Shown piece after piece: positions 1 through 64,000 of a DNA stretch of 64,000 nucleotides. The notes under the pieces are model-generated. The model searched no databases. It had not been told where the DNA came from and saw nothing but the letters and a program-made list of their open reading frames with translations. The position numbers and the translations under genes are program-made. The stretch's first letter is position 1. Every line of letters starts with the position of its first letter. Source of the stretch: Christiangramia sp. (GTDB taxonomy: Bacteria; Bacteroidota; Bacteroidia; Flavobacteriales; Flavobacteriaceae); the NCBI RefSeq assembly GCF_029937855.1, contig NZ_JAPYPC010000006.1:62001-126000 (forward strand), read 5' to 3'.

Positions 1-1
1 T

Positions 2-913
2 TCTGAATTTGATAAGATGGCAGCCTACCTGCGAAAAAATAAAGTTAGCCATATTACTGATATAAATGATTTTCCATATGCTTATCGACAAATTCCCCCT
101 TCTGCCAGTGGTTTTACCTGGGGATATGGTGATAAGGAATTATTTCGCTATTATTTGAATACTAATCCTGTTGGTGAAAGCCAGCAGCCAAGACTGGATG
201 TATTGTTAACGGTAAGTACCCACGATCCTTTTGTCATTGCCGAGCCTGAAAAATATACAGAAAAATTTGAGGAGAAAATGAGTGAGTTCGGTTTTAGTGA
301 AGAGAAAAAAGAGAATTATAGAAATTACCGGGAACAATATACGAGTATTTTATTCGCTGATGACGCTATTAAAAATCTAATAGAATCGTACAAGGAACGG
401 GAAGATTTTGAGAATACTATCTTTTTGATTACCGGTGATCATAGGATTCCGGAAACTCCCATGGCTTCTAAAATTGATCGTTATCATGTTCCTTTGATCA
501 TTTATTCCCCTATGATCAACCGGCCGGCTGAATTTGAATCGGTTTCCTCTCATTTTGATATTGCACCAAGTTTAATATCGTTTCTGAAAAACAACTATGA
601 TATAAAATCCCCTGAGATGAACAGTTTTATTGGTAGGGGTTTAGATACTACCAGAAACTTCCAGAACATTCACCAAATTCCTATGATGCAAACTAAAACT
701 GAGGTAATAGATTTTGTAATGGGGGAATATCATCTAAATGGAGACAATTTATATAGACTAAACCAGGAATTTACAGAAGTATTCGTTGATGATCCTATAA
801 AGGAAGATGAACTGCGAAATGAATTCAATCAGTTTAAGATTAAAAACTCCGAGATTATAAATGGAAAAAAAATAGTACCGGATTCTATAGTTGAAAGATA
901 TACGATCAACTAA
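2..913 (+). CDS. LtaS-like sulfatase-fold membrane protein, C-terminal part (5' end outside window)
   Basis: The reading frame is open from base 2, before the first ATG at 17, so the gene almost certainly starts upstream and only about 300 C-terminal residues are visible. Motifs typical of the alkaline-phosphatase/sulfatase fold of LtaS-type phosphoglycerol transferases are present: STHDPF, then ITGDHR, then YHVPLIIYSP and SHFDIAPSL. In that family the extracytoplasmic domain moves phospho-alcohol groups onto an envelope polymer; the exact substrate here is unknown. The N-terminal membrane segments and the nucleophile Thr are not in the window. It converges on the next gene with a 4-base overlap of the ends. 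Its closeness to a glycosyltransferase and a YaiO-type barrel suggests a surface polysaccharide role (inference). Confidence 0.75.
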   Translation, partial: SEFDKMAAYLRKNKVSHITDINDFPYAYRQIPPSASGFTWGYGDKELFRYYLNTNPVGESQQPRLDVLLTVSTHDPFVIAEPEKYTEKFEEKMSEFGFSEEKKENYRNYREQYTSILFADDAIKNLIESYKEREDFENTIFLITGDHRIPETPMASKIDRYHVPLIIYSPMINRPAEFESVSSHFDIAPSLISFLKNNYDIKSPEMNSFIGRGLDTTRNFQNIHQIPMMQTKTEVIDFVMGEYHLNGDNLYRLNQEFTEVFVDDPIKEDELRNEFNQFKIKNSEIINGKKIVPDSIVERYTIN

Positions 914-2070
914 TTATATATACGTTCTGAATATTGTTCTAAAATATTTGAAATTAAAGGCCTGTAATAATTCCAGAAGAAACTGCTACGTTCCATAATA
1001 TTCCTATCATCATAAAATAAGCCTTTGAAAAAACTAATACCTGTAAAGTAAGAACTCCCCATTCCTACAGGATTATCTGCAAAATCACCAGAGAAATAAT
1101 AGAAATTATAATCATCCCCAAGGTGTTGCGTAACCGCAGGAAAAGTGGAAGGAATACCGTATTTTTTTAGCTCTTCGAGGCCCTTGGAATTGGCATCAAT
1201 CACAAATTTGGAAACTGTTGTATTCACTTCATTATTCCAAGAAATAATATCGAACCAAAAAGGATATTTTATTCGTTCAGGAAGTGAATATTCTTTTTGA
1301 AAATTTGCTTCTGTAATAATATAAGGCATGGCATTTTTCAGATGGGTTTCATCTTCCAGGATCACTACCTGATCCTGATTGTTTACAAAAGCAATCCCTG
1401 AATTTTTAAACGGCCATTCTCCGTTATGGGAATTCCGGTAATTCCTAACCAGCCATTTTGGAAGTTCCTTGTTTTCCTGCAGGTTGAGGTTGTCAAAAAA
1501 ACGGGCTGTCCAGCCGCTCCATTTCAGCTGAAAAATTTCCTCGAATTGATTCCTATTTTCAAAAGCCGTAGGCGAGCCAATGGTATTAAATTCGGTGATA
1601 ATTAATTTATTCTTTTCTTTCAATAATTTGAGTAACTGCAAATCTTGGTCACTCAAGCCACCATAAAGGATACCAGAACGTTCTTTTTCATCTTCCTCCT
1701 GAAACCACTCGTTGTTATATATTCCGTAAGTATCAGTGAAATAAGCCAAATCTGCATCATTGCTTAACTGGTTTAATTTTGAAAATGAGAATCTTTCAAG
1801 GCCTTTTAGATTAAATTTCTCATTTTCTTCAGGAAAAAAGCCAAAATAATCCTCTTCTACTTTATATGATTTTTCTGAAGTTTTAGTGTATTTTTCATGG
1901 TTTAGAATCCAGTTGAGTGAGATATGTTCCTGGCCTTCTGTGGTGAGTACCGTCTTATCTATAATTGCAATAACCAGTTTTGTATTTGGAGTGAAAAGCC
2001 AGGCCAGCCACATGATAGTAGGAAGCCCGATGAAAAGGAGCAGGATTCCCAGGAAGAGACGTTTTCTCAT
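910..2070 (-). CDS. unrecognised membrane-anchored extracytoplasmic protein
   Basis: A 386-residue protein with one N-terminal hydrophobic segment (about residues 5-27, LFLGILLLFIGLPTIMWLAW) and a long soluble remainder, so probably anchored in the inner membrane with the rest in the periplasm. I recognise no family. The middle has a short alpha/beta-like stretch around SDQDLQLLKLLKEKNKLIITEFNT, which could belong to a Rossmann-like or deacetylase/hydrolase fold, but no catalytic motif is clear. It follows the YaiO-type gene on the same strand with a 2-base gap, so the two are probably cotranscribed. Context suggests a part in exopolysaccharide assembly or modification, which is a guess from neighbours only. 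Confidence 0.6.
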   Translation of the reverse strand: MRKRLFLGILLLFIGLPTIMWLAWLFTPNTKLVIAIIDKTVLTTEGQEHISLNWILNHEKYTKTSEKSYKVEEDYFGFFPEENEKFNLKGLERFSFSKLNQLSNDADLAYFTDTYGIYNNEWFQEEDEKERSGILYGGLSDQDLQLLKLLKEKNKLIITEFNTIGSPTAFENRNQFEEIFQLKWSGWTARFFDNLNLQENKELPKWLVRNYRNSHNGEWPFKNSGIAFVNNQDQVVILEDETHLKNAMPYIITEANFQKEYSLPERIKYPFWFDIISWNNEVNTTVSKFVIDANSKGLEELKKYGIPSTFPAVTQHLGDDYNFYYFSGDFADNPVGMGSSYFTGISFFKGLFYDDRNIMERSSFFWNYYRPLISNILEQYSERIYN

Positions 2071-2072
2071 TT

Positions 2073-3338
2073 CTAGAATCTTTTGAAATATCCTACGCCC
2101 ACTGAAATTTGGTTGCCGCGAGTGTCCGGAGCATATTCCTGATCTTCCAGTTCTGCATTAATGAAAAATATATTGGTACTATTTACCGACATTCTGTATC
2201 CCACAGAGATATTATTTGACTTTAATTTATAGGGATCCTGGTACAGGATATTGTTTGTGTTATCATCTGGCGAGATTCCTGTTCCAATTCCAAAACTTAA
2301 ATAATCATCGGCACCTGCAATATAATAACGCACATTCAGGGCATAGGAGTGGGAAACATTTTCTTCATCTGGAGTAAGATAGGTCCTTGCATTCAACCAA
2401 AAGTTACTGATGTATTTACCAACTGATGCCGTATAAATCCAGGTTTCTTCATCAAAACTTAACATCCTAAAACCCACTTCGCCCTCAAAAGCTGCCGGTA
2501 AATTGGCAAAAAGGGATGCTCCAACCCGATAATCAGGGAATATACTACCACTACTGGATAAACCGCCGCTAAGGTAGGCATAGAAAGTATCTGAAATACT
2601 GGGATATGCATCAATCACTAGTTGGGTGCCGTTAGAACTGAATCTGTTGGCATAATTAAGCCTCCCGATAATAGAACCTAATTTGGTACTTCTGGAGTAG
2701 TCGATACTGGCAAGGTGCCAGGGATCATCAAAACGATTCTCAAAATTGACAAACTCATAATCTACCCCAATCTGATTTCTTGCTGAAACGTTGCGAATGG
2801 ATTCTCCCAGGGAACGAGCTTCAGTTAATTTTGGGTTTATCTTTAAGAGTTGATTTAAAGTATTACTGGCTTCAGAATATTGCTGTAAATCTTTTTGAAC
2901 TTTTGCTTTTAAGAGAAGGAGCTCTTCAGATTTTGGATTAGTTTTTATACCAGTGTTCAGTATTTCCAAAGCTTTTTCTGAATTATCATTCCAGTATTCC
3001 AGGCTGGCGTAGGCGAGAGAACCATCTTCATGGCCGGGATTTTCATTCAGAACCCTTTCAAAAGCGACCCTAGCACTGTCAATTTTATCTGTCCATGTAT
3101 AAAGTCTCCCAAGGAATATTCTAATATCGGCATAAGAAGGGCTTTTTTCGAGTGCCAATTGGGTGAGTTCTATTGCTTTTGGATAGTTATCTTCGTCAAA
3201 AGCAGCAATTCTTGCTTTTTGAAATAGCTCGTCAGTAGTAAATTCCTCTTCCTGCGCAATCGAAGAAGTAGTGAAAAAAAACACGAAAAAGAACAAAAGT
3301 AGGGGGGATGTAATTTTGGATTTCATACAATAGGGCAT
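2073..3338 (-). CDS. TPR protein with YaiO-type outer-membrane beta-barrel
   Basis: Residues 1-29 form a signal peptide (LLLFFFVFFFTTSSIAQ). Residues about 35-185 are tetratricopeptide repeats (AIELTQLALEKSPSYADIRIF, then ALEILNTGIKTNPKSEELL and a third copy). From about residue 195 the sequence turns into alternating, aromatic-rich beta strands ending in an F (VGVGYFKRF), as expected for an outer-membrane barrel of the YaiO family. TPR-plus-barrel proteins commonly serve as export channels and scaffolds for exopolysaccharides in Gram-negative secretion systems (compare PgaA). Here it sits opposite a HEAT protein and a glycosyltransferase, which fits polysaccharide export. It is the first gene of a two-gene minus-strand unit. 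Confidence 0.75.
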   Translation of the reverse strand: MPYCMKSKITSPLLLFFFVFFFTTSSIAQEEEFTTDELFQKARIAAFDEDNYPKAIELTQLALEKSPSYADIRIFLGRLYTWTDKIDSARVAFERVLNENPGHEDGSLAYASLEYWNDNSEKALEILNTGIKTNPKSEELLLLKAKVQKDLQQYSEASNTLNQLLKINPKLTEARSLGESIRNVSARNQIGVDYEFVNFENRFDDPWHLASIDYSRSTKLGSIIGRLNYANRFSSNGTQLVIDAYPSISDTFYAYLSGGLSSSGSIFPDYRVGASLFANLPAAFEGEVGFRMLSFDEETWIYTASVGKYISNFWLNARTYLTPDEENVSHSYALNVRYYIAGADDYLSFGIGTGISPDDNTNNILYQDPYKLKSNNISVGYRMSVNSTNIFFINAELEDQEYAPDTRGNQISVGVGYFKRF

Positions 3339-3692
3339 ATTATTTTAGAACAATATTCCTGTTGAAAGACTAATGTTTGTAGGTTAAAAAAGTTTCAGCA
3401 GTAAAAAATAAATATTCTAAAGTCGTCGCAATATAATAGCTTTAAGTAAATTGAGTAATAAATAGCTATAAATTTTGTCTACTAAATGATTACGAAAAAA
3501 TCAACATAATAAAACTAAAAATATTATTCTTGCGTATGTTTTCTCTAATTACTGGCTAGAACTGACCAATCTACAAAAATTAGAAAGTTATTTCTTACAC
3601 AAATGCCCTTCATTTACGGACAAAAAGCATGTATAAGCTTTATAAGGATTGATTTTCAGATGTATTTATTATATTTCCATAAATAATTTCGA
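3339..3692. promoter_or_regulatory. divergent intergenic region between export and synthesis genes
   Basis: A 354-base AT-rich gap separates the minus-strand YaiO unit from the plus-strand receiver/HEAT/glycosyltransferase unit, so it must carry both promoters. I see no open frame, no strong hairpin and no exact TAnnTTTG element that I would defend. Confidence 0.4.
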
Positions 3693-4046
3693 ATGAGGAA
3701 GATCCTGGTAATTCAAGAGGATATCGTTATTCTTAAAATTATTGAAAGATTAGTTAGTCTCAATGGTTTTGATTGTAAGGCAATTAGATCCCTGGAGGCA
3801 CTTTCAATTGAAGATCAACAAACCAATTTCGAATTTATTATAACTGATATTTTATTTGAAGGAATAGCTCCGTTGCAGTTTATAGCTCAGGTTCAGGAGG
3901 TTATTCCCCATAAAAATTTGCTCATAGTAACCAATATGGGACAGGATAAGATAAAACAGGAAATATTTGCCTTGCAGGGTATTACAGGGTTTTATGCTGT
4001 TCCTATAGATCTGGATGAAATTGAAGCCATAATACAAGCCTACTAA
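3693..4046 (+). CDS. stand-alone response-regulator receiver protein, degenerate
   Basis: A 117-residue single receiver domain with no output domain. The acidic pair is E9-D10, the phospho-acceptor is D52 (IITDILF) and the conserved Thr is in LIVTNMG. The normally invariant Lys before the KP turn is replaced: the sequence reads FYAVPID where YLxKPF is expected. That Lys is important for phosphorylation-driven switching, so this may be a weakly phosphorylated or constitutive pseudo-receiver. The stop codon touches the start of the HEAT-repeat gene (shared base 4046), indicating translational coupling, so it probably acts by protein contact on the downstream membrane protein or glycosyltransferase (inference). 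Confidence 0.75.
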   Translation: MRKILVIQEDIVILKIIERLVSLNGFDCKAIRSLEALSIEDQQTNFEFIITDILFEGIAPLQFIAQVQEVIPHKNLLIVTNMGQDKIKQEIFALQGITGFYAVPIDLDEIEAIIQAY

Positions 4047-5095
4047 TGAATGAAGCAAGAATACTTTTATTCATCGCGATTGTTTTTTTAGTTCTGGTAA
4101 TATATTGGATATCTATTACCATTAGTCTTATTTACAGGAATAGAAGAACTTCCAGGTTAAATAAGATTGAAAATACCTTTGCAGATATTGTAAGTCGGTA
4201 TTTATACAATGATCCTGTTAATCCCATAACTTTAAATGAAATTACTGCCAGGCTCAAAAATGTAGGTATCAGGCCAAAGAATAAAAATAATATTCAGTTT
4301 CTTATAAGGCTTATGATTCGCACTCAGCGAACTATTTTGGGGAGTAATTTCACCAAACTTCAGCAATTATATACCCAGATTCCTCCTTATGGCGTTTCCA
4401 TTAAAAAAATATCCAGTTGGAGCTGGTATAGAAAGGCAAGGGGAATTCGAGAGATCTATGAAATGAACCAGTCTCAGTATTTTGAAGAGATCTTTAAATA
4501 TCGCAACGATAAGAATATTTATGTTAGGAGAGAGGCCCAGATTGCGCTGGTAGTTTTTTTAGGTTGGGAAAGTTTAAGGTTCCTTCCTTATCTTGAAAGA
4601 AATATGACTTTGTGGCAACAGATAAAAATTGTAGAGAAACTTTACGATCTATATCCTAAACCGGAGCTTAAATGGTTGCATAAAGCCTACAAGACCGAAA
4701 AACTTTTTGGTAAAAAGCTGCTAATGCGTATTATTAGAAAGTATTTGCTGCATGGGGAAGTAGATTATATTATTGATAATTTAAACCATGAAGATTACGA
4801 GGTACGTGAAACTGCAATTTACTGCATTCAAACCTTTGCAGTTCCTTTGTCCACGATGGCTTATATTAAAGAATTGTATGATGAAATTCCCAATGCCACA
4901 CAGCAAGGACAGTTGTTGACTTATATATTTGAAAATTCAGATATTGATTTAGATTTTTATCTGAAGCAGCTTTATAGCGATAACGATGAACTTAAACTTA
5001 GTGTGGCAGAAATTCTATGGAATAATGGTTATAAGGAGAAAGTTCAGGAATTTTATTACCAGCAGTATCCTAATTCAGTATTAAATGTGGGATAG
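4046..5095 (+). CDS. membrane-anchored HEAT-repeat protein
   Basis: A 349-residue protein with one N-terminal transmembrane helix (about residues 6-28, LLFIAIVFLVLVIYWISITI) followed by a cytosolic, all-helical region. Several roughly 30-residue helical pairs such as YVRREAQIALVVFLGWESLRFL and YEVRETAIYCIQTFAVPL resemble HEAT-like repeats, which serve as protein-binding scaffolds. It overlaps the receiver gene at its start and the glycosyltransferase gene at its end (11 bases), so the three are a tight operon. A scaffold coupling the receiver to the glycosyltransferase is plausible but unproven. Confidence 0.7.
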   Translation: MNEARILLFIAIVFLVLVIYWISITISLIYRNRRTSRLNKIENTFADIVSRYLYNDPVNPITLNEITARLKNVGIRPKNKNNIQFLIRLMIRTQRTILGSNFTKLQQLYTQIPPYGVSIKKISSWSWYRKARGIREIYEMNQSQYFEEIFKYRNDKNIYVRREAQIALVVFLGWESLRFLPYLERNMTLWQQIKIVEKLYDLYPKPELKWLHKAYKTEKLFGKKLLMRIIRKYLLHGEVDYIIDNLNHEDYEVRETAIYCIQTFAVPLSTMAYIKELYDEIPNATQQGQLLTYIFENSDIDLDFYLKQLYSDNDELKLSVAEILWNNGYKEKVQEFYYQQYPNSVLNVG

Positions 5096-6545
5096 TGCCG
5101 AAGGCTTCTTTGGAAGTTATTATCTCTACTGGATAAGTGTATTCTTATTTATTGGTTATGGTGCCAGTTTATTAACTTTATATCTAAGCGGAATTCTTCT
5201 TGCCAGAAGATCGATTAAAAGAACTAAACAACGATCTGTCTTTTTACGTGCTGAAGATATTGTTAGCGCTACAGATATACCATCGGTCACTGTGATTGCC
5301 CCGGCTTATAATGAAGGACTTACCATAGTGGAGAATGTTAAGTCTTTGCTTTCAATTCAGTATCCTTATTATGAATTGATTTTAGTAAATGACGGGAGTA
5401 AGGATGATTCGCTGCAAAAACTTATTGATGAGTTTGATCTTGAAAAGCAGGATGCAACATTCATAACCCAGCCTATACCCACAGCTTCTGTAAAATACAT
5501 ATACAGGAGTCGGAAGAAAAAGTACACTCATCTTACCGTAATCGATAAAAACAATGGAGGTAAAGCAGATGCCATCAATGCAGGTGTGAATTTCGCTACC
5601 ACAGAATTGGTGATCTTTACAGATGTAGATTGTATCATAGAGCAGGATGCAATTTTGAAAATGGTAAGACCTTATCTTGAAGAAGATGATAAAGAAATTA
5701 TTGGTTGTGGTGGAGGAATAGGGATCGCCAACGATTCTATTATAAAGGACGGTATTTTAACCGAACTTCGTTTGCCTCACAGGCTTATTCCTATGACGCA
5801 GGTTGTAGAATATATTCGATCATTTTTACTGGGAAGAATGGCCTGGAGCGAGATCAACGGACTCATGCTTATATCTGGCGCATTTGGGATGTATCCCCGA
5901 AAGCGGGTTATTGAAGTCGGCGGCTTCAATCCTAAAACGGTGGGGGAAGATCTGGAGCTATGTATCAGGCTGAGAAAACACATGGAAGAGAAAGATATAC
6001 CGTATAAAATAGTTTATCTGCCCGAAACGCTTTGCTGGACAGAAGCCCCTTCAGATTATAAAATATTGATCTTGCAGCGTGATCGTTGGGCCCGTGGATT
6101 ATGGGAAACAATGAGTTTACATAAGGATTTACTGTTCAATAAAAAATACCGCCAAATGGGAATTTTATACTATCCTTATTGGCTTATATTTGAATTTGGT
6201 GCGCCAATTGTGGAATTTACGGGGATTATCTGTATTATAGCTTTTACTATTTTTGGATGGATCAACTGGCCTTTCGCGATATTGTTATTTCTTGCAACTT
6301 ATCTTGTAGGCTGTGTATTTTCCACGATCGCAATTTTTATGTATATCAAAAGCTTTGATCATTATACCAAACCCAAACAGATCGTAGAACTGTTATTGGC
6401 AGCATATCTGGAACCTTTTATTTATCATCCTTTAATATTGTTCGGTCAGATAAAAGGATATTATAAAAAACTCTTTGATATCTCTTCCGGGTGGGGAAAT
6501 ATGACCAGAAAAGGCTTTAAGGTTACAAAATCGCAACAATCCTAG
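5085..6545 (+). CDS. processive family 2 glycosyltransferase, membrane-embedded
   Basis: A 486-residue protein with an N-terminal membrane segment (about residues 8-37), a cytosolic GT-A domain (about 60-340) and several C-terminal membrane helices (about 355-455). It carries the D,D,D,QxxRW signature of processive beta-glycosyltransferases such as PgaC/hyaluronan/cellulose synthases: VNDGSKDD, FTDVDC, GEDLELC and QRDRW. Such enzymes polymerise a sugar from an NDP-sugar donor and pass the chain through the membrane. The sugar cannot be read from the sequence. Together with the YaiO-type barrel and LtaS-like protein this is the synthetic core of a predicted exopolysaccharide system. Confidence 0.85.
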   Translation: MWDSAEGFFGSYYLYWISVFLFIGYGASLLTLYLSGILLARRSIKRTKQRSVFLRAEDIVSATDIPSVTVIAPAYNEGLTIVENVKSLLSIQYPYYELILVNDGSKDDSLQKLIDEFDLEKQDATFITQPIPTASVKYIYRSRKKKYTHLTVIDKNNGGKADAINAGVNFATTELVIFTDVDCIIEQDAILKMVRPYLEEDDKEIIGCGGGIGIANDSIIKDGILTELRLPHRLIPMTQVVEYIRSFLLGRMAWSEINGLMLISGAFGMYPRKRVIEVGGFNPKTVGEDLELCIRLRKHMEEKDIPYKIVYLPETLCWTEAPSDYKILILQRDRWARGLWETMSLHKDLLFNKKYRQMGILYYPYWLIFEFGAPIVEFTGIICIIAFTIFGWINWPFAILLFLATYLVGCVFSTIAIFMYIKSFDHYTKPKQIVELLLAAYLEPFIYHPLILFGQIKGYYKKLFDISSGWGNMTRKGFKVTKSQQS

Positions 6546-6600
6546 ATAGACTATTTTCCTTAACTTGGTTAATATTTCAGTCTAAACTATAGATGTCCCC

Positions 6601-7509
6601 ATGAATTTTAAAAATCTAATTTTCTTTATACTTCCTTTGTTTTGTTTTGCACAGGAAAGCAATATAGTAATAACCGGGGAAGCAAAGATTTCCTATCAAA
6701 AATTCGGGAGAGGTTTTCCTGTTCTTATAATCAATGGGGGACCGGGGATGAATAGTAATGGGTTTGCTTCTTTGGCAGCCTTACTTTCAAAGAATAATAC
6801 AACCATTATCTATGATCAAAGGGGAACGGGCAAATCTGGATTAAAAAACCCAACCCATTCAGAAATAAGTATAGAAAATTTAGTTGAAGATATTGAGAAA
6901 CTCAGAGTAGTTCTGGGATATGATCAATGGATCATTCTAGGTCATTCTTTCGGTGGAATGTTAGCTTATGCGTATGCAGCTGAATATCCAGAACGCATAA
7001 AAGCTATGATCCAGTCCCATAGTGGTGGGATGAGTTTAAACAATGTGGAGAAATTCGATATCACCAAAAGACTTACTGAGTCTGAAAATGATAGTCTTGT
7101 GCATTATTCTTTAATGGTGCAATCTACTCCGGGCAATTCGAACTTAATGAAACAGCGTGCAAAATATTTAGCAAAGGCATATTTGTATCATTAAAAATAT
7201 GAAGATCAAATCACCGAACGATTACTTCAGGTAAACCGAAATATAAATAGTCAAATATGGTCTGATATGCGCTCCACTGGTTTTGACAAAACAGAGGCAA
7301 TGAAAAGCTTTCAGAAACCAGTGTTGATATTGCATGGAGATTATGATCCTGTACCAGTTTCTATCGCCAAAAAGGCAGATGCTATCTTTCCCAATTCCAA
7401 ATTGCAGATCATGGAAAATTGCGGACATTATGGCTGGCTGGATAGACCGGATATTTACCTGAAAGAGGTTAAAAATTTTTTAAAAGAGAACTCTTCTTTA
7501 GTCAATTGA
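6601..7509 (+). pseudogene. proline iminopeptidase-like alpha/beta hydrolase, split by an in-frame stop
   Basis: Two open frames, 6601-7194 and about 7195-7509, lie in the same frame, separated only by a TAA at 7192-7194. Across the stop the protein reads as one hydrolase of about 300 residues. It has a signal peptide (FFILPLFCFAQ), the oxyanion motif NGGPGM and the nucleophile elbow GHSFGG before the stop. The acid loop HGDYDPVP and the catalytic His in CGHYGW lie after it. The triad is therefore divided and neither half can be active alone. An AAA-to-TAA change would explain it. Real decay, a sequencing error or readthrough cannot be told apart from the sequence alone. Confidence 0.8.
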
Positions 7510-7554
7510 TCTGGTAATTCTATCTTGTAGCAAGGTTAAAGAAAATAATTTCAA

Positions 7555-8397
7555 ATGGGAATTAGTAGTATAAAAGGGACAACAAGATTAGCCAATAACG
7601 TAGAGTTACCATATTTAGGTCTCGGTGTTTACAAAGCAGAGAATGGGAAAGAAGTGATAAGTTCTATTCATCATGCATTGGAGGCCGGATATAGACTTAT
7701 AGATACTGCTTCTTTTTACGGAAATGAGGAGGGAGTAGGAAAAGCTATAAACATGGCGAATGTATCCAGAGACGACATTTTCGTTACTTCCAAAATTTGG
7801 ATAAACGATCAGGGAGCAGAAAATACTCGCAAAGCATTTGATCAAACTTTGGAAAAGTTAGGATTCGATTATTTGGACCTCTATTTGATCCACTGGCCGG
7901 TTCCGGGAAAATATCTTGAAACCTGGAAAGTCTTTCAGGAGCTGTATGAAGAAGGAAAAGTTAGAGCCATAGGAGTGAGCAACTGCCTTCAACATCATCT
8001 TGAAAGTATTAAAGAGTTGGGAGGAGTGCAGCCCATGGTTTTACAAAATGAATTTCATCCAAGGCTTATCCAGCAGGATTTATTGAATTATTGTATTAAA
8101 AATAATATTCAGTATCAGGCCTGGTCTCCTTTTATGAGAGGTGAGATATTGGATAACAGCCTCATAAAGCAAATTGCTGAAAAATATAAGAAAACGGCGG
8201 CTCAGATCGTGATTAGATGGGATTTACAAAAAGGAGTGGCTACAATTCCCAAGAGTGTTCATAAAAGTAGAATTGAGGAGAACGCAATGGTTTTTGATTT
8301 TAGGTTAACTAATGATGAACTCAGCAAAATTGATACATTGGAAGATAATACCAGGACTGGAGCACATCCAGATCATTTTATGGAACACTTTAGCTGA
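7555..8397 (+). CDS. aldo/keto reductase
   Basis: A 280-residue cytosolic oxidoreductase of the AKR family, full length for the short bacterial 2,5-diketo-gluconate reductase-like branch. The catalytic tetrad is visible: D50 (RLIDTASFYGNE), Y55, K80 (VTSKIW) and H113 (YLIHWPVP). The C-terminal NADPH-binding part includes IPKSVHKSRIEEN. It reduces carbonyl compounds to alcohols with NADPH; the natural substrate cannot be inferred. It stands alone, 45 bases after the broken hydrolase, and is the last chromosomal gene before the tRNA and ICE. Confidence 0.9.
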   Translation: MGISSIKGTTRLANNVELPYLGLGVYKAENGKEVISSIHHALEAGYRLIDTASFYGNEEGVGKAINMANVSRDDIFVTSKIWINDQGAENTRKAFDQTLEKLGFDYLDLYLIHWPVPGKYLETWKVFQELYEEGKVRAIGVSNCLQHHLESIKELGGVQPMVLQNEFHPRLIQQDLLNYCIKNNIQYQAWSPFMRGEILDNSLIKQIAEKYKKTAAQIVIRWDLQKGVATIPKSVHKSRIEENAMVFDFRLTNDELSKIDTLEDNTRTGAHPDHFMEHFS

Positions 8398-8475
8398 AAA
8401 GAATATTTTTATTATTAATTCCTTTTGAAAATTGGAATAAAGCAATTTAATTTGCAAACCTTAATAGGGAGTGAT

Positions 8476-8671
8476 CCTTCGGCAAATATAAAGTTGAACT
8501 GTACCATAGTTTATCTTTAAAAAGCCGAAAAATCACAAACTGGCTTTTATATAGATTGGGATGTGGCCCTTCACCAAGCTTAGGATAAACTGCACCACAG
8601 GTATCTTTTGCGGGTCGAAAAACCATAAACTGGCAGGTGATCTGCTTATTACATAATTCGGGATGTGGCGC
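8476..8671. repeat. imperfect tandem repeat leading into the tRNA gene
   Basis: Unit A (8476-8567) and unit B (8568-8671) align imperfectly. Both begin CCTTC, share an ACTGnACCA block, share a CGAAAAA...AAACTGGC block, and end with GGGATGTGGC. In unit B this last element is the 5' end of the tRNA-Pro; in unit A it is followed by unrelated sequence. This looks like an old duplication of the tRNA's upstream region plus its first dozen bases. Confidence 0.55.
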
Positions 8672-8732
8672 AGTCTGGTAGCGTATACGCCTGGGGGGCG
8701 TGGGGTCGCAGGTTCAAATCCTGTCATCCCGA
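8659..8732 (+). tRNA. tRNA-Pro (anticodon GGG)
   Basis: A complete cloverleaf can be folded by hand. The acceptor arms CGGGATG and CATCCCG pair fully. The D stem is GCGC/GCGT. The anticodon stem is TACGC/GCGTG with loop CTGGGGG, placing anticodon GGG at 8693-8695. The T arm is GCAGG-TTCAAAT-CCTGT. The discriminator base is A and CCA is not encoded. It is the likely integration target of the element that begins just downstream. Confidence 0.95.
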
Positions 8733-8739
8733 CAATTAA

Positions 8740-8755
8740 GGTGTCAACGGACACC
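8740..8755 (+). terminator. short hairpin 3' of tRNA-Pro
   Basis: GGTGTC and GACACC form a perfect 6-bp stem with a 4-base loop, 8 bases after the tRNA. It is followed by an A-run rather than a T-run, so it could be a processing or terminator hairpin, or a recombinase site. Function is uncertain. Confidence 0.4.
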
Positions 8756-8762
8756 AAAAAAT

Positions 8763-8818
8763 AGCTAATCTTATGAAAATCAGCGATTTCAATTTTTTCT
8801 GAAATCATAAGATTAGCT
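8763..8818. terminator. 14-bp perfect inverted repeat between tRNA and integrase
   Basis: AGCTAATCTTATGA at 8763-8776 is the exact reverse complement of 8805-8818. The 28-base loop contains GATTTC, and the right arm region contains its complement GAAATC, so a second fold is possible. Its position just inside the putative element end fits either a terminator shielding the integrase from tRNA transcription or a recombination-protein site. Confidence 0.5.
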
Positions 8819-8897
8819 TTAATATCAATTCATAGGTTACCTATTCGGTTACCTAAATAGGTATCAATTTTTTCAGTAAATTGGTAATTCAATAGAC

Positions 8898-8924
8898 TTG
8901 ACTTTCGCAACGATTTGACTTTCG
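8898..8924 (+). promoter_or_regulatory. paired TTGACTTTCG direct repeats upstream of integrase
   Basis: The decamer TTGACTTTCG occurs at 8898-8907 and 8915-8924, 17 bases apart, shortly before the integrase start. Upstream, around 8833-8865, GGTTACCTA is also repeated. These could be arm-type binding sites of the integrase or excisionase, or promoter elements. The same decamer recurs elsewhere in the element (see findings). Confidence 0.4.
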
Positions 8925-8960
8925 TAAAACGAATCGATTATTCACCTAAAGCGAGAGAAT

Positions 8961-10214
8961 ATGCAGACTTTAAAGACTTTTAGTATTCATTTTTGGCTTA
9001 GTACGGCCAAGAAAAAAGATGATTTAGCACCAATTTATGCCCGAATTACGGTTGATGGTAAACGTGCTGAAATCAGTTTAAAACGATCTATATCGGTTAC
9101 CTATTGGGATACCCGTTCCAAACGTGCAAATTGGAGAGTTCCCGCTGGAAAAGCCCTGAATATCTATTTAGATCAGGTTTATGCCGATTTACTGGCTTGC
9201 CACAAGCAGCTTTTGGGTGAATCCAAATACGTGACAGCCCAGGCTATTAAAGCAAGGTATCTCGGGGAGGACGAACAACATAAAACGCTACTTCAATTGG
9301 TCTCCTACCACAATAAGAATATGGTTTCGATACTTAAGCCCGGAACCCTAAAAAACTATTATACAACGGAGCGCTACATCAAACGATATCTAACTAATAA
9401 ATTAAAAACCAATGACATTTTTCTAAAGCAATTATCCTATAAATTCATTATTGATTTTGAGCAGTTTCTTCGCAATGGAAAATCCATAAACCGTTCTCAA
9501 CCCCTCCGAAATAATGGGGTTATGAAACATTTAGAGCGTTTAAAGAAAATGATGAACCTGGCTCTTCAATTGGAATGGGTTGAAAAAGATCCATTTGTGC
9601 GATTCAAGCTAAAATTTACAAAACACCAAAAGGAGTTTTTGTCTCAGTCCGAACTAGAAATTTTGGAAACCGGCAACTTATTTCCAGAAACGCTACGCAA
9701 AACAAGAGATGTTTTTATATTTTCCTGTTACACAGGACTGTCTTATATCGACGTTAAATTGCTTTGTGAAAAACATATCGTACGGGGAATTGATGGCGAT
9801 TATTGGATATTTACAAAAAGGGAAAAGAATGATGAACCCGTAAAAATTCCCCTTTTAGATAAAGCGCTTGATATTTTGAAGAAGTATGATCATGGCAGTG
9901 GAAATGGCGAGGAGGAACTGCTGCCGGTCTTTTCCAATCAAAAAATCAATAAATATTTAAAAGAGATAGCTAACATCCTTGGAATACAAAAGAAACTATC
10001 CTTTCATGCAGCTCGTCATACTTTTGCGACTACAGTAACACTTTCTAATGGAGTACCAATTGAAACGGTATCCAAGCTACTGGGTCATAGCAAGCTTTCC
10101 ACTACACAAATTTACGCGAGGGTACTTGAACAAAAGGTATCAACCGATATGCGCTCTTTACGAAATAAATTAGAAACAGAAGATAGAGAACATACAAGGT
10201 TGCATATTAAATAA
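8961..10214 (+). CDS. int: tyrosine recombinase (ICE integrase, IntDOT-like)
   Basis: A 417-residue tyrosine recombinase of the Bacteroidetes mobile-element type. An N-terminal arm-binding region (about 1-95, beginning FSIHFWLSTAKKKDDLAPIYARI) is followed by a core-binding SAM-like domain (about 105-205) and a catalytic domain (about 215-400). Catalytic residues seen are H349 and R352 (HAARHTF), H376 (LLGHS) and the nucleophile Y385 (TTQIYARV). The usual first Arg is absent: the motif reads TGLSYID with S261 in its place, a feature known from IntDOT of CTnDOT. It lies 228 bases after the tRNA and reads away from it, as expected for the enzyme that inserts and excises the element. Confidence 0.92.
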   Translation: MQTLKTFSIHFWLSTAKKKDDLAPIYARITVDGKRAEISLKRSISVTYWDTRSKRANWRVPAGKALNIYLDQVYADLLACHKQLLGESKYVTAQAIKARYLGEDEQHKTLLQLVSYHNKNMVSILKPGTLKNYYTTERYIKRYLTNKLKTNDIFLKQLSYKFIIDFEQFLRNGKSINRSQPLRNNGVMKHLERLKKMMNLALQLEWVEKDPFVRFKLKFTKHQKEFLSQSELEILETGNLFPETLRKTRDVFIFSCYTGLSYIDVKLLCEKHIVRGIDGDYWIFTKREKNDEPVKIPLLDKALDILKKYDHGSGNGEEELLPVFSNQKINKYLKEIANILGIQKKLSFHAARHTFATTVTLSNGVPIETVSKLLGHSKLSTTQIYARVLEQKVSTDMRSLRNKLETEDREHTRLHIK

Positions 10215-10645
10215 TGAATACTAGTGAGTGGTCTCTAAGACCACATTTTAAAAACTTATGCTTAAAATACTTTATTATGGTTATTTCTAACATATACCAG
10301 ACACATCTCGAAATTCTACAGCTTATAAAAACTTCAATGGATAAAGTTTATAAGAAGGATAGATCTTCAGCTTTCAAAAAATATTATGATGAAATTTCTG
10401 AAAGTTTAAACAAAATGGAATTAAATAAAAACCTGACTCCTTTAAAAGTTGGAGATTATGTAGTCTTGGATGACAACTATTCTTTTCAAAAAGACAAAGC
10501 AAAAATATTAGATAAATTTAAAGTAATTAATATACGACCTCATAAAAACAGAAGAGGAGGGATTGGGTATAAAATTCATAATATTAAACTCAATTACTCT
10601 TACTATGTTTCAAGGAATGCTATTAAAAAATCAAATGAGCGTTAA
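10214..10645 (+). CDS. hypothetical protein next to integrase
   Basis: An unrecognised frame of up to 143 residues starting on the last base of the integrase gene. An internal start at Met22 (10277, MVISNIYQTHLEIL) is equally possible and would drop an odd leader. The protein is lysine-rich and ends with a basic, beta-rich segment (PLKVGDYVVLDDNYSF...GIGYKIHNIKLNYSYYVSR) that resembles a small SH3-like barrel, but I cannot name a family. Position next to int suggests an accessory role in the element, for example in excision; this is only positional. Confidence 0.5.
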   Translation: MNTSEWSLRPHFKNLCLKYFIMVISNIYQTHLEILQLIKTSMDKVYKKDRSSAFKKYYDEISESLNKMELNKNLTPLKVGDYVVLDDNYSFQKDKAKILDKFKVINIRPHKNRRGGIGYKIHNIKLNYSYYVSRNAIKKSNER

Positions 10646-11201
10646 AATTATAAGCAAGAATCAAAGAGAAACAGTTTACTGAGAAATAGAAATAGACTCA
10701 CCCCATTCCCCTTCATTCCGCAGAAAATCTCCATTGTGGTAAATACGCTTCATTAATAAAGTCTTGGACACAGCTCCAAAGATTCCGGTTTCCATTGCGC
10801 CCTCTCGCAGAAAAATGCGATAAGCTCCATTCCTATCTACACCTTTGAAGTTAAGTCCGCTTAAAATCCTTCTTCAAGATTATTTTTCGTTTAATAACCC
10901 GGAAAGCACATTCCCCTGCATTTCGCGAAAGGCTACATTTCTGGAAAAGAGCTTTCCTAAAAAAAGTCTTGGACACCATTCACGATTTCTACTTGTCATT
11001 CCACTAACCTGATTCACTGTCTTGGTGCGGGACGCTACATTCCTATTCCAAATCGAGAAAGGAGTCCGCTGGATAGGAATTCCATTTAATCATTTGGTGC
11101 CGCTTCCTATATTTTGATATTTCACAAAAGCCTTTAGAACTCACTCCCGCACCCTCGCCGCCACTCCCTTTTTTTGACAGCAAAATACCAACATTTAGAA
11201 G
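10646..11201. other. 556-base non-coding stretch, C-rich and repeat-bearing
   Basis: No open frame of note on either strand. Much of the plus strand is rich in C and T and poor in G, unlike the flanks. A 14-base direct repeat AAAGTCTTGGACAC occurs at 10758-10771 and 10963-10976. Around 11036-11080 an ATTCCTATTCC block faces GGATAGGAAT, a near-perfect inverted repeat. This could hold a structured RNA, a decayed gene or a cis-acting site of the element. No known RNA class was recognised. Confidence 0.4.
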
Positions 11202-11438
11202 TTGAACGGACTGCATAAGCCAGTCGTGCCTCCTTTTTATAAGTCCTTATCAATTCCAAATATTGAAAATGTATCAGCAACAAAAAAAGGTAACAGCGAG
11301 GGCACTATAGGAAGTAAATCTAAAATGAATCTTATGAAATCTTATAAAAACATCAAAAAGGAAGCGACACCAAAAAAACAAAAAAAGGAAAACGCTCCAG
11401 ATATAATAAGTAAATCATTTCAAAAAATATCAAAGTAA
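11202..11438 (+). CDS. possible small lysine-rich protein
   Basis: A 78-residue frame, lysine-rich and of low complexity in its second half (KKEATPKKQKKENAPDI). No domain is recognised and no good ribosome-binding site is seen at the first ATG. A shorter start at 11325 is possible. It precedes ssb by 52 bases on the same strand, which is the only support for it being real. Confidence 0.3.
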   Translation: MNGLHKPVVPPFYKSLSIPNIENVSATKKGNSEGTIGSKSKMNLMKSYKNIKKEATPKKQKKENAPDIISKSFQKISK

Positions 11439-11490
11439 ACTATCTGAAAGGTTCAGGTAGAGTAATTAGTAATCTTTAATTCTTTTAATC

Positions 11491-11847
11491 ATGAGTACTT
11501 TAAAAAATCACGTACAGTTAATTGGAAATGTTGGACAGGATCCACAAATCACGAACCTTGAAAGCGGGAAAAAAGTAGCCCGTTTTTCACTCGCCACCAA
11601 TGAGTTTTATAAAAATGACAAAGGCGAGAAAGTACAAAATACCGAATGGTACAGCATAGTGGCTTGGGGAAAGACTGCCGAAATCATCGAAAAATATGCC
11701 GGAAAAGGTAAAGAGATCGGAATATCTGGAAAACTCAAATCCCGAAGCTATGATGATAAAGACGGAGTAAAACGGTATGTAACCGAAGTAGAAGCCAACG
11801 AAATTCTTTTGTTGGGTATAAAGAATGGCGATAATTCAGCCGAATAA
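11491..11847 (+). CDS. ssb: single-stranded DNA-binding protein
   Basis: A 118-residue OB-fold protein beginning MSTLKNHVQLIGNVGQDPQI. The conserved core includes KVARFSLATNEFY and EWYSIVAWGKTAEI, which are classic SSB strand motifs. It lacks the long flexible tail and acidic DDDIPF-type tip of housekeeping SSBs, ending soon after the OB fold (LLGIKNGDNSAE), as is usual for mobile-element copies. It probably protects single-stranded DNA during transfer and re-establishment. A strong hairpin terminator follows. Confidence 0.93.
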   Translation: MSTLKNHVQLIGNVGQDPQITNLESGKKVARFSLATNEFYKNDKGEKVQNTEWYSIVAWGKTAEIIEKYAGKGKEIGISGKLKSRSYDDKDGVKRYVTEVEANEILLLGIKNGDNSAE

Positions 11848-11860
11848 TTAAAAAAAGTAA

Positions 11861-11897
11861 GAGGGCGGGTACTTGCTCACGGTAACGCCCTCTTTTT
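11861..11897 (+). terminator. rho-independent terminator after ssb
   Basis: GAGGGCG (11861-11867) pairs perfectly with CGCCCTC (11886-11892) and is followed by five T residues. It lies 13 bases after the ssb stop. Confidence 0.8.
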
Positions 11898-11924
11898 CAT
11901 TTCAACTCTTTAAATACAATCAAA

Positions 11925-12377
11925 ATGAAAGCACAAGTTAATGAAATATCGATAAAATATCAGGGTAATTTTAAGATCTCACAGGCACCAAAAATAACTT
12001 CTTCAGTAAATGCCGCAGAGCTATTATTTGATATGTGGAATAAAGACCAGATAGGACTGCAGGAATGTTTTAAAGTCATGCTCTTAAACAATTCTAATAG
12101 AGTAAAAGGTATTTTTGAAGTTTCTACCGGTGGCATTACCGGCACCTTAGTAGATCTGCGAATTCTTTTTGCAGTTGTTCTTAAGAGCCTTAGCTGTTCT
12201 GTGATTCTTTCGCATAATCACCCTTCAGGAACTTTAAAACCCAGTGAGGCGGATAAACGCCTGACAGAAAAAATTAAAAAGGCAGGGGAGCTTTTAGATA
12301 TTAAAATCCTTGATCATTTAATCCTGACCCCCGATGGTGATTATTTTAGTTTTGCTGATGAAGGCAGACTGTCTTAA
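11925..12377 (+). CDS. radC: RadC-like JAB-domain protein, 3' end rewritten by an IS
   Basis: A 150-residue protein with the JAB/MPN metal-site motif SHNHPSG (H97, H99) and the following D in PSEADKRLTEKI, typical of mobile-element RadC proteins; their biochemical role is unsettled. The last codons run into an IS1182-family element: the present ending is DEG-RLS-stop. Joining the sequence across the IS at its target duplication gives GGC-ATA-CTT-TAG, that is DEG-IL-stop at 14030-14032. The IS thus changed only the last few residues, and the protein may still work. Its native terminator now lies beyond the IS at 14068-14098. Confidence 0.9.
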   Translation: MKAQVNEISIKYQGNFKISQAPKITSSVNAAELLFDMWNKDQIGLQECFKVMLLNNSNRVKGIFEVSTGGITGTLVDLRILFAVVLKSLSCSVILSHNHPSGTLKPSEADKRLTEKIKKAGELLDIKILDHLILTPDGDYFSFADEGRLS

Positions 12378-14018
12378 AACCAAGTCTTTTTTGCACTTGA
12401 TAGGACCAAAATTGGATTTGTTATCAACTTCATTTGGTGATGACAAATCCATGTTTTGATCATTGGGGTTGCCAAAAAATTGCGCACTATGTCCCGTATT
12501 ATAAAAAAGATGCTTTGAAAGAGGTTATCAAGGCTCCCAAAAGCTTTTTTGCCCATAATGTTCATGATTCTCTTTAGGTTGTATGCTATGAAAATTAGCC
12601 CAATGTCAGCAGATGCCCTTGCTTTCGTTTTCTTGGTCATAACATGATCAAACCCCCATTGCCGTTTTATGGTTCCGAAAGGATGTTCGACAATGGCCTG
12701 CCTTCTTTTGTAGGTTTCCTTGCTTTGGAGCACCCTTTTCTCATTCGCTTCGAGATAAGCTCTGTACTCTGAACGTTGAATAGACCTTCCTTTCTTGGAT
12801 TTGGTACATAGCTCCATTACCTTACAGGCTTTACATGCAGGGGTTTTATAGAGCTTATATCTAAATTCTCCTGAAGAATGTAAATACCGGGAGCCATTGC
12901 TCTTCATTAAATTACCTTCTGGACAGGTATAAGTGTCCGTTTTATCATTGTATTTGAAATTTTCCCGAACATAATATGGGTCAGGGGCTGGAGTGGCACT
13001 AACTGGTGCCGGTATGGCAACGAGCGTATCTATACCAAGCTTGTTTGCTATCATGAATTGGCTTCCGGAATGATAGCCCTTATCGTAAAGAGCCGTAAAA
13101 TCACTGGTGCCAAGAATAGACTTGGCACGTAATAGCATATTCCCCATAGCCTTCCTATCACCTTGGTTGGTGACCTTATAATCAATAGGAATGCAGTGCT
13201 TTGCATCGACCGTAGACTGGATATTATAAGCCACTTCGGTAATGTTTCTACGAATCAAAATTTGCCTGCTTTCAGGATCAGAAGTAGATATTTGTTCCTC
13301 TTTTGATATTTTTAATTGTTCCTGTAATTGTTTGTAATTTTTCCGGCGCCTTGAATGCTTGTTAATTTCTTTTTGTATTTCGTTTCGATTGGTATCACCA
13401 TCTTCTTCGGCTAATAACTCATTGTATTGTTGAAGCTTTTTGTCTATATATTCTAACTGACGCTGTATCTTTTTTTGGTTGTAATTATTCTTTTTACTGT
13501 TTTGAGCTCTTAACTTGGTACTGTCCCCTGCGATGAGAATTCCCCCGATCAGCCCAAAGTTTCTAGCTATGGATACAGTAGCTCGAAAAACCTTCTTAAT
13601 GGCTTTGGGGTTATCTCGTCGAAAATTGTTTATAGTATTGTGGTCAGGGGTAAGCCCCTCTAAAAGCCACATAAGCTCAATATTCCTTTTACATTCTTTT
13701 TCCAATTGTCTGCTTGAGCGCACTTTATTCATATATCCATAGATATAGAGCTTCAGTAGGGTGGCGGGAGAATAAGCTGGTCTACCATTCTCACCGAAAT
13801 CAGCTTTGAACCCAAGTTGTGCCAGTTCTAGGCTATTTACAAAAATATCTATAGCCCTGACAGTATTATCCTGCTCTATGATATCATCAAGTGTTACAGG
13901 AAATAGGGATGCTTGACGACGGTCTGTTCCTTGTATGAATTTCATACCTTAAGTTACAAAAACTTCTAAGAATACATCTTACCTATCCGCAAAGATCCTG
14001 AGGTTTTTAGACAGTCTG
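12365..14018 (-). mobile_element. IS1182-family insertion sequence with 4-bp target duplication
   Basis: Terminal inverted repeats are 12365-12381 (CAGACTGTCTTAAAACC) and 14002-14018, whose reverse complement is CAGACTGTCTAAAAACC, so 16 of 17 bases match. Immediately outside lies AAGG on both sides (12361-12364 and 14019-14022), a 4-bp target-site duplication. The 1,654-base element carries one transposase gene on the minus strand. Intact ends and duplication imply a fairly recent insertion into the 3' end of radC. Confidence 0.92.
12374..13945 (-). CDS. IS1182-family transposase
   Basis: A 523-residue DDE transposase. The N-terminal part (FIQGTDRRQASLFPVTLDDI, then RPAYSPATLLKLYIYGYMNKV) is characteristic of the family. 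A coiled, charged insert (about residues 170-225) separates the halves, followed by STVDAKHCIPIDYKVTNQGD and a C-terminal block with a cysteine cluster (TPACKACKVMELC) and RRQAIVEHPFGTIKRQWG, the conserved Glu region. The stop codon lies inside the left terminal repeat. The frame is full length, so the copy is probably active. Confidence 0.95.
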   Translation of the reverse strand: MKFIQGTDRRQASLFPVTLDDIIEQDNTVRAIDIFVNSLELAQLGFKADFGENGRPAYSPATLLKLYIYGYMNKVRSSRQLEKECKRNIELMWLLEGLTPDHNTINNFRRDNPKAIKKVFRATVSIARNFGLIGGILIAGDSTKLRAQNSKKNNYNQKKIQRQLEYIDKKLQQYNELLAEEDGDTNRNEIQKEINKHSRRRKNYKQLQEQLKISKEEQISTSDPESRQILIRRNITEVAYNIQSTVDAKHCIPIDYKVTNQGDRKAMGNMLLRAKSILGTSDFTALYDKGYHSGSQFMIANKLGIDTLVAIPAPVSATPAPDPYYVRENFKYNDKTDTYTCPEGNLMKSNGSRYLHSSGEFRYKLYKTPACKACKVMELCTKSKKGRSIQRSEYRAYLEANEKRVLQSKETYKRRQAIVEHPFGTIKRQWGFDHVMTKKTKARASADIGLIFIAYNLKRIMNIMGKKAFGSLDNLFQSIFFIIRDIVRNFLATPMIKTWICHHQMKLITNPILVLSSAKKTWF

Positions 14019-14067
14019 AAGGCATACTTTAGATGCTATCAGATATACTTATAAAAATTAGCTAAAG

Positions 14068-14098
14068 AACATCTCTGAAACTCCAGAGATGTTTTTTT
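14068..14098 (+). terminator. rho-independent terminator, ancestral end of radC
   Basis: AACATCTCTG (14068-14077) pairs with CAGAGATGTT (14084-14093) and runs into a T-tract. It is 36 bases after the pre-insertion radC stop at 14030-14032, so it was radC's terminator before the IS arrived. Confidence 0.8.
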
Positions 14099-14187
14099 AT
14101 GCTTTGAAAATTTCAATTGGTAAAAAATTCTTATCTTTAAAAGGCTGATCTTCAGCATTTATTTTTAGATATAGTGAGCCTATATTT

Positions 14188-14484
14188 TTGACTTTCGCTG
14201 CTCCCTATACCCATCAATTTATTTTATAAGGAATCTTGAATTCTAAGAAAAAGGCAATTGGCGTTTAGCCAGATTGTATAATTTTTTTGTCCGCCTGGCG
14301 GGACAAAAAGGAATAGCAAGAGGATAACGGGCAGAGCCACGTTACATATTCGGTTTAAATTTTAAACAACTGAAAGTCAGTTACTTAAAATAATTAATTT
14401 TTGAGTTTTGGGAATTCGGAAGTCATTTTTTAGTAAAAACCTTCCGCAACACCCATAAAATGGTCAGTTTTTTACTAAAAAATG
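14188..14484 (+). other. candidate origin of transfer (oriT) region
   Basis: The gap before the mobilization genes has several inverted repeats. CATTTTTTAGTAAAAA (14424-14439) is the exact reverse complement of 14469-14484, and the right arm ends in the ATG of the next gene. CGGAAG (14417-14422) pairs with CTTCCG (14441-14446), flanking the left arm. Around 14287-14312 a TTTTTGTCC...GGGACAAAAA hairpin is present, and another TTGACTTTCG decamer is at 14188-14197. Bacteroidetes oriTs lie directly upstream of mobilization genes, so this is the best place for one. The nick site cannot be assigned by eye. Confidence 0.5.
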
Positions 14485-14871
14485 GATAGAGAATATAAAA
14501 AAGAACAGTTTGAGACTTTAAAGATCAAGTCTTCCGTAGCTAAGAAATTTAGACGGTTTAGTCGCATGTTATCTAAATCACAGTCGGTCAGTTTGCTTAT
14601 GATGATTGAATTTTTTGAAGAGCATAGTATTTCCCCTATGGAGTCAATGGGTCCTAAAATGCAAACGTTAGAGTACCTAATCAAAAAAAGGTTCAATGGA
14701 GTGATCGCGATTCTAAAGGATATGGAAAAGAGTCAGACCAAACCTACCGTGGCCATGATGCAATCCTTATTTGAGGAGTCAGCACCTAAAAAACAAGCCC
14801 TGATATTGGAGAAAAAAAATGCTCAAAAAGATCCGCCTAAATATCAGGAACGTAGTCAGCAAGAAACATAA
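14482..14871 (+). CDS. BfmA/BtgA-type mobilization accessory protein
   Basis: A 129-residue basic protein resembling the BfmA/BtgA mobilization proteins of Bacteroides elements. It has the segment LKIKSSVAKKFRRFSRMLS followed by SVSLLMMIEFFEEHSISP, which looks like a small ribbon-helix-helix DNA-binding unit. Such proteins bind oriT and help the relaxase. Its start codon is inside an inverted repeat, allowing autoregulation. It overlaps the upstream extension of the relaxase frame. Confidence 0.8.
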   Translation: MDREYKKEQFETLKIKSSVAKKFRRFSRMLSKSQSVSLLMMIEFFEEHSISPMESMGPKMQTLEYLIKKRFNGVIAILKDMEKSQTKPTVAMMQSLFEESAPKKQALILEKKNAQKDPPKYQERSQQET

Positions 14872-14881
14872 ATCATCGGAA

Positions 14882-15913
14882 ATGTATATCACCATCACAG
14901 CACAGAAATTGGGCGGGAATTACTCACAAGGTTCAGCCGACTTTGTGGACTATCTGGAAAAGGAAAACCAGGGTTTGGATCAGGAAGATGGAGAGTATTT
15001 TTTCAATCAATATGGGGACCAAATTTCAGCTGAGGAAGTAGTTCGGGAAATTGATGCTAACACTGCCAAACTGGAAAAGACCGAACCCAGGTTTTATTCT
15101 ATTACGATAAGCCCTTCAAAATATGAATTGAATAGAATACAGAATAGCAGCGAGGATCTAAAAAAATATACCCGGGAAGTGATGAAGGATTATGTGGCAT
15201 CTTTTAACCGCGAGATCAATGGCCGACCGGTCAATATTGATGATATAAAATATTACGCAAAAATTGAGCATCAACGAAGCTTTAAAGGAACAGATAAACA
15301 GGTGCGGGAAAATCAGCCTTTTGCTAGTAAAATAATTCAACTAAAAAGCGATATCCAAAAAGTGGAGCGCGGTGAAATCTCTGGCAATATCGCAAGGATG
15401 GAACGGGAGATCCAGAAGCTCGAAAAGACAGCACCCCATCAGCAGAATGGAGCACGTATCGTTCAGGGAATGCCCAAGGAAGGTAATCAAAGTCATGTTC
15501 ATATTATCGTGAGCCGTAAAGATGCTTCCAATAGGTTTAGCCTATCTCCCGGAAGTAAATACAAAGCCTCCCAGGTAGAACTAAACGGCAAAACTGTCAA
15601 ACGGGGCTTTGATCGAGATAAATTTTTTAGTAAGGCTGAAAAGACCTTTGACAAGAATTTCGGATATCAGCGGAATTTTGTGGAGACCTATAAAGCCAGG
15701 AAGGAATTTATTAAAAATCCCCGGTCTTATTTTTCAGTCCTAATGAAATTACCCACAAATGAAAAAGCAATGGCGATGAGAATCCTAAAGCAAACTGGAA
15801 TGCCCATGATGCCAAGTATTCCTACCAGTCAGGCGCAACTGGCATTAAAAGTATTTAATCGCTTACGAAAAGGCTTAGATATAGCCGTTAAATCAAGTTC
15901 TATCGGAATTTAA
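14882..15913 (+). CDS. relaxase (MobB/DUF5712-like)
   Basis: A relaxase of about 343 residues from the start MYITITAQKLGG at 14882. An upstream ATG at 14819 would add 21 unlikely residues overlapping the previous gene. Motifs are PRFYSITISPS, a KYYAKIEHQR strand and the paired histidines of SHVHIIVSRKD (H205 and H207), matching the HUH-type metal site of Bacteroidetes MobB/DUF5712 relaxases. The enzyme nicks oriT and stays linked to the transferred strand. A catalytic Tyr is probably near the N-terminus but is not assigned with certainty. Confidence 0.82.
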   Translation: MYITITAQKLGGNYSQGSADFVDYLEKENQGLDQEDGEYFFNQYGDQISAEEVVREIDANTAKLEKTEPRFYSITISPSKYELNRIQNSSEDLKKYTREVMKDYVASFNREINGRPVNIDDIKYYAKIEHQRSFKGTDKQVRENQPFASKIIQLKSDIQKVERGEISGNIARMEREIQKLEKTAPHQQNGARIVQGMPKEGNQSHVHIIVSRKDASNRFSLSPGSKYKASQVELNGKTVKRGFDRDKFFSKAEKTFDKNFGYQRNFVETYKARKEFIKNPRSYFSVLMKLPTNEKAMAMRILKQTGMPMMPSIPTSQAQLALKVFNRLRKGLDIAVKSSSIGI

Positions 15914-15923
15914 ATGGAAAATT

Positions 15924-17504
15924 ATGGAGTTATTTAGTATCATGAACATCTTATCAATTACTGTTTTTGGTAGTTTACTTTTCTACGGACTTTATCAGAT
16001 TTCCAGATTTGCATTTTTCTTCAATACAACCTTGCTATCGGGATTTATCGTTTATTTTTTTTATCCAGATCAGATGATGGAAGGTTTACTTTATTTTGGC
16101 TGTCCGTTGATTTTAATAAATACTGTTTTCTATGTTTTTCTGCATAAAACTGATTTAAAGAGTAACGTAGCTTTGAAATACCAGGTGAATTTCAAAACAA
16201 TTAGTAAAAGTTTCAAAATTGAAAATATCAAAAGGGGTGTTTCTATTATTGGTTCTGCTGGAAGCGGAAAAACAGAAAGCGTAGTTTATGGTTTCCTGAA
16301 GCATTTTCAGAAATACAAATTTTGTGGGGTGATCCACGATTATAAAGATTTTGAGATTACAGAAATGGCTTATCCGCTTTTTAATAAATCGGATATACCT
16401 TTTAAAGTGGTTTCCTTTGATAAAATCATCCATCGGGTAAATCCCATTGCACCCCGATATCTTGAAAATGAAGAGAGCGTTAACGAAATTTCCAGGGTGC
16501 TGATTGAAAATCTGCTGGAACATAAAGAGTCGGGAACTAGCGGGACAACCAAGTTTTTCAATGATGCTGCGGAAGGATTAATAGGAGGGATGATCTGGAA
16601 GTTAAGAACATCCTATCCCGAATTCTGTACCTTACCTCATTTAATAGCCATCTATCAATTTCTGGATACAGAGAGCCTTATTGCCTTTTTAGAATCAAAT
16701 AGGACGTCCAGAGCAATGGCAGATGCTTTTATTAGCGGTAAAGATTCTGAAAGGCAAACCGCAGGGGTGAAAAGTACCCTGGCCAATGCATTAAAACGTA
16801 TTAGTACCCAAAGTATTTTTATGACCTTATCTGCCGATGAGGTACCTCTGAACATCAACAATCCTGATAATCCAGCGGTAATTTCTGTAGTGAACAATCC
16901 CAAGTTTGAATCTTCCTATTCTCCGGTGATTGCTGCAATTATCCATACTATCACCAAGCAAATGAGTGTACGTAACTCAAATTCATCTTTTCTATTGATG
17001 GAAGAAGCACCTACTATACGTTTATTGAATATGCACCGCATTCCGGCTACTTTAAGAAGTTATGATATTGCCACGGTTTACGTGATGCAGGACAAGATCC
17101 AGAACGATATGATGTATGGAGACAAGGCTAGCAAAGCGATATTAAGCAATTTGTCTTATCAGTTCTTCGGAAAAGTAAACGATCCTGATACCGCTAAATA
17201 TTACGAGCGATTTTTTGAAATTATTAAAGATCCGACCAAAAGTGTGAGCAGCGGCCACAATCTGAATTTTGATACACGAGTCATAACCGGTGAACATGAA
17301 ATCCCTAAAAATAGAGCAGATGTTTTCTTTCGTTTGAAACAGGGTGAGTTTATTACGTATGCCGATGGCAAGGATAAGAAAATACAATTTAAATTACAGA
17401 AGATTCGACGTCAGCTTCCCCAAGAGACTAAACACTTTTCAAAGGTTGATTTAGAAAGTAATTTTGAGAGGATTTATCAGGAGGCGAGGTCGATATTTAG
17501 TTGA
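15924..17504 (+). CDS. type IV coupling protein (MobC/TraG-VirD4 type)
   Basis: A 526-residue inner-membrane ATPase. Two to three hydrophobic segments occupy roughly residues 1-75 and a P-loop GSAGSGKT lies at 110-117. The Walker B stretch is SSFLLMEEAP (E360-E361), and a TraM-recognition-like region follows near RIPATLRSYDIATVYVMQDK. VirD4-type proteins bring the relaxase-DNA complex to the secretion channel. It starts 11 bases after the relaxase gene, so the mobilization genes form one operon. Confidence 0.9.
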   Translation: MELFSIMNILSITVFGSLLFYGLYQISRFAFFFNTTLLSGFIVYFFYPDQMMEGLLYFGCPLILINTVFYVFLHKTDLKSNVALKYQVNFKTISKSFKIENIKRGVSIIGSAGSGKTESVVYGFLKHFQKYKFCGVIHDYKDFEITEMAYPLFNKSDIPFKVVSFDKIIHRVNPIAPRYLENEESVNEISRVLIENLLEHKESGTSGTTKFFNDAAEGLIGGMIWKLRTSYPEFCTLPHLIAIYQFLDTESLIAFLESNRTSRAMADAFISGKDSERQTAGVKSTLANALKRISTQSIFMTLSADEVPLNINNPDNPAVISVVNNPKFESSYSPVIAAIIHTITKQMSVRNSNSSFLLMEEAPTIRLLNMHRIPATLRSYDIATVYVMQDKIQNDMMYGDKASKAILSNLSYQFFGKVNDPDTAKYYERFFEIIKDPTKSVSSGHNLNFDTRVITGEHEIPKNRADVFFRLKQGEFITYADGKDKKIQFKLQKIRRQLPQETKHFSKVDLESNFERIYQEARSIFS

Positions 17505-17696
17505 GTCCAAACAAAAAACTCTACTTGTGTATCAACATTGGGTTGTTGAAAGCTTTTTTAATACTCAGGCTTCACATTTGAATCTTCTTTATATCTTGTT
17601 AAAAATTTAACGCAGTTATAATTAGAATATCTGATTCTGCGTGTTAGAAAGTAGTTCCCTACACGCTGTCTATTTTTTTAATAAGATTATCTCTGC

Positions 17697-20600
17697 ATGA
17701 CGGAACAGGAAATTGATTTGAATAGTTTTAATATACTTAAGCCACGGAAGGCACTCAATAAAGCCTTTTTAAAGGTCAAGCCCAATCGAACCCAGATTGA
17801 ATTGTTTAAAGATAATCTTAAGGAATTACTGGATAGGACCAATGATACCGAGTCCGAAGAGTTCCATAAGAACCTGGTTACAGACTTTCTGAAAAAGACT
17901 TATTACGACCCCAACCACTTTATAAATACCAAAGGCCGCAACGACCTGGTGATCCATAACGGGAACAAGGCTAAAAGTACCGTGGGGGTGATCATTGAGG
18001 CGAAGAAGCCAACGAACAGAGCAGAGATGCTCAGTAAAGAGAAGATCAACGTCAAGGCATTTCAGGAACTGGTGCTATATTATCTTCGGGAACGTATCAC
18101 CCAGAAGAATCTGGAAGTGAAATATGTGATCGCTACTAACATACATGAGTGGTTTATTTTTGATGCCAATATTTTTGAAAAAACCTTTGCCCAGAATAAA
18201 AAGCTGGTGAATCAGTTTGTAGATTTCGAAGCTGGAAGACTGGCCGGGAAATCCACTGATTTTTTCTATAAAGAGATCGCTGAACCTTTTATTGCTGAAA
18301 TGCAAAAGGAGGTGGAATTCACGCATTTCGACATTCGGAACTACGAAAGACCACTCCGTAACAACAATCCGAAAGATGACAATAAACTAATTGCGCTCTT
18401 TAAATTGTTGTCTCCCGAACATTTGCTGAAGCTTCCATTCACGAATGACAGTAATAGCCTCGATAAACGATTTTACGGGGAGCTGCTTCATATTATAGGC
18501 CTTACCGAAACCAAGCAGGGAGGCAAAAAGATCATTGAACGCCAAAAGGAAGGACAGCGAAACACCGGTTCTTTTTTAGAAAATGCGATCATCCAGCTGG
18601 ATAGTACAGATAAGATTAGTCGTCTTGAGAATCCGTCGTACTTTGGAGATAACCAACAGGAAAGACTCTTTAATGTAGGTCTGGAATTAAGTATTACCTG
18701 GCTTAACCGGATCTTATTCCTAAAACTGCTGGAAGCGCAGCTCATCACGTACCATAAAGGGGACCGGTCTTATGAATTTCTTAGCCTGGACAGGATAAAT
18801 AATTACGATGATCTCAACAGTTTGTTTTTCCAGGTGCTGGCCAGACAGTATGAAGATAGAAATGAAGATGTAAAAGCACTGTTTAAAAAAGTACCTTATC
18901 TAAACAGCTCCCTTTTTGAGCCTACAGATATTGAACATACTACCCTATTCATTAGCAATCTTCGGGACGATAAGACACTACCAATTTATAATGCTACCGT
19001 ACTAAAAGATAAAAAAGGTAAAAAGCGCAGTGGCGAACTCAATGCACTGGAATATCTGTTTGAATTCCTTAATGCCTACGATTTTAGTAGTGAAGGTGGA
19101 GAGGCCATACAGGAAGATAACAAGACGCTTATCAACGCTTCTGTGCTGGGGCTAATTTTTGAAAAGATCAATGGTTATAAAGACGGTTCTTTCTTTACTC
19201 CGGGTTTTATCACGATGTATATGTGCCGTGAAACCATTAGGAAAGCGGTGGTACAAAAGTTTAATGAAACTAAAAGTTGGGACTGTAAAAACCTGGATGA
19301 ACTTTATGATTGTATAGAAGACCGTAAGGAAGCTAATGAGCTTATTAATAGTTTGAAGATCTGTGATCCCGCGGTGGGAAGTGGACATTTTCTGGTTTCT
19401 GCGCTGAATGAGATGATCGCTATCAAAAATGATCTGAATATTCTGCAGGATCGCACAGGCAGAAGACTGAAGGAATACCAGGTGGAAGTGGTGAACGATG
19501 AACTTATTGTAACCGATGAAGATGGGGAGCTTTTTGAATACAATCCCCTGGCGAAGGAAAGCCAGCGCATACAGGAAGCACTATTCCATGAAAAGCAACA
19601 GATTATTGAAAACTGCCTTTTTGGGGTAGATATCAACCCGAATTCAGTTAAGATCTGCCGACTGCGCCTTTGGATAGAATTGCTGAAAAACGCTTATTAT
19701 AAGAATGAGACGGAATTAGAGACGCTTCCGAATATAGATATTAATATCAAGTGTGGAAATTCCCTGATCAGCCGGTTTGACCTGGATGCCGATCTAAGCA
19801 AGGCGCTTAAGGATAGCAAATGGAGTATAGACAGTTACCGGGTAGCAGTAGATACGTACCGGAATGCCGAAAACAAGGAGCAGAAGCGGGAGATGGAAAG
19901 GATCATCCACGACATTAAAAATGATTTTAGGAGCGAGATCTCTGCCAATGATCCTAAGGTAAAGAAATTACAAAAGCTGAAAAGTGAACTCTTTTTGATG
20001 ACGCAACAACCTAAAATGTTTGAACTTTCAAAAAGGGAAAAATCTAAATGGAATAAAAAAGTAGAAAAACTTACCAGGGACAGCAAAAAACTTGAAACCC
20101 AGGTACAGGAAATCAAAGACAACAAGATCTATGAAAATGCTTTTGAATGGCGCTTTGAATTTCCAGAGGTTTTGGATGATGAGGGGGACTTCAGCGGGTT
20201 CGATGTAGTGATTGGGAATCCACCATATATTAGGATCCAGGATTTAGTGACTTCACACAAAGAGGCAGTAGAGTTTTACAGCAATCATTTTATTACAACT
20301 GGAAAAGGAAATTATGATTTGTATGTTCCTTTTACGGAGAAAGGTGTGGAACTTATCCGGGAGCAAGGTAATATGTGCTATATCATGCCACATAAATTTA
20401 TAAATGCTAATTATGGCCAGCCTCTGAAAGGTTTTATTGGAGAGAAAAAGCTTCTAAGAAAAATGCTTCATTTTGGTGCTGCTCAAATATTCGAAGATGC
20501 TACTACGTATACAGGTCTCTTCTTTATCTCTAAACGTGAAAACTTAAAAGTACACTATTCAAATCTGGACAATATAGATGAATTCAGAAATGGAGTTATA

Positions 20601-21530
20601 CCGAGTTTTAAAGAAGGGACAACTTCTTTATTAACTGGTGAACAATGGCTATTTCTTGAACCTGAAGCTGCATCTTTACTTAAAAAGCTTCAAGCCCTTC
20701 CTGATACATTAGAATCTAAAACTTCCAGAATTTTTCAGGGGGTAAAAACAAGCGCAGATAAAATTTTTATTGTGGAGAAATTGGATGACAAAGGTGATCT
20801 ATTTGAAGTATATTGTAAGGAGAATGAGAAAAAGTATTTTCTGGAAAAAAGTTTTTTATTGCCACTAATAAAAGGAGGAAACAGTCGTCCTTACAAAATC
20901 TCACCTACAAATCTACTTTTGATCTTTCCTTATAAGGATGGAGAATTAATAGCCTCGGATATATTAAAAAAAGATGCTAATGAAATCTGGAATTATTTTT
21001 TAGACCATAGAAGTGTGTTGGAATCAAGAGAAAGAAATTCTTTCAAAGACAAAAAATGGTATAGGTTTGGTAGATCTCAAGCCCTTTCTGAGATTGTTAA
21101 TAGTAAAATTTTCACTCCAGATATAGCCCCATCTCCCCGATTTTCCTACGATGAAAAAGGAGAATATGCATTTACCGGGGGAGCTGCTGGAGGATATGGT
21201 ATAATACCTAAAGATGAATCTGATTTCAAATCTCTTATGGCCATTCTGAATAGTAAGGTTGCATTTTGGTTTATCTCCAAAATTTCCACGCAAATGAGGG
21301 GAGGGTGGTACAGTTTTGAATCTAAATATATTAAATACATACCGATTCCAGATATTTCAAATACTTTAAAGAATAAAATCAATAGTTCCGTTGAAGAAAT
21401 ATTAAGATTGCAAAAAGAAACACCAAAAGCAGACACTTCTTCTTTAGAAGCAGAAATTGACCAGTTGGTTTATGAGCTTTATGGTTTGAAGGAGGAGGAG
21501 ATTGAGATTGTAGAGAAGGCTGTTGAATAG
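17697..21530 (+). CDS. type IIG restriction-modification enzyme (Eco57I-like)
   Basis: A 1,277-residue single-chain restriction and methylation enzyme. The N-terminal region holds a PD-(D/E)XK-like nuclease signature: NDLVIHNG..., then VGVIIEAKKP near residues 83-105. The N6-adenine methyltransferase core has motif I DPAVGSGHF (D557) and motif IV GNPPY (N841-Y844). A charged, coiled-coil-rich stretch sits between them (about 690-825). The C-terminal 400 residues resemble TaqI/Eco57I target-recognition domains (RGGWYSFESKYIKYIPIP). The target site cannot be predicted. It is cargo inserted between the coupling protein and the tra operon, next to an OLD nuclease; expected role is phage or plasmid defence. 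Confidence 0.88.
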   Translation: MTEQEIDLNSFNILKPRKALNKAFLKVKPNRTQIELFKDNLKELLDRTNDTESEEFHKNLVTDFLKKTYYDPNHFINTKGRNDLVIHNGNKAKSTVGVIIEAKKPTNRAEMLSKEKINVKAFQELVLYYLRERITQKNLEVKYVIATNIHEWFIFDANIFEKTFAQNKKLVNQFVDFEAGRLAGKSTDFFYKEIAEPFIAEMQKEVEFTHFDIRNYERPLRNNNPKDDNKLIALFKLLSPEHLLKLPFTNDSNSLDKRFYGELLHIIGLTETKQGGKKIIERQKEGQRNTGSFLENAIIQLDSTDKISRLENPSYFGDNQQERLFNVGLELSITWLNRILFLKLLEAQLITYHKGDRSYEFLSLDRINNYDDLNSLFFQVLARQYEDRNEDVKALFKKVPYLNSSLFEPTDIEHTTLFISNLRDDKTLPIYNATVLKDKKGKKRSGELNALEYLFEFLNAYDFSSEGGEAIQEDNKTLINASVLGLIFEKINGYKDGSFFTPGFITMYMCRETIRKAVVQKFNETKSWDCKNLDELYDCIEDRKEANELINSLKICDPAVGSGHFLVSALNEMIAIKNDLNILQDRTGRRLKEYQVEVVNDELIVTDEDGELFEYNPLAKESQRIQEALFHEKQQIIENCLFGVDINPNSVKICRLRLWIELLKNAYYKNETELETLPNIDINIKCGNSLISRFDLDADLSKALKDSKWSIDSYRVAVDTYRNAENKEQKREMERIIHDIKNDFRSEISANDPKVKKLQKLKSELFLMTQQPKMFELSKREKSKWNKKVEKLTRDSKKLETQVQEIKDNKIYENAFEWRFEFPEVLDDEGDFSGFDVVIGNPPYIRIQDLVTSHKEAVEFYSNHFITTGKGNYDLYVPFTEKGVELIREQGNMCYIMPHKFINANYGQPLKGFIGEKKLLRKMLHFGAAQIFEDATTYTGLFFISKRENLKVHYSNLDNIDEFRNGVIPSFKEGTTSLLTGEQWLFLEPEAASLLKKLQALPDTLESKTSRIFQGVKTSADKIFIVEKLDDKGDLFEVYCKENEKKYFLEKSFLLPLIKGGNSRPYKISPTNLLLIFPYKDGELIASDILKKDANEIWNYFLDHRSVLESRERNSFKDKKWYRFGRSQALSEIVNSKIFTPDIAPSPRFSYDEKGEYAFTGGAAGGYGIIPKDESDFKSLMAILNSKVAFWFISKISTQMRGGWYSFESKYIKYIPIPDISNTLKNKINSSVEEILRLQKETPKADTSSLEAEIDQLVYELYGLKEEEIEIVEKAVE

Positions 21531-21633
21531 CAAGAGCATGCTTGACTTAGCTTCTATACCTAGATTAATAAGCCGAAATAAATAGAAAAGAATTGATATA
21601 ACGATTTACCTGTAAGCTATAAAAACCTATTAT

Positions 21634-23655
21634 ATGAAATTAATAAAAGCTAGAGTTCAGAATTATAGAAGTATTAAAGATACCGGCGAATTTGAAATTG
21701 AAGAATTAAAAACTATTATGGTTGGCCCAAACGAAGCTGGAAAAACAGTTTTACTGAAAGCTCTTCAACAATTAAGTCGTCCAACAGGAGTAAAGGGATT
21801 TGATATTATACGAGATTTCCCGAGGTCGTTATACAATGATATAACTACCAAAAAAGTCAAACCAGAAGAAGTTGAGATAGTTAGAGGGTATTTTAAACTC
21901 GATGAGGAAGATAAAGCAGAAATACCAGCTGAATTTCACGATTGCGAATATGTGTTGTATAGAAAATTAAATAATAAAGGGATTCATTTTTTGAAAAATG
22001 CACCTAAAAAAATCACTTATGGAGATTTAAAAAAAGACTTGAAAAGATTAATCATCCATTTGGATAAGCAATTCGCCGACCAAAATCCAGACGCAACTAC
22101 CGAAAAAAAGCCAAGCGAAACAATAGCAGATTTAACTAAAACTTTCTACGATTCAAAAACATTCACAGAAGAAAATTCAAAAGAACTTATAAAATACTTG
22201 GATGATACCTACGGTTTAGTTGATGAGGATAATGACAAGGAAGAAGAAAGACATACCGAAATTTTAGAATTGCTAAAAAAGAACAATCAGCACGATGAAG
22301 TCTTAAAAACTTTAGATAAAAGAACACCCGTATTCGTTTTATTTAATAATTATTTCAAAGTAAAACCTTCAGTCCATTTAGAACATTTGGCAGAGCGAAT
22401 CGAGAAAAATCTTCTTGAGGATGAATATTATGACTACGGTAATCTATGCTTACTAAAATTACTAGGTTTTACCGCCAGAGAACTTTCCGAAATTGGAAAT
22501 ACTGAAAGTCCTGATAAAAATGATACAGATGCGCTAAATGATTATCGAGATACCCTAGACAATCGAACTTACCAATTAAATGCAGCAAGCATAAAATTAA
22601 CCAATGAAATTAAAAGCATTTGGAATCCAAATCCCAATCGACCAGAAGCAGAAAGATTAAGAATTTCTGCCGACGGACAATATCTAAAGGTTGTTGTAGA
22701 GGATGAATTAGGTGTTGAAATTGAGTTAGACCAAAGGTCAGAAGGTTTTCAATGGCTAGTTTCGTTTTTTGTCGTCTTTTTTGCAGAAGCGATGGATAAA
22801 CATAAAAATGCAATCCTATTGTTAGACGAACCTGGAATGAGTTTACATGGATTAAAGCAGAGAGATTTTAGAGAAACCATTTCACGTTTAGCAATAACTA
22901 ATCAAACCATTTATACAACACATTCGCCTTTTCTTGTTGGTTCAAACGAATTAGATTTAGTTCGGGTTGTAGAATTAAAAGACAGGAATGAAGGAACGAA
23001 AGTACACACTACTATTTCTTCAAGTGATCCAGCTGGTCTTCTGCCTTTACAAGAAGCTTTAGGTTATGATTTGGCCCAAAGTTTATTCTCACAGCAACGA
23101 AACCTGATTTTAGAAGGCATAACTGACTATTGGTACTTAGATGCTACTGCACAACTTCTTAGAGATGGCAAAGTTGAGAATCTTAATGATAAAATTGCAC
23201 TTGTTTTCGCTAATTCTGCAGGAAAAGTTGTCTATTATGCGACTATACTTTATGCTCATAATTTAAAAGTAGCTGCATTATTAGATTCAGATGTTGCGGG
23301 CGACCAAACAGCTAAACAAGAAAATTTAGTACATACTTTAGGAAACAAAAACATACTTAGAACAAGGGATTATGTTTCTAACATTCCCAAAGCAGAAATT
23401 GAAGATTTACTAAGGCAAACATTAATTAAAATTGTTAAAGATGAATATGGAGTTGATACAAAAAAAACTTCTAACTCTCAACCGAACCGTCCGATAATTG
23501 AAATATTTTCAAAGGAAGTTCCTGATTTCTCAAAATATAAGCTAGCGAAGGCATACGTTAGATGGACAAGAAATAATGAGGCGAAAAAATTACAGAAATC
23601 GGAATTAGAAAATTGGAAAAAAATGATTCAAAAAATCAATAAGATTTTGAAATAA
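21634..23655 (+). CDS. OLD-family ATP-dependent nuclease (AAA + TOPRIM)
   Basis: A 673-residue protein with an N-terminal SMC-like ATPase split around an insert. The Walker A is GPNEAGKT (31-38) and the Walker B is LLLDEPGMSLHG (D398, E399), with the switch His in YTTHSPFLV. A C-terminal TOPRIM nuclease domain begins near E494 (LILEGITDYWYL) and includes ALLDSDVAGD. OLD proteins are ATP-regulated nucleases used in anti-phage systems. There is no UvrD-like GajB partner, so this is not a standard Gabija pair. It may work with the type IIG enzyme 103 bases upstream or alone. Its codons look more AT-rich than those of the R-M gene, hinting at a separate origin. Confidence 0.88.
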   Translation: MKLIKARVQNYRSIKDTGEFEIEELKTIMVGPNEAGKTVLLKALQQLSRPTGVKGFDIIRDFPRSLYNDITTKKVKPEEVEIVRGYFKLDEEDKAEIPAEFHDCEYVLYRKLNNKGIHFLKNAPKKITYGDLKKDLKRLIIHLDKQFADQNPDATTEKKPSETIADLTKTFYDSKTFTEENSKELIKYLDDTYGLVDEDNDKEEERHTEILELLKKNNQHDEVLKTLDKRTPVFVLFNNYFKVKPSVHLEHLAERIEKNLLEDEYYDYGNLCLLKLLGFTARELSEIGNTESPDKNDTDALNDYRDTLDNRTYQLNAASIKLTNEIKSIWNPNPNRPEAERLRISADGQYLKVVVEDELGVEIELDQRSEGFQWLVSFFVVFFAEAMDKHKNAILLLDEPGMSLHGLKQRDFRETISRLAITNQTIYTTHSPFLVGSNELDLVRVVELKDRNEGTKVHTTISSSDPAGLLPLQEALGYDLAQSLFSQQRNLILEGITDYWYLDATAQLLRDGKVENLNDKIALVFANSAGKVVYYATILYAHNLKVAALLDSDVAGDQTAKQENLVHTLGNKNILRTRDYVSNIPKAEIEDLLRQTLIKIVKDEYGVDTKKTSNSQPNRPIIEIFSKEVPDFSKYKLAKAYVRWTRNNEAKKLQKSELENWKKMIQKINKILK

Positions 23656-23743
23656 AATTATCTGGAAATATCTTCGCAACTAATTATAGTATTTATTTTA
23701 GTCCTATACCTTTTTTAGGTATATTTACCGAATAAATACTAAA

Positions 23744-24535
23744 ATGTCTGTATCTGAATATATTAAGAAGCTATTAAGCGTGGAGGAGTATTCCTTTTCC
23801 CTGGCTGAACTTTTAAATGAAACCGGGAAAGGAAAAACTGCCGTAATAAGAGAACTTGACCGTTTAATTGAAAAGGGAGAAGTCATCAACCTTAGACAGA
23901 GCTTTTATCTAATACTCACGCCAAGATACTCAAGCTTTGGCAAATTACCCATTAGCCTTTATATAAATAAGCTTTTCCATTATTTAGAACGCAAATATTA
24001 CCTGGGGTTTTATAGCGCGGCTAAAGTTTATGGCGCCAGCCATCAGCAGGCACAGCGGGATTATGTAATGTCCCAGACACCTAAACTTCTGGACATTCAA
24101 AAGTCCACCATCGATATTCGATTTTTAACGACTTCAGTTTGGCCTAAAAGCAATATTATTTCAAAAAAATCAGATGCCGGAATTTATCATATTTCGAGTC
24201 CGGCCCTTACGCTGGCAGATCTGGTGCGTTACCAAAACAAGCTGGGCGGTATCAACCGGATGCTTTCCACGATAGAAGAATTAATGGAAGAGGTCACCCA
24301 AAATGATCTGGAAGAGCTACTCGAATGGTTTGATCATAAAGCCACCTTGCAGCGTGTAGGTTATTTAATTTCAGAAATAGATGCAAATAATAGCCTGGGA
24401 GACCTTATTTTTGAACACCTGGATAAAAATAAATTTTATCCTGTTTTATTGCAACCCGATACAAAACAAAGACCCGGGGCAGTGGACAACAAGTGGAAAG
24501 TAGATGTTAACCTACAATTAGAAAGTGATATATGA
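23744..24535 (+). CDS. abiEi: AbiEi-type antitoxin, now without an intact toxin
   Basis: A 263-residue protein matching the AbiEi family of type IV toxin-antitoxin systems. It has an N-terminal winged helix (about 1-70, with FSLAELLNETGKGKTAVIREL) and a C-terminal domain with SAAKVYGASHQQAQ and LADLVRY motifs. AbiEi normally represses its operon and counters AbiEii, a nucleotidyltransferase toxin encoded just downstream. The stop overlaps an ATG (ATGA, 24532-24535) that starts a recognisable AbiEii N-terminus, but that gene breaks after about 22 residues. The antitoxin therefore appears to be an orphan. Confidence 0.88.
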   Translation: MSVSEYIKKLLSVEEYSFSLAELLNETGKGKTAVIRELDRLIEKGEVINLRQSFYLILTPRYSSFGKLPISLYINKLFHYLERKYYLGFYSAAKVYGASHQQAQRDYVMSQTPKLLDIQKSTIDIRFLTTSVWPKSNIISKKSDAGIYHISSPALTLADLVRYQNKLGGINRMLSTIEELMEEVTQNDLEELLEWFDHKATLQRVGYLISEIDANNSLGDLIFEHLDKNKFYPVLLQPDTKQRPGAVDNKWKVDVNLQLESDI

Positions 24536-24630
24536 TCCCAAAACCTTATTTGGCTCAATGGCAGAAACACGCCCCATGGAGAGAATTTTCACAAATTAAT
24601 ATAAGTATCTTTAGTGCCAGATTTATTTAG
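24532..24630 (+). pseudogene. AbiEii toxin, 5' remnant
   Basis: From the ATG at 24532 the frame reads MIPKPYLAQWQKHAPW and continues REFSQI, which matches the start of AbiEii nucleotidyltransferase toxins as I know them (MIP..Y...W...APW...). After about residue 22 the sequence departs (NISIFSARFI) and stops at 24630. The GGT(A)LHK-type nucleotidyltransferase site that should follow is missing. Confidence 0.75.
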
Positions 24631-24634
24631 ATTA

Positions 24635-25996
24635 ATGACCGAAACAAACCGTATAGAATATAAACAGCAACTTACGGAAGGATTAGAAAAAGAGGTGATC
24701 GCTTTTCTAAACTATCGTGAGGGTGGTGTGATATATATTGGGATAGATAAGAACGGGAACACAACCAATCTTCTGGATGCTGATGCCGACCAGTTAAAAA
24801 TCAAGGATAAAATAAAGAACAACATCCGTCCCTCTGCGTTAGGATTGTTTGACATTGTGAGTGAAGAAAGGGACGGTAAGAATATCTTAAAAATTATTGT
24901 GGCCAGCGGTCCTGAGAAGCCGTATCATCTTAAAAAATATGGGATGAGTGAAAAGGGTTGTTTTATCCGAATTGGTTCAGCTGCTGAACCTATGCCTCAA
25001 AAGTTGATTGATGAGTTATTCGCAAAGCGTACACGGAATTCTATTGGAATAATAAAAGCGCATCGTCAGGATTTAAGCTTTGAGCAGCTTCATATTTACT
25101 ATCAGGAAAAACAAAAACCGCTCAATAAGCAGTTCAGGAAAAATTTAGAGCTTACAACGATAGAAGGTGATTTAAATTACGCGGCTTATTTGTTGGCCGA
25201 TGACAATAATGTTTCTGTAAAGGTTGCCAAATATAAAGGCGATACGCGTGTAGATTTAGTGGAAAGTAATGAATATGGCTATTGCTCATTAATAAAAGCC
25301 ACCAAGAGTGTTTTGGATAAAATGAATTTGGAAAACCGGACGATAACTCAAATCACCCATAAAGAACGAAAGGAGCATCGTCTTTGGAATGCCATTGCAC
25401 TCCGAGAGGCCATAATAAATGCTCTTGTCCATAATGATTATACTCGCGAGATAGCTCCAAAATTTGAAATTTTTAATGATCGGATAGAAATAACATCCGC
25501 AGGATCCTTACCAGATGGCTTAAGCAAAAGTGAGTTTTTTGAAGGTTTTTCTATCCCAAGGAATAAAGAATTAATGCGCGTTTATAAGGATTTGGATCTG
25601 GTGGAACAATTGGGGTCAGGAATACCCAGAATACTGAAATATTATGATAAAACCTGCTTTAGTTTTTCTGATAATTTTTTAAGGATGGTTCTACCTGCAG
25701 CAGAAAAGGTTTACGGAACCGAGCAGGACACCGAGCAAGTACCCCCCAAGTACCCCTCAAGTACCCCTCAAGTCACCCCCCAAGTACGAGAACTTTTAAA
25801 TGCTTTTACTTCCGAACACAATAGAACTGAATTGCAAAAATACTTAGGGCTAACAGATAGAAAGAATTTTAGAATCAATTATTTAGTGCCGGCCATAGAA
25901 AATGATTTGGTAGAATTAACGATCCCCGACAAACCTAAAAGCAGTAAGCAGCGGTATAGATTAACTGAGATAGGAAAAAAAGTAAGACAAAAATGA
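24635..25996 (+). CDS. AlbA_2 (Schlafen-like) ATP-binding protein
   Basis: About 453 residues from ATG 24635 (MTETNRIEYKQQL); a GTG at 24614 would add seven residues overlapping the toxin remnant. The N-terminal AlbA_2/Schlafen domain (about 1-120) has EYKQ..., EVIAFLNYREGGVIYIGID and GCFIRIGS. Next comes a GHKL-type segment with REAIINALVHNDY and LVEQLGSGIPRI, as in AlbA_2/HATPase_c_4 proteins often called ATP-dependent DNA helicase-like regulators. A Pro/Thr/Gln-rich linker and a C-terminal winged helix (about 395-453) end it. The gene occupies the space where the body of abiEii should be. Confidence 0.85.
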   Translation: MTETNRIEYKQQLTEGLEKEVIAFLNYREGGVIYIGIDKNGNTTNLLDADADQLKIKDKIKNNIRPSALGLFDIVSEERDGKNILKIIVASGPEKPYHLKKYGMSEKGCFIRIGSAAEPMPQKLIDELFAKRTRNSIGIIKAHRQDLSFEQLHIYYQEKQKPLNKQFRKNLELTTIEGDLNYAAYLLADDNNVSVKVAKYKGDTRVDLVESNEYGYCSLIKATKSVLDKMNLENRTITQITHKERKEHRLWNAIALREAIINALVHNDYTREIAPKFEIFNDRIEITSAGSLPDGLSKSEFFEGFSIPRNKELMRVYKDLDLVEQLGSGIPRILKYYDKTCFSFSDNFLRMVLPAAEKVYGTEQDTEQVPPKYPSSTPQVTPQVRELLNAFTSEHNRTELQKYLGLTDRKNFRINYLVPAIENDLVELTIPDKPKSSKQRYRLTEIGKKVRQK

Positions 25997-25997
25997 A

Positions 25998-26075
25998 CCT
26001 TTATTACCAGAACCAGCCTATGACCAGAAAGCAGCTTTCCAGTGGTTAAAAGAAAATATCATTTCAAGAATGTGA
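25998..26075 (+). pseudogene. probable AbiEii toxin, 3' remnant
   Basis: Right after the AlbA_2 stop, a frame without a start reads PLLPEPAYDQKAAFQWLKEN and then IISRM-stop (26073-26075). This resembles the C-terminus of AbiEii toxins, which often end with a Pro-rich turn and a final amphipathic helix. Together with the 5' remnant it suggests that the AlbA_2 gene replaced the middle of the toxin gene. The match rests on memory of the family and is less certain than the 5' end. Confidence 0.5.
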
Positions 26076-26078
26076 TCT

Positions 26079-26444
26079 TTAAAAAGGCCCTTTCTCTCGT
26101 GGTCCATTATGCGTTACCTTCCATCGGCCATCATTTTGCACTAACTTAAAAATACCAGGCTTAGTGTCGTAAGAAGTCGAGTATTTTATCCAGGCCACAT
26201 CGTCTTCTATAGCCTTGTCTACAACTTTGAAGTCGGCTTCTGAATTCTTGTCTTCAATAAACATTGATTGAATGCTGGCCAGGTTTGCATAGCCTTCTGC
26301 AGTTGTGTGCTTTTTCAAAGTAGCCTCATCACCATAATAAAAACTCTCGGCAACAATTTTAGCCGTTTCATCAGGGGAAAGATTATTATTTTCCGCACAG
26401 GAAAAGAATAAAATTAGGAGTGAATAAATGAGCATTTTTTTCAT
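26079..26444 (-). CDS. small lipoprotein, DUF4878-like
   Basis: A 121-residue protein with a lipoprotein signal peptide (LLILFFSCAEN, lipid Cys about residue 16). The body (PDETAKIVAESFYYGDEATLKKH, ending WKVTHNGPREKGPF) resembles the NTF2-like DUF4878 lipoproteins. It is the last gene of the minus-strand tra run, 6 bases after traN. TraO-, TraP- and TraQ-like genes often follow TraN in CTnDOT relatives; this is not one of them. Its role could be envelope protection or entry exclusion, but that is a guess. Confidence 0.7.
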   Translation of the reverse strand: MKKMLIYSLLILFFSCAENNNLSPDETAKIVAESFYYGDEATLKKHTTAEGYANLASIQSMFIEDKNSEADFKVVDKAIEDDVAWIKYSTSYDTKPGIFKLVQNDGRWKVTHNGPREKGPF

Positions 26445-26450
26445 TACAAT

Positions 26451-27302
26451 TCAATTAGGATGATTAATAAATCTATGCGATATTTTAAGTTTAACCTTTC
26501 GTTCCCCGTTCTTTTCATTCAATTCAAGAACAGCTCTACGGTCGTCACTTAAAGAGAATTTGGGAACGACATACACCAGTCTTGCGGTTTCATTTTCCTT
26601 GATTTTTAAAGGCATATTATATTTGAATACCGGTGCCTTATATAGCTTCTGTAACGACTTCTTTTTACCTTTTTGTCTCGTTTCAACTGAGAGATTCAGG
26701 AAATTTAGATCATAATCTAAAGAAGATTTGTTTTTAATCTCTATATGGAAGTAGAGTTCATCCTTATCAAAAACGATATTTTCAACACTTAATACGATGC
26801 CTTCATTTCGCTTTTTTATCCTTCCTATCTTCTGCTTTCGGTTAATTAAATAACTACAGAATTTCTTATAGGAATGAGCTTTATTATCAATCTTTTTATC
26901 CAGAGAATCGATACTTGCAGTTGCCGCAACTAAAGGCTTCTCATTACCAATACTACTGGTTTTTTGGATAAAATAATTTAGCTTCGAAAGCTGTTTTTTA
27001 TACCTTACAATATACGAAAAAACTGAACCATCTTTATTGATTATTAGTAAGTTACTTTCATTTCCCGGCTTGGCCTGAAGCAATCCAAAATACTGTTCTT
27101 TATCCCGATTATAGGTAAACACGAAATTATCAGACCCCGTTATGCCTTGTCGGATAGGCTCCGGGAAAAATAAGGCTACATTCTTTTGATCGTTGGCATA
27201 AATAGTATCTAAACGTAGGTGTGTTTTCGCGTTTATCTGTCCCGAAGAAAGTAGGGGAGCGAAAGTAAAAATAAGAGTCGAAATGATGATGTATTTTTTC
27301 AT
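26451..27302 (-). CDS. traN: conjugative transfer protein TraN (DUF4138)
   Basis: A 283-residue periplasmic protein with a signal peptide (MKKYIIISTLIFTFAPLLSSGQ) and the TraN layout: LRLDTIYANDQKNVALFFPEPI at the start of the mature chain, then IINKDGSVFSYIVRYK, and a second beta-rich domain (about 165-283). It corresponds to the VirB9-like component of the Bacteroidetes conjugation machine. Its place directly after traM fits. Confidence 0.85.
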   Translation of the reverse strand: MKKYIIISTLIFTFAPLLSSGQINAKTHLRLDTIYANDQKNVALFFPEPIRQGITGSDNFVFTYNRDKEQYFGLLQAKPGNESNLLIINKDGSVFSYIVRYKKQLSKLNYFIQKTSSIGNEKPLVAATASIDSLDKKIDNKAHSYKKFCSYLINRKQKIGRIKKRNEGIVLSVENIVFDKDELYFHIEIKNKSSLDYDLNFLNLSVETRQKGKKKSLQKLYKAPVFKYNMPLKIKENETARLVYVVPKFSLSDDRRAVLELNEKNGERKVKLKISHRFINHPN

Positions 27303-27357
27303 AAGAGTAAGTTTTTAAATGCCCAACTTGTCCCGAATTTATTTCGGGATTATGGAC

Positions 27358-28287
27358 TCATAACTTTGGTTTTAGAATTAATTTATAATTGTTCAGGACC
27401 GTTACTTTTACATTTCGATTCTGTCGTTGGAGTACTTTGGTTACACCACCTATCTGGGGAACGCTTGGGATATTGATATCCTGTATGAGGTCATCCAGGA
27501 CTTCGCTCATTGCTTCCTCCCGAAAACTATTTTCCACATAAATTCCTTCGCTTCCATCCTGAAGATCAAAGGCTTTTAACCTGGTGGAGTGGTGGTCTAT
27601 ATTCTCTATTTCAATAAGCGCGCGATTTGGCTGAAAACTGATGAATCCGAAAATGGGCGTATTCTTAGGAATTATTTTACCGTTAATAGTTGCTGTTTTG
27701 CTTAATCTCATTCGTAGTCGGGAATTTACCTTAACCACCTGATCTCCATCGACCAAGGCGTTTATGATAGCATCTGTATTTTTGATAATTAAATTTTCAT
27801 TCTTAGCTGGAGCTGAAGCGAAGAACAGTTGATGTTCCAGGCCTAATTCTTTAGCTTCCATCTTTTGTCCGGCTTTTATTTCAGCGGAATCTTTTTTCTG
27901 GATCACGGACTCAGCCACTTTCTTTACGCCTATATTTTGATACGTCTTTTCAGAATACTGTATTCTGCCAGCTTTATATATGCTATCCACAATGTGCTCT
28001 TTCTCCTTTTCGGGCAAATCAGGGTCGTAGAAACCGAGGGAGTCTATCAATTTTTCATCATAGATACTAGGTGCATTGGTTTCCCGTACTTCTTTTAGAT
28101 CATTGATGGCATCCAGTTTTGAATCATATTCTTTCTGTTCCTCATCAAGCTCAGGCACCAATGTTTGTTTAAGGATTTCATTTTCGTCTTCATTACCGCC
28201 GATGACCATCAAGGAATAGGAAACAATGAATATCACAACTACCAGAAGCACAGAGGCAAACACGATTTTATTTTTTTCAATTTTCAT
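27358..28287 (-). CDS. traM: conjugative transfer protein TraM
   Basis: A 309-residue protein with one N-terminal transmembrane helix (about 8-29, IVFASVLLVVVIFIVSYSLM), a long charged linker, and a C-terminal beta domain (VDGDQVVKVNSRLRMRLS...PKNTPIFGFISFQPNRALI). This matches Bacteroidetes TraM, the VirB10-like protein spanning the periplasm. The order K, J on one side and N on the other is conserved. A VirB10-type role linking inner and outer membrane complexes is known for the family. Confidence 0.87.
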   Translation of the reverse strand: MKIEKNKIVFASVLLVVVIFIVSYSLMVIGGNEDENEILKQTLVPELDEEQKEYDSKLDAINDLKEVRETNAPSIYDEKLIDSLGFYDPDLPEKEKEHIVDSIYKAGRIQYSEKTYQNIGVKKVAESVIQKKDSAEIKAGQKMEAKELGLEHQLFFASAPAKNENLIIKNTDAIINALVDGDQVVKVNSRLRMRLSKTATINGKIIPKNTPIFGFISFQPNRALIEIENIDHHSTRLKAFDLQDGSEGIYVENSFREEAMSEVLDDLIQDINIPSVPQIGGVTKVLQRQNRNVKVTVLNNYKLILKPKL

Positions 28288-28339
28288 AAGATTGGATTTT
28301 ATGTGCCCACCCGCCTGCCGTCGGGCAGGTTATGGGCTT

Positions 28340-28954
28340 TCAATTTTCAACAGATATTTTCTTTAAAGTGTTTTCAAAATAATCAGTAATAAGCAGCCCG
28401 TGTGGATTGTTAGGGAAATTACGATTGACGCTAATGAGCTTTCCTGTGGAAACCATTTCATAGGTATCTACAATTGACCCACGGTTAATTTCAAAAATGG
28501 TAATTGTTCTAAAGGAGTAAGCTCCATCCTTTTCTTCAAGTTGGGAATTGATACTTAAAACTTTCTGGATCAGCGAATATTGAAGTAATCGATTATAAAC
28601 TCCTTCAGCTTTCTTTTGTCTATAGAGATTGTCCACGGAACTATTGCCAAGCCAAAGAGCCTTTTCCAAGTTCATCTCGTAGTTACTTGCATCGATATTA
28701 TAGAAATACCTATGGAACAATTCTAAATGGGCAAGGGCTTCTACCCTGAAATTTTCTTTCTGGGCTATGAGCTTCAAAGGAATTACGGAACCATCTGTAT
28801 TAATCGCAAATGCGTTGGTCATTGCCTTGTTATTGATGTTGAATACCATCCAAACTGAAAAGAAGCTGGAGAGTGTTGCACAGATAACCACAGCCAAAAC
28901 GATAAATCGGTTGATCCTAAGTACTGCATATATGTTTTTATAAGGTGTTTTCAT
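28340..28954 (-). CDS. traK: conjugative transfer protein TraK
   Basis: A 204-residue bitopic membrane protein starting MKTPYKNIYAVLRINRFIV at 28954. A longer frame from 29095 would add 47 residues inside traJ and is rejected. A single transmembrane helix (about 17-38) precedes a periplasmic domain with a VirB8-like NTF2 fold (IINTDGS-type strand AINTDGSVIPL, ARVEALAHLELFHRYF-like segment). The start overlaps the traJ stop by 4 bases. Confidence 0.87.
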   Translation of the reverse strand: MKTPYKNIYAVLRINRFIVLAVVICATLSSFFSVWMVFNINNKAMTNAFAINTDGSVIPLKLIAQKENFRVEALAHLELFHRYFYNIDASNYEMNLEKALWLGNSSVDNLYRQKKAEGVYNRLLQYSLIQKVLSINSQLEEKDGAYSFRTITIFEINRGSIVDTYEMVSTGKLISVNRNFPNNPHGLLITDYFENTLKKISVEN

Positions 28955-29793
28955 TGTGTAAAAAGTCTTAGTGTAAAAGAAATAGCACGTCGGTAGAGTT
29001 TGAATTTCAGAAATACGATAAACCCCACCGAACCCAGCTGTACAACAGGGGCAAAAAAACCGCTGCCTACATCTGTCCCGAACAGGTTCGTCCAAAAGTT
29101 GGTATTGATTTCCGTATAAATAGCATTAACGAAAATATTCACCAGGAAGAAAGCTGGGACAAGCATATAGACTCCGGCGTATAGCCTAAAAAAATTATAA
29201 GCCATGGATCGGAATTTTTCAAAAACGGCAAGACTGATAACCAATGGAAAGAAGGCTTGCATTATGCCTAAAAGAAAGAAGCGCTCAGCCAGAAATAATG
29301 GGTAAATGAATAGGTCTAAAATCCATAGAATAATACCAATGATAAACGCAAATATTTTAAATCCGTAAAGGGGTGTGACCAGTGCCTCATAAAGCAATGT
29401 CATTGCATTTTTTGCGGCATCCATTAGGTTAACATCTTCTTCAATGGGAATATCCTGCATTTGTAAAGGCAACAGGGCAGGCGCGGTGCCGCGATATTGA
29501 GCTTCTATGGAAACCAGGATACTATCAAAGAAGCCAAGGATTTGTGTGGAGAAAATAACCAAAAGCACTACTGCAAAGTTTTTGGCTAATTCCCCAGGAC
29601 TTAAGCCCCAGGTGTAACCATCCTTATCTGCCACGCCTTCGTTATATTTTTTTAGGATATTGACTAGGAAGAATAACACCGCAAGCGTTTTCATTCCGGC
29701 AATGGTATATTGCGAGAAGCTGCTGTTCTGTATAGTCTGGAAAACCGTATCTATGTATTCCAATCCGATTCCTAAAAGAATTGTCGCGGTCAT
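28951..29793 (-). CDS. traJ: conjugative transfer protein TraJ
   Basis: A 280-residue polytopic membrane protein with about six hydrophobic segments, from VLFFLVNILKKY through FKIFAFIIGIILWILDLFIYPL to GSVGFIVFLKFKL. It matches Bacteroidetes TraJ, the VirB6-like inner-membrane channel component. It overlaps traK by 4 bases and follows traI by 2 bases. Confidence 0.85.
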   Translation of the reverse strand: MTATILLGIGLEYIDTVFQTIQNSSFSQYTIAGMKTLAVLFFLVNILKKYNEGVADKDGYTWGLSPGELAKNFAVVLLVIFSTQILGFFDSILVSIEAQYRGTAPALLPLQMQDIPIEEDVNLMDAAKNAMTLLYEALVTPLYGFKIFAFIIGIILWILDLFIYPLFLAERFFLLGIMQAFFPLVISLAVFEKFRSMAYNFFRLYAGVYMLVPAFFLVNIFVNAIYTEINTNFWTNLFGTDVGSGFFAPVVQLGSVGFIVFLKFKLYRRAISFTLRLFTQ

Positions 29794-29795
29794 TT

Positions 29796-30371
29796 TTAAT
29801 ATGCTGTTTCGCGGTTATTGATTTTATCCTGCATCCTTCGGAAAGAAATAATATCCCGATAGCGCCTTGTTTTTGTAGTGATATTGGAAACCATTTCTCT
29901 GGACTCCAACTCTTTCTGCTTTAATATTTCAGCACGGTCTGCATCACTCATTTTTAGATAGTCACTGGATAGGATCTCGTCTATGAAATCCATTGTGTCC
30001 AATGAATTGTCTACAATAGCACTGAACGATTCTGATATTCTTTGCACTTCCTCTGGTTTGATGTATGGGGAATTAAGGATATCGCGTAAATCGCTTTGCA
30101 TTACAGCAATAAGCCGCTGATTGTTACGACTTATTTCGCGTACTGCTTTTAATTGCCGTACCACATTATTCACTTTTTCCAAACTCTCTTTTTGATCCTT
30201 TAAAAAGTTTACAGTTTTCAGAAGATTAGCGGTTTGTTTTCCAGATTCCAATAGCTGCTTAACCAGACTTACAAAGTTGGTGTTGTCATAGACCGGCATT
30301 CCCTGGGCCACAGCACGGCTAGGGAAAATAAAGGCTAATGCCAGTGTGAGTATTAAAAGTTTTGTTCTCAT
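29796..30371 (-). CDS. traI: conjugative transfer protein TraI (DUF4141-type)
   Basis: A 191-residue secreted protein with signal peptide (ILTLALAFIFPSRAVAQ) and a long helical, coiled-coil-like body (about 30-190, including LLKTVNFLKDQKESLEKVNNV and a C-terminal RRYRDIISFRRMQDKIN). This is the pattern of the TraI/DUF4141 protein of CTnDOT-type elements, a VirB5-like component. It lies 5 bases after traG. Confidence 0.83.
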   Translation of the reverse strand: MRTKLLILTLALAFIFPSRAVAQGMPVYDNTNFVSLVKQLLESGKQTANLLKTVNFLKDQKESLEKVNNVVRQLKAVREISRNNQRLIAVMQSDLRDILNSPYIKPEEVQRISESFSAIVDNSLDTMDFIDEILSSDYLKMSDADRAEILKQKELESREMVSNITTKTRRYRDIISFRRMQDKINNRETAY

Positions 30372-30376
30372 GATTT

Positions 30377-32779
30377 CTAATTTTTAGATGAATATTCCGT
30401 GATTGCTTTTTCCATATTTTGATGTCGCTCATAGAGCTTCATTATAGCGTCGTTTTCTTGTCCGTCTGTGAGATAGGCGGCGTAAACTTCCCTGGGAACT
30501 TCAAGCCGGAAAATGTTACTTTCCTTACCAATCTTGATAAACATTTCTGTGTACTTACGTGCTCCTGTAAGGTTGTTCTTGATGGACTTTAATTGGTTCA
30601 AATCATGGCTTGATAGGTTGAGTCGCCTGACCAATTCTGCATATCCTTTTTCGTTATTCAGGCTATAAATAACCTGTGTATTTTCCAATATGCTGGCGGA
30701 TGTAGAGTTTTGAGGGAGCTGATTGATGGATTGAAGAATAATTCCAATCGCCCCATTCTGTTTCCGAATAGCCTGATAGTAGAATTCCACACTTTCCAGT
30801 ACGTTTTCAAATTTTAGTTGCTTGGCAAATTCGTCGAATAGGATGATCCCTTTTTCAGCACGGTTCTTCCAAATTGTTCGTTGTATAGCTGACTTTATCA
30901 GTTTCAACATTACGGATAGGATTTCCTTATTGTCTTTGACTTCATCCAGTTCAAAAACAATCAATCGTTTGTCTTCAATTTTATAGGTCTGGTCTTCGCT
31001 CACCTCAAAGAGAAAACTATATAAACCATTGCCGACATACTCCGACATGATGTGTAAGAAGTTGGTAATATTAAAGTAGTCAGGATGGATTTTAAGGGTA
31101 TCCAGAAGGTCGTTTTGGTTCCGCTCGATAAAATGATAGAAACCATCCAACGAGTGATCTTCTGAAGTACTATCGTAATAATAGCGTAGTATCTTTTTGA
31201 CCGAAACTGATTGTGCTTTGGTGACTTTCAGATCGGAAGTAAAGAGCTCGAACAGAAACACCGATAGATCTTCCAGCCGTTCCGGTGTCAGGTCATTTGT
31301 ATGGCTGATGTAAAATGGATTAATGCCCAGATTCTTTCCACTTTCATAGCGGAGCACGGTATATTGTCCAGGATAAAGTTTGGCAAATTTGGTATAAGAA
31401 CCTCCCAAATCAATGATGACCAGGCGAACCCCACTTTCAAAGTATTGACGTAGGATGTTATTAGCCAAAAAAGATTTGCCCTCACCTGTTGGTGCAAAAA
31501 TGGCAAAGTTCCGTGCCTTGATACGTTTCTTTTGTTCGTCCCAGACATCTTTAAGAACAGGAATGTTATGTTCCCGGTCGTTAAAGATGATTCCAGTTGA
31601 ATCCGATTTGTAGTTGGTATTATTGATGAAAAGACAAAGCGCGTGTTTTAAATCGGTTACATATAAATCTTCGTTGGAAAAATTAGTCGAAAAGCAACAA
31701 TAACTGTTTAGTATATAATTCTTGCGTTCTTCTCCACGGGGATAGTAGGGGATAATATCAAGTTCTTTAAGCTCCGTTTTTATTTTAGAACCGATTCGAC
31801 TTAGATTTTCAGGTTTCTTGTCCCAGAAAACTATGTTTAAATGGCCACGGATTATCCGGGCATTGTCATCTGCATTGATCTGGTCAAGGATATGCTGGAT
31901 TTTTCCCAGAACCATTTTATTCTGAGAACCGAAATTGGAACTCTTGTTCAATTCCTCGACCTTCTTGTCGAGCAGCTTGCGCCATTTTTGTTTATCGTCC
32001 AGATACAGGATCTGGTTGACAATATGGTTTTCTTTCAGTGTAAGCCCTAAACCATCAATAAACCCCTGATGAAATACAAAATCGTCAGATGTGAATTTCT
32101 CATTGGTTTTGCTACTCTGTACACTTTCGCCAAAGCACAGTTCGCTATTGATGGCCAGGGCATCAAAATAATTTTCTCCAATATTGACGTTTGACTTTTC
32201 TAACAGAATATCGGTATCAAAACCTTCGTTAAAGCCATTGAAATACCCGTTGGTCAGCTCATCGATTCCATTTGCTTCAAGCGGAATAATTTCCATTTTT
32301 CTGCTATTATTGATAAAGGAAACTGAATCACTTACCGACCCTATAAAACTGTTTACATTATCGTCCATTTGCCGTTCAATACCTTTTGTAAGCTTTCGGA
32401 ATGGGTTGACATACTTTGGATTGTTCAAAGTTTTATTTTTCGTCAATATGAAAAATAGACAGCAGCGATGTTTCATATATTTCATTCCCTGGAAATGATC
32501 ATGCGTAGCTTTTTCCAAAAAAGTTTTATTTGGTAGTTTATCGGAAGAATAGGCCTTTTTTAAATAGATGTCCTGTTTGTGAACCACAGTGCCAACTGGA
32601 AGGGATTTTAATGCCTGAAACCAGCTTCCGTGGATTTCTTCAAAATCTTTTTCGGATAGGGAATAGATCTCAGGTAGTATTACTTCATAACATAAGACCA
32701 CATTGCCGTTCGTGGCAAAAATTATATTGTCCTGAATATCTGCAATGGGTCGATATTTTGAAAGATTAATCTTGTCCAT
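30377..32779 (-). CDS. traG: conjugation system ATPase TraG (VirB4-like)
   Basis: An 800-residue ATPase with an N-terminal VirB4-like domain (about 1-400; ISKYRPI-like start NLSKYRPIADIQDNI) and a C-terminal RecA-like motor. Walker A is APTGEGKSF near residue 430, LVIIDLGGSYTKF follows it, and the Walker B is KGIILFDEFAK near 645. VirB4 ATPases power assembly of the pilus and substrate transfer. It overlaps traF by 14 bases and is the best marker that this is a self-transmissible element. Confidence 0.95.
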   Translation of the reverse strand: MDKINLSKYRPIADIQDNIIFATNGNVVLCYEVILPEIYSLSEKDFEEIHGSWFQALKSLPVGTVVHKQDIYLKKAYSSDKLPNKTFLEKATHDHFQGMKYMKHRCCLFFILTKNKTLNNPKYVNPFRKLTKGIERQMDDNVNSFIGSVSDSVSFINNSRKMEIIPLEANGIDELTNGYFNGFNEGFDTDILLEKSNVNIGENYFDALAINSELCFGESVQSSKTNEKFTSDDFVFHQGFIDGLGLTLKENHIVNQILYLDDKQKWRKLLDKKVEELNKSSNFGSQNKMVLGKIQHILDQINADDNARIIRGHLNIVFWDKKPENLSRIGSKIKTELKELDIIPYYPRGEERKNYILNSYCCFSTNFSNEDLYVTDLKHALCLFINNTNYKSDSTGIIFNDREHNIPVLKDVWDEQKKRIKARNFAIFAPTGEGKSFLANNILRQYFESGVRLVIIDLGGSYTKFAKLYPGQYTVLRYESGKNLGINPFYISHTNDLTPERLEDLSVFLFELFTSDLKVTKAQSVSVKKILRYYYDSTSEDHSLDGFYHFIERNQNDLLDTLKIHPDYFNITNFLHIMSEYVGNGLYSFLFEVSEDQTYKIEDKRLIVFELDEVKDNKEILSVMLKLIKSAIQRTIWKNRAEKGIILFDEFAKQLKFENVLESVEFYYQAIRKQNGAIGIILQSINQLPQNSTSASILENTQVIYSLNNEKGYAELVRRLNLSSHDLNQLKSIKNNLTGARKYTEMFIKIGKESNIFRLEVPREVYAAYLTDGQENDAIMKLYERHQNMEKAITEYSSKN

Positions 32780-33050
32780 AATAAAAGCCTGAGTTTTGTT
32801 TGTTGCTGATAATTTTTGGAAAAGCTTTTGCCGTTTGTAAGAATTGTGGATTGTTGGTTATCCGAGTCAATGATATATAGACTGCTGTATTAAATACCAT
32901 TGCAGTAATAATTATCCTAAAACTGAAAGAGAAGATGATGACCAGGAGCGAAGCGATAATGGAAATCATCATCAATGCGAACAGGGAAATAGGTAATCCA
33001 AAAATGACCGCCCGTTTCCTGATGTTTTTATAGACCTCAAATTTTTTCAT
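32766..33050 (-). CDS. traF: conjugative transfer protein TraF (DUF4133)
   Basis: A 94-residue inner-membrane protein with two adjacent transmembrane helices (about 17-60, ISLFALMMISIIASLLVIIF and the next one). It matches the DUF4133/TraF family, VirB3-like. It overlaps both neighbours, traE by one base and traG by 14, showing tight coupling. Confidence 0.87.
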   Translation of the reverse strand: MKKFEVYKNIRKRAVIFGLPISLFALMMISIIASLLVIIFSFSFRIIITAMVFNTAVYISLTRITNNPQFLQTAKAFPKIISNKQNSGFYYGQD

Positions 33051-33337
33051 TATACAACGATTGAGATTAGATAGGTAAAGATTCCTACAACTGCGCCTGC
33101 AATAAGCACAAAGACCAGTATTCGGGTGATCCCTTTTTTGAGGTCTGCATTCTCTCCAAAGAAATGTCCTGCATTAAAAAGGAAACCAATGAGGAAAATA
33201 ACCCCTAGAATAATTGGGAAAATGGTTCGAATGGTATTGGACACATCATCAACAGAATCTTCGATGCCTCCAATTTGAGCGAAAAGTGACGAGGAGAGCA
33301 ACGAAAGAAAAGTTACTAGGTAGATTGATTTTTTCAT
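33050..33337 (-). CDS. traE: conjugative transfer protein TraE (DUF4134)
   Basis: A 95-residue protein with a signal peptide (MKKSIYLVTFLSLLSSSLFAQ) and two transmembrane helices (about 38-58 and 70-93), matching the DUF4134/TraE family, a VirB2-like pilin. It is the first gene of the tra operon E-F-G-I-J-K-M-N, so its promoter lies in the 33338-33490 gap. Confidence 0.87.
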   Translation of the reverse strand: MKKSIYLVTFLSLLSSSLFAQIGGIEDSVDDVSNTIRTIFPIILGVIFLIGFLFNAGHFFGENADLKKGITRILVFVLIAGAVVGIFTYLISIVV

Positions 33338-33386
33338 AACTGAAAATTTTAAATTTTTGATTCATTTTCGTTATAAGAAAAGTACA

Positions 33387-33394
33387 TATATTTG
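33387..33394 (+). promoter_or_regulatory. possible -7 element for the amidase gene
   Basis: TATATTTG fits the Bacteroidetes -7 consensus TAnnTTTG exactly, 133 bases before the amidase ATG. No convincing -33 TTG was seen, so it may be chance in AT-rich DNA. Confidence 0.3.
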
Positions 33395-33526
33395 TTTTTA
33401 AATAACTGATAATCAAATAATTGTGAATAAAATATTATTTAAATTCAAATAAATTCGGATGGTGTTATTTGACATTAAATTCTATGAAATTTGGATAGTA
33501 AGTTGTTGATAACCCGAAAAGTAAAA

Positions 33527-34171
33527 ATGAAGGAAGTGCTCAAAAACGTCAGTTTTATAATTTTGCTCTTAAAAATGTGTTTCATTTTTGGGCAGGAAAT
33601 ACCGAATCAAAAAATAATAGTTATTGATCCGGGACACGGTGGAAAAGATTCTGGTGCAATTGGTGTAAATGGCATCCAAGAAAAGGATGTTGTTTTGAAT
33701 ATTGCCAATGCTATTTTGAAGCTAAATAATGAATTAGATAAACCTTTGGATATTTACTTAACCAGGTACACAGATACACTAATTTCTTTATCGGATAGGA
33801 CGAAGTTGGCCAAAGCTTTAAAAGCTGATATGTTTCTGTCCTTGCATTGTAATCATTCCGGTAATTCAGATGTCCGAGGTATTGAAGTATATGTGGCTAA
33901 CGCTGAATCAAATTATTCACAGGAATCCATCTGGCTGGCTTTTCAATTACAGACTACATTAAAAAATCAATTAGGATTTGAAAGCAGAGGTGTGAAGTTT
34001 GCCAATTTTCAGGTTTTAAGAGAAACGGTTGAATATTGTTCAGCGCTTTTAATTGAATTTGGTTTTCTTTCCAATGTTGATGAGGCAGTCTATTTTTCTG
34101 AAAGTTCAAATTTCACATTTACTGCACTAAATATTTTGAAAGGAATTAATAACTACCTAAAAAAAATATGA
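33527..34171 (+). CDS. N-acetylmuramoyl-L-alanine amidase
   Basis: A 214-residue Amidase_3-type enzyme starting MKEVLKNVSF at 33527; a TTG-initiated extension to 33491 is rejected. A signal peptide (IILLLKMCFIFGQ) is followed by the zinc site: VIDPGHGGKDSG (first His), the Glu of GIQEKDVVL, the second His in MFLSLHCNHSG, and the catalytic Glu in LLIEFGFLSN. It cuts the amide bond between muramic acid and the stem peptide in the periplasm. Next to the tra operon it probably opens peptidoglycan for the conjugation channel. Confidence 0.9.
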   Translation: MKEVLKNVSFIILLLKMCFIFGQEIPNQKIIVIDPGHGGKDSGAIGVNGIQEKDVVLNIANAILKLNNELDKPLDIYLTRYTDTLISLSDRTKLAKALKADMFLSLHCNHSGNSDVRGIEVYVANAESNYSQESIWLAFQLQTTLKNQLGFESRGVKFANFQVLRETVEYCSALLIEFGFLSNVDEAVYFSESSNFTFTALNILKGINNYLKKI

Positions 34172-34260
34172 TGAAAGAGGCATTCTTAAAAGTTGTATTA
34201 AGTATTCGGGACCTATGTAAGGAGTTTTTTGTTGAGTTATTTTCATTACTAAGGTCTTAA
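34168..34260 (+). CDS. possible 30-residue peptide downstream of amidase
   Basis: An ATG overlapping the amidase stop (ATGA) opens a 30-codon frame, MMKEAFLKVVLSIRDLCKEF and ten more residues. It is an amphipathic, mostly hydrophobic helix. The coupled start and compact size make it a plausible small membrane peptide of the element; no family is recognised. Confidence 0.35.
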   Translation: MMKEAFLKVVLSIRDLCKEFFVELFSLLRS

Positions 34261-34270
34261 GAAGCTCACT

Positions 34271-34933
34271 TTATTTTCGTTTATCCCGAGCATCCTTATC
34301 AAAAGAGATTAAATTAAATAGTTCTCTCATCCTGCTGCGCACACGATCACCATAGCGCTCTTCCAACTTTTCTGCACCTAAATTTGTGGTCGCATGAGTA
34401 ATGATTTTATATTTAGTTTGTAAATACAATTCATAACGTGACAAAAGAACCTCTCCCATCACGTTCAAATCTTTTCCGTAGAATCGTCCATCCGGTTCTA
34501 CGCCAAGGTCATCAAAACAGAAAGATTTTGTGTTTCCGTAATCTTCAATGGTTTTAAAACCTAAATGGTTGAAGCTAAAAATTACATTGCGACAAGGGAT
34601 CATCTCATAAGGCTTTTGCAATGGAACAATATATTTCAATAATTTCATGAGGCTGGTTTTGCCACATCCCACCGGACCGGATAATAGAATTCCTTTGTGA
34701 ATATCAATATCATATTTTTTACAGATATCATGATCCTTAATGAAATAGGAGCAGAGTTTTAGTAATATATTTTTATCTTCTTCATAGATTTTAAATTTTT
34801 CCCCAAAAAGCAACTTTCCCTTTGCATTCAGGTAAATCAGTATTCTTGGAAAATCGTAAAGCACAGATTTTCCATCAAACTTACCGAGCGAATATTCCAC
34901 GCCGCCTTCGTTTATTTTAGAGGGGTTCTCCAT
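34271..34933 (-). CDS. DnaC/IstB-like ATPase
   Basis: A 220-residue P-loop ATPase: GILLSGPVGCGKTSLMKLL (Walker A about residues 65-73), Walker B SFCFDDLGVE, a sensor region KIITHATTNL and an arginine-rich end ERYGDRVRSRMRELFNLI. It resembles DnaC/IstB-type helicase loaders. Paired with the upstream helical protein (overlap 17 bases) it probably supports replication of the excised circular element. The C-terminus is short for a DnaC. Confidence 0.78.
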   Translation of the reverse strand: MENPSKINEGGVEYSLGKFDGKSVLYDFPRILIYLNAKGKLLFGEKFKIYEEDKNILLKLCSYFIKDHDICKKYDIDIHKGILLSGPVGCGKTSLMKLLKYIVPLQKPYEMIPCRNVIFSFNHLGFKTIEDYGNTKSFCFDDLGVEPDGRFYGKDLNVMGEVLLSRYELYLQTKYKIITHATTNLGAEKLEERYGDRVRSRMRELFNLISFDKDARDKRK

Positions 34934-35669
34934 AATCTTCAGTTTTAGGTGTTCTTAAGTAGTCCCATTTTTGGGACGCTCGTTTTATGTTTGGTTTGAT
35001 TTCTTTAGCAAATAATTCTGTTCGGTCCATCCAGTCCATGGCCAACGCACGCCAATCTCGAACTTCTTCCCCATCGCTAGTTTTCCAATTCTTAGCTTGG
35101 TAGTGATCAAAGAATTTTTTTCCTTCATCAGCATCAAAACTTTTTTCTTTAAAAAAAATAATAACGGCCTGCCTGCCCTTTGGCTGTTTATTAATGTTTA
35201 CTTGTTTAGTATTGTTTATATTAGATACCAGTGCTTGTCCACTCACGGGACGGTTCGGGCCCACTACCTGTCCATTAATGGGATTGTGCTGGTTCAGTAC
35301 TGGTTCACAAATGGGACGGTACTGTTCCGCCACCTGTTCTAATATGGGATCGTACTGTCCCATAACAGGTTCATCACTTGTCCCTATAATGGCCATCTTG
35401 ATCTTACTTCCTTTAAAGGGATTGTTGGAGGGAAAATAGAAGAGATAGTTCCAGGAATGTAGATTAGTAATACATCTATGATAGGTAGTTTTGGATCCTA
35501 TTTTAGCCACACGCATGAGTTCTCTACGATTTACATAGAATTCATCTGCAAAGCGACTGCTGTTCCATTCCTGAAACAAGGCCATATACAGGCTAATATG
35601 GGTGGGATTCAGGCGGTCATCAAAATAAAACGTTGAAAAAGCCGCGTTAAGTAGCTTAATATAATTCAT
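34917..35669 (-). CDS. replication-initiation-type winged-helix protein
   Basis: A 250-residue protein. The N-terminal half (about 1-95) is a winged helix (THISLYMALFQEWNSSRFADEF, VNRRELMRVAKIGSKTTYHR), like DnaD/replication initiator-type proteins of Bacteroidetes elements. A low-complexity linker (about 100-150) contains repeating PV.GQ / RPI units. The C-terminal segment FFDHYQAKNWKTSDGEEVRDWRALAMDWM is typical of these proteins. Partner of the DnaC-like ATPase. Confidence 0.72.
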   Translation of the reverse strand: MNYIKLLNAAFSTFYFDDRLNPTHISLYMALFQEWNSSRFADEFYVNRRELMRVAKIGSKTTYHRCITNLHSWNYLFYFPSNNPFKGSKIKMAIIGTSDEPVMGQYDPILEQVAEQYRPICEPVLNQHNPINGQVVGPNRPVSGQALVSNINNTKQVNINKQPKGRQAVIIFFKEKSFDADEGKKFFDHYQAKNWKTSDGEEVRDWRALAMDWMDRTELFAKEIKPNIKRASQKWDYLRTPKTEDYGEPL

Positions 35670-35672
35670 AGC

Positions 35673-35957
35673 TTATAAGTCAAAATTATGATGCACCTTA
35701 TTTTCGGCCATAAGCTTTTGAATTTCTTCAATATCGTAATAGATGATTCCTCCTACTTTGGAGTATGGCAAGGTTCCGTTGATACGTAGGTTTTGAAGAG
35801 TGCCTGGACTTATCTGTAGGAGGGCCATAACTTCAGAAGATTTTAAATATTTTTTGAGGGTCCCCTCAGCTTTCTTGGTTAGGAGTTCTTTTATCTCATC
35901 AAGCAATTCAAGCTTGAATTCCCTGAGATCATCGGTGGTAATAATACTTGTTGGCAT
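35673..35957 (-). CDS. helix-turn-helix (MerR/excisionase-type) protein
   Basis: A 94-residue protein with a DNA-binding domain of the excisionase/HTH_17 type: YLKSSEVMALLQISPGTLQNLRINGTLPYSKVGG followed by YYDIEEIQKLM. In Bacteroidetes ICEs such proteins act as recombination directionality factors or regulators of the adjacent replication operon. It lies 3 bases before the replication gene on the same strand and is probably first in that operon. Confidence 0.82.
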   Translation of the reverse strand: MPTSIITTDDLREFKLELLDEIKELLTKKAEGTLKKYLKSSEVMALLQISPGTLQNLRINGTLPYSKVGGIIYYDIEEIQKLMAENKVHHNFDL

Positions 35958-36028
35958 AATAGAATGATTTTTTAAATTAAGGGACTACCAAAAGGTTAAA
36001 CTTTTTAATTGACAGCCCCTGCATTGAT

Positions 36029-36246
36029 TTGACTTTCATTCTACAAATTTGATTAGGATTATTGGGTTTTCTTCCCCAGTACGACCATAGTAGGGTCAAA
36101 ATTTAACATATTGAAATTTACTCTAATTTGTACTGTTTTGGGGTCATGTCTGATCTTTTTAATTATAAATAGAAACAAATTCTATAAAAATTTTGCACTA
36201 GGTTTAATTACCATAGGTCTATCATAGTAGGGTCTTTTTTTAACAT
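36029..36246. repeat. two composite direct repeats upstream of the HTH/replication operon
   Basis: CATAGTAGGGTC followed after exactly 4 bases by TTTAACAT occurs at 36086-36109 and again at 36223-36246. The first copy extends leftward to GACC (36083-36086), making a GACC-N7-GGTC dyad. A related ACCATAGGTC lies at 36210-36219. A TTGACTTTCA decamer is at 36029-36038. The 35958-36270 gap has no other coding content. These may be iterons or regulator sites. Confidence 0.55.
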
Positions 36247-36270
36247 TAAAAGGGGATAGATGTAAGAGGC

Positions 36271-37107
36271 TTATTCTTCGCTTTTGTCCATTTCAAAAAG
36301 TAGGGAAGTGGCCATGCGATCAAGGAAAATTGTCCTGCTTATTTTCCTGTTCTTCATATAACGATAACCTTTGTATATATCTTTTGGTTCATAATCAAAT
36401 ACTTCCTGAAGCTTCTGCGATACCTGAATTATACTAAGTTCTTTCTGCTTTTTCAGACCGACAGCCCAAAGAGCATAGACCAACTCCACCCAATCTGCAT
36501 TGGAAAACGGCCAGGGTATTTTTTCGGTAGGATGAAGGTTTATCCTATTACCGTTCAAATTATTTTTGAGTTTGAATAATCGCTCTTCCAGATAATTAAC
36601 CAACGAATTATTAGCTTTGAGTTGGCCTAAAAGCATATCCCTTGGTGTAGAAAAATCTGGATCTTGAAAATAGAATTTTGAAATATTTAAATGATAGCTT
36701 CCCATGTAATCCCTCGTATAATATTCTTTATCAAAATAAAGAGCTCGTGAATTGGCATATTTGTCAAAATCCAGATTTTGCAAAAAGAAACGGTTGAGCT
36801 TATGGATTTTCTTCTTGATAAATTTGAGCTGGTAGTTTTTATCGGCCTTTGGGAATTGAATTTCAAAAGAATGAATCTCTGAAAAATATATTAGTTGAAC
36901 CAATGGAATTTGTTTGGTAACCTTGAAAAAATTGATTTCAGATTCAATCGATTCAAAACCTTTGGAGACAATTTCCTTTTTATAAATGTAGAGTGTATTA
37001 CGACATAGTTGAATAGAACGATAAGCTCGCTCTACAATTAGATCATTTTTCAGCTGAATATCTTTTAATTTTTTTAAAAATTTTTCTGATTCTAATTGTA
37101 AATCCAT
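36271..37107 (-). CDS. rteC: RteC-like regulator
   Basis: A 278-residue protein with the RteC layout: a helical N-terminal half (LIVERAYRSIQLCRNTLYIYKKEI, FFLQNLDFDKYANSRALYFD, YYTRDYMGSYHLNISKFYF) and a C-terminal winged-helix-like part (PFSNADWVELVYALWAVG... GYRYMKNRKISRTIFLDRM). In CTnDOT, RteC activates excision genes. It is the last gene I can confidently assign to the ICE. No RteA/RteB two-component pair is seen, so its signal input must differ. Confidence 0.82.
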   Translation of the reverse strand: MDLQLESEKFLKKLKDIQLKNDLIVERAYRSIQLCRNTLYIYKKEIVSKGFESIESEINFFKVTKQIPLVQLIYFSEIHSFEIQFPKADKNYQLKFIKKKIHKLNRFFLQNLDFDKYANSRALYFDKEYYTRDYMGSYHLNISKFYFQDPDFSTPRDMLLGQLKANNSLVNYLEERLFKLKNNLNGNRINLHPTEKIPWPFSNADWVELVYALWAVGLKKQKELSIIQVSQKLQEVFDYEPKDIYKGYRYMKNRKISRTIFLDRMATSLLFEMDKSEE

Positions 37108-37304
37108 CTCCCACCAATTTAGCCTTTAAAGAATCCTTTGAAATCATCAACCTTAAAGATAATTTCTGCCTGCAAAAACCACTAAATAATATGGCGTATT
37201 TCATTAGGTGAAACCCGTATTTTTATACGGAATTCTATGTGAAGACTTATTATTAATTTTGAAAGTTGAGGACTATTGTAAGTTTTGAGGATAAACATCA
37301 ACTT

Positions 37305-38222
37305 TCAATCTTCTTTCTTAAGAAAACGATCAAGAAATTCTCTTTTGTTTTTTAGTCCTGATTTTCTAAAGATATTAGATGCATGTTTGGACACTGTACT
37401 TTCTGCAATGAAAAGATCTTTAGCGATTTCCTTGTAGGGTGTTTCCGATAAAATAAATAACGCAATTTCAAATTCTCTTCTGGTTAAATTTTGAAAAATG
37501 ATTTTGGTCTTGACTGGATCTTGATTTGGATCACTATTAAAGTTTATTATCCTACGGAGTTTTTCTTGATTTTTGAGGAAATAGAGATATCTGTTAATTT
37601 CAAGGGCTGTAATAACATAGAATGCAAAATTCATTATGGTAAAAGTTAACCATTGGTAATCACCTATTACAGTTAAAATGGGTAATAAGACAATACAACC
37701 TATGCTTATTGTAGCCAGCTTCTTTCGTCTTCTAAAAAAGGAATTTGGATTCTGAATCCTCGATATTCTTTTATAAAAGAGTCCGAGAAAAACAAAACCT
37801 AAAAAGGATATCGGGATCGTGAACAGGATCCGTGCAGCATCTAGCGAATGGGTAAGGAAATAAGGTATTAAGAATAATAAGATAAAACCTACACTTAAGA
37901 TTATTGCAATATTCTGGATACTGAAATAATGTTTTATAAAAACAATATCATAATCTTTATAGAGATAATAAATAAGGTAGGTGCATAGTGCAATAGCGAC
38001 TCCATAGGTAATGACATATTGAAGAATGAGAGGCTGAAGAAAGTCTTTTATAGGTAAAAATCCGCCAGTTAAATTATAAGCAACATATAAACAGCCAAGA
38101 ATAATATATCGTCTGTGGCTTAGACGCCTCATTTTTGCATTTTGAAATATAGCAATGATCACTATTGTTGAGTCTAACAATAGGTAGAAAAAAGTCGTCC
38201 AATGTATTGAGGTGCCAAACAT
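37305..38222 (-). CDS. seven-helix membrane protein with LuxR-type HTH output
   Basis: A 305-residue protein with about seven transmembrane helices (residues 8-215) and a C-terminal LuxR/GerE domain (about 245-305: LTRREFEIALFILSETPYKEIAKDL, then STVSKHASNIFRKSGL). This gives a membrane-bound transcription regulator that could sense a membrane or extracellular cue. It follows the asparaginase-like gene with 5 bases between, so they share a transcript. Whether it is ICE cargo or chromosomal is unknown. Confidence 0.82.
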   Translation of the reverse strand: MFGTSIHWTTFFYLLLDSTIVIIAIFQNAKMRRLSHRRYIILGCLYVAYNLTGGFLPIKDFLQPLILQYVITYGVAIALCTYLIYYLYKDYDIVFIKHYFSIQNIAIILSVGFILLFLIPYFLTHSLDAARILFTIPISFLGFVFLGLFYKRISRIQNPNSFFRRRKKLATISIGCIVLLPILTVIGDYQWLTFTIMNFAFYVITALEINRYLYFLKNQEKLRRIINFNSDPNQDPVKTKIIFQNLTRREFEIALFILSETPYKEIAKDLFIAESTVSKHASNIFRKSGLKNKREFLDRFLKKED

Positions 38223-38227
38223 TTCGC

Positions 38228-38707
38228 TTATTCATTAGGCTCAAATTTATTGGTTTCTAAATTCTTGGTAACGTTGCTCCAATGAAACACTTGTCCGTTC
38301 ATAGCGATATAAACGTCTGATTTTAGAAATTGTAGTGCGCTAATTGCATATCCTAAATTAAACGGTGCATCTGTATTTTTTTCAGTTCCTAAAATAAAAG
38401 AACCTACAAGCACTATAGTTTTATTCAGGCTACGGTTGCCTATATATTTTGCGGTATGTTCCATAGTGAAAGTACCGTGCGTAATCAATATTTTTTCTGA
38501 ATCAGATAATTGGATACTTTTAACCAGCTTCGCACGGTCTTCCTCAGTTATAGAACGACTATCCTTTCTTATAGCTTCTTCAATGATAAATTGGAAAGAA
38601 ACATTTGCTGATTCAAGAAAATCTTGAATAGAAGCAGTTGCTTTATTTTTATTTAAATCCCGATCCAGACCTTCTATAGTTCCTCCTGTGGTGATTATAT
38701 GTATCAT
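38228..38707 (-). CDS. short asparaginase-like domain protein
   Basis: A 159-residue protein covering only the N-terminal domain of type I/II asparaginases, which are normally about 330 residues. The first catalytic motif TTGGTIEG (near residues 6-13) is intact. The second normally reads HGTDT with catalytic Asp; here it is THGTFTMEHTAKY with Phe. Classic asparaginase activity is therefore doubtful, and the protein belongs to the short asparaginase-domain family of unknown function. It is the first gene of a pair with the LuxR-type membrane regulator. Confidence 0.75.
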   Translation of the reverse strand: MIHIITTGGTIEGLDRDLNKNKATASIQDFLESANVSFQFIIEEAIRKDSRSITEEDRAKLVKSIQLSDSEKILITHGTFTMEHTAKYIGNRSLNKTIVLVGSFILGTEKNTDAPFNLGYAISALQFLKSDVYIAMNGQVFHWSNVTKNLETNKFEPNE

Positions 38708-38745
38708 AGCGTAAGAGGTTTCTTATAAAGATAAGGTTTAAAATT

Positions 38746-39885
38746 TTAATTTAAACTATCCCGAAGCATTTCCGGTTTAACCACGGTTCTAAATCCTAAA
38801 TGTTCCTGTGAGGAATCCAGTGCATTTGCCATACGGGCAGATATTCTGTAACTGGCGCAGTAAGAAGCATTACACAAATAAGAACCACCTTTGATGACCT
38901 TTTCGGGGGCCATAGCATTGGGATTAAACCACTCTGACGCTCCTTCCGGGTTTTTAACCATACTTTTTTCACTTATATCTTTGTAATAATTTGTATTGTA
39001 CCAGTCCTGGGTAAACTCCCAAACGTTGCCAGCCATATCATATAATCCATATGGATTGGGGGGATACGATTTTACCGGTGCTTTTCCTTCAAAACCGTCA
39101 ACGAGGGTATTGGAAGTTGGAAATTCCCCTTCCCATGAATTTGCCATTTCAGGTAATTTTTCCGAATCGGTGCCCCAGGTAAAAATAGCATCTTCTTTTC
39201 CTCCTCGGGCTGCGATTTCCCATTCGGCCTCCGTAGGCAACCTTCTTCCGGCCCATTTGGCATAAGCTTGTGCATCTTCAAAGGTAATATGTACTACAGG
39301 GTAATTCTCTTTGCCCTCTATACTGCTCCCTGGTCCATTGGGATGTTTCCAATTTGCACCAATAGTCCAGTTCCACCATTGTGAATAATCATATAGATTG
39401 GGAACGCTGCTTTTTGTTTTTTTAAAAGTAAGCGATCCGGGCTGTAAGATTGAATCTGCAGGTTTTGGAGTGCCTGGTGGCAGTTGTTTCTTCATTTCTT
39501 CCCAATTTATAGGCTTTTCAGCAACAGTTACATATCCCGTTTCCTCAACAAACTCTTGAAATTCAGCATTGGTTACTTCATTCTTATCCATAAAGAATCC
39601 GTCAACAGCTACCTCGTGTGCCGGTTTTTCGTGGTTCATTGCCATTTCATCGTTTTTTCGGGCTCCCTGTACGAAGGTTCCTCCCGGAATCCAAACCATT
39701 CCTTCCGGGGTTTCAGTATCTGAAGGTTTTTTGGGACTCCCTTTAATAGCAGGAACTGTAATATCTTCAGAATTTACAGTTTCTTTATTTTCATTTTTAC
39801 AAGAGGAGATAATTAAAGAATAAATAAGAAATAAGAAGATTATTTTTAAGATTGAAGACTTGTTTTTATTTAATAAATATTTCAT
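38746..39885 (-). CDS. formylglycine-generating enzyme (sulfatase activator), lipoprotein
   Basis: A 379-residue protein with a lipoprotein signal (LIYSLIISSCKN) and a full FGE-sulfatase/SUMF1 domain (about 55-370: MVWIPGGTFVQGA, DGFFMDKNEVTNAEF, GRRLPTEAEWEIAARGG, YGLYDMAGNVWEFTQDW). The C-terminal stretch GGSYLCNASYCASYRISARM carries Cys338 and Cys343, at the positions of the two catalytic cysteines of human FGE. Many bacterial SUMF1 homologues lack them. It is therefore predicted to oxidise sulfatase Cys to formylglycine, in the periplasm. The only sulfatase with a CxPSR site in this window is a pseudogene, so its clients are elsewhere. Confidence 0.88.
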   Translation of the reverse strand: MKYLLNKNKSSILKIIFLFLIYSLIISSCKNENKETVNSEDITVPAIKGSPKKPSDTETPEGMVWIPGGTFVQGARKNDEMAMNHEKPAHEVAVDGFFMDKNEVTNAEFQEFVEETGYVTVAEKPINWEEMKKQLPPGTPKPADSILQPGSLTFKKTKSSVPNLYDYSQWWNWTIGANWKHPNGPGSSIEGKENYPVVHITFEDAQAYAKWAGRRLPTEAEWEIAARGGKEDAIFTWGTDSEKLPEMANSWEGEFPTSNTLVDGFEGKAPVKSYPPNPYGLYDMAGNVWEFTQDWYNTNYYKDISEKSMVKNPEGASEWFNPNAMAPEKVIKGGSYLCNASYCASYRISARMANALDSSQEHLGFRTVVKPEMLRDSLN

Positions 39886-40223
39886 TCTTTATAATTGAGA
39901 TTATTAATTGCGTTTATTTTAAGGCTCTTTCCAAGAGTCATCATAACACTTCCCGGAATTATGAAAACTGTAGAGGCCAATTCGATAATCGAAATTTCCG
40001 TCATGCTTTAAATAAATTCTGAACTTGTCCTTTTAACCTGCTTGCCGGTGAAGAATATTTTTATTGTATCAAAAGTAGTTAAAAACTTGCACTTTAGTGG
40101 ATTTGGCTTAAGTTTTTAAAGAAATTAAAAAGTAGTTTCTAATAATTTTCTTCATTAGTTTCCGGTAAAGATACGGATTAAGATTTATTGGTTGGTTTAA
40201 CCAATAGGACCGTTTTTTTTGAC
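39886..40223. other. 338-base non-coding gap
   Basis: AT-rich sequence with no open frame, no repeat shared with the tRNA-Pro 3' end and no clear hairpin. TTGGTTGGTTTAACCAATAG near 40188-40207 includes a short TTGGTT/AACCAA dyad. It borders the IS4-like ruin and may include one of its ends. Confidence 0.35.
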
Positions 40224-41338
40224 TCAAATAGCAAGGGCGTAGCTAAAAGAATGAAAGTTGTGTATCTGGTGGTTTTCTAGTAAGGTGATCCTATTTTTGG
40301 GTTGGTTTTTCCCGAAACTAAACAGGTCTATATAGCTCATTAAATGCAAGCGTCCCATCATGATCATTTTTGAATTAACCAGATCTTCTTTGTCCTTTTT
40401 TCACTACCAACAAATAGCTGTACGATAAGCCCTCACAATATTTGTGTTTTAATGGCATTGGGGCTGTCTCCAGAGAAATTCTTGAGGGGAAAATTTTGTT
40501 TGAGGCGATTGAACATTGTTTCTATCTTCCATCTGTGTTTATATATTTCCCATTTCTTTGGGCTGAACAAAAAGTTATTGGACAAGAACTCGTATACTTT
40601 CTGGTTCTTTTCATCCATATAGACTATTGTGCCTTAACTCTATGGTCAATTCTTTTTTTTAACGGTTATGATCTTATAATCCGCATTTCCTTTTGCCGTG
40701 TTACAAAATAAATATCCTGGCTTGTATAGTCAAAATACTGCCGGTAATCATAGGCTTTATCGAATACCACGAAAGAACCTTTTTGGATTTCAAGTTCTTT
40801 CAGAAAGGTGTGGGTAGCAGCATTGCTAAAGCGAACAAGACGAGGAACGTCCTTCATGACATTAATCATCGTATGCATCTTAATACCACCTTTTTCTTCC
40901 CGTTTATAAGATTACGTCCAACTCCCTTTAATATATCGCTGAAGAGGCTAATGGTGGTTGAATCCACAATCTTCAAGTGCTCAACAGGAAACCTTAGCGA
41001 ACTGCTGTCCGATAAAAACCGGGCATATTTATTAAAAACTCATAATAGATAGTGGCAAAGACCTCGCTGTAGCGATTCGCATTGACATCCGATAGTGGAC
41101 TACGCTTAGGAAAATTGTTAGGTCCTAGATGACTAAGCTTGTCCTCACAAGATAGTTCACGCCAAGAACTCCCTTTCCTGATAGCAACGGCGAGGGAAGT
41201 GTAGATTTTTTTCAGGAAAATAAAATAGCTGCTAAACATCAAATCTTTCATAGGTACTCGCAAAAACGCAGTAATGATACAAATATAGATAGGAATAATT
41301 ACCATACTCGCTCTAGAGGCATTCAAGGCCATAGCCAA
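40224..41338 (-). pseudogene. decayed IS4-type (DUF4372-like) transposase
   Basis: Read on the minus strand, fragments of one transposase appear in order but in different frames. They are SSWRELSCEDKLSHLGPNN with KRSPLSDVNANRYSEVF (frame at 41338-40994), then VESTIF-region sequence on the way to MHTMINVMKDVPRLVRFSN and SFVVFDKAYDYRQYFDYT (40878-40666), then HRWKIETMFNRLKQNFPLK (40618-40433), and finally HLMSYIDLF to a stop at 40224. Several frameshifts separate them, so it is inactive. The motifs match IS4 transposases with a DUF4372 N-terminal domain. Confidence 0.8.
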
Positions 41339-41646
41339 GTACCAATGGTATTTATTCAGCTCGGTCTTTTAAGATTGAATTTATTTGTAAAAGTGGAATT
41401 GTAAAACTCAATCATCCATTTCAAAATTGTATAGGAGATTCTATTTTGAGATATAACAAAAAGTAGGCTTACATCAATGAAAATGGTGAATTTACTCTAT
41501 ATTAAAAATTTTACAGTTAAACACCTAAAAAAATATAAAAAATGTTTTTTAATTTGTTTATGGGATTAAATATGCATTATTTCGTTAAATAACTGTAAAA
41601 ATTATTCATAATTTAAATGGTTTTTCACAGCGAGTAAAAATCTTTT

Positions 41647-42095
41647 ATGAAAATTTTTTCTAATCATTTTAATTCTTTGCCTGACCTGTTTTCAGGTTAA
41701 TGCTCAGGACCTTGTTGTGTCGGGTAGAGTAAACTCTGAGGAGGATGGTTTGCCATTACCTGGGGTTAATGTAACACTTGAAGGTATGGATGTAGGAGCG
41801 GTTACTGATTTTGATGGTAATTATTCTATTGAAGTTCCGGAAGGTGCAAATATCTTAATTTTTTCTTTTGTTGGTTTTGTTTCCTAGGAAGTAAAAATAA
41901 ATGGAAGAACTACTATAAATGTAGTTCTTACTCCAAATCAGGAGCAACTTTCAGAAGTAGTGGTCACTGGATACGGGGAAAGAGATAGGAGTTCTTTTAT
42001 AGGTTCTGCTTCGGTATTAGGGAACGAACAAATTGAAGATCATCCCTTTGGGAATGTTGAGCAGGCTTTACAGGGAAATGTAGCAGGTCCTTCAG
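41647..42095 (+). pseudogene. SusC-type TonB receptor, 5' remnant
   Basis: The start ATG at 41647 is followed by a one-base frame slip in a T-rich run. In the shifted frame a signal peptide end (LILCLTCFQVNAQD) is followed by the carboxypeptidase-regulatory-like domain (GLPLPGVNVTLEGMDVG) and FDGNYSIEVPEGANI. It then meets a TAG at 41885-41887 (FVGFVS-stop-EV), and continues to a plug domain start (LSEVVVTGYGER). The similarity ends at about 42095, so nine tenths of the receptor is missing. Confidence 0.8.
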
Positions 42096-42424
42096 AGCAA
42101 CTATTAATGACCGTGAGATGTTAGATGAGGAACTATTTTCAGAAATAGTAAATCCCAAAAAGATTCCAGCCAGAAAGTATCAAATGATAGTTTAAGATAT
42201 GATAACGGATTTTGGTTTTTTACGTTGAAGGAACAGATCTAGGTACAAAAAACGGCGGTATTCCATATATGCCCGGTTACGGAGGGATCAAGATAATTTT
42301 GTTGCCCAATAATACGGTGTACTATTATTTCAGCGATAATTTTGATAATGTATGGAAGAAGGAGTGTATGAGTCTAATAGAATTTGGTCCTTTTGTGATG
42401 AAAATAATTCTTCCGAATAAATAA
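42096..42424 (+). pseudogene. C-terminal remnant of a serine hydrolase (beta-lactamase-like)
   Basis: After the SusC remnant, fragments TINDREMLDEELFSEIVNPK, NDSLRYDNGFWFF and VEGTDLGTKNGGIPYMPGYG follow in shifting frames, ending near 42424. The GGI..MPGYGG..I.LLPN..VYYYFSD pattern resembles the end of beta-lactamase-family serine hydrolases. At least two frameshifts are present. The join to the SusC remnant points to a deletion between two once separate genes. Confidence 0.5.
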
Positions 42425-42440
42425 TGTAATTTAATATCCT

Positions 42441-44357
42441 ATGTTAGTTAATCCTCTGAAATTTCAAATCTGTTCAGTATTGTTTGTCTTTTTTTGCTGG
42501 ACTGGTTCTTCCCAGTCCGAAGATTTTTTCATTCCGCTTAACCTAAAAAAGGCATATGAATATGGGACGAGAGCAATGAATGGAGAACCCGGTGAAAACT
42601 ATTGGCAAAATTCAGCTGACTATAAGATGGAAATAATTTTTGATCCTGATACCAGAGAATTAAATGGCTCTTCAAAAATTTCCTATTCCAACAATAGTCC
42701 TGATACTTTAAGTGAGATAGTCATCCACACATTCCCTAATATCTTCAAAAGCGGAAGTGCCAGGGATAGGGATATTTATGATTCTGATGTTTCCAAAGGG
42801 CTTATTTTGGAAGAGTTGAAAATTGGGAATGAGTTAGTTATAAATAATGTCAAGAACCAGAATGGCAAACAAATCTATTCAGAAGCCACTTTTACAGTTA
42901 TTCCTTTAAAAATACCAATGTTGCCTAACTCAAAAACTGAGTTGGTGGTGGTTTGGAATTATACTTTGAACAAAGAAACACATCTTCGCACCGGCCAGAC
43001 AAGTGATACCGGATTTATGATAGCCTATTTTTTCCCCAGGATCGCCGTGTATGATGATATTGACGGATGGAATAAATACGCATATACCGGAAATACTGAA
43101 TTTTATAATGATTTTGGTGACTTTGAAGTTGAGATAAGCGTACCGGAGAATTACCTGGTTTGGGCCACCGGGCAATTAACCAATCCTTCCGAAGTATTGA
43201 AGGATAAATTTTATGAACGTTTTAAAGCTGCCCAAAAATCTGAACAAAAAATCGCTATCGTTGACTTTTCTGATATAGGAAAAGACATAACCTTATCAAA
43301 AACAGACAATACCTGGAAATACAGCGCGAAAAAGGTACCTGACTTTGCCTTTGCAACAGCAAAAAATTATATCTGGGGGGCACGCAGTGTAGATGTTAAC
43401 AGGGAAAGCGACCGGCTATTGACTATTCATACAGCCTATGATCCCAAATCAAAGGATTTTAAGAAAGTTAATGAATTTACGAAAGAATCAATAGAATATA
43501 TGACATCGGTATTTCCTAAAGTCGATTTTCCTTTTGAAAACCATACTGTTTTTAACGGATTAGGAATGATGGAGTACCCTATGATGGCCAATGATAGATC
43601 TTTTGAGGATTTACATCGAAGCCGATGGCTTACCCACCATGAAACCTTTCATTCTTATTTTCCCTTTCTTACAGGTTTAAATGAAACGAAATATGCCTGG
43701 CTGGATGAAGGATTGGCCATGTATGGAACCAATGAATTTTTGAGAAGTATAAATTCTCCACTTAAAGATGAGATAGGTTTTCAAAACTTTGACGGAAGAA
43801 TAGGATATGATTCAGATTTTCCCATTTTTGCAGTATCAAAATATCTCAAAAATCCCACCTATTACAACAACTCTTATCCAAAGGCAACAGCTTTTTTTCT
43901 GGTGATAAGGGAATATTTAGGGCAGGAAGAATTTACTTCTTTTATTCAGAAGTTTGTTAGTGTCTGGAAGGGGAAACATCCTACAGCCCTTGATTTTCTT
44001 TTTTTACTCAATGAATCAACCCCCGAAGATTTAACCTGGCTAATAAAACCCTGGATTTTTGAATTTGGTTACGTCGATCTTTCTATTGGAAATGTGACTT
44101 CTACTGAAGAAGGTTATAAGATCAATATTGAAAATAAGGGTAATTATCCTGTGCCTGTGTACTTAGATGTCACCTATAAAGATGGAACTACAGCTAACAT
44201 ATTAAGGCCAGTAAGGGTATGGCAAAACGGAGAAAAGAACTTCCTGATTTCGCTTGGGACGAATAAGGAAATTCAAAAATTAGTTTTAAGGGATATTAGT
44301 CTGATTGATGCGAATCCTGGAAATAATATTTTTACTTTTAAAACAAGGTCGCCATAG
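42441..44357 (+). CDS. M1-family zinc metallopeptidase
   Basis: A 638-residue secreted peptidase: signal peptide (ICSVLFVFFCWTGSSQS), an N-terminal beta domain of the M1 type (about 45-310), then the catalytic domain. The zinc motif is HETFH (H400, E401, H404) with the third ligand E423 in WLDEGLAMYG, the correct 18-residue spacing. The exopeptidase motif is GMMEYPM in place of GAMEN. M1 enzymes remove N-terminal residues from peptides. It precedes the Lrp and SusCD genes, and could supply peptides to them. Confidence 0.9.
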   Translation: MLVNPLKFQICSVLFVFFCWTGSSQSEDFFIPLNLKKAYEYGTRAMNGEPGENYWQNSADYKMEIIFDPDTRELNGSSKISYSNNSPDTLSEIVIHTFPNIFKSGSARDRDIYDSDVSKGLILEELKIGNELVINNVKNQNGKQIYSEATFTVIPLKIPMLPNSKTELVVVWNYTLNKETHLRTGQTSDTGFMIAYFFPRIAVYDDIDGWNKYAYTGNTEFYNDFGDFEVEISVPENYLVWATGQLTNPSEVLKDKFYERFKAAQKSEQKIAIVDFSDIGKDITLSKTDNTWKYSAKKVPDFAFATAKNYIWGARSVDVNRESDRLLTIHTAYDPKSKDFKKVNEFTKESIEYMTSVFPKVDFPFENHTVFNGLGMMEYPMMANDRSFEDLHRSRWLTHHETFHSYFPFLTGLNETKYAWLDEGLAMYGTNEFLRSINSPLKDEIGFQNFDGRIGYDSDFPIFAVSKYLKNPTYYNNSYPKATAFFLVIREYLGQEEFTSFIQKFVSVWKGKHPTALDFLFLLNESTPEDLTWLIKPWIFEFGYVDLSIGNVTSTEEGYKINIENKGNYPVPVYLDVTYKDGTTANILRPVRVWQNGEKNFLISLGTNKEIQKLVLRDISLIDANPGNNIFTFKTRSP

Positions 44358-44380
44358 TACCTCCGCAAAAGGTCAAAAGA

Positions 44381-44851
44381 CTATTTCAACAAATTCAGGT
44401 CAGGCTGGGCAAATTTAAGCACTCGCAAATACATATTAGAAGCGCTGTTATAAACACCGTCAATGGAAGAAATTCGCTTATTAATTACTTCAATAAGGTG
44501 ATTATTGTCGCGGCACATCACATCGATTTCTAAATCATAGTCACCCGATGTTATTGCTAAAAAGCTAACTTCTCTAAATTCCAGGAGCTTATTAGCTACA
44601 TCATCAATTTTATTTGCTGGGCGAACCGCAATTTTAATATTTGCATAAGCATTAAACCCGAGCTTGTCTGGATTAACCCTGCCGAGGATATGAATGGTTT
44701 TATCCTCGATTAATTTGGTGACTCTAGTTCTAATTGTGCTAATTGAAGCTCCTGTTTCCTTAGCCATCACAGTAAAAGAAGCCCTTCCGTCATTTTGTAA
44801 GTAAGACATGATTGTAAAATCAAGTTCATCGAGAGAATTATTTAAATCCAT
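44381..44851 (-). CDS. Lrp/AsnC-family transcription regulator
   Basis: A 156-residue regulator with the Lrp helix-turn-helix (about 5-65: LDFTIMSYLQNDGRASFTVM, then GASISTIRTRVTKLIED) and a RAM ligand-binding domain (about 75-150: FNAYANIKIAVRP, SGDYDLEIDVMCRDNNHL, VYNSASNMYLRVLKF). Such proteins sense amino acids. It is divergent from the SusC gene with a 194-base gap that contains a perfect palindrome, so it is the likely regulator of the adjacent importer and catabolic genes. Confidence 0.9.
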   Translation of the reverse strand: MDLNNSLDELDFTIMSYLQNDGRASFTVMAKETGASISTIRTRVTKLIEDKTIHILGRVNPDKLGFNAYANIKIAVRPANKIDDVANKLLEFREVSFLAITSGDYDLEIDVMCRDNNHLIEVINKRISSIDGVYNSASNMYLRVLKFAQPDLNLLK

Positions 44852-44972
44852 TGTATCATGTTATATATGAGCAAATTTAAGTAAAAATTGGCATTTAGGC
44901 CTTTCTAAAACACATAGTTTAAAAAATGCAATTTAGTGCTGTAAAAAAAATAAAATTATTTTTTTTGAATAT

Positions 44973-44986
44973 TTTTTTGCAAAAAA
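44973..44986. promoter_or_regulatory. palindrome upstream of susC, candidate Lrp-type operator
   Basis: TTTTTTGCAAAAAA is a perfect 14-base palindrome, 59 bases before the SusC start and 121 bases before the Lrp start. A matching TATTTTGCAAAATA lies upstream of the dehydrogenase gene (51843-51856), and the flanks there (T-run, G, ATATT) are also alike. Confidence 0.45.
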
Positions 44987-45045
44987 GTTTTTTATTAAGA
45001 AAAATTTAGCAATTTTAGTGTTCTAATTAATTTCAATCAGAAGCA

Positions 45046-48000
45046 ATGAAAAAAAGATTAAAATCAATTTTAGTACTGTTTGCTGTTTTGATAGTGCATA
45101 TCTCATCTGCACAACAAGAAAAAACTATAACAGGAACAGTAATAGACGGAGATGGCTTACCTCTTCCTGGAGTAAACGTTCTGGTTAAAAATACAAATAG
45201 GGGGGTACAAACAGATTTTGATGGGAATTACACAATTCAAGCAGCTGAAGGGGAGGTGCTGGTCTTTTCTTTCCTCGGTCTTTCTACTGGAGAATATACA
45301 GTAGGCGATACAAGTATTATCGATGTGGTTATGGAAGCAGGAGAATCTCAATTAGATGAGGTGGTGGTTACCGCATTGGGAATTGAAAGAAAGCCAAAAG
45401 AACTTTCTTATTCTGTTTCCTCACTGGATGAAGAGGAACTAACAAATACCAAGTCAGTCAATGCAGCAACTGCCATGATAGGTAAAGTTTCAGGTTTACA
45501 AATTAATACCACAAATAATGGGGTGAATCCAAATACCAGAGTGGTATTAAGAGGGAACAGATCTCTGTTAGGTAATAATGAAGCTCTTATTGTAGTAGAT
45601 GGTTTTCCAGCTCCTAGAGGAGTTTTAGATCAAATTAACCCTAATGACATTAAAGAAATGACCATTCTTAAAGGCGCTAATGCTTCTGCTTTATATGGAT
45701 CTGATGCCGCAAATGGTGTAATTGTGATCACCACCAAAAAAGGTAATGGCAAGTTAACTGTCACTTATAATACCAACTACGAGCAACAGTCAGTAGCTTA
45801 TCTTCCTGAGTTTCAGGATGAATTTGGACCAGGAGGATTCCCAGATGGTACTTTTTACCCCCTGGAAAATGTGAACTGGGGACCACGTTTTGATGGACGA
45901 CCGGCTGCCATTAGTGAAGTTCTTTTAGATGGTTCGGTATTGGAAGCACCCTATTCACCCATTGAAAATAGGAATGAAAATTTTTTTGATACGGGCAGTA
46001 CCATAAGGCATGGTATAACCATAGGAGGAGGAGATGAAAAAGGTGATTTGCTACTTTCAGTAGATCATACTAATACAAAAGGAATTATACCTAAAGATAG
46101 ATATAATAGAACAAATTTCCGGGTAAAAGGTAGTCGTACCTATGAGAATTTAACTATAGGAGGGAATGTTTCATTTTTTAGAAGTCATAGAAATATTGTT
46201 GGAAATGGGGGGCGACAGGGAAGGCCGGTTTATTGGAATGTCCTCAATACACCCTTAAACGTTCCTCTTACTGAATTGAAAGACTGGCGTACAGGAAGGT
46301 TTACGAGAAATGAGGTCTCTTTTTTCCGCTTTTATGAAAATCCTTATTTTATTATAGACACACAAAGGTGGAAATACGATAGCAGCGAATTTATTGCTTT
46401 GGCAGATATTAATTACAAGTTCAATGAGTGGATCAACGCTACAATTAGAGTAGGACATACAGTAGATGTTAATGAATTTAAACAGGAATTTGGAGCTTAT
46501 ACGTATGCATTTAGACTACCTGATGCATATGCTAATGGTATTCCAGAATATGGCGCTAGTACAGCAGATAACTTGAATACATCCTCTAGAACAAATAGCG
46601 ATTTTCTTTTAAATTTTAACCGTGAAATTGCTGATAATTTTTCTGCTAATCTTACTTTAGGACATAATTTGAGGATTCAAAGTTTTAGAAGGGTAAATGT
46701 AAGTGGGCAAGATTTAATTATCCCAGATTTCTATAATGTTTCTACAAGAACTGGAAACTTAGAAGGAGGTGAATTCAGTTCACAATATAGAAAGATGGGT
46801 GTCTATGGTGATCTCACATTAGGTTATAGCGACTTTTTATTTTTAAACGCAACAGCTCGAAATGATTGGTCTTCTACCTTATCTCAGGAGAATAGGTCTT
46901 TTTTCTATCCTGGCGTCGGGATTTCGTTTATACCTACCGAGGCTTTTCCTCAATTAATAGGGGATCAGGGAATCAGTTATTTAAAATTTAGTGCCAATAT
47001 AACTAAAACGGGAAATGATCCTGGTGTTTACCAAAACGCGAGTACTTTTTTTGCTCCTCAAGAATCTTTTGCCGGCAATCCAGGCACGGGATTTTTTCCA
47101 TATGGATCCACTCCTGGTCTTTCACAATCGGGAATAGATAGAGACCCTGATTTAAGCCCTGAATTTACTACTTCCAAGGAGGCAGGTATAGAATTTGGTT
47201 TCTTTAAGAACAGATTTACCGGGAATGTAACTGTTTACCAAACCAATTCTACGGACCAAATAATACCTGTAAATATATCCCTTGCTTCAGGAGCTTCGAG
47301 TCGTATTATTAATATTGGTGAAGTGGAAAATAGAGGGTTGGAAGTTGATTTTAATGCCCGCATACTTCAAACCGATGATTTTTCTTGGAAAATAGGAGGT
47401 AATTATTCTGGTTTCAAATCAGAGGTAAAGTCATTGGCTGAAGGTGTGGATCAACTGTCTATTGGGGGAATTGCTACGGCAGAAATAGTGGCCAGGGTAG
47501 GAGAACCTTTTCCTTTACTAAGTACTACCGCTTACGAAAGGGATGATGAGGGAAGGGTAGTTGTTGGAGCAAATGGAAATCCAATCCAAGCCGGTGGCAA
47601 TGAAATAATGGGTAAAACTGTGCCAGATTATGTAGTAGGTGTAAATACAAATATCACTTTTAAAAATTTCAATTTATATGCCGTGGCAGATTATAGGACC
47701 GGCCATGTATTTTATAATAACCTTGTAAATGCATTGCGATTTACAGGATTGGCTCAGCATAGTGCCAGCTCCAATAGGCAACCATTTGTATTTCCAAACT
47801 CTTCCTATGCGGATGGAAATGGCGGATTTGTGGAAAACACCAATAGGCCAACCACCAGTGGGGGTTTTAATTTCTTTAACGGTACTTATGGTTCCATTAA
47901 CGAGAATTATGTTACAGATGCGACCGTTTTAAAATTAAGGGAAGTTTTATTATCTTATAACTTTGGTGGAGACCTTTTAAATACTTTAAACCTTCAAACC

Positions 48001-48174
48001 TTCTCTTTAGGTTTGTATGGTAGAAACCTCCTCACTATCAGGCCAGCAGAAAATGTTTATACCGATCCTGAATTTAACCGTGATACTAGTAATGCAAATG
48101 AAATTGGTTTTGGCACACAAACGCAATCACCGCCAACAAGACAGTATGGAATTACCCTAACGGCAAAATTTTAA
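45046..48174 (+). CDS. SusC/RagA-type TonB-dependent outer-membrane importer
   Basis: A 1,042-residue protein with signal peptide (ILVLFAVLIVHISSAQQ), a carboxypeptidase-regulatory-like domain (about 27-105: GTVIDGDGLPLPGVNVLVKN), a TonB plug (about 110-235: LDEVVVTALG, VVLRGNRSLLGNNEALIVVDG, SALYGSDAANGVIVITTKKG) and a beta barrel ending in ITLTAKF. It imports substrates too large for porins together with its SusD lid. Neighbours indicate peptides rather than glycans: no glycoside hydrolase is present, but there are peptidases and amino-acid catabolic genes. The T-rich upstream region carries a candidate operator. Confidence 0.93.
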   Translation: MKKRLKSILVLFAVLIVHISSAQQEKTITGTVIDGDGLPLPGVNVLVKNTNRGVQTDFDGNYTIQAAEGEVLVFSFLGLSTGEYTVGDTSIIDVVMEAGESQLDEVVVTALGIERKPKELSYSVSSLDEEELTNTKSVNAATAMIGKVSGLQINTTNNGVNPNTRVVLRGNRSLLGNNEALIVVDGFPAPRGVLDQINPNDIKEMTILKGANASALYGSDAANGVIVITTKKGNGKLTVTYNTNYEQQSVAYLPEFQDEFGPGGFPDGTFYPLENVNWGPRFDGRPAAISEVLLDGSVLEAPYSPIENRNENFFDTGSTIRHGITIGGGDEKGDLLLSVDHTNTKGIIPKDRYNRTNFRVKGSRTYENLTIGGNVSFFRSHRNIVGNGGRQGRPVYWNVLNTPLNVPLTELKDWRTGRFTRNEVSFFRFYENPYFIIDTQRWKYDSSEFIALADINYKFNEWINATIRVGHTVDVNEFKQEFGAYTYAFRLPDAYANGIPEYGASTADNLNTSSRTNSDFLLNFNREIADNFSANLTLGHNLRIQSFRRVNVSGQDLIIPDFYNVSTRTGNLEGGEFSSQYRKMGVYGDLTLGYSDFLFLNATARNDWSSTLSQENRSFFYPGVGISFIPTEAFPQLIGDQGISYLKFSANITKTGNDPGVYQNASTFFAPQESFAGNPGTGFFPYGSTPGLSQSGIDRDPDLSPEFTTSKEAGIEFGFFKNRFTGNVTVYQTNSTDQIIPVNISLASGASSRIINIGEVENRGLEVDFNARILQTDDFSWKIGGNYSGFKSEVKSLAEGVDQLSIGGIATAEIVARVGEPFPLLSTTAYERDDEGRVVVGANGNPIQAGGNEIMGKTVPDYVVGVNTNITFKNFNLYAVADYRTGHVFYNNLVNALRFTGLAQHSASSNRQPFVFPNSSYADGNGGFVENTNRPTTSGGFNFFNGTYGSINENYVTDATVLKLREVLLSYNFGGDLLNTLNLQTFSLGLYGRNLLTIRPAENVYTDPEFNRDTSNANEIGFGTQTQSPPTRQYGITLTAKF

Positions 48175-48185
48175 AAATTTAAATT

Positions 48186-49685
48186 ATGAAGGCAAAACTT
48201 ATAAAATCAACTTTAATGATTCTGTTTTTGCTGCTTATTGGCTGCAGCACTGATAGTTTTCTGGACGTTAATGACAATCCTAATGATCCACCAATTTCTA
48301 CGCCACAACTTGCCTTACCCGTGGCCCAGCAAAGCTTTGCCTCATTAAATGCAACCTGGATGACCTATTTGGGGCAGTGGTTTGTATACAACTGGGCTTC
48401 ACCATCAGACTGGTCAGCAAATGGGGATTTGAAAAGATACAACATAGACAATACATTTTTCAGTGTTATTTTTGAGCAATCCTATGGTCCCATTTTTAGG
48501 AATCTTACCTATGCCGAAAATTATGAAGACCCTAGTGGGGCAGTAGATTATAGTGCTTATGATGTAATTTCTGAAACAATAAAAGGTTTTCAGTATCAGT
48601 ACCTAGTAGATTTGTATGGGGATATTCCCTTTACCGAGGCTAATTTCAGAGGGGAAAATCCTACTCCTGCCTATGATGATGCTGAATTTGTTTATAAAAG
48701 CGTTATTGATTCTTTAACTTCTGCTGCAACACTTTCGCTTGACCTTCCTGAAAATGTGGAGAATCCAGGTTCCCAAGATATTATTTTTGGAGGGGATATG
48801 ACTAGGTGGGCACGATTTGCCAATACTATTAAACTCCGTATGTTGGTGCGGTTAAGTAATACCAACCAGGATCAATACATTCAAAATCAAATAGCTTCCA
48901 TAAATGCCAATAGCGCAGGATATATTCAGGCAGATGTAAACGCTAATCCGGGTTATTCTGATAATTCAGGACAGCAAAATCCTTTTTATGGATTTGTAGG
49001 AGCGGGTCCCTCCAACACCCAAATTAGTCGGGAAGATTATACAGTGGCTACAGATTTTGCAATTGATTATTTAAAAGAAACCAATGACCCGCGTTTAAGC
49101 AGAATATATGCGCCAGCAGCCAGTACGGGTGAGTTTAAGGGCGTTCCTCAGGCAACATCTTTAACACTTCAGGGCAATAGGGCTGATGAGGTATCTAAAA
49201 TAGGTCCTGGTTTGGTCAAGAGTTCTGAACAGGATCAACCTATCATGCTACTTGCCGAAGCTTTGTTTTTACAAGCTGAAGCTATGGTAAGAGGCTATAT
49301 TCCAGGTGGCGATAGTGGAGCACAGGAATTATATGAAATGGGCATAGAAGCTTCTTTTGAATTTTTAGGTGTTGAGGGTGGAGCTGAAGCTGCAGCTGAA
49401 TATTATAATCAAAATATTGAAAATGTAGGATGGGCTGCCTCACCTAATAAAATAGAAGCAATCATCACCCAAAAATATGTTGCTTTAAACGGTACTTCTT
49501 CTATTGAAGCCTGGATTGAACTTACCCGAACTGGTTATCCTGAAGGGGTTCCGGTTGCCCGGGAATCTGGCGGTGTTCGCCCGGTAAGGTTGTTGTACCC
49601 AGCTTCAGAAGTTTCAAGAAATGCTAATAATGTACCGGAGCAAACAGCTCAGGATGTGTTTACTAACCCACCATTTTGGAAATAA
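48186..49685 (+). CDS. SusD/RagB-type surface lipoprotein
   Basis: A 499-residue protein with a lipoprotein signal (ILFLLLIGCSTDSF, lipid Cys about residue 20) and the helical SusD-like_2 fold: QYQYLVDLYGDIPFTEA, then MTRWARFANTIKLRMLVRLS and a C-terminal region with QPIMLLAEALFLQAEAMVRG and WIELTRTGYPEG. It caps the SusC barrel and binds the substrate. It starts 11 bases after SusC, so the pair is translated together. Confidence 0.92.
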   Translation: MKAKLIKSTLMILFLLLIGCSTDSFLDVNDNPNDPPISTPQLALPVAQQSFASLNATWMTYLGQWFVYNWASPSDWSANGDLKRYNIDNTFFSVIFEQSYGPIFRNLTYAENYEDPSGAVDYSAYDVISETIKGFQYQYLVDLYGDIPFTEANFRGENPTPAYDDAEFVYKSVIDSLTSAATLSLDLPENVENPGSQDIIFGGDMTRWARFANTIKLRMLVRLSNTNQDQYIQNQIASINANSAGYIQADVNANPGYSDNSGQQNPFYGFVGAGPSNTQISREDYTVATDFAIDYLKETNDPRLSRIYAPAASTGEFKGVPQATSLTLQGNRADEVSKIGPGLVKSSEQDQPIMLLAEALFLQAEAMVRGYIPGGDSGAQELYEMGIEASFEFLGVEGGAEAAAEYYNQNIENVGWAASPNKIEAIITQKYVALNGTSSIEAWIELTRTGYPEGVPVARESGGVRPVRLLYPASEVSRNANNVPEQTAQDVFTNPPFWK

Positions 49686-49698
49686 AAATTTATAAAAA

Positions 49699-50229
49699 AT
49701 GAAAAATATATTTAATTTAAAACTTATCCCTTTCCTTATATTTGGTAGTTTATTTTTTAGCGCTTGCTTGGTAGATGATGATATTGTTAGGGATTATGGT
49801 AATGGGCCTAACCTTGTTGGTTTTCAAAGCACATCAACTACTCTTACTGTTGAGGTTGGCAGCGCTGAATCTTCTCTGGGAATCCCGCTTAGACTAATAG
49901 GCCCTTCTGTTTTTGAGCAAAATGAGGATGTAACTGTTGAAATTTCGGTTGGCCCTGGTTCAACTGCAGAGGAAGGGGTGCATTATCGTCTTGATTCTAA
50001 TACGGTTCAGTTTGATGTTCCAGGTGGGATAGATGTAGTTACAGGTGAGTTGCCAATTACTATTTTAACGGAGGGGATCAATGGACCTTTAGAAAACAAT
50101 CCTGTACTTAATCTTACAATTACATCAGTATCTTCAGAAGCTGATGTTGTAATTAACGAAAAAACAACTACTACTACGGTCACAATAGAATATATAAATC
50201 CTGAAGAGGAAACTGAGAGCTCTAATTGA
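49699..50229 (+). CDS. surface lipoprotein with Ig/Calx-beta-like fold
   Basis: A 176-residue protein with a lipoprotein signal (LIFGSLFFSACLVDDD, lipid Cys about residue 23) and a beta-sandwich pattern: TTLTVEVGSAESSLGIPLRL, EDVTVEISVGPGSTAEEGVHY, LNLTITSVSSEADVVI. It resembles the DUF4843/Calx-beta-like accessory lipoproteins that often follow SusCD pairs and probably binds ligand at the surface. It ends the importer operon: a terminator overlaps its stop codon. Confidence 0.75.
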   Translation: MKNIFNLKLIPFLIFGSLFFSACLVDDDIVRDYGNGPNLVGFQSTSTTLTVEVGSAESSLGIPLRLIGPSVFEQNEDVTVEISVGPGSTAEEGVHYRLDSNTVQFDVPGGIDVVTGELPITILTEGINGPLENNPVLNLTITSVSSEADVVINEKTTTTTVTIEYINPEEETESSN

Positions 50230-50262
50230 ATGAAATAGCATTCAAAACTGGGAGCTTTTTTT
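50218..50262 (+). terminator. rho-independent terminator of the SusCD operon
   Basis: AGCTC (50218-50222) pairs with GAGCT (50252-50256). Inside it TTGAATG (50226-50232) pairs with CATTCAA (50239-50245), and seven T residues follow. The stem includes the stop codon of the third gene. Confidence 0.75.
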
Positions 50263-50491
50263 AGTTATATATGTCGAAGCGGTTTGGTAGGTTGAATTAC
50301 GCCAGCTATTTAAACTATTTCCAATATCTTCCAAACCGCCTTGGCATTAGTAAACTGAAGGGGTGGGACAGGTATTTCCAGAGGCTCTAAATTTAAATAT
50401 TTTTTTTATTAGTCATGTTGCACAACCTAATAATACATAATATCAACTTTAGAATTGATTGCTAAATTCGGAAATTATCTCTAAGGAATAA
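50263..50491. other. gap with an imperfect long stem before the IS
   Basis: AAGCGGTTTGG (50277-50287) faces CCAAACCGCCTT (50331-50342), a long stem with one bulge and a 43-base loop. The rest is AT-rich without a gene. It might be a second terminator or the scar of an older insertion. Confidence 0.4.
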
Positions 50492-51494
50492 TTCTGAAAT
50501 TGAATATCCGCAAACACTCATAATATAAATATTTACTGTAAATTTCCTGAAAAATTACTGCTATGAATCTATTTACTTTTACAGCAAATTTTGATAGTGA
50601 AGAGTCCTGCCGTATTCATTTTAAAGAGCAGCGGGATAAAATCGGGATTGTCTGCAAGTGCGGAGGCCAGGAACACTTTTGGATAAAAAGCAGGTGGAGC
50701 TATGAGTGCAAACAATGCAGGAGCAGGATCTCCCTTCGCAGTGGGACGATCATGCAAAGTTCAAAACTTTCTTTTTTGACCTGGTACAAAACCATGTTTT
50801 TGATGAGCGCCACTAAAAAAGGATTTTCCAGTAAAGAGATCCAGACCCAGCTAGGCTTGAAAAGATATGAACCGGTCTGGGCGATGGTGCACAAAATACG
50901 AAAAGCGATGGGCAACAGGGATGCCCGCTATACTTTAGAAGGAATGGTTGAGATGGATGAAGGTTATTTCACAGTGGAATCATCTGAAGTAGAACAGGAT
51001 AAAGGCCTGCGTGGGCGGGGAGCTGCCGGAAAACAAAATGTGGCCATCATGGCAGAATCCACTCCTTTGGAAGATATAAAGACCGGGAAAAAATCAAGAC
51101 AGGCCGGCTACTTTAAGGCAAAGGTTCTCACCAGCCATGCGGCAGAGGAAATTAATAAAACGGTACGTGAATCTATTGATGAAAAGAGTATCGTATTTAC
51201 CGACAAAAGCACCTCCTATGTGGATATAGCTGATTATGTGGAACTTCATATAACTGAAAAATCCAACAAGGATACTACCAAAGAAACATTAAAATGGGTG
51301 CACCTTGCCATCAGCAATGCAAAGAGAAACCTGCTAGGGAACTACCACAAAATCAAGGGAAAATATTTACAACTATACCTAAATGAATTTGTCTATAAAT
51401 TGAACCGTAGGTATTTTGGAGAACGCCTCTTTGACCGGCTCATAATTGCTAATATTACAGGATTATGACTTTAAACGGATATTCAAATTCTGAA
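50492..51494 (+). mobile_element. IS1595-family insertion sequence
   Basis: TTCTGAAATTGAATATCCG (50492-50510) and the reverse complement of 51476-51494 (TTCAGAATTTGAATATCCG) match at 17 of 19 bases and enclose one transposase gene. About 1.0 kb is a normal size for this family. I could not find the expected 8-bp target duplication, so the exact outer ends may be off by a few bases or the flanks may have changed. Confidence 0.75.
50563..51468 (+). CDS. IS1595-family transposase
   Basis: A 301-residue transposase with an N-terminal zinc ribbon (CKCGGQEHFWIKSRWSYECK plus QCRSR, four cysteines in two CxxC-like pairs), a helical DNA-binding part (SFLTWYKTMFLMSATKKGFS) and an ISXO2-like DDE domain: MVEMDEGYFTVE (first D), IVFTDKSTSYVDIA (second D) and a C-terminal WVHLAISNAKRNLLGNYHKI region (N-type third residue, then H). 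Full length, so probably functional. It lies between the importer operon and the catabolic operon. Confidence 0.93.
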   Translation: MNLFTFTANFDSEESCRIHFKEQRDKIGIVCKCGGQEHFWIKSRWSYECKQCRSRISLRSGTIMQSSKLSFLTWYKTMFLMSATKKGFSSKEIQTQLGLKRYEPVWAMVHKIRKAMGNRDARYTLEGMVEMDEGYFTVESSEVEQDKGLRGRGAAGKQNVAIMAESTPLEDIKTGKKSRQAGYFKAKVLTSHAAEEINKTVRESIDEKSIVFTDKSTSYVDIADYVELHITEKSNKDTTKETLKWVHLAISNAKRNLLGNYHKIKGKYLQLYLNEFVYKLNRRYFGERLFDRLIIANITGL

Positions 51495-51915
51495 ATAAAT
51501 ATGTGTATGGAAAAAACGCAATCAATTGCTTTCTATCAAGTTAATTTACACGGTTTATCATTTTGCGTTTTTATCTTAAAAATTAGGTTAATAGATTATG
51601 AACCCTAAGATGAATCAAAAAATTGTCACTAATATTTTGTTCTATTTGAATTAAATAGAGTTGGACTTTTGATTACTTCCCAAAGTCTTTAAAGATTAAA
51701 ATAACCTTTCCAATAACTATAAAGTTTGTACTGATACGGTATTAAATTTATTATATGGAATAACTTTTCATGGAATATTAAAATAAAAAATAATTTTTGC
51801 ATTTATGTGACTAATAAAATAATATTTGTTTTTTTTGTATATTATTTTGCAAAATATATTGTTTTAAATACATTTATAAAAAAATTTACATAATTTACTA
51901 TAAAAGATTGAAAGT
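51495..51915. promoter_or_regulatory. upstream region of the catabolic operon
   Basis: A 421-base AT-rich gap. AAAAACGCAA (51512-51521) is the exact reverse complement of 51563-51572, with a 41-base loop. TATTTTGCAAAATA (51843-51856) is a perfect 14-base palindrome 60 bases before the dehydrogenase start, close to the spacing of the similar palindrome upstream of susC (59 bases). This suggests shared regulation of the two operons, possibly by the Lrp-type protein at 44381-44851. Confidence 0.5.
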
Positions 51916-53385
51916 ATGGGGAATCAAAATTTTAAATATCCAGAAATACAAAATTTTCTAAATGGCGCATTTGAAAATGGCGCTTTAGAAACTATGGAGG
52001 TTCGCTCCCCTTTAAATGGTAATCTTCTTTCCTCTGTACCTTTGTCAAACAGAAAAGTTCTTGATGAGGCTGTGGAATTCGCAGAAAAAGCATTTCCAGG
52101 GTGGAGGGACACGCCAATTAAAGAAAGATCGCAAATATTTTATAAATATCGCTCCTTACTGCAAGAGAATCTGGAAGAATTGACGGCTCTGGTTCGGGAG
52201 GAGAATGGAAAAACTTATGGTGAGGCCAAAGCTGAAATTGAAAAAAGCATGGAATTAACTGAATTTGCCTGTTCCATACCACAATTAATAGGTGATGAGA
52301 TTTTGGAAGTTAGCCGGGGTGTGGAATGCAGGGTAGAAAGAAGACCACTTGGAGTGGTTGCCAGTATTGTACCTTTCAATTTTCCCAGTATGGTACCGCA
52401 CTGGACCATCCCAAATGCATTGATGCTAGGTAATACAATGATTGTAAAACCTTCAGAAAAAGTGCCATTAAGCCTTGTTAGAGTAGCTGAATTGCTAAAG
52501 GAATCCGGCTTACCCGATGGTGTGTTTAACATTGTAAACGGGGACAGGGAAATTGTAGAGGCAATTTGTGATCATCCGGCAATTAAAGCCGTGTCTTTTG
52601 TGGGTTCTACAAATGTGGCCAAACTGGTTTATAAGAGGGCCACTTCAAATCTGAAAAGGGCACTGGCTTTGGGGGGAGCAAAGAATCATCTTGTAGTACT
52701 TCCTGATGCCCAAATTGATATGACAGCTAATAATGTGATTGCCTCCGTTACAGGTTGTGCGGGACAAAGATGTATGGCGGCTGCGGCCATGCTGGCGGTA
52801 GGCGAGACTGATCCTGTTATTGAAAAGATATGTGAAGCTGCAAGGAAACTGGTGCCGGGAGAAAATTTAGGCGCTGTTATTAGCAAGGAAGCGAAAGAGC
52901 GTATCGAGCGCTATATAACTGAATCAGAAGAACAAGGTGCAAAAATATTAGTAGATGGCCGCAATGCTAAAGTGGAAGGAGCCGAAGGGGGATATTATGT
53001 AGGCGCCACAGTAATTGATTATGTTACCCCAGATATGGCTATTGCAAAAGAGGAAGTTTTTGGACCGGTTTTATCTATAATCCGTACTAAAGATGTTTCG
53101 GAAGCCATGGCCATCGAAAATGCCAATCCTTATGGAAATGCCGCCGCTGTTTTCACGCAGAGTGGTGGAGCAGCACGCCAGGTAATAGAGAAAGCCTCAG
53201 CAGGAATGGTCGGGGTAAATATCGGAGTACCAGTGCCCAGGGAGCCGTTTTCTTTTGGGGGGTGGAATGACTCAAAATTCGGTGCCCTGGATATAACCGG
53301 AAAGAGTTCCATAGAATTCTGGACGCAGCTCAAAAAAGTGACCACTAAATGGAATGCTGAAGCCGGTATAAACTGGATGAGCTAA
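51916..53385 (+). CDS. mmsA: CoA-acylating (methyl)malonate-semialdehyde dehydrogenase
   Basis: A 489-residue ALDH-superfamily enzyme of the CoA-acylating MmsA/IolA branch. Evidence is PFNFPSMVPHWTIPNALMLG and NTMIVKPSEKVPLS in the cofactor domain, the branch-typical catalytic loop GCAGQRCMAAA with C286, and the EVFGPVLSI and GMVGVNIGVPVPREPFSF segments. It turns malonate semialdehyde or methylmalonate semialdehyde, NAD+ and CoA into acetyl- or propionyl-CoA with loss of CO2. The adjacent omega-aminotransferase would provide malonate semialdehyde from beta-alanine. First gene of the catabolic run; cytosolic. Confidence 0.88.
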   Translation: MGNQNFKYPEIQNFLNGAFENGALETMEVRSPLNGNLLSSVPLSNRKVLDEAVEFAEKAFPGWRDTPIKERSQIFYKYRSLLQENLEELTALVREENGKTYGEAKAEIEKSMELTEFACSIPQLIGDEILEVSRGVECRVERRPLGVVASIVPFNFPSMVPHWTIPNALMLGNTMIVKPSEKVPLSLVRVAELLKESGLPDGVFNIVNGDREIVEAICDHPAIKAVSFVGSTNVAKLVYKRATSNLKRALALGGAKNHLVVLPDAQIDMTANNVIASVTGCAGQRCMAAAAMLAVGETDPVIEKICEAARKLVPGENLGAVISKEAKERIERYITESEEQGAKILVDGRNAKVEGAEGGYYVGATVIDYVTPDMAIAKEEVFGPVLSIIRTKDVSEAMAIENANPYGNAAAVFTQSGGAARQVIEKASAGMVGVNIGVPVPREPFSFGGWNDSKFGALDITGKSSIEFWTQLKKVTTKWNAEAGINWMS

Positions 53386-53419
53386 TTTTTCTGAAATATA
53401 AAACTTAATCTCGCTAATC

Positions 53420-54754
53420 ATGTCATTATTACAGGCCGATCAACAAACTATATTGGATAATAATTTAAATCATACACTATTTTCCTGGTCCAAACAAAAA
53501 GGAATTTCCCCTTTATTGATTGAAAAAGCAAAAGGGGTTTATCTTCACACTTACGACGGAAAGAAAATTATCGATTTTTCTTCCGGACTTATGAATGTCA
53601 ATATTGGGCATGGGCATCAACGGGTTACTCGGGCAGTGGTAGACCAAATGGAAAAAGTAAGTTATGTAACCCCGGCCTGTGCCACTGAAGTACGTGGCGA
53701 ATTGGGAAAAAAGCTGGCTGAAATATGCCCCGGTGATCTCAATAAGGCTTTTTTTACCGTATGTGGCGCCACGGCTATTGAAAATGCCATTAAACTGGCG
53801 CGGTTATATACTGGCCGGCACAAAATATTGACGCGTTATCGCTCCTATCATGGATCTACTATGGGAGCCATGAGCGCAGGGGGTGATCCCAGAAAGCATA
53901 AAGTGGATGTTCACCAGGGGACTAATTTTGTTCATTTTGAAATTCCTTATGAATACAGGTCATCAGGAAAAAACTGGGAAAAAGAATGCGAGGAACAATT
54001 GGAACGAATTATTGCTTACGAAGGCCATGATAATATAGCGGCCATTATGATGGAAGGGGAATCAGGTTCTTCGGGATGCCTTAAACTTCCTCCCGGTTAT
54101 TGGAAAAAGCTCAGGGAAATCTGTGATAAATACGGAATATTACTTATTGCTGATGAGGTTATGAGTGGATTTGGACGCACCGGGAAGTGGTTCGGTGTAG
54201 ATAATTACGAAGTGGTCCCGGATCTTATGGCAATGGCCAAAGGGCTCACGAGTGGGTATTTGCCATTAGGGTGCTTAATGGTCAGCGATAAAATCGCTGC
54301 AAAATTTGACGAAGAAACCCTAGCTCTCGGCCTTACTTATTCTGCCCATGCTACTGCCTGTGCCGCAGCCTTGGAAGTAATTAAGATTTATGAGGATGAA
54401 AATCTACTGGAAAATGCCAGGGATATGGGACGGTATATTGAATCGGAAATTAAAAAATTGAAAGAAAAGCATCCTTCTATAGGTGATTTTCGCAATACGG
54501 GATTATTGGGATGCCTCGAACTTGTAAAAAATCGGAATACCAGAGAACCAATGGCTCCTTTTAATGCCAAACCAGAAGAGATGGAGGTTATCAACAAGGT
54601 GGCTGCCAAAATTAAGGAATTAGGTATGTACACCTTCGTTAGGTGGGGCTATATTTTTGTAGCGCCGCCCCTTTGCATCAACAAGGAAGAAATAGATGAA
54701 GGGCTGGCCATAATTTCTGAAGCATTAAAAATTGCAGATGCTTCTACAGTTTAA
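53420..54754 (+). CDS. class III (omega) aminotransferase
   Basis: A 444-residue PLP enzyme of fold type I, class III. It contains YLHTYDGKKIIDFSSGLMNV, then RYRSYHGSTMGAMSAGGDPR, IADEVMSGFGRTGKWF (D of the PLP-pyridine contact) and the Schiff-base lysine K274 in MAKGLTSGYLPLG. This class includes beta-alanine:pyruvate, 4-aminobutyrate and taurine aminotransferases. The pairing with an MmsA-type dehydrogenase, 34 bases upstream, points to omega-amino acids such as beta-alanine or beta-aminoisobutyrate as substrate. The exact substrate is inferred from context. Confidence 0.87.
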   Translation: MSLLQADQQTILDNNLNHTLFSWSKQKGISPLLIEKAKGVYLHTYDGKKIIDFSSGLMNVNIGHGHQRVTRAVVDQMEKVSYVTPACATEVRGELGKKLAEICPGDLNKAFFTVCGATAIENAIKLARLYTGRHKILTRYRSYHGSTMGAMSAGGDPRKHKVDVHQGTNFVHFEIPYEYRSSGKNWEKECEEQLERIIAYEGHDNIAAIMMEGESGSSGCLKLPPGYWKKLREICDKYGILLIADEVMSGFGRTGKWFGVDNYEVVPDLMAMAKGLTSGYLPLGCLMVSDKIAAKFDEETLALGLTYSAHATACAAALEVIKIYEDENLLENARDMGRYIESEIKKLKEKHPSIGDFRNTGLLGCLELVKNRNTREPMAPFNAKPEEMEVINKVAAKIKELGMYTFVRWGYIFVAPPLCINKEEIDEGLAIISEALKIADASTV

Positions 54755-54771
54755 ATTTTAAATAATTCAAC

Positions 54772-55965
54772 ATGACAATTTTTTCAGTTAAAAAATTAAT
54801 TCCGCAAATCCTATTTTTATTTATTATAAGTTTTGCTATTGCACAACAGGAGGAAAGGGCAAGGGATTTAGGTATCCCTTTTGAGGGAGAACCGGGAAAA
54901 TTTAATGCTATTACAGATGTTCCCGGTGTGGAAGTAGGCTTAACCACTATCATTGAAGGTGAAGGTGCATTAAGAACGGGTAAAGGCCCGGTGCGCACTG
55001 GCGTAACTGCCATCCTTCCACGCGGCAAAACTTATGACCCAGTGTTCGCGGGCTGGTATTCTTTTAACGGAAACGGAGAAATGACAGGTACTACCTGGGT
55101 AGAAGAATCCGGGTTTCTTGAGGGGCCGGTAATGATAACAAATACCCATAGTGTAGGAACAGTTAGGGATGCCGTAATTGAATGGCAGTTTCAGAATAAG
55201 TTTTTTCAGCCTCTTAACGGCACCAAAGATGTTTTCTGGGCTTTACCGGTAGTTGCCGAAACTTATGATGGAATTCTAAATGATATCAATGGATTTCACG
55301 TAAAAAAAGAACATGCTTTCCAGGCGTTGGACAGTGCAAAAACGGGATTTATAAAAGAAGGTGGGGTTGGTGGTGGTACAGGAATGATAGCTCACGGATT
55401 TAAAGGGGGAACAGGAACATCTTCCAGGATTATTGAAATTGATGGAAACAAATATACTGTAGGGGTTTTGGTGCAGGCAAATTACGGCAGCCGGAGAGAC
55501 CTTACCATAGGAGGAGTGCCTGTAGGAAGTGAAATTGACGTTCCTCAGAACAAAGTAAAACTGGGTAGTGAACCTGAAGGGGACACGGGTTCAATTATCG
55601 TTATTGTGGCCACAGATGCCCCATTGATGCCTCATCAGTTAAAACGACTTGCCAGGCGGGTACCGGTTGGAATTGCAAAAGTTGGTGGTTATGGCGGAAA
55701 TGGTTCGGGGGATATATTCCTCGCCTTTTCTACCGCAAATGAAGATGCTTCCAATCGTTCAGAAAATCAATCTATCAATACCATTCCCAATGACTGGATG
55801 AACCCGTTCTTTAAAGCAACCGCCCATGCTACTGAAGAAGCCATTATTAATGCGATAATTGCGGGTGAAACTATGGAGGGGATCAACGGAAACATTATCT
55901 ATGAACTTCCTCACGACAAGCTTATTGAATTGTTGAAAAAATACAACCGATATTCCCCTAAATAA
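54772..55965 (+). CDS. DmpA/BapA-type beta-aminopeptidase (P1/S58 family), secreted
   Basis: A 397-residue precursor with a signal peptide (ILFLFIISFAIAQQ). The body is typical of the self-cleaving Ntn hydrolases DmpA and BapA: FNAITDVPGVEVG, RTGVTAILPRG, MITNTHSVGTVRDAV, GGVGGGTGMIAHGFKGGTGT, VGVLVQANYG. The predicted autocleavage is between G273 and S274 in GDTGSIIVIVATDAPLMPHQ, which frees Ser274 as nucleophile. BapA-type enzymes release N-terminal beta-amino acids, including beta-alanine from dipeptides such as carnosine; DmpA also acts on D-residues. In this operon a beta-amino acid product matches the aminotransferase and dehydrogenase. The signal peptide places it in the periplasm. Confidence 0.87.
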   Translation: MTIFSVKKLIPQILFLFIISFAIAQQEERARDLGIPFEGEPGKFNAITDVPGVEVGLTTIIEGEGALRTGKGPVRTGVTAILPRGKTYDPVFAGWYSFNGNGEMTGTTWVEESGFLEGPVMITNTHSVGTVRDAVIEWQFQNKFFQPLNGTKDVFWALPVVAETYDGILNDINGFHVKKEHAFQALDSAKTGFIKEGGVGGGTGMIAHGFKGGTGTSSRIIEIDGNKYTVGVLVQANYGSRRDLTIGGVPVGSEIDVPQNKVKLGSEPEGDTGSIIVIVATDAPLMPHQLKRLARRVPVGIAKVGGYGGNGSGDIFLAFSTANEDASNRSENQSINTIPNDWMNPFFKATAHATEEAIINAIIAGETMEGINGNIIYELPHDKLIELLKKYNRYSPK

Positions 55966-55976
55966 AACTACAGTTT

Positions 55977-57413
55977 ATGAGAAGTTACTATGTTGTACTG
56001 GTATTATTCTTATCATTTTTAGCCTTCCCGTCATCTGCTCAAGAAGTACTAAATGAAGCAAAATCTGCTGAAATTGATGCTTACGTGCGGGAGGAAATGA
56101 AAGAAAGACAAATCCCGGGACTCGCTCTCGCGGTAGTACAAAATGGTAAAATCATCAAAGAAAAAGGCTACGGCCTGGCAGATATTCAACATCAGGTACC
56201 TGTAGAAACCAACACTGTATTCGAGTTGGCTTCCATCACAAAACAATTTACAGCTTCTGCTATTATGATCCTTCAGCAGGAAGGCAAACTTGATGTGGAT
56301 GATAAAATAGGACTTTATCTTGACGATGCGCCAGAGAACTGGAATGAAGTTAGCATTCGGCACCTTCTTACTCATACTTCGGGACTTCCGGTTATTGGCA
56401 GGGGATTTTCAGGTTATGATAAAATGTCAAGAGAAGATTTATTAAAATTAAGCAGGGTCAACTTTACAAAGGAACTGGCTTATACCGGGGCAAAATCTGA
56501 TACCTTGGTTCAGCCACCTGGCGAAAAATACGTTTATAGTGACGTGGCTTTTTTCCTGCTCGGTGTTATTGTACAAAATGTGAGCGGGATGCCTTATAGG
56601 GATTTTATTCAGGAAAGGATATTTGATCCTGTAGGAATGAGTGAAACCTATATTCTGGATCAGGTAAAAATTCATCCGAATGAAGCCCGCGGGTATACTT
56701 TAAGAGATGGAGAACTGGTCAATATCAGAAGGATCTGGGAATATGAGATTCCTTCACATTACGGAGTGTTTTCTACAGTTGGAGATCTTGCAAAGTGGGA
56801 TAAAGCCCTTTATTCCGAAGAAATTCTTACCAATAAAAGCAAAGAGCAGATGTGGCAGCCTATGATGCGAAACAATGGGATACCTTCCCCTTATGGATTT
56901 GGGTGGACCATCTGGTTACGGGAGGATAAAAAGATTATAGATCATACCGGGATTACGGGTACTCAAATCACCAGGTTTCTAAATGATAGTCTAACGGTTA
57001 TAGTTCTTACCAATCTTGGCCAAAGGGGGAATTCGAATGTAAGGTCATGGGGTTTAAGTTCAAAAATAGGAGACATGGCTGGTGCCAGTCGTATTTATAT
57101 TGACAACGAATATACAACCCTAACAGGTGCAAAGGTATTGAAGAATCAGCCTGGTAAAAAATTGAAAGAACTGGTAGGTGATTATAAAATGTCAGGCTCC
57201 GGAGCTGAGAGGAAAATATATTTCGAGAACGAAAAACTATTTTATAAGAATGGAGACGGGATAAACCAACTCGTCGCCCTGGATAATGATCAATATCTTA
57301 TGCTGGGAACTACAGATGAGTGGTTACTGGAAAAAGTACCCGGAGAGAATAAATTACAATGGCGCTATAAAGGACAAAAAAGTGGCATGATGGAAAAAAC
57401 AGAAAACAAATAA
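55977..57413 (+). CDS. secreted beta-lactamase-fold serine hydrolase
   Basis: A 478-residue protein with a signal peptide (VVLVLFLSFLAFPSSAQ). The class C beta-lactamase/DD-peptidase fold has SITK at S86-K89, YSD at Y187-D189 and the third motif region DHTGITG; a C-terminal DUF3471-like domain occupies about 390-475. Relatives include D-aminopeptidases, esterases and beta-lactam hydrolases. Within this operon, 11 bases after the beta-aminopeptidase, a peptidase acting on unusual peptides is more likely than antibiotic resistance. This is inference from context. Confidence 0.85.
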   Translation: MRSYYVVLVLFLSFLAFPSSAQEVLNEAKSAEIDAYVREEMKERQIPGLALAVVQNGKIIKEKGYGLADIQHQVPVETNTVFELASITKQFTASAIMILQQEGKLDVDDKIGLYLDDAPENWNEVSIRHLLTHTSGLPVIGRGFSGYDKMSREDLLKLSRVNFTKELAYTGAKSDTLVQPPGEKYVYSDVAFFLLGVIVQNVSGMPYRDFIQERIFDPVGMSETYILDQVKIHPNEARGYTLRDGELVNIRRIWEYEIPSHYGVFSTVGDLAKWDKALYSEEILTNKSKEQMWQPMMRNNGIPSPYGFGWTIWLREDKKIIDHTGITGTQITRFLNDSLTVIVLTNLGQRGNSNVRSWGLSSKIGDMAGASRIYIDNEYTTLTGAKVLKNQPGKKLKELVGDYKMSGSGAERKIYFENEKLFYKNGDGINQLVALDNDQYLMLGTTDEWLLEKVPGENKLQWRYKGQKSGMMEKTENK

Positions 57414-57414
57414 T

Positions 57415-59067
57415 ATGGCTGTACAAAATGAGGGATGGGGATCCCGGGTTGGACTTATTCTGGCCATGGCAGGAAATGCTGTGGGAATGTCCAATTTTCT
57501 TCGCTTTCCCGTTCAGGCTGTTCAAAATGGCGGCGGTGCGTTTATCATTCCTTATTTGGTTTGCTTTTTGGTTATCGGGGTGCCCCTTCTTTGGGTGGAA
57601 TGGAGTATGGGCAGGGTCGGGGGAAAATATGGGCATCACTCCACCCCCTTCATTATGGATACCATGGGTAAAAACCGGTTATGGAAATACATCGGGGTTT
57701 TTGGTATATGGACCAATATTGCCATAGCTGCTTATTATTGTTATCTGGAATCCTGGACCCTATCTTATATGTTCCATTCCATTTTCGGAAGTTTTGAGGG
57801 CCTGGATCAAAATGAGGTAGCTTCTTTTTTTGACAATTATATCAATTTAGGCACTTCTACTTTTGGAATTCCATGGGAGCCGGTATTTTTCTTTCTAATT
57901 TGCCTATTATTAAACACTTATATCCTTTCTAAAGGTTTGGAGAAAGGAGTAGAGAAAGTGGCCAAAATAGGTGTTCCCTTACTTATTGTATTCGGAATAT
58001 TCATAGCTATTAAAGGTTCAACAATAGATGCCGGTGAAGAGGGGGCAATTTTTGATAGCCTTGACGGATTGAATTTTTTATGGACTCCTAATTTTACCGA
58101 TATGTGGTCGCCTTCAGTATGGCTCGCTGCTGCAGGCCAGGTTTTCTTTACGCTATCCATTGGTATGGGAACCGTGCATTGCTATGCGTCTTATGTAAAA
58201 GCCAAAGATGATATTGCTTTGAGTGCCATGTCTTCCGGCTGGATGAATGAATTTGTTGAAGTCGTTATTGGAAGTTTTATTCTTATCCCTATTGGGGTGG
58301 CTTATTTGGGGTTGGATGGTTTAAAGGAGTTGGTAAATTTGGGAGCTCTTAGTTTAGGATTTAAAACTCTGCCTTATCTTTTTATGCAATGGGGAGAAGT
58401 ATTTGGGGCTATTTCCTCTTTCCTCTTTTTCAGTTTATTGTTTTTTGCCGGGATCACTTCTTCACTGGCGATGGGAACCCCCTGGATAGGATTTCTAAAA
58501 GATGAATTCAATTGGAGACATAAACCAGCTGCATGGTCTTTCGGACTTATAATCCTGGTACTTGCTTTACCGACTATTTTCTTTTTTAAATATGGCGTAT
58601 TTGATGAATATGATTATTGGGCAGGAACGGTTTCGCTAGTGATCTTTGCGCTTTTGGAATCGATACTCTTTGCCTGGGGATTTGGAATTACCCGGGGCTG
58701 GGAAGAAATTACTGCAAATGCGGAAATCAAAGTTCCAAATATTTACAAATTCATCATCAAATTTGTTACCCCGCTATTATTGCTTTGGGTTTTCATTGGT
58801 TCTCTTGTTACTCCGGAAAATGGAGATTGGGAGGCTGCCTTTCAGGGAAATTGGGTGCTGGATGATAGCTCCATCATTAAAAAACTGATGAATTCCGGGA
58901 TAAAGAATGAACTCGCTATCGCTACAGATCCAATTAAGATAGAGTTTCTGCAAAACCAGCTATTCTATGTAAATGCCTCCAGGATTTTATTGGTAACCGT
59001 ATTTATAGCTTTCGCCGTATTGGTTTATCTCGCTTACAAAAGAAGAATGAAAAAAATAAACGTATGA
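57415..59067 (+). CDS. sodium-dependent amino-acid transporter (NSS/SNF family)
   Basis: A 550-residue inner-membrane transporter with 11-12 helices. The NSS signature is at the N-terminus: SRVGLILAMAGNAVGMSNFL and RFPVQAVQNGGGAFIIPYL, where the unwound helix 1 binds sodium and substrate. Helix 6 carries FFTLSIGMGTVHCYASYVK. NSS proteins co-transport amino acids with sodium. It starts one base after the hydrolase stop and is followed by a MetS-like small subunit. Most likely it imports the beta-amino acid or amino acids released in the periplasm; the substrate is inferred. Confidence 0.92.
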   Translation: MAVQNEGWGSRVGLILAMAGNAVGMSNFLRFPVQAVQNGGGAFIIPYLVCFLVIGVPLLWVEWSMGRVGGKYGHHSTPFIMDTMGKNRLWKYIGVFGIWTNIAIAAYYCYLESWTLSYMFHSIFGSFEGLDQNEVASFFDNYINLGTSTFGIPWEPVFFFLICLLLNTYILSKGLEKGVEKVAKIGVPLLIVFGIFIAIKGSTIDAGEEGAIFDSLDGLNFLWTPNFTDMWSPSVWLAAAGQVFFTLSIGMGTVHCYASYVKAKDDIALSAMSSGWMNEFVEVVIGSFILIPIGVAYLGLDGLKELVNLGALSLGFKTLPYLFMQWGEVFGAISSFLFFSLLFFAGITSSLAMGTPWIGFLKDEFNWRHKPAAWSFGLIILVLALPTIFFFKYGVFDEYDYWAGTVSLVIFALLESILFAWGFGITRGWEEITANAEIKVPNIYKFIIKFVTPLLLLWVFIGSLVTPENGDWEAAFQGNWVLDDSSIIKKLMNSGIKNELAIATDPIKIEFLQNQLFYVNASRILLVTVFIAFAVLVYLAYKRRMKKINV

Positions 59068-59225
59068 ATATTTCTGCCTTGATCCTGATGATAGTTACTG
59101 TGGGTACCGTTGCGGGCGTTACCATATATTTATTCGTGAAGGTTTTACGAACACCACCTAATCCTGAACCCGATTCGTATAATGCGAATGATGATGTTGA
59201 AGAACGTCAAAAGGATTCAGAATGA
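59064..59225 (+). CDS. MetS-like small subunit of the NSS transporter
   Basis: A 53-codon gene whose ATG overlaps the transporter stop (ATGA, 59064-59067). It encodes MNISALILMIVTVGTVAGVT followed by IYLFVKVLRTPPNPEPD and an acidic tail, that is one transmembrane helix (about 3-26) with a cytosolic Pro/acidic end. This is the size, place and shape of MetS, the small subunit that the MetP-type NSS transporters require. Too short for most automatic gene calls. Confidence 0.75.
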   Translation: MNISALILMIVTVGTVAGVTIYLFVKVLRTPPNPEPDSYNANDDVEERQKDSE

Positions 59226-60087
59226 TTTTTAATTCAGATAGAAGTGCCAGGGTACTGCCCAGTCAGATACTAGGCTTTTTGTGCTGGTGTTTCCTGGGAT
59301 TAACCTATTATACGGTTTTTCCGCAACAATCCAGCAAGCATCCATTACCAAATATAATTATTATAAATGCTGATGACGTGGGATACGGAGATGTAGGCAG
59401 TTATGGGGCTACCCTTATAAAAACCCCTAACATAGATCGCTTGGCAACAGAAGGAAAGAAATTTACCGATTTCCATTCGGCCTCAGCAGTATGTTCCCCC
59501 TCTCGTTACGCGTTGCTTACCGGGGAATATCCGTTTCGAAAACAATTTACAAGACCATTGTTCTTAAAGGATTCTTTGGTGATTGATACTTCCCAGGTTA
59601 CAATTGCAAGTATTTTAAAATATGCCGGTTATAAAACAGCCGCTATAGGAAAATGGCATTTAGGTTTCGGGAACAAATCGCCGGTTAACTGGAATGAGCC
59701 ACTTAAACCAGGCCCACTTGAACTCGGATTTGACTATTATTTTGGGGTTCCGGTGCTGAACAGTCATCCTATGTGGAGAATCATAACGTGATAGGTTATG
59801 ACCTTAAGGATCCTTTTGAATATGGAATACATTCAGAGACCAGGTGGTTTCCTGAAAAATGGAAATATGATGATATAGGCGGTGCCAGTGAAGCTCATCA
59901 GAAATATGATGATAGGATGGTGGGGACTACATTGAAGAACAAAGCAGTTGATTTTATTTCCGAAAATAAGAGTGAGCCATTTTTCCTGTATTTTGCACCT
60001 CATAATCACGGTATCTTAGAACCTTTTCACTGGAAAAGGCTTTCTCCGGACAACAGTGTCACTGCACGATTTTTTTCACTTATATAG
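59222..60087 (+). pseudogene. sulfatase, frameshifted and truncated
   Basis: The first frame (59222-59791) has a signal/anchor segment, IIINADDVGYGDVGSYGAT (metal site) and the formylglycine signature CSPSR in HSASAVCSPSRYALLTGEY, then GKWHLGF. Near 59771 the frame breaks: homology continues in the frame of VENHNVIGYDLKDPFEYG (59773-60087), so one base appears lost in ...HPYVENH.... The second part reaches PFFLYFAPHNHG, then unrelated sequence and a stop. Sulfatases of this type are near 500 residues, so about half is missing. It overlaps the stop of the MetS-like gene. Confidence 0.85.
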
Positions 60088-60323
60088 TATGCTGTTTTAA
60101 TTTCATATAATGGGATGGTCTTAAAACATGGCTTTCCTATGGGCAGATATGGGAGTATTTCCAATTTCTATTTATCTTTGTTCAATACTAAAACATCATG
60201 TTGTAGTAGTTTATGTTTCACAACACAAATAACTTCAACCCTTATTTTCTGAAAGTCAAGATGAGTTCAATGAGTTTTATTTTGTAAATTTAATGGTATA
60301 TGCCTAAAATTTAATCGTTTAAA
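60088..60323. other. gap between the sulfatase ruin and the LacI gene
   Basis: 236 bases, AT-rich, no open frame. It probably holds the promoter of the LacI-type regulator; no specific site is defended. A CCTTTTC...GAAAAGG hairpin lies just before it, at about 60022-60040. Confidence 0.3.
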
Positions 60324-61343
60324 ATGAAAAAAAAGGTCTCCCTCAAAGATATAGCCAAAAAAGTTGGAGTTTCAACTGCTACAGTATCCTACGTATTATC
60401 TAAAGGAAAAAATAGCCGGGTAAGCGAGGAAGTTTCCGAAAAGGTTAAGAAAGCGGCAAAAGAACTTAATTATCAGCCAAATCAAATTGCGAAAAGTCTA
60501 AAAATGGGGAAAACTTTTACTATAGGATTGGTGGTAGCTGATATCTCAAACCCCTTTTTTGCCAATATCGCCAGGATAATTGAAGACGAAGCTAAAAAAC
60601 TTAATTATACCGTGATCTTTGGTAGTTCTGACGAGCAGGCTGATAAATCCTGGGATTTGATTCAGTTCTTAATGAATAGACAGGTTGATGGTTTTATAAT
60701 TGCTCCTACCGAAGGATCTGAAAAACAGATAAAGCACTTAAAGGATAATAATATACCATTTGTCCTAATTGACCGTCATTTTCCGAAAATCGATTCGAAC
60801 TACGTGGTCATAGATAATTTTGAAGCTGCTTTTAGTGCCATAGACCGTTTAATTGAAACAGGTAATAAGAAGATTGGGATGATTGCCTATAGTTCGGCCT
60901 TGCATCACATGACCCAGCGTATAAAGGGTTATCGGGAAGCCCTGACAAATAAAGGCCTGGAAAGAAAAAACAGCTGGCTTCATGAAATTGAATACTCTGG
61001 AATTGAGGAAGGTGTGAAAGAAGCGATAAATGCGATGTTGGATGAGAATGACAGGGTGGATGCACTTTTTTTTGCAACCAATACTTTGGCAGTACATGGT
61101 TTAAGATATTTAAACGAACTAAAGCATATAGTGGGGAGGGATATTGCAATTGTTAGCTTCGATGAAGGTGAAGCATTTGACTTCTATTATTGTCCTTTAA
61201 CCTATGTCAAGCAGCCTTTGCTTGAACTTGGTTCAAATGCCGTCCGGATACTAACGAACCATATCAGCAGAGATGCTGAAAATGAACAGGTGAGTCTGGA
61301 AGCTAAGCTTATCGTTAGAGAGTCCTGTAAAATAGCCTACTAA
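60324..61343 (+). CDS. LacI-family transcription regulator
   Basis: A 339-residue regulator with the LacI helix-turn-helix (about 4-30: SLKDIAKKVGVSTATVSYVL), the hinge (YQPNQIAKSLKMG) and a periplasmic-binding-protein-like sugar domain (about 60-335: TIGLVVADISNPFFANIARI, VDGFIIAPTEGSE, VSFDEGEAFDF). It lies upstream of a lipoprotein and L-fucose isomerase gene and probably represses them until a sugar or sugar phosphate binds. A matching palindrome lies in the downstream promoter. Confidence 0.93.
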   Translation: MKKKVSLKDIAKKVGVSTATVSYVLSKGKNSRVSEEVSEKVKKAAKELNYQPNQIAKSLKMGKTFTIGLVVADISNPFFANIARIIEDEAKKLNYTVIFGSSDEQADKSWDLIQFLMNRQVDGFIIAPTEGSEKQIKHLKDNNIPFVLIDRHFPKIDSNYVVIDNFEAAFSAIDRLIETGNKKIGMIAYSSALHHMTQRIKGYREALTNKGLERKNSWLHEIEYSGIEEGVKEAINAMLDENDRVDALFFATNTLAVHGLRYLNELKHIVGRDIAIVSFDEGEAFDFYYCPLTYVKQPLLELGSNAVRILTNHISRDAENEQVSLEAKLIVRESCKIAY

Positions 61344-61422
61344 GTATTAAAATATTACCATTTTCATTAAGCAATCTTCATGTTTAAGGGTTTAAAATTA
61401 CATTTTCAATAATTTTTATTTT

Positions 61423-61450
61423 TTTGTTTAATCGATTAAGCATATATTTG
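61423..61450 (+). promoter_or_regulatory. promoter with LacI-type operator for the fucose genes
   Basis: TATATTTG (61443-61450) fits the Bacteroidetes -7 element TAnnTTTG, with TTTG at 61423-61426 as a -33 candidate. Between them TTAATCGATTAA (61428-61439) is a perfect 12-base palindrome with a central CG, the classic form of a LacI-family operator. Repressor bound here would block the polymerase. It lies 118 bases before the lipoprotein start. Confidence 0.65.
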
Positions 61451-61567
61451 AAATGTTCAAAATCAGGATTATCAGATAATTAATAATCTGAGAAATGATT
61501 TTTTATTTAAGCATTCCTGGTTAATAGAAAAACACATTTGGAGGAAGTAGTCTAATAAATCTCACTA

Positions 61568-62806
61568 ATGAAATATTCAATAATCATAATATTCGTCATG
61601 GGTTTAATTTCATGTAATGATCAAAAGAAATCCGAAAATATGGAGGAAAGGAAAAGCTTTGACCAGGGAAGTTTTGGTTATGACTTAGAATTTCTAAGCT
61701 CAAAAGATGAGGATTTAATAGTCCTTAAAAATAAAGAGAGCCGGGTAATTGTTTCCCCAAAATATCAGGCTAAAGTATTTACTTCTTCAGCTTCGGGAAG
61801 TGCAGGAAGAAGTTTTGGATGGATCAACTATAAAGCATTTGATGGTGAAGAAGATCCGCATATGAACGCATACGGTGGTGAAAATCGTTTGTGGTTAGGA
61901 CCCGAGGGAAGTAAATTTTCCCTTTTTTTTAAACCGGAGAGCGAAATGGTTTTCGATAATTGGAAAACCCCGTCTGCAATTGATACTGAAAGTTGGCAGG
62001 TTTTGTCAAAAGATAGTTCCATGGTCAAAATGCAGAAAGAAATGTCCCTTATTAACTATTCCAATACACCCCTGGCAATAAGAATTAATAGGTCGGTAGC
62101 AATACTTGGTAAGAAAGACATTGAAAAAATGCTGAATGTCACACTAGGGGATATTCAGAACGTTGGTTTTAAAACCGATAATTCAATCACTAATATTGGT
62201 GAAAATGCGTGGACAAAAGAATCAGGTGCCCCCAGTTTATGGATTCTGGATATGTTCACTCCTTCTGAAGAAACAAAAATTGTGATTCCATATAAAGATG
62301 AGGCTGAAGGCAAGGTTGCCACCACAGATTATTTTGGGGAAATATCGGAAGATCGGGTTCAATTTAAGAATGGGCATTTATTTTTTAAAGCCGATGGGAA
62401 ATCCAGAGGTAAACTTGGTATCCCTCCCCAGCGGGCTAAAATTACTGCAGGAAGTTATGATCCAATAAATAATATTCTCACCATTACCCTATACGAAGTT
62501 GATAGTAATTCAATCTATCTAAACCAGGAGTGGACAATAGAGAAAGATCCGCTTAAAGGGGATGCGGTAAATGCATATAACGATGGGCCCTTGGAAGATG
62601 GTTCTCAAATGGGGCCTTTTTATGAGATTGAGAGCGTTTCTCCTGCAGCCTTTCTGAAACCAGGGGCTGCCTTAAGCCATCAACATAGTGTGTTTCATTT
62701 TATGGGTGCTGAAACCCATCTAAATAGAGTTTCAGAAAAAGTGTTGGGAGTAGAGTTGGAGGATTTTAAGAATGCATTAAGTAATAAGGAAAATTTAAAT
62801 AAATAG
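61568..62806 (+). CDS. DUF6786-like lipoprotein of a sugar locus
   Basis: A 412-residue protein with a lipoprotein signal (IIIIFVMGLISCND, lipid Cys about residue 17). The body is rich in beta strands and aromatic residues (SFGWINYKAFDGEEDPHMNA, YGGENRLWLGPEGSKFSLFF, ALSHQHSVFHFMGAETHLNR), a pattern I associate with DUF6786 proteins and with galactose-mutarotase-like sandwich folds. No catalytic role is known to me. It starts the LacI-controlled operon and is 3 bases before L-fucose isomerase, so a role in handling or sensing L-fucose or a related sugar is likely (inference). Confidence 0.72.
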   Translation: MKYSIIIIFVMGLISCNDQKKSENMEERKSFDQGSFGYDLEFLSSKDEDLIVLKNKESRVIVSPKYQAKVFTSSASGSAGRSFGWINYKAFDGEEDPHMNAYGGENRLWLGPEGSKFSLFFKPESEMVFDNWKTPSAIDTESWQVLSKDSSMVKMQKEMSLINYSNTPLAIRINRSVAILGKKDIEKMLNVTLGDIQNVGFKTDNSITNIGENAWTKESGAPSLWILDMFTPSEETKIVIPYKDEAEGKVATTDYFGEISEDRVQFKNGHLFFKADGKSRGKLGIPPQRAKITAGSYDPINNILTITLYEVDSNSIYLNQEWTIEKDPLKGDAVNAYNDGPLEDGSQMGPFYEIESVSPAAFLKPGAALSHQHSVFHFMGAETHLNRVSEKVLGVELEDFKNALSNKENLNK

Positions 62807-62809
62807 AAA

Positions 62810-64000
62810 ATGCTCAAAATAAGTAAATACCCTAAAATAGGAATTAGACCTGTGATTGATGGTAGGCTTGGTGGAGTTAGGGAATCGCTGGAAGGAAAAA
62901 CAATGGGGATGGCAAAAGCTGTAGCCGAATTATTCGAAAAAGAATTGAAATATCCCGATGGAAAGCCCGTAATGTGTGTTATAGCCGATTCGTGTATTGG
63001 AGGAATAAAGGAAGCTATTAATTGCGATGAAAAATTCAGTTCAGAAAATGTTGGAGTCTCCCTTGCCGTTACACCATGTTGGGCATACGGGACTGAAACT
63101 ATGGATTTTGACACTAGAATCCCTAAGGCAATTTGGGGTTTTAATGGCACTGAAAGGCCGGGAGGCGTATATCTTGCGGCCACTCTGGCCGCTCACAATC
63201 AAAAAGGTATTCCTGCATTTGGAATTTATGGAGAAGATGTTCAGGATTTAAGAGATGACAGTATTCCCAAAGATGTACAGGGGAAACTTTTATTATTTGC
63301 AAGAGCTGGTATGGCCGTAGCTTTAATGAAGGGAAAATCTTATTTATCTATTGGGAGTGTATCTATGGGGATTGCAGGTTCAGAGGTTGACCCTAATTTT
63401 TTCCAGGCTTTCTTGGGCATGAGAAATGAATATGTAGATTCAACTGAAATTTTAAGGCGGGTTCAACAGGAAATATACGATAAAGAAGAGTTCGAAAAAG
63501 CATTGAACTGGACCAAAAGCAAGTGCAAAGAGGGAAAAGATTTTAATGATTCAGATAAACAACGCTCCCGGGAACAGAAAGATGAAGATTGGGAGTTTGT
63601 GGTAAAAATGACTTTGATTATTCGTGATCTAATGCAGGGGAATCCAAAGCTAAAAGAAATGGGGTATGGGGAAGAATCTTTTGGTCATGAAGCCATTGTC
63701 TCTGGTTTTCAGGGACAACGCCAGTGGACAGATTTTTTACCAAACGGCGATTTTTCAGAAGCAATATTGAATTCTTCCTTTGATTGGAACGGCATAAGAT
63801 CACCTTATCTGGTGGCGACTGAAAATGATGCTTTGAATGGTGTTTCCATGCTTTTCAATTATTTACTGACCAATACGGCGCAAATATTTGCAGATGTACG
63901 CACGTACTGGAGCCCCGATGCGGTTGAGCGTGTTACCGGTTGGAAAGCAGAAGGGAAAGCGAAAAATGGATTTATTCATTTAATCAATTCAGGATCGGCT
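62810..64000 (+). CDS. fucI: L-fucose isomerase, 5' part (runs off the window)
   Basis: An open frame of 397 codons from ATG 62810 to the window end without a stop; the family is near 590 residues, so about two thirds is visible. Motifs match Fuc[63 protein letters not shown] and [17 protein letters not shown], the last holding metal-site and catalytic acid residues. The enzyme converts L-fucose to L-fuculose in the cytosol with Mn2+; many homologues also take D-arabinose. It is 3 bases after the lipoprotein gene. Confidence 0.92.

Follow-up and report, generated by a model that had tools for sequence, protein, structure and literature searches.

The locus lies in a window of 64,000 nucleotides from Christiangramia sp. 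(by "the window" we mean this whole stretch of DNA), and the genes that a first-pass annotation had named from the sequence alone were all recovered as open reading frames at their positions, by an ORF check and by profile matches. The features are given below; signal peptides were called by eye, with no prediction program.

42441..44357, plus strand: M1-family peptidase (PF01433), signal peptide by eye, probably no more than a neighbour
44381..44851, minus strand: Lrp/AsnC regulator (AsnC/Lrp profile matches), probable regulator of the beta-alanine module
44975..44984, plus strand: TTTTGCAAAA palindrome in the Lrp/SusC gap, candidate Lrp operator
45046..48174, plus strand: SusC/RagA-type TonB-dependent transporter (TIGR04056, 579.8 bits)
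48186..49685, plus strand: SusD-like lipoprotein (PF12771)
49699..50229, plus strand: lipoprotein, very weak DUF4843 match
50489..51497, plus strand: IS1595-family element (PF12762), transposase ORF at 50563-51468
51845..51854, plus strand: TTTTGCAAAA palindrome 5' of MMSDH, also a candidate operator for Lrp
51916..53385, plus strand: CoA-acylating (methyl)malonate-semialdehyde dehydrogenase, MMSDH (TIGR01722, 531.8 bits, cut-off 448.5)
53420..54754, plus strand: class III aminotransferase, assigned by context to the beta-alanine type (PF00202; NF004718, 497 bits, cut-off 472)
54772..55965, plus strand: S58 (DmpA/BapA) aminopeptidase, signal peptide by eye (PF03576, 394.9 bits)
55977..57413, plus strand: S12 beta-lactamase-fold hydrolase, signal peptide by eye (PF00144)
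57415..59067, plus strand: LeuT-like sodium-coupled amino-acid transporter, NSS (PF00209)
59064..59225, plus strand: MetS-like small membrane protein, near-identical ORF in Muricauda sp. CP2A
59222..60087, plus strand: sulfatase, truncated and with its frame broken; overlaps the MetS-like ORF

By spacing, the genes from MMSDH to the broken sulfatase form one tight operon (intergenic gaps of 34, 17, 11, 1, -4 and -4 bp), and SusC, SusD and the lipoprotein form a separate unit (gaps of 11 and 13 bp). Between the lipoprotein and the catabolic run lie 333 bp, the transposase ORF and then 447 bp. The catabolic reading frames and those of S58, S12, NSS, SusC and SusD are open, and their family matches span most of each protein. 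Three features that we observed are not mentioned in the first-pass annotation: an IS1595 transposase that parts SusC, SusD and their lipoprotein from the catabolic run, the shortening of that lipoprotein, and a sulfatase, truncated and with a broken frame, that overlaps the MetS-like ORF.

The catabolic operon and its relatives

The aminotransferase and MMSDH genes adjoin, and among the fetched Bacteroidota loci with an aminotransferase orthologue, MMSDH (at least 60% identity) is present in 40 of 44 and at least one marker of the reductive pyrimidine pathway in 36 of 44; in one such cluster, HMMs over their cut-offs name PreA, dihydropyrimidinase, NCS1, the aminotransferase and MMSDH. The eight loci in which no pyrimidine marker was found include two contigs under 5 kb, as well as L207 and L208, second only to CP2A as nearest relatives. 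The two Deinococcus plasmids that were opened likewise place the aminotransferase in a pyrimidine context. On a Ruegeria plasmid, a 42% relative has no MMSDH and no pyrimidine genes annotated in its surroundings. In the aminotransferase tree, the proteins of the window and of CP2A belong to a set of nine (support 100/97), three of which are pyrimidine-cluster members, nested in a set of 43 dominated by such members. The operon itself carries no dihydropyrimidine dehydrogenase, dihydropyrimidinase or ureidopropionase, so that it does not hold a complete reductive pyrimidine pathway; searches of the organism's own genome returned a best dihydropyrimidinase match of only 29% and no second close MMSDH copy (the next is 30%). 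Because orthologues of both enzymes sit inside reductive pyrimidine clusters, the reading of the catabolic half as a beta-alanine (malonate semialdehyde) module is well supported at the level of gene content, in agreement with the earlier proposal that these two enzymes would handle beta-alanine.

The peptidase belongs to the DmpA/BapA family, as first annotated: its PF03576 match covers positions 1-305 of 307, and in an alignment with 1b65 it has TGS at the cleavage site, QAN, GSGD and ETYDG (active-site residues as listed in the available part of PMC9570944), that is, a full-length domain with the Gly-Ser autocleavage site and the conserved active-site residues. It is closer to DmpA than to BapA, with ETYDG as in DmpA (BapA has ETLDN), and the Tyr of ETYD is common (65 of 145 S58 rows, 26 rows being unscored). 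It is also the only S58 match in its own genome. Since DmpA also cleaves alpha- and D-peptides, the S58 enzyme need not supply beta-alanine, and a preference for beta- over alpha-peptides is a candidate property. DmpA is reported to be active on carnosine (PMC9235088 and PMC9570944, in the parts available).

No class III aminotransferase match was found in 136 of 140 S58 loci, many of which are short, and on this ground S58 alone was rejected as a marker of beta-peptide use. This kind of aminotransferase occurs in only two of the 140, namely in CP2A (L002), where it adjoins S58, and in an Acidobacteriota locus (L021) with the order MMSDH-aminotransferase-S58; L035 and L036 carry a different class III aminotransferase (33-34%). 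Conversely, S58 is present in none of the 44 fetched Bacteroidota aminotransferase loci. In another Acidobacteriota genome (G1076) S58 lies next to the aminotransferase in convergent orientation, and the Acidobacteriota S58 proteins paired with the module belong to other S58 sub-lineages. Adjacency was counted in 1 of 22 Acidobacteriota genomes, against 0.048 expected (P only ~0.05), a count that leaves out G865, which had been chosen because it was linked. On plasmids, no record was common to the S58 (60 of 165) and MMSDH (60 of 287) matches listed; 15 of 116 aminotransferase and 15 of 64 S58 matches were also listed, and four regions were opened. As a gene arrangement, S58 beside the beta-alanine module does recur; its recurrence is rare, though suggestive.

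For the S12 hydrolase the nearest solved structure is 2qmi, and its solved matches include D-peptidases and a D-aminopeptidase. In 9 of 51 loci an S12-like gene lies close to S58 on its strand, and no gene for beta-alanine use was found in these loci; S12 is missing in CP2A, which keeps the order MMSDH-aminotransferase-S58-NSS. The transporter is a clear PF00209 match with LeuT, an alpha-amino-acid carrier, as its nearest solved structure. The small ORF 3' of it is conserved, being nearly identical in CP2A, and has no Pfam match; in Peptoclostridium an NSS gene has an annotated MetS-family subunit as its neighbour. The sulfatase has an intact 526-aa copy in CP2A.

The SusCD block and the Lrp regulator

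SusC and SusD adjoin and are accompanied by a lipoprotein, which is the SusCD arrangement. The nearest solved structure to SusC is BT_2264 (3.1e-128; next 1.5e-46), and SusD does not show this kinship with BT2263-2264, BT_2263 being its eleventh solved match (2.6e-22 vs 2e-30 for 5j5u). The lipoprotein is 92-134 aa shorter than its ten relatives, and the IS1595 element, bounded by 36-nt imperfect inverted repeats (50489-50524 and 51462-51497), occupies part of the 1.7 kb between SusCD and the catabolic operon. SusD was searched in 198 genomes and ten SusCD neighbourhoods of 12-20 kb were examined; no other gene of the locus was found in any of the ten, and no SusD of the window type was found among the 140 S58 loci. 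Conserved SusCD linkage was rejected as a trait on these counts. The gene-neighbourhood check suggested with the first-pass annotation came out divided: the pairing of S58 with aminotransferase and MMSDH does recur, rarely, and the conserved SusCD-based locus was not borne out, with 0 of 10 SusCD relatives linked and an IS element separating the blocks. The CP2A sequence ends on both sides of the expected SusCD place, so that the linkage of SusCD to the operon is seen in a single genome. We regard SusCD as probably a later neighbour, its partnership with the operon being unproven. The M1 peptidase is probably a mere neighbour too: a 61% homologue stands next to Lrp in CP2A (L332), and none was found in the 140 S58, 10 SusCD and 44 aminotransferase loci.

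The Lrp gene is directly divergent to SusC, as had been annotated. It belongs to a distinct orthologue group, other Lrp matches reaching only 26-34%: members with 55-61% identity are divergent to MMSDH in four genomes (G581, G588, G728 and G732), the CP2A orthologue has 88%, and the 56% orthologue of G612 sits on a contig of its own, apart from MMSDH. In the window, Lrp is set apart from MMSDH by SusCD and the IS element. Lrp is a probable regulator of the beta-alanine module. A perfect TTTTGCAAAA, chosen post hoc after inspection, precedes both SusC (in the Lrp/SusC gap) and MMSDH; a shared 10-bp palindrome with G/C arose in 6 of 5000 shuffles, and TTTTGCAAAA is found neither in any of the 10 relatives of SusC nor in any of the 30 upstream regions of MMSDH that have no Lrp. 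The full palindrome is found in 0 of 4 distant Lrp-linked MMSDH promoters, two of which have the 7-mer TGCAAAA. Among seven promoter regions of the Lrp/operon kind, TGCAAAA is present in five (22 of 1000 shuffles reach five) and the best 6-mer in six (32 of 1000 shuffles), the best 8-mer being at chance level (451 of 1000); a 16-bp extension of the palindrome has a single occurrence in the window, where chance would give 0.97. Since the k-mer, distant-promoter and extension results are mixed, TTTTGCAAAA stays a lead, as a predicted candidate Lrp operator.

A proposed beta-alanine operon and its rival readings

We favour, with a probability of about 0.62, an Lrp-controlled beta-alanine operon of pyrimidine origin that is fed by S58, its history and substrates being what we infer. 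The operon (51916-59225) would be the terminal part of a reductive pyrimidine pathway, cut off from the uracil-degrading genes, and a DmpA-type dipeptidase would re-supply the severed module. Small N-terminally beta-alanyl (carnosine-like) peptides would reach the periplasm, where the putatively secreted S58, perhaps with S12, would free beta-alanine; the LeuT-like transporter and its small subunit may import beta-alanine or the partner amino acid with sodium, after which the aminotransferase would yield malonate semialdehyde and MMSDH would convert it to acetyl-CoA and CO2. Lrp may sense beta-alanine and act on the TTTTGCAAAA sites. SusCD may carry the peptides across the outer membrane, a step dispensable for this reading. 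In its favour are the pyrimidine context of the aminotransferase and MMSDH orthologues, the divergent Lrp orthologues, the S58 pairings and DmpA-like motif, and the described BarR regulator and Pseudomonas sp. AAC operon. Against it weigh the 44 aminotransferase loci in which S58 was not found and the rarity of the pairing among S58 loci, the eight loci in which no pyrimidine marker was found, the Ruegeria relative, the wide substrate range of DmpA, the commonness of the ETYD Tyr, LeuT as nearest solved transporter, the missing S12 of CP2A and a taurine enzyme as the nearest solved aminotransferase.

A wider reading, in which SusCD, the lipoprotein and M1 join the catabolic run in one beta-peptide utilization locus, with a SusCD importer under the same Lrp, appears doubtful. 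The kinship of SusC with BT_2264, the direct divergence of SusCD from Lrp, the palindrome shared by both promoters and lacking in the SusC relatives and in the MMSDH upstream regions without Lrp, and the M1-Lrp adjacency in CP2A argue for it; against it stand the ten of ten SusCD relatives lacking every other gene, the IS element and the shortened lipoprotein, the linkage in a single genome, a SusD of other affinities, and a post hoc palindrome that may serve Lrp alone and whose extension is at chance frequency. Its fullest form would do for beta-amino-acid peptides what a polysaccharide utilization locus does for glycans: SusCD, captured between Lrp and the operon, would import beta-alanyl peptides, S58 and S12 would open them in the periplasm, NSS would take up the residue, and a beta-alanine-sensing Lrp would switch both units through TTTTGCAAAA; this we consider unlikely. 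A bystander role for S58 and S12, as aminopeptidases acting on alpha- or D-peptides (e.g. cell-wall fragments) in an operon burning free beta-alanine imported by NSS, is also rather unlikely: the 136 S58 loci (many short) without an aminotransferase match, the S12-like neighbours in loci that gave no beta-alanine gene and the D-peptidases and D-aminopeptidase among the solved matches of S12 favour this, whereas the shared operon, its genes spaced by 1 to 34 bp, the gene order kept in CP2A and the pairing of the same module with S58 in Acidobacteriota do not.

The best solved aminotransferase match, 6jix (taurine:2-oxoglutarate aminotransferase; 9e-97, next 1e-78), raised the reading of an operon for taurine or another amino-sulfonate, which would include the sulfatase at its end (intact in CP2A); with a CoA-acylating MMSDH over its curated cut-off as the preceding gene, and aminotransferase orthologues in pyrimidine clusters that yield beta-alanine, it was held to be very unlikely. 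Decay of the locus into a non-functional mosaic, to which the truncated sulfatase, the shortened lipoprotein and the IS insertion could point, is improbable, given the open frames of the catabolic genes, S58, S12, NSS, SusC and SusD.

Comparison with known systems

DmpA/BapA-type beta-aminopeptidases have been studied as catalysts for carnosine synthesis, and to our knowledge their natural role is unsettled. An operon tying S58 to a beta-alanine pathway whose pyrimidine origin can be traced, together with a candidate regulator, would give these enzymes a concrete physiological role, and suggests that a catabolic tail once fed by nucleobases may come to be fed by peptides. That the pairing also recurs in Acidobacteriota, with other S58 sub-lineages, hints at more than one such event. 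In Pseudomonas aeruginosa, the bau genes form a beta-alanine operon with a transaminase, an MMSDH-type dehydrogenase and also a permease. Among the literature matches listed, no title or abstract placed an S58 peptidase within a beta-alanine operon or described a SusCD system of beta-peptide cargo, and the available part of PMC11489063 held nothing bearing on either.

The Pyd clusters described with a beta-alanine aminotransferase and a malonic semialdehyde dehydrogenase (PMC7332683, in the part available) share with the window the orthologous, adjacent aminotransferase and MMSDH and, in four genomes, a divergent Lrp of the window's group; unlike them, the operon has no PreA/PreT, dihydropyrimidinase, CN hydrolase or NCS1, and continues with S58, S12, NSS and the MetS-like ORF. 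In Pseudomonas sp. AAC, a transaminase/dehydrogenase operon (KES23458/KES23460, with an MMSDH-type dehydrogenase) was shown to convert beta-alanine to acetyl-CoA (PMC4907197); the aminotransferases are likened by description, the available part of that paper mentions no peptidase, and an Lrp is present here. To DmpA and BapA (PDB 1b65 and 3n2w) the window enzyme is similar in its near full-length S58 homology, Gly-Ser site and DmpA-type ETYDG, but these are treated as single enzymes in the available parts of PMC9235088 and PMC9570944, whereas here the gene lies in a putative beta-alanine catabolic operon. Peptide SusCD systems such as RagAB and BT2263-2264 have been described, and the window SusC is nearest to BT_2264; no beta-amino-acid link appears in the available part of that source (PMC11817032), and the window SusD is nearer to other SusD structures. 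BarR of Sulfolobus acidocaldarius, according to the available part of PMC4977709, is an Lrp-type regulator that is divergent to a beta-alanine aminotransferase gene, activates it and binds beta-alanine; it is archaeal and has another DNA motif, and by type and gene arrangement it offers an analogy for how the window Lrp may act.

Gene content and operon layout

All the genes named in the first-pass annotation were found, each in its assigned place and family, but its layout had missed an IS1595-family element that separates two gene blocks. The window is part of contig C78 in a genome of 3.9 Mb and contains the following features:

Features of the locus (window positions; minus strand where marked)
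36776-36785, third copy of TTTTGCAAAA, a 10-bp palindrome
42441-44357, M1 peptidase
44381-44851 (-), Lrp regulator
44975-44984, TTTTGCAAAA between Lrp and SusC
45046-48174, SusC
48186-49685, SusD
49699-50229, lipoprotein
50489-51497, element of the IS1595 family that has imperfect inverted repeats of 36 nt (78%) and separates the SusCD block from the beta-alanine operon
51845-51854, TTTTGCAAAA upstream of MMSDH
51916-53385, MMSDH, CoA-acylating (methyl)malonate-semialdehyde dehydrogenase
53420-54754, class III aminotransferase
54772-55965, S58 (DmpA/BapA-family) peptidase
55977-57413, S12 (beta-lactamase-fold) hydrolase
57415-59067, NSS (sodium-coupled amino-acid) transporter
59064-59225, MetS-like ORF
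59222-60087, sulfatase remnant, frame-broken and truncated, overlapping the MetS-like ORF by 4 bp

Based on spacing, MMSDH, aminotransferase, S58, S12, NSS, MetS-like ORF and sulfatase remnant, in this order and with gaps of 34, 17, 11, 1, -4 and -4 bp, form a single operon, and SusC, SusD and the lipoprotein are a second, separate unit, 333 bp, the IS1595-family transposase (PF12762) and 447 bp away. Among named relatives, Muricauda sp. CP2A (Flavobacteriaceae) comes closest at this locus; it lacks S12 (the 228 bp between S58 and NSS hold no credible trace of it). Since an intact sulfatase of 526 aa follows the same genes in CP2A (positions 5991-7571 of its S58 locus, L002), the sulfatase probably once belonged to the operon. 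Past the operon, L002 carries (7576-13045) an amino-acid permease, a Cys/Met-metabolism PLP enzyme and two more sulfatase-like genes.

The aminotransferase-MMSDH pair and pyrimidine breakdown

Uracil breakdown leads to beta-alanine, and Pyd clusters are listed with a beta-alanine aminotransferase and a malonic semialdehyde dehydrogenase (excerpt of PMC7332683); a Pseudomonas transaminase/dehydrogenase operon converts beta-alanine to acetyl-CoA (excerpt of PMC4907197). No other member among the 24 genomes of the genus searched has the aminotransferase above 36% identity. In the family it occurs at 61-76% in 24 of 396 other genomes (one hit partial), with one further genome at 35%, and 32 of 395 phylum genomes, the window genome counted, have it past 1e-100. 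The 44 aminotransferase loci compared consist of the 24 family neighbourhoods and 20 of 30 further phylum ones (18 at 60% identity or above, plus two of the 12 at 41-44%). MMSDH accompanies the gene at 60% identity or above in 40 of these 44, and 36 have one or more of the markers dihydropyrimidinase, PreA, CN hydrolase and NCS1, a count on which the beta-alanine part of the earlier reading of this locus probably holds. These markers were not found in the other eight loci (L207, L208, L212, L225, L230, L304, L309 and L320), L212 and L230 being contigs shorter than 5 kb. In one locus, L209, HMMs above their cut-offs identify PreA (667 bits), dihydropyrimidinase (589.5), NCS1 (369), MMSDH (519) and the aminotransferase; two further genes, which no model matches above its cut-off, were labelled by us as PreT-like and CN-hydrolase (ureidopropionase-type). 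Two Deinococcus plasmid regions bring together dihydropyrimidinase, a PucR regulator, the aminotransferase and MMSDH; no such pyrimidine/MMSDH grouping surrounds a Ruegeria plasmid relative (42%).

In the aminotransferase tree, for which the program warned of long branches (L225 included), the window and CP2A group with L207 and L208 (100/99). These four belong to a set of nine (100/97), of which L303, L305 and L306 come from pyrimidine clusters; this set is itself nested in a larger Bacteroidota set, mostly of pyrimidine-cluster loci. In the MMSDH tree, the window and CP2A make up a separate branch within the Bacteroidota, with no supported sister. In the window genome, the top match in the dihydropyrimidinase search reaches just 29%, and the next MMSDH-like match just 30%. 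The simplest view of the pair is that of a pyrimidine-pathway tail without its head.

L207 (7586-10624) and L208 (1116-4125), from two small genomes, have the closest aminotransferase orthologues after CP2A (75-76%); there the gene adjoins a protein that looks, by eye, like an amidohydrolase, and neither MMSDH nor the pyrimidine markers were found.

Linkage of the peptidase, the SusCD block and the Lrp regulator

Of the 397 family genomes, 88 have an S58 match. We compared 140 S58 loci, many of them short: the best 80 of 459 named relatives and 60 family loci (50 places at 53% identity or above and 10 lower ones). A class III aminotransferase match is present in four: CP2A (L002, 86%), where it lies beside S58, L021 from Acidobacteria (48%), and L035 and L036 from two closely related Gemmatimonadota (33-34%, far off in the tree). 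Conversely, S58 was not found in any of the 44 aminotransferase loci. Among 287 Acidobacteriota genomes searched, 23 have the aminotransferase, and S58, compared in most of them by position alone, adjoins it in two, G865 (which holds L021) and G1076 (L330, convergent); leaving out G865, one adjacency is seen against 0.048 expected (P ~0.05). In the S58 tree (built by a quick method from 46 of 145 rows and with many weak forks), L021 groups with L017 and G1076 with G950, both away from the window and CP2A, and this speaks for pairings that arose separately. By these counts the pairing of S58 with the module is rare: it is seen in two flavobacteria and may have recurred in other groups. As side observations, the S58 gene of L035 and L036 comes after a different class III aminotransferase, and in nine of 51 family S58 loci (L118 included), all without beta-alanine genes, an S12-like hydrolase, recognized by eye and homology search, lies at most three ORFs from S58 on the same strand.

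The neighbourhood check proposed at first pass, run for S58, recovered the order MMSDH-aminotransferase-S58 in L021 and window-type SusD in none of the 140 S58 loci, two of which have a distant SusC (22-28%). A search of 197 other genomes gave SusD relatives past 1e-60 in ten, three of them with 61-66% identity and seven with 37-45%. All ten neighbourhoods, two of them cut by contig ends, contain SusC together with an ORF for a lipoprotein-like product of 268-310 aa (the match in L269 being weak); M1, Lrp, MMSDH, aminotransferase, S58, S12 and NSS were found in none at 1e-5. With SusD unlinked to the other genes in both samples, the proposal of a SusCD-based utilization locus was bold. At 176 aa, the window lipoprotein aligns only with the first 113 to 177 residues of the three relatives checked; downstream of 49699-50229, no significant trace of the remainder was found. 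In CP2A, Lrp has M1 (61%) on one side and, on its upstream side, 137 bp before the sequence breaks off, probably at the end of contig C42 of G866; a second contig, NZ_LXTT01000141.1, starts within MMSDH.

Searches of 16 genomes set the window Lrp apart in a group of its own, with members at 88% in CP2A and at 55-61% in G581, G732, G588, G728 and G612, the remaining matches being at 26-34%. The group Lrp adjoins MMSDH divergently in G581, G732, G588 and G728, and lies on a different contig in G612; in L225, a 50% Lrp is found ~5 kb from MMSDH, beside another aminotransferase. Since SusCD and the IS occupy, in the window, exactly the space between Lrp and MMSDH, the simplest history would be an insertion of SusCD into a former Lrp-MMSDH unit.

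The motif TTTTGCAAAA, picked post hoc after inspection, occurs three times in the 64-kb window against 0.59 expected (three being reached in 2 of 100 shuffles), and when the Lrp/SusC region and the region before MMSDH were shuffled 5000 times, a perfect 10-bp palindrome with G/C common to both appeared in 6 cases. TTTTGCAAAA was found upstream of none of ten SusC relatives, before none of the 30 usable MMSDH genes that have no Lrp (the 7-mer in three of these) and, in full, in none of four distant Lrp-linked MMSDH promoters; neither an operator 8-mer test nor a 16-bp extension did better than chance. As a candidate Lrp operator, it is a lead and not proof.

Comparison with known systems

The reading with the best support is that a beta-alanine module derived from the pyrimidine pathway has been joined with a DmpA-type peptidase and an NSS carrier. 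The carrier is LeuT-like (~1e-117) and, aligned with a LeuT chain, differs at some of the positions that line the LeuT pocket; its substrate is possibly small. The peptidase is nearest to DmpA (1.9e-107), with BapA second (1.1e-96), and keeps the Gly-Ser site, QAN and GSGD; it has ETYDG, as in DmpA, whereas BapA has ETLDN. PMC9570944 (excerpt) lists the same active-site residues, along with Tyr146 as a variable one; because Tyr is present at the ETYD position in 65 of 145 S58 rows (26 unscored), it is not special. DmpA is reported active on carnosine (PMC9235088, in part). Judged by eye, S58 and S12 carry signal peptides and would therefore both act in the periplasm.

The window SusC is closest to BT_2264 (3.1e-128; next match 1.5e-46), whose cavity is reported to fit peptides (excerpt of PMC11817032), and this speaks for a peptide cargo; the window SusD, however, is not nearest to BT_2263, which is only its eleventh match, and this speaks against it. 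For the regulator, BarR offers a precedent: this Lrp-type protein responds to beta-alanine and is encoded divergently to the gene of a beta-alanine aminotransferase (PMC4977709, in part).
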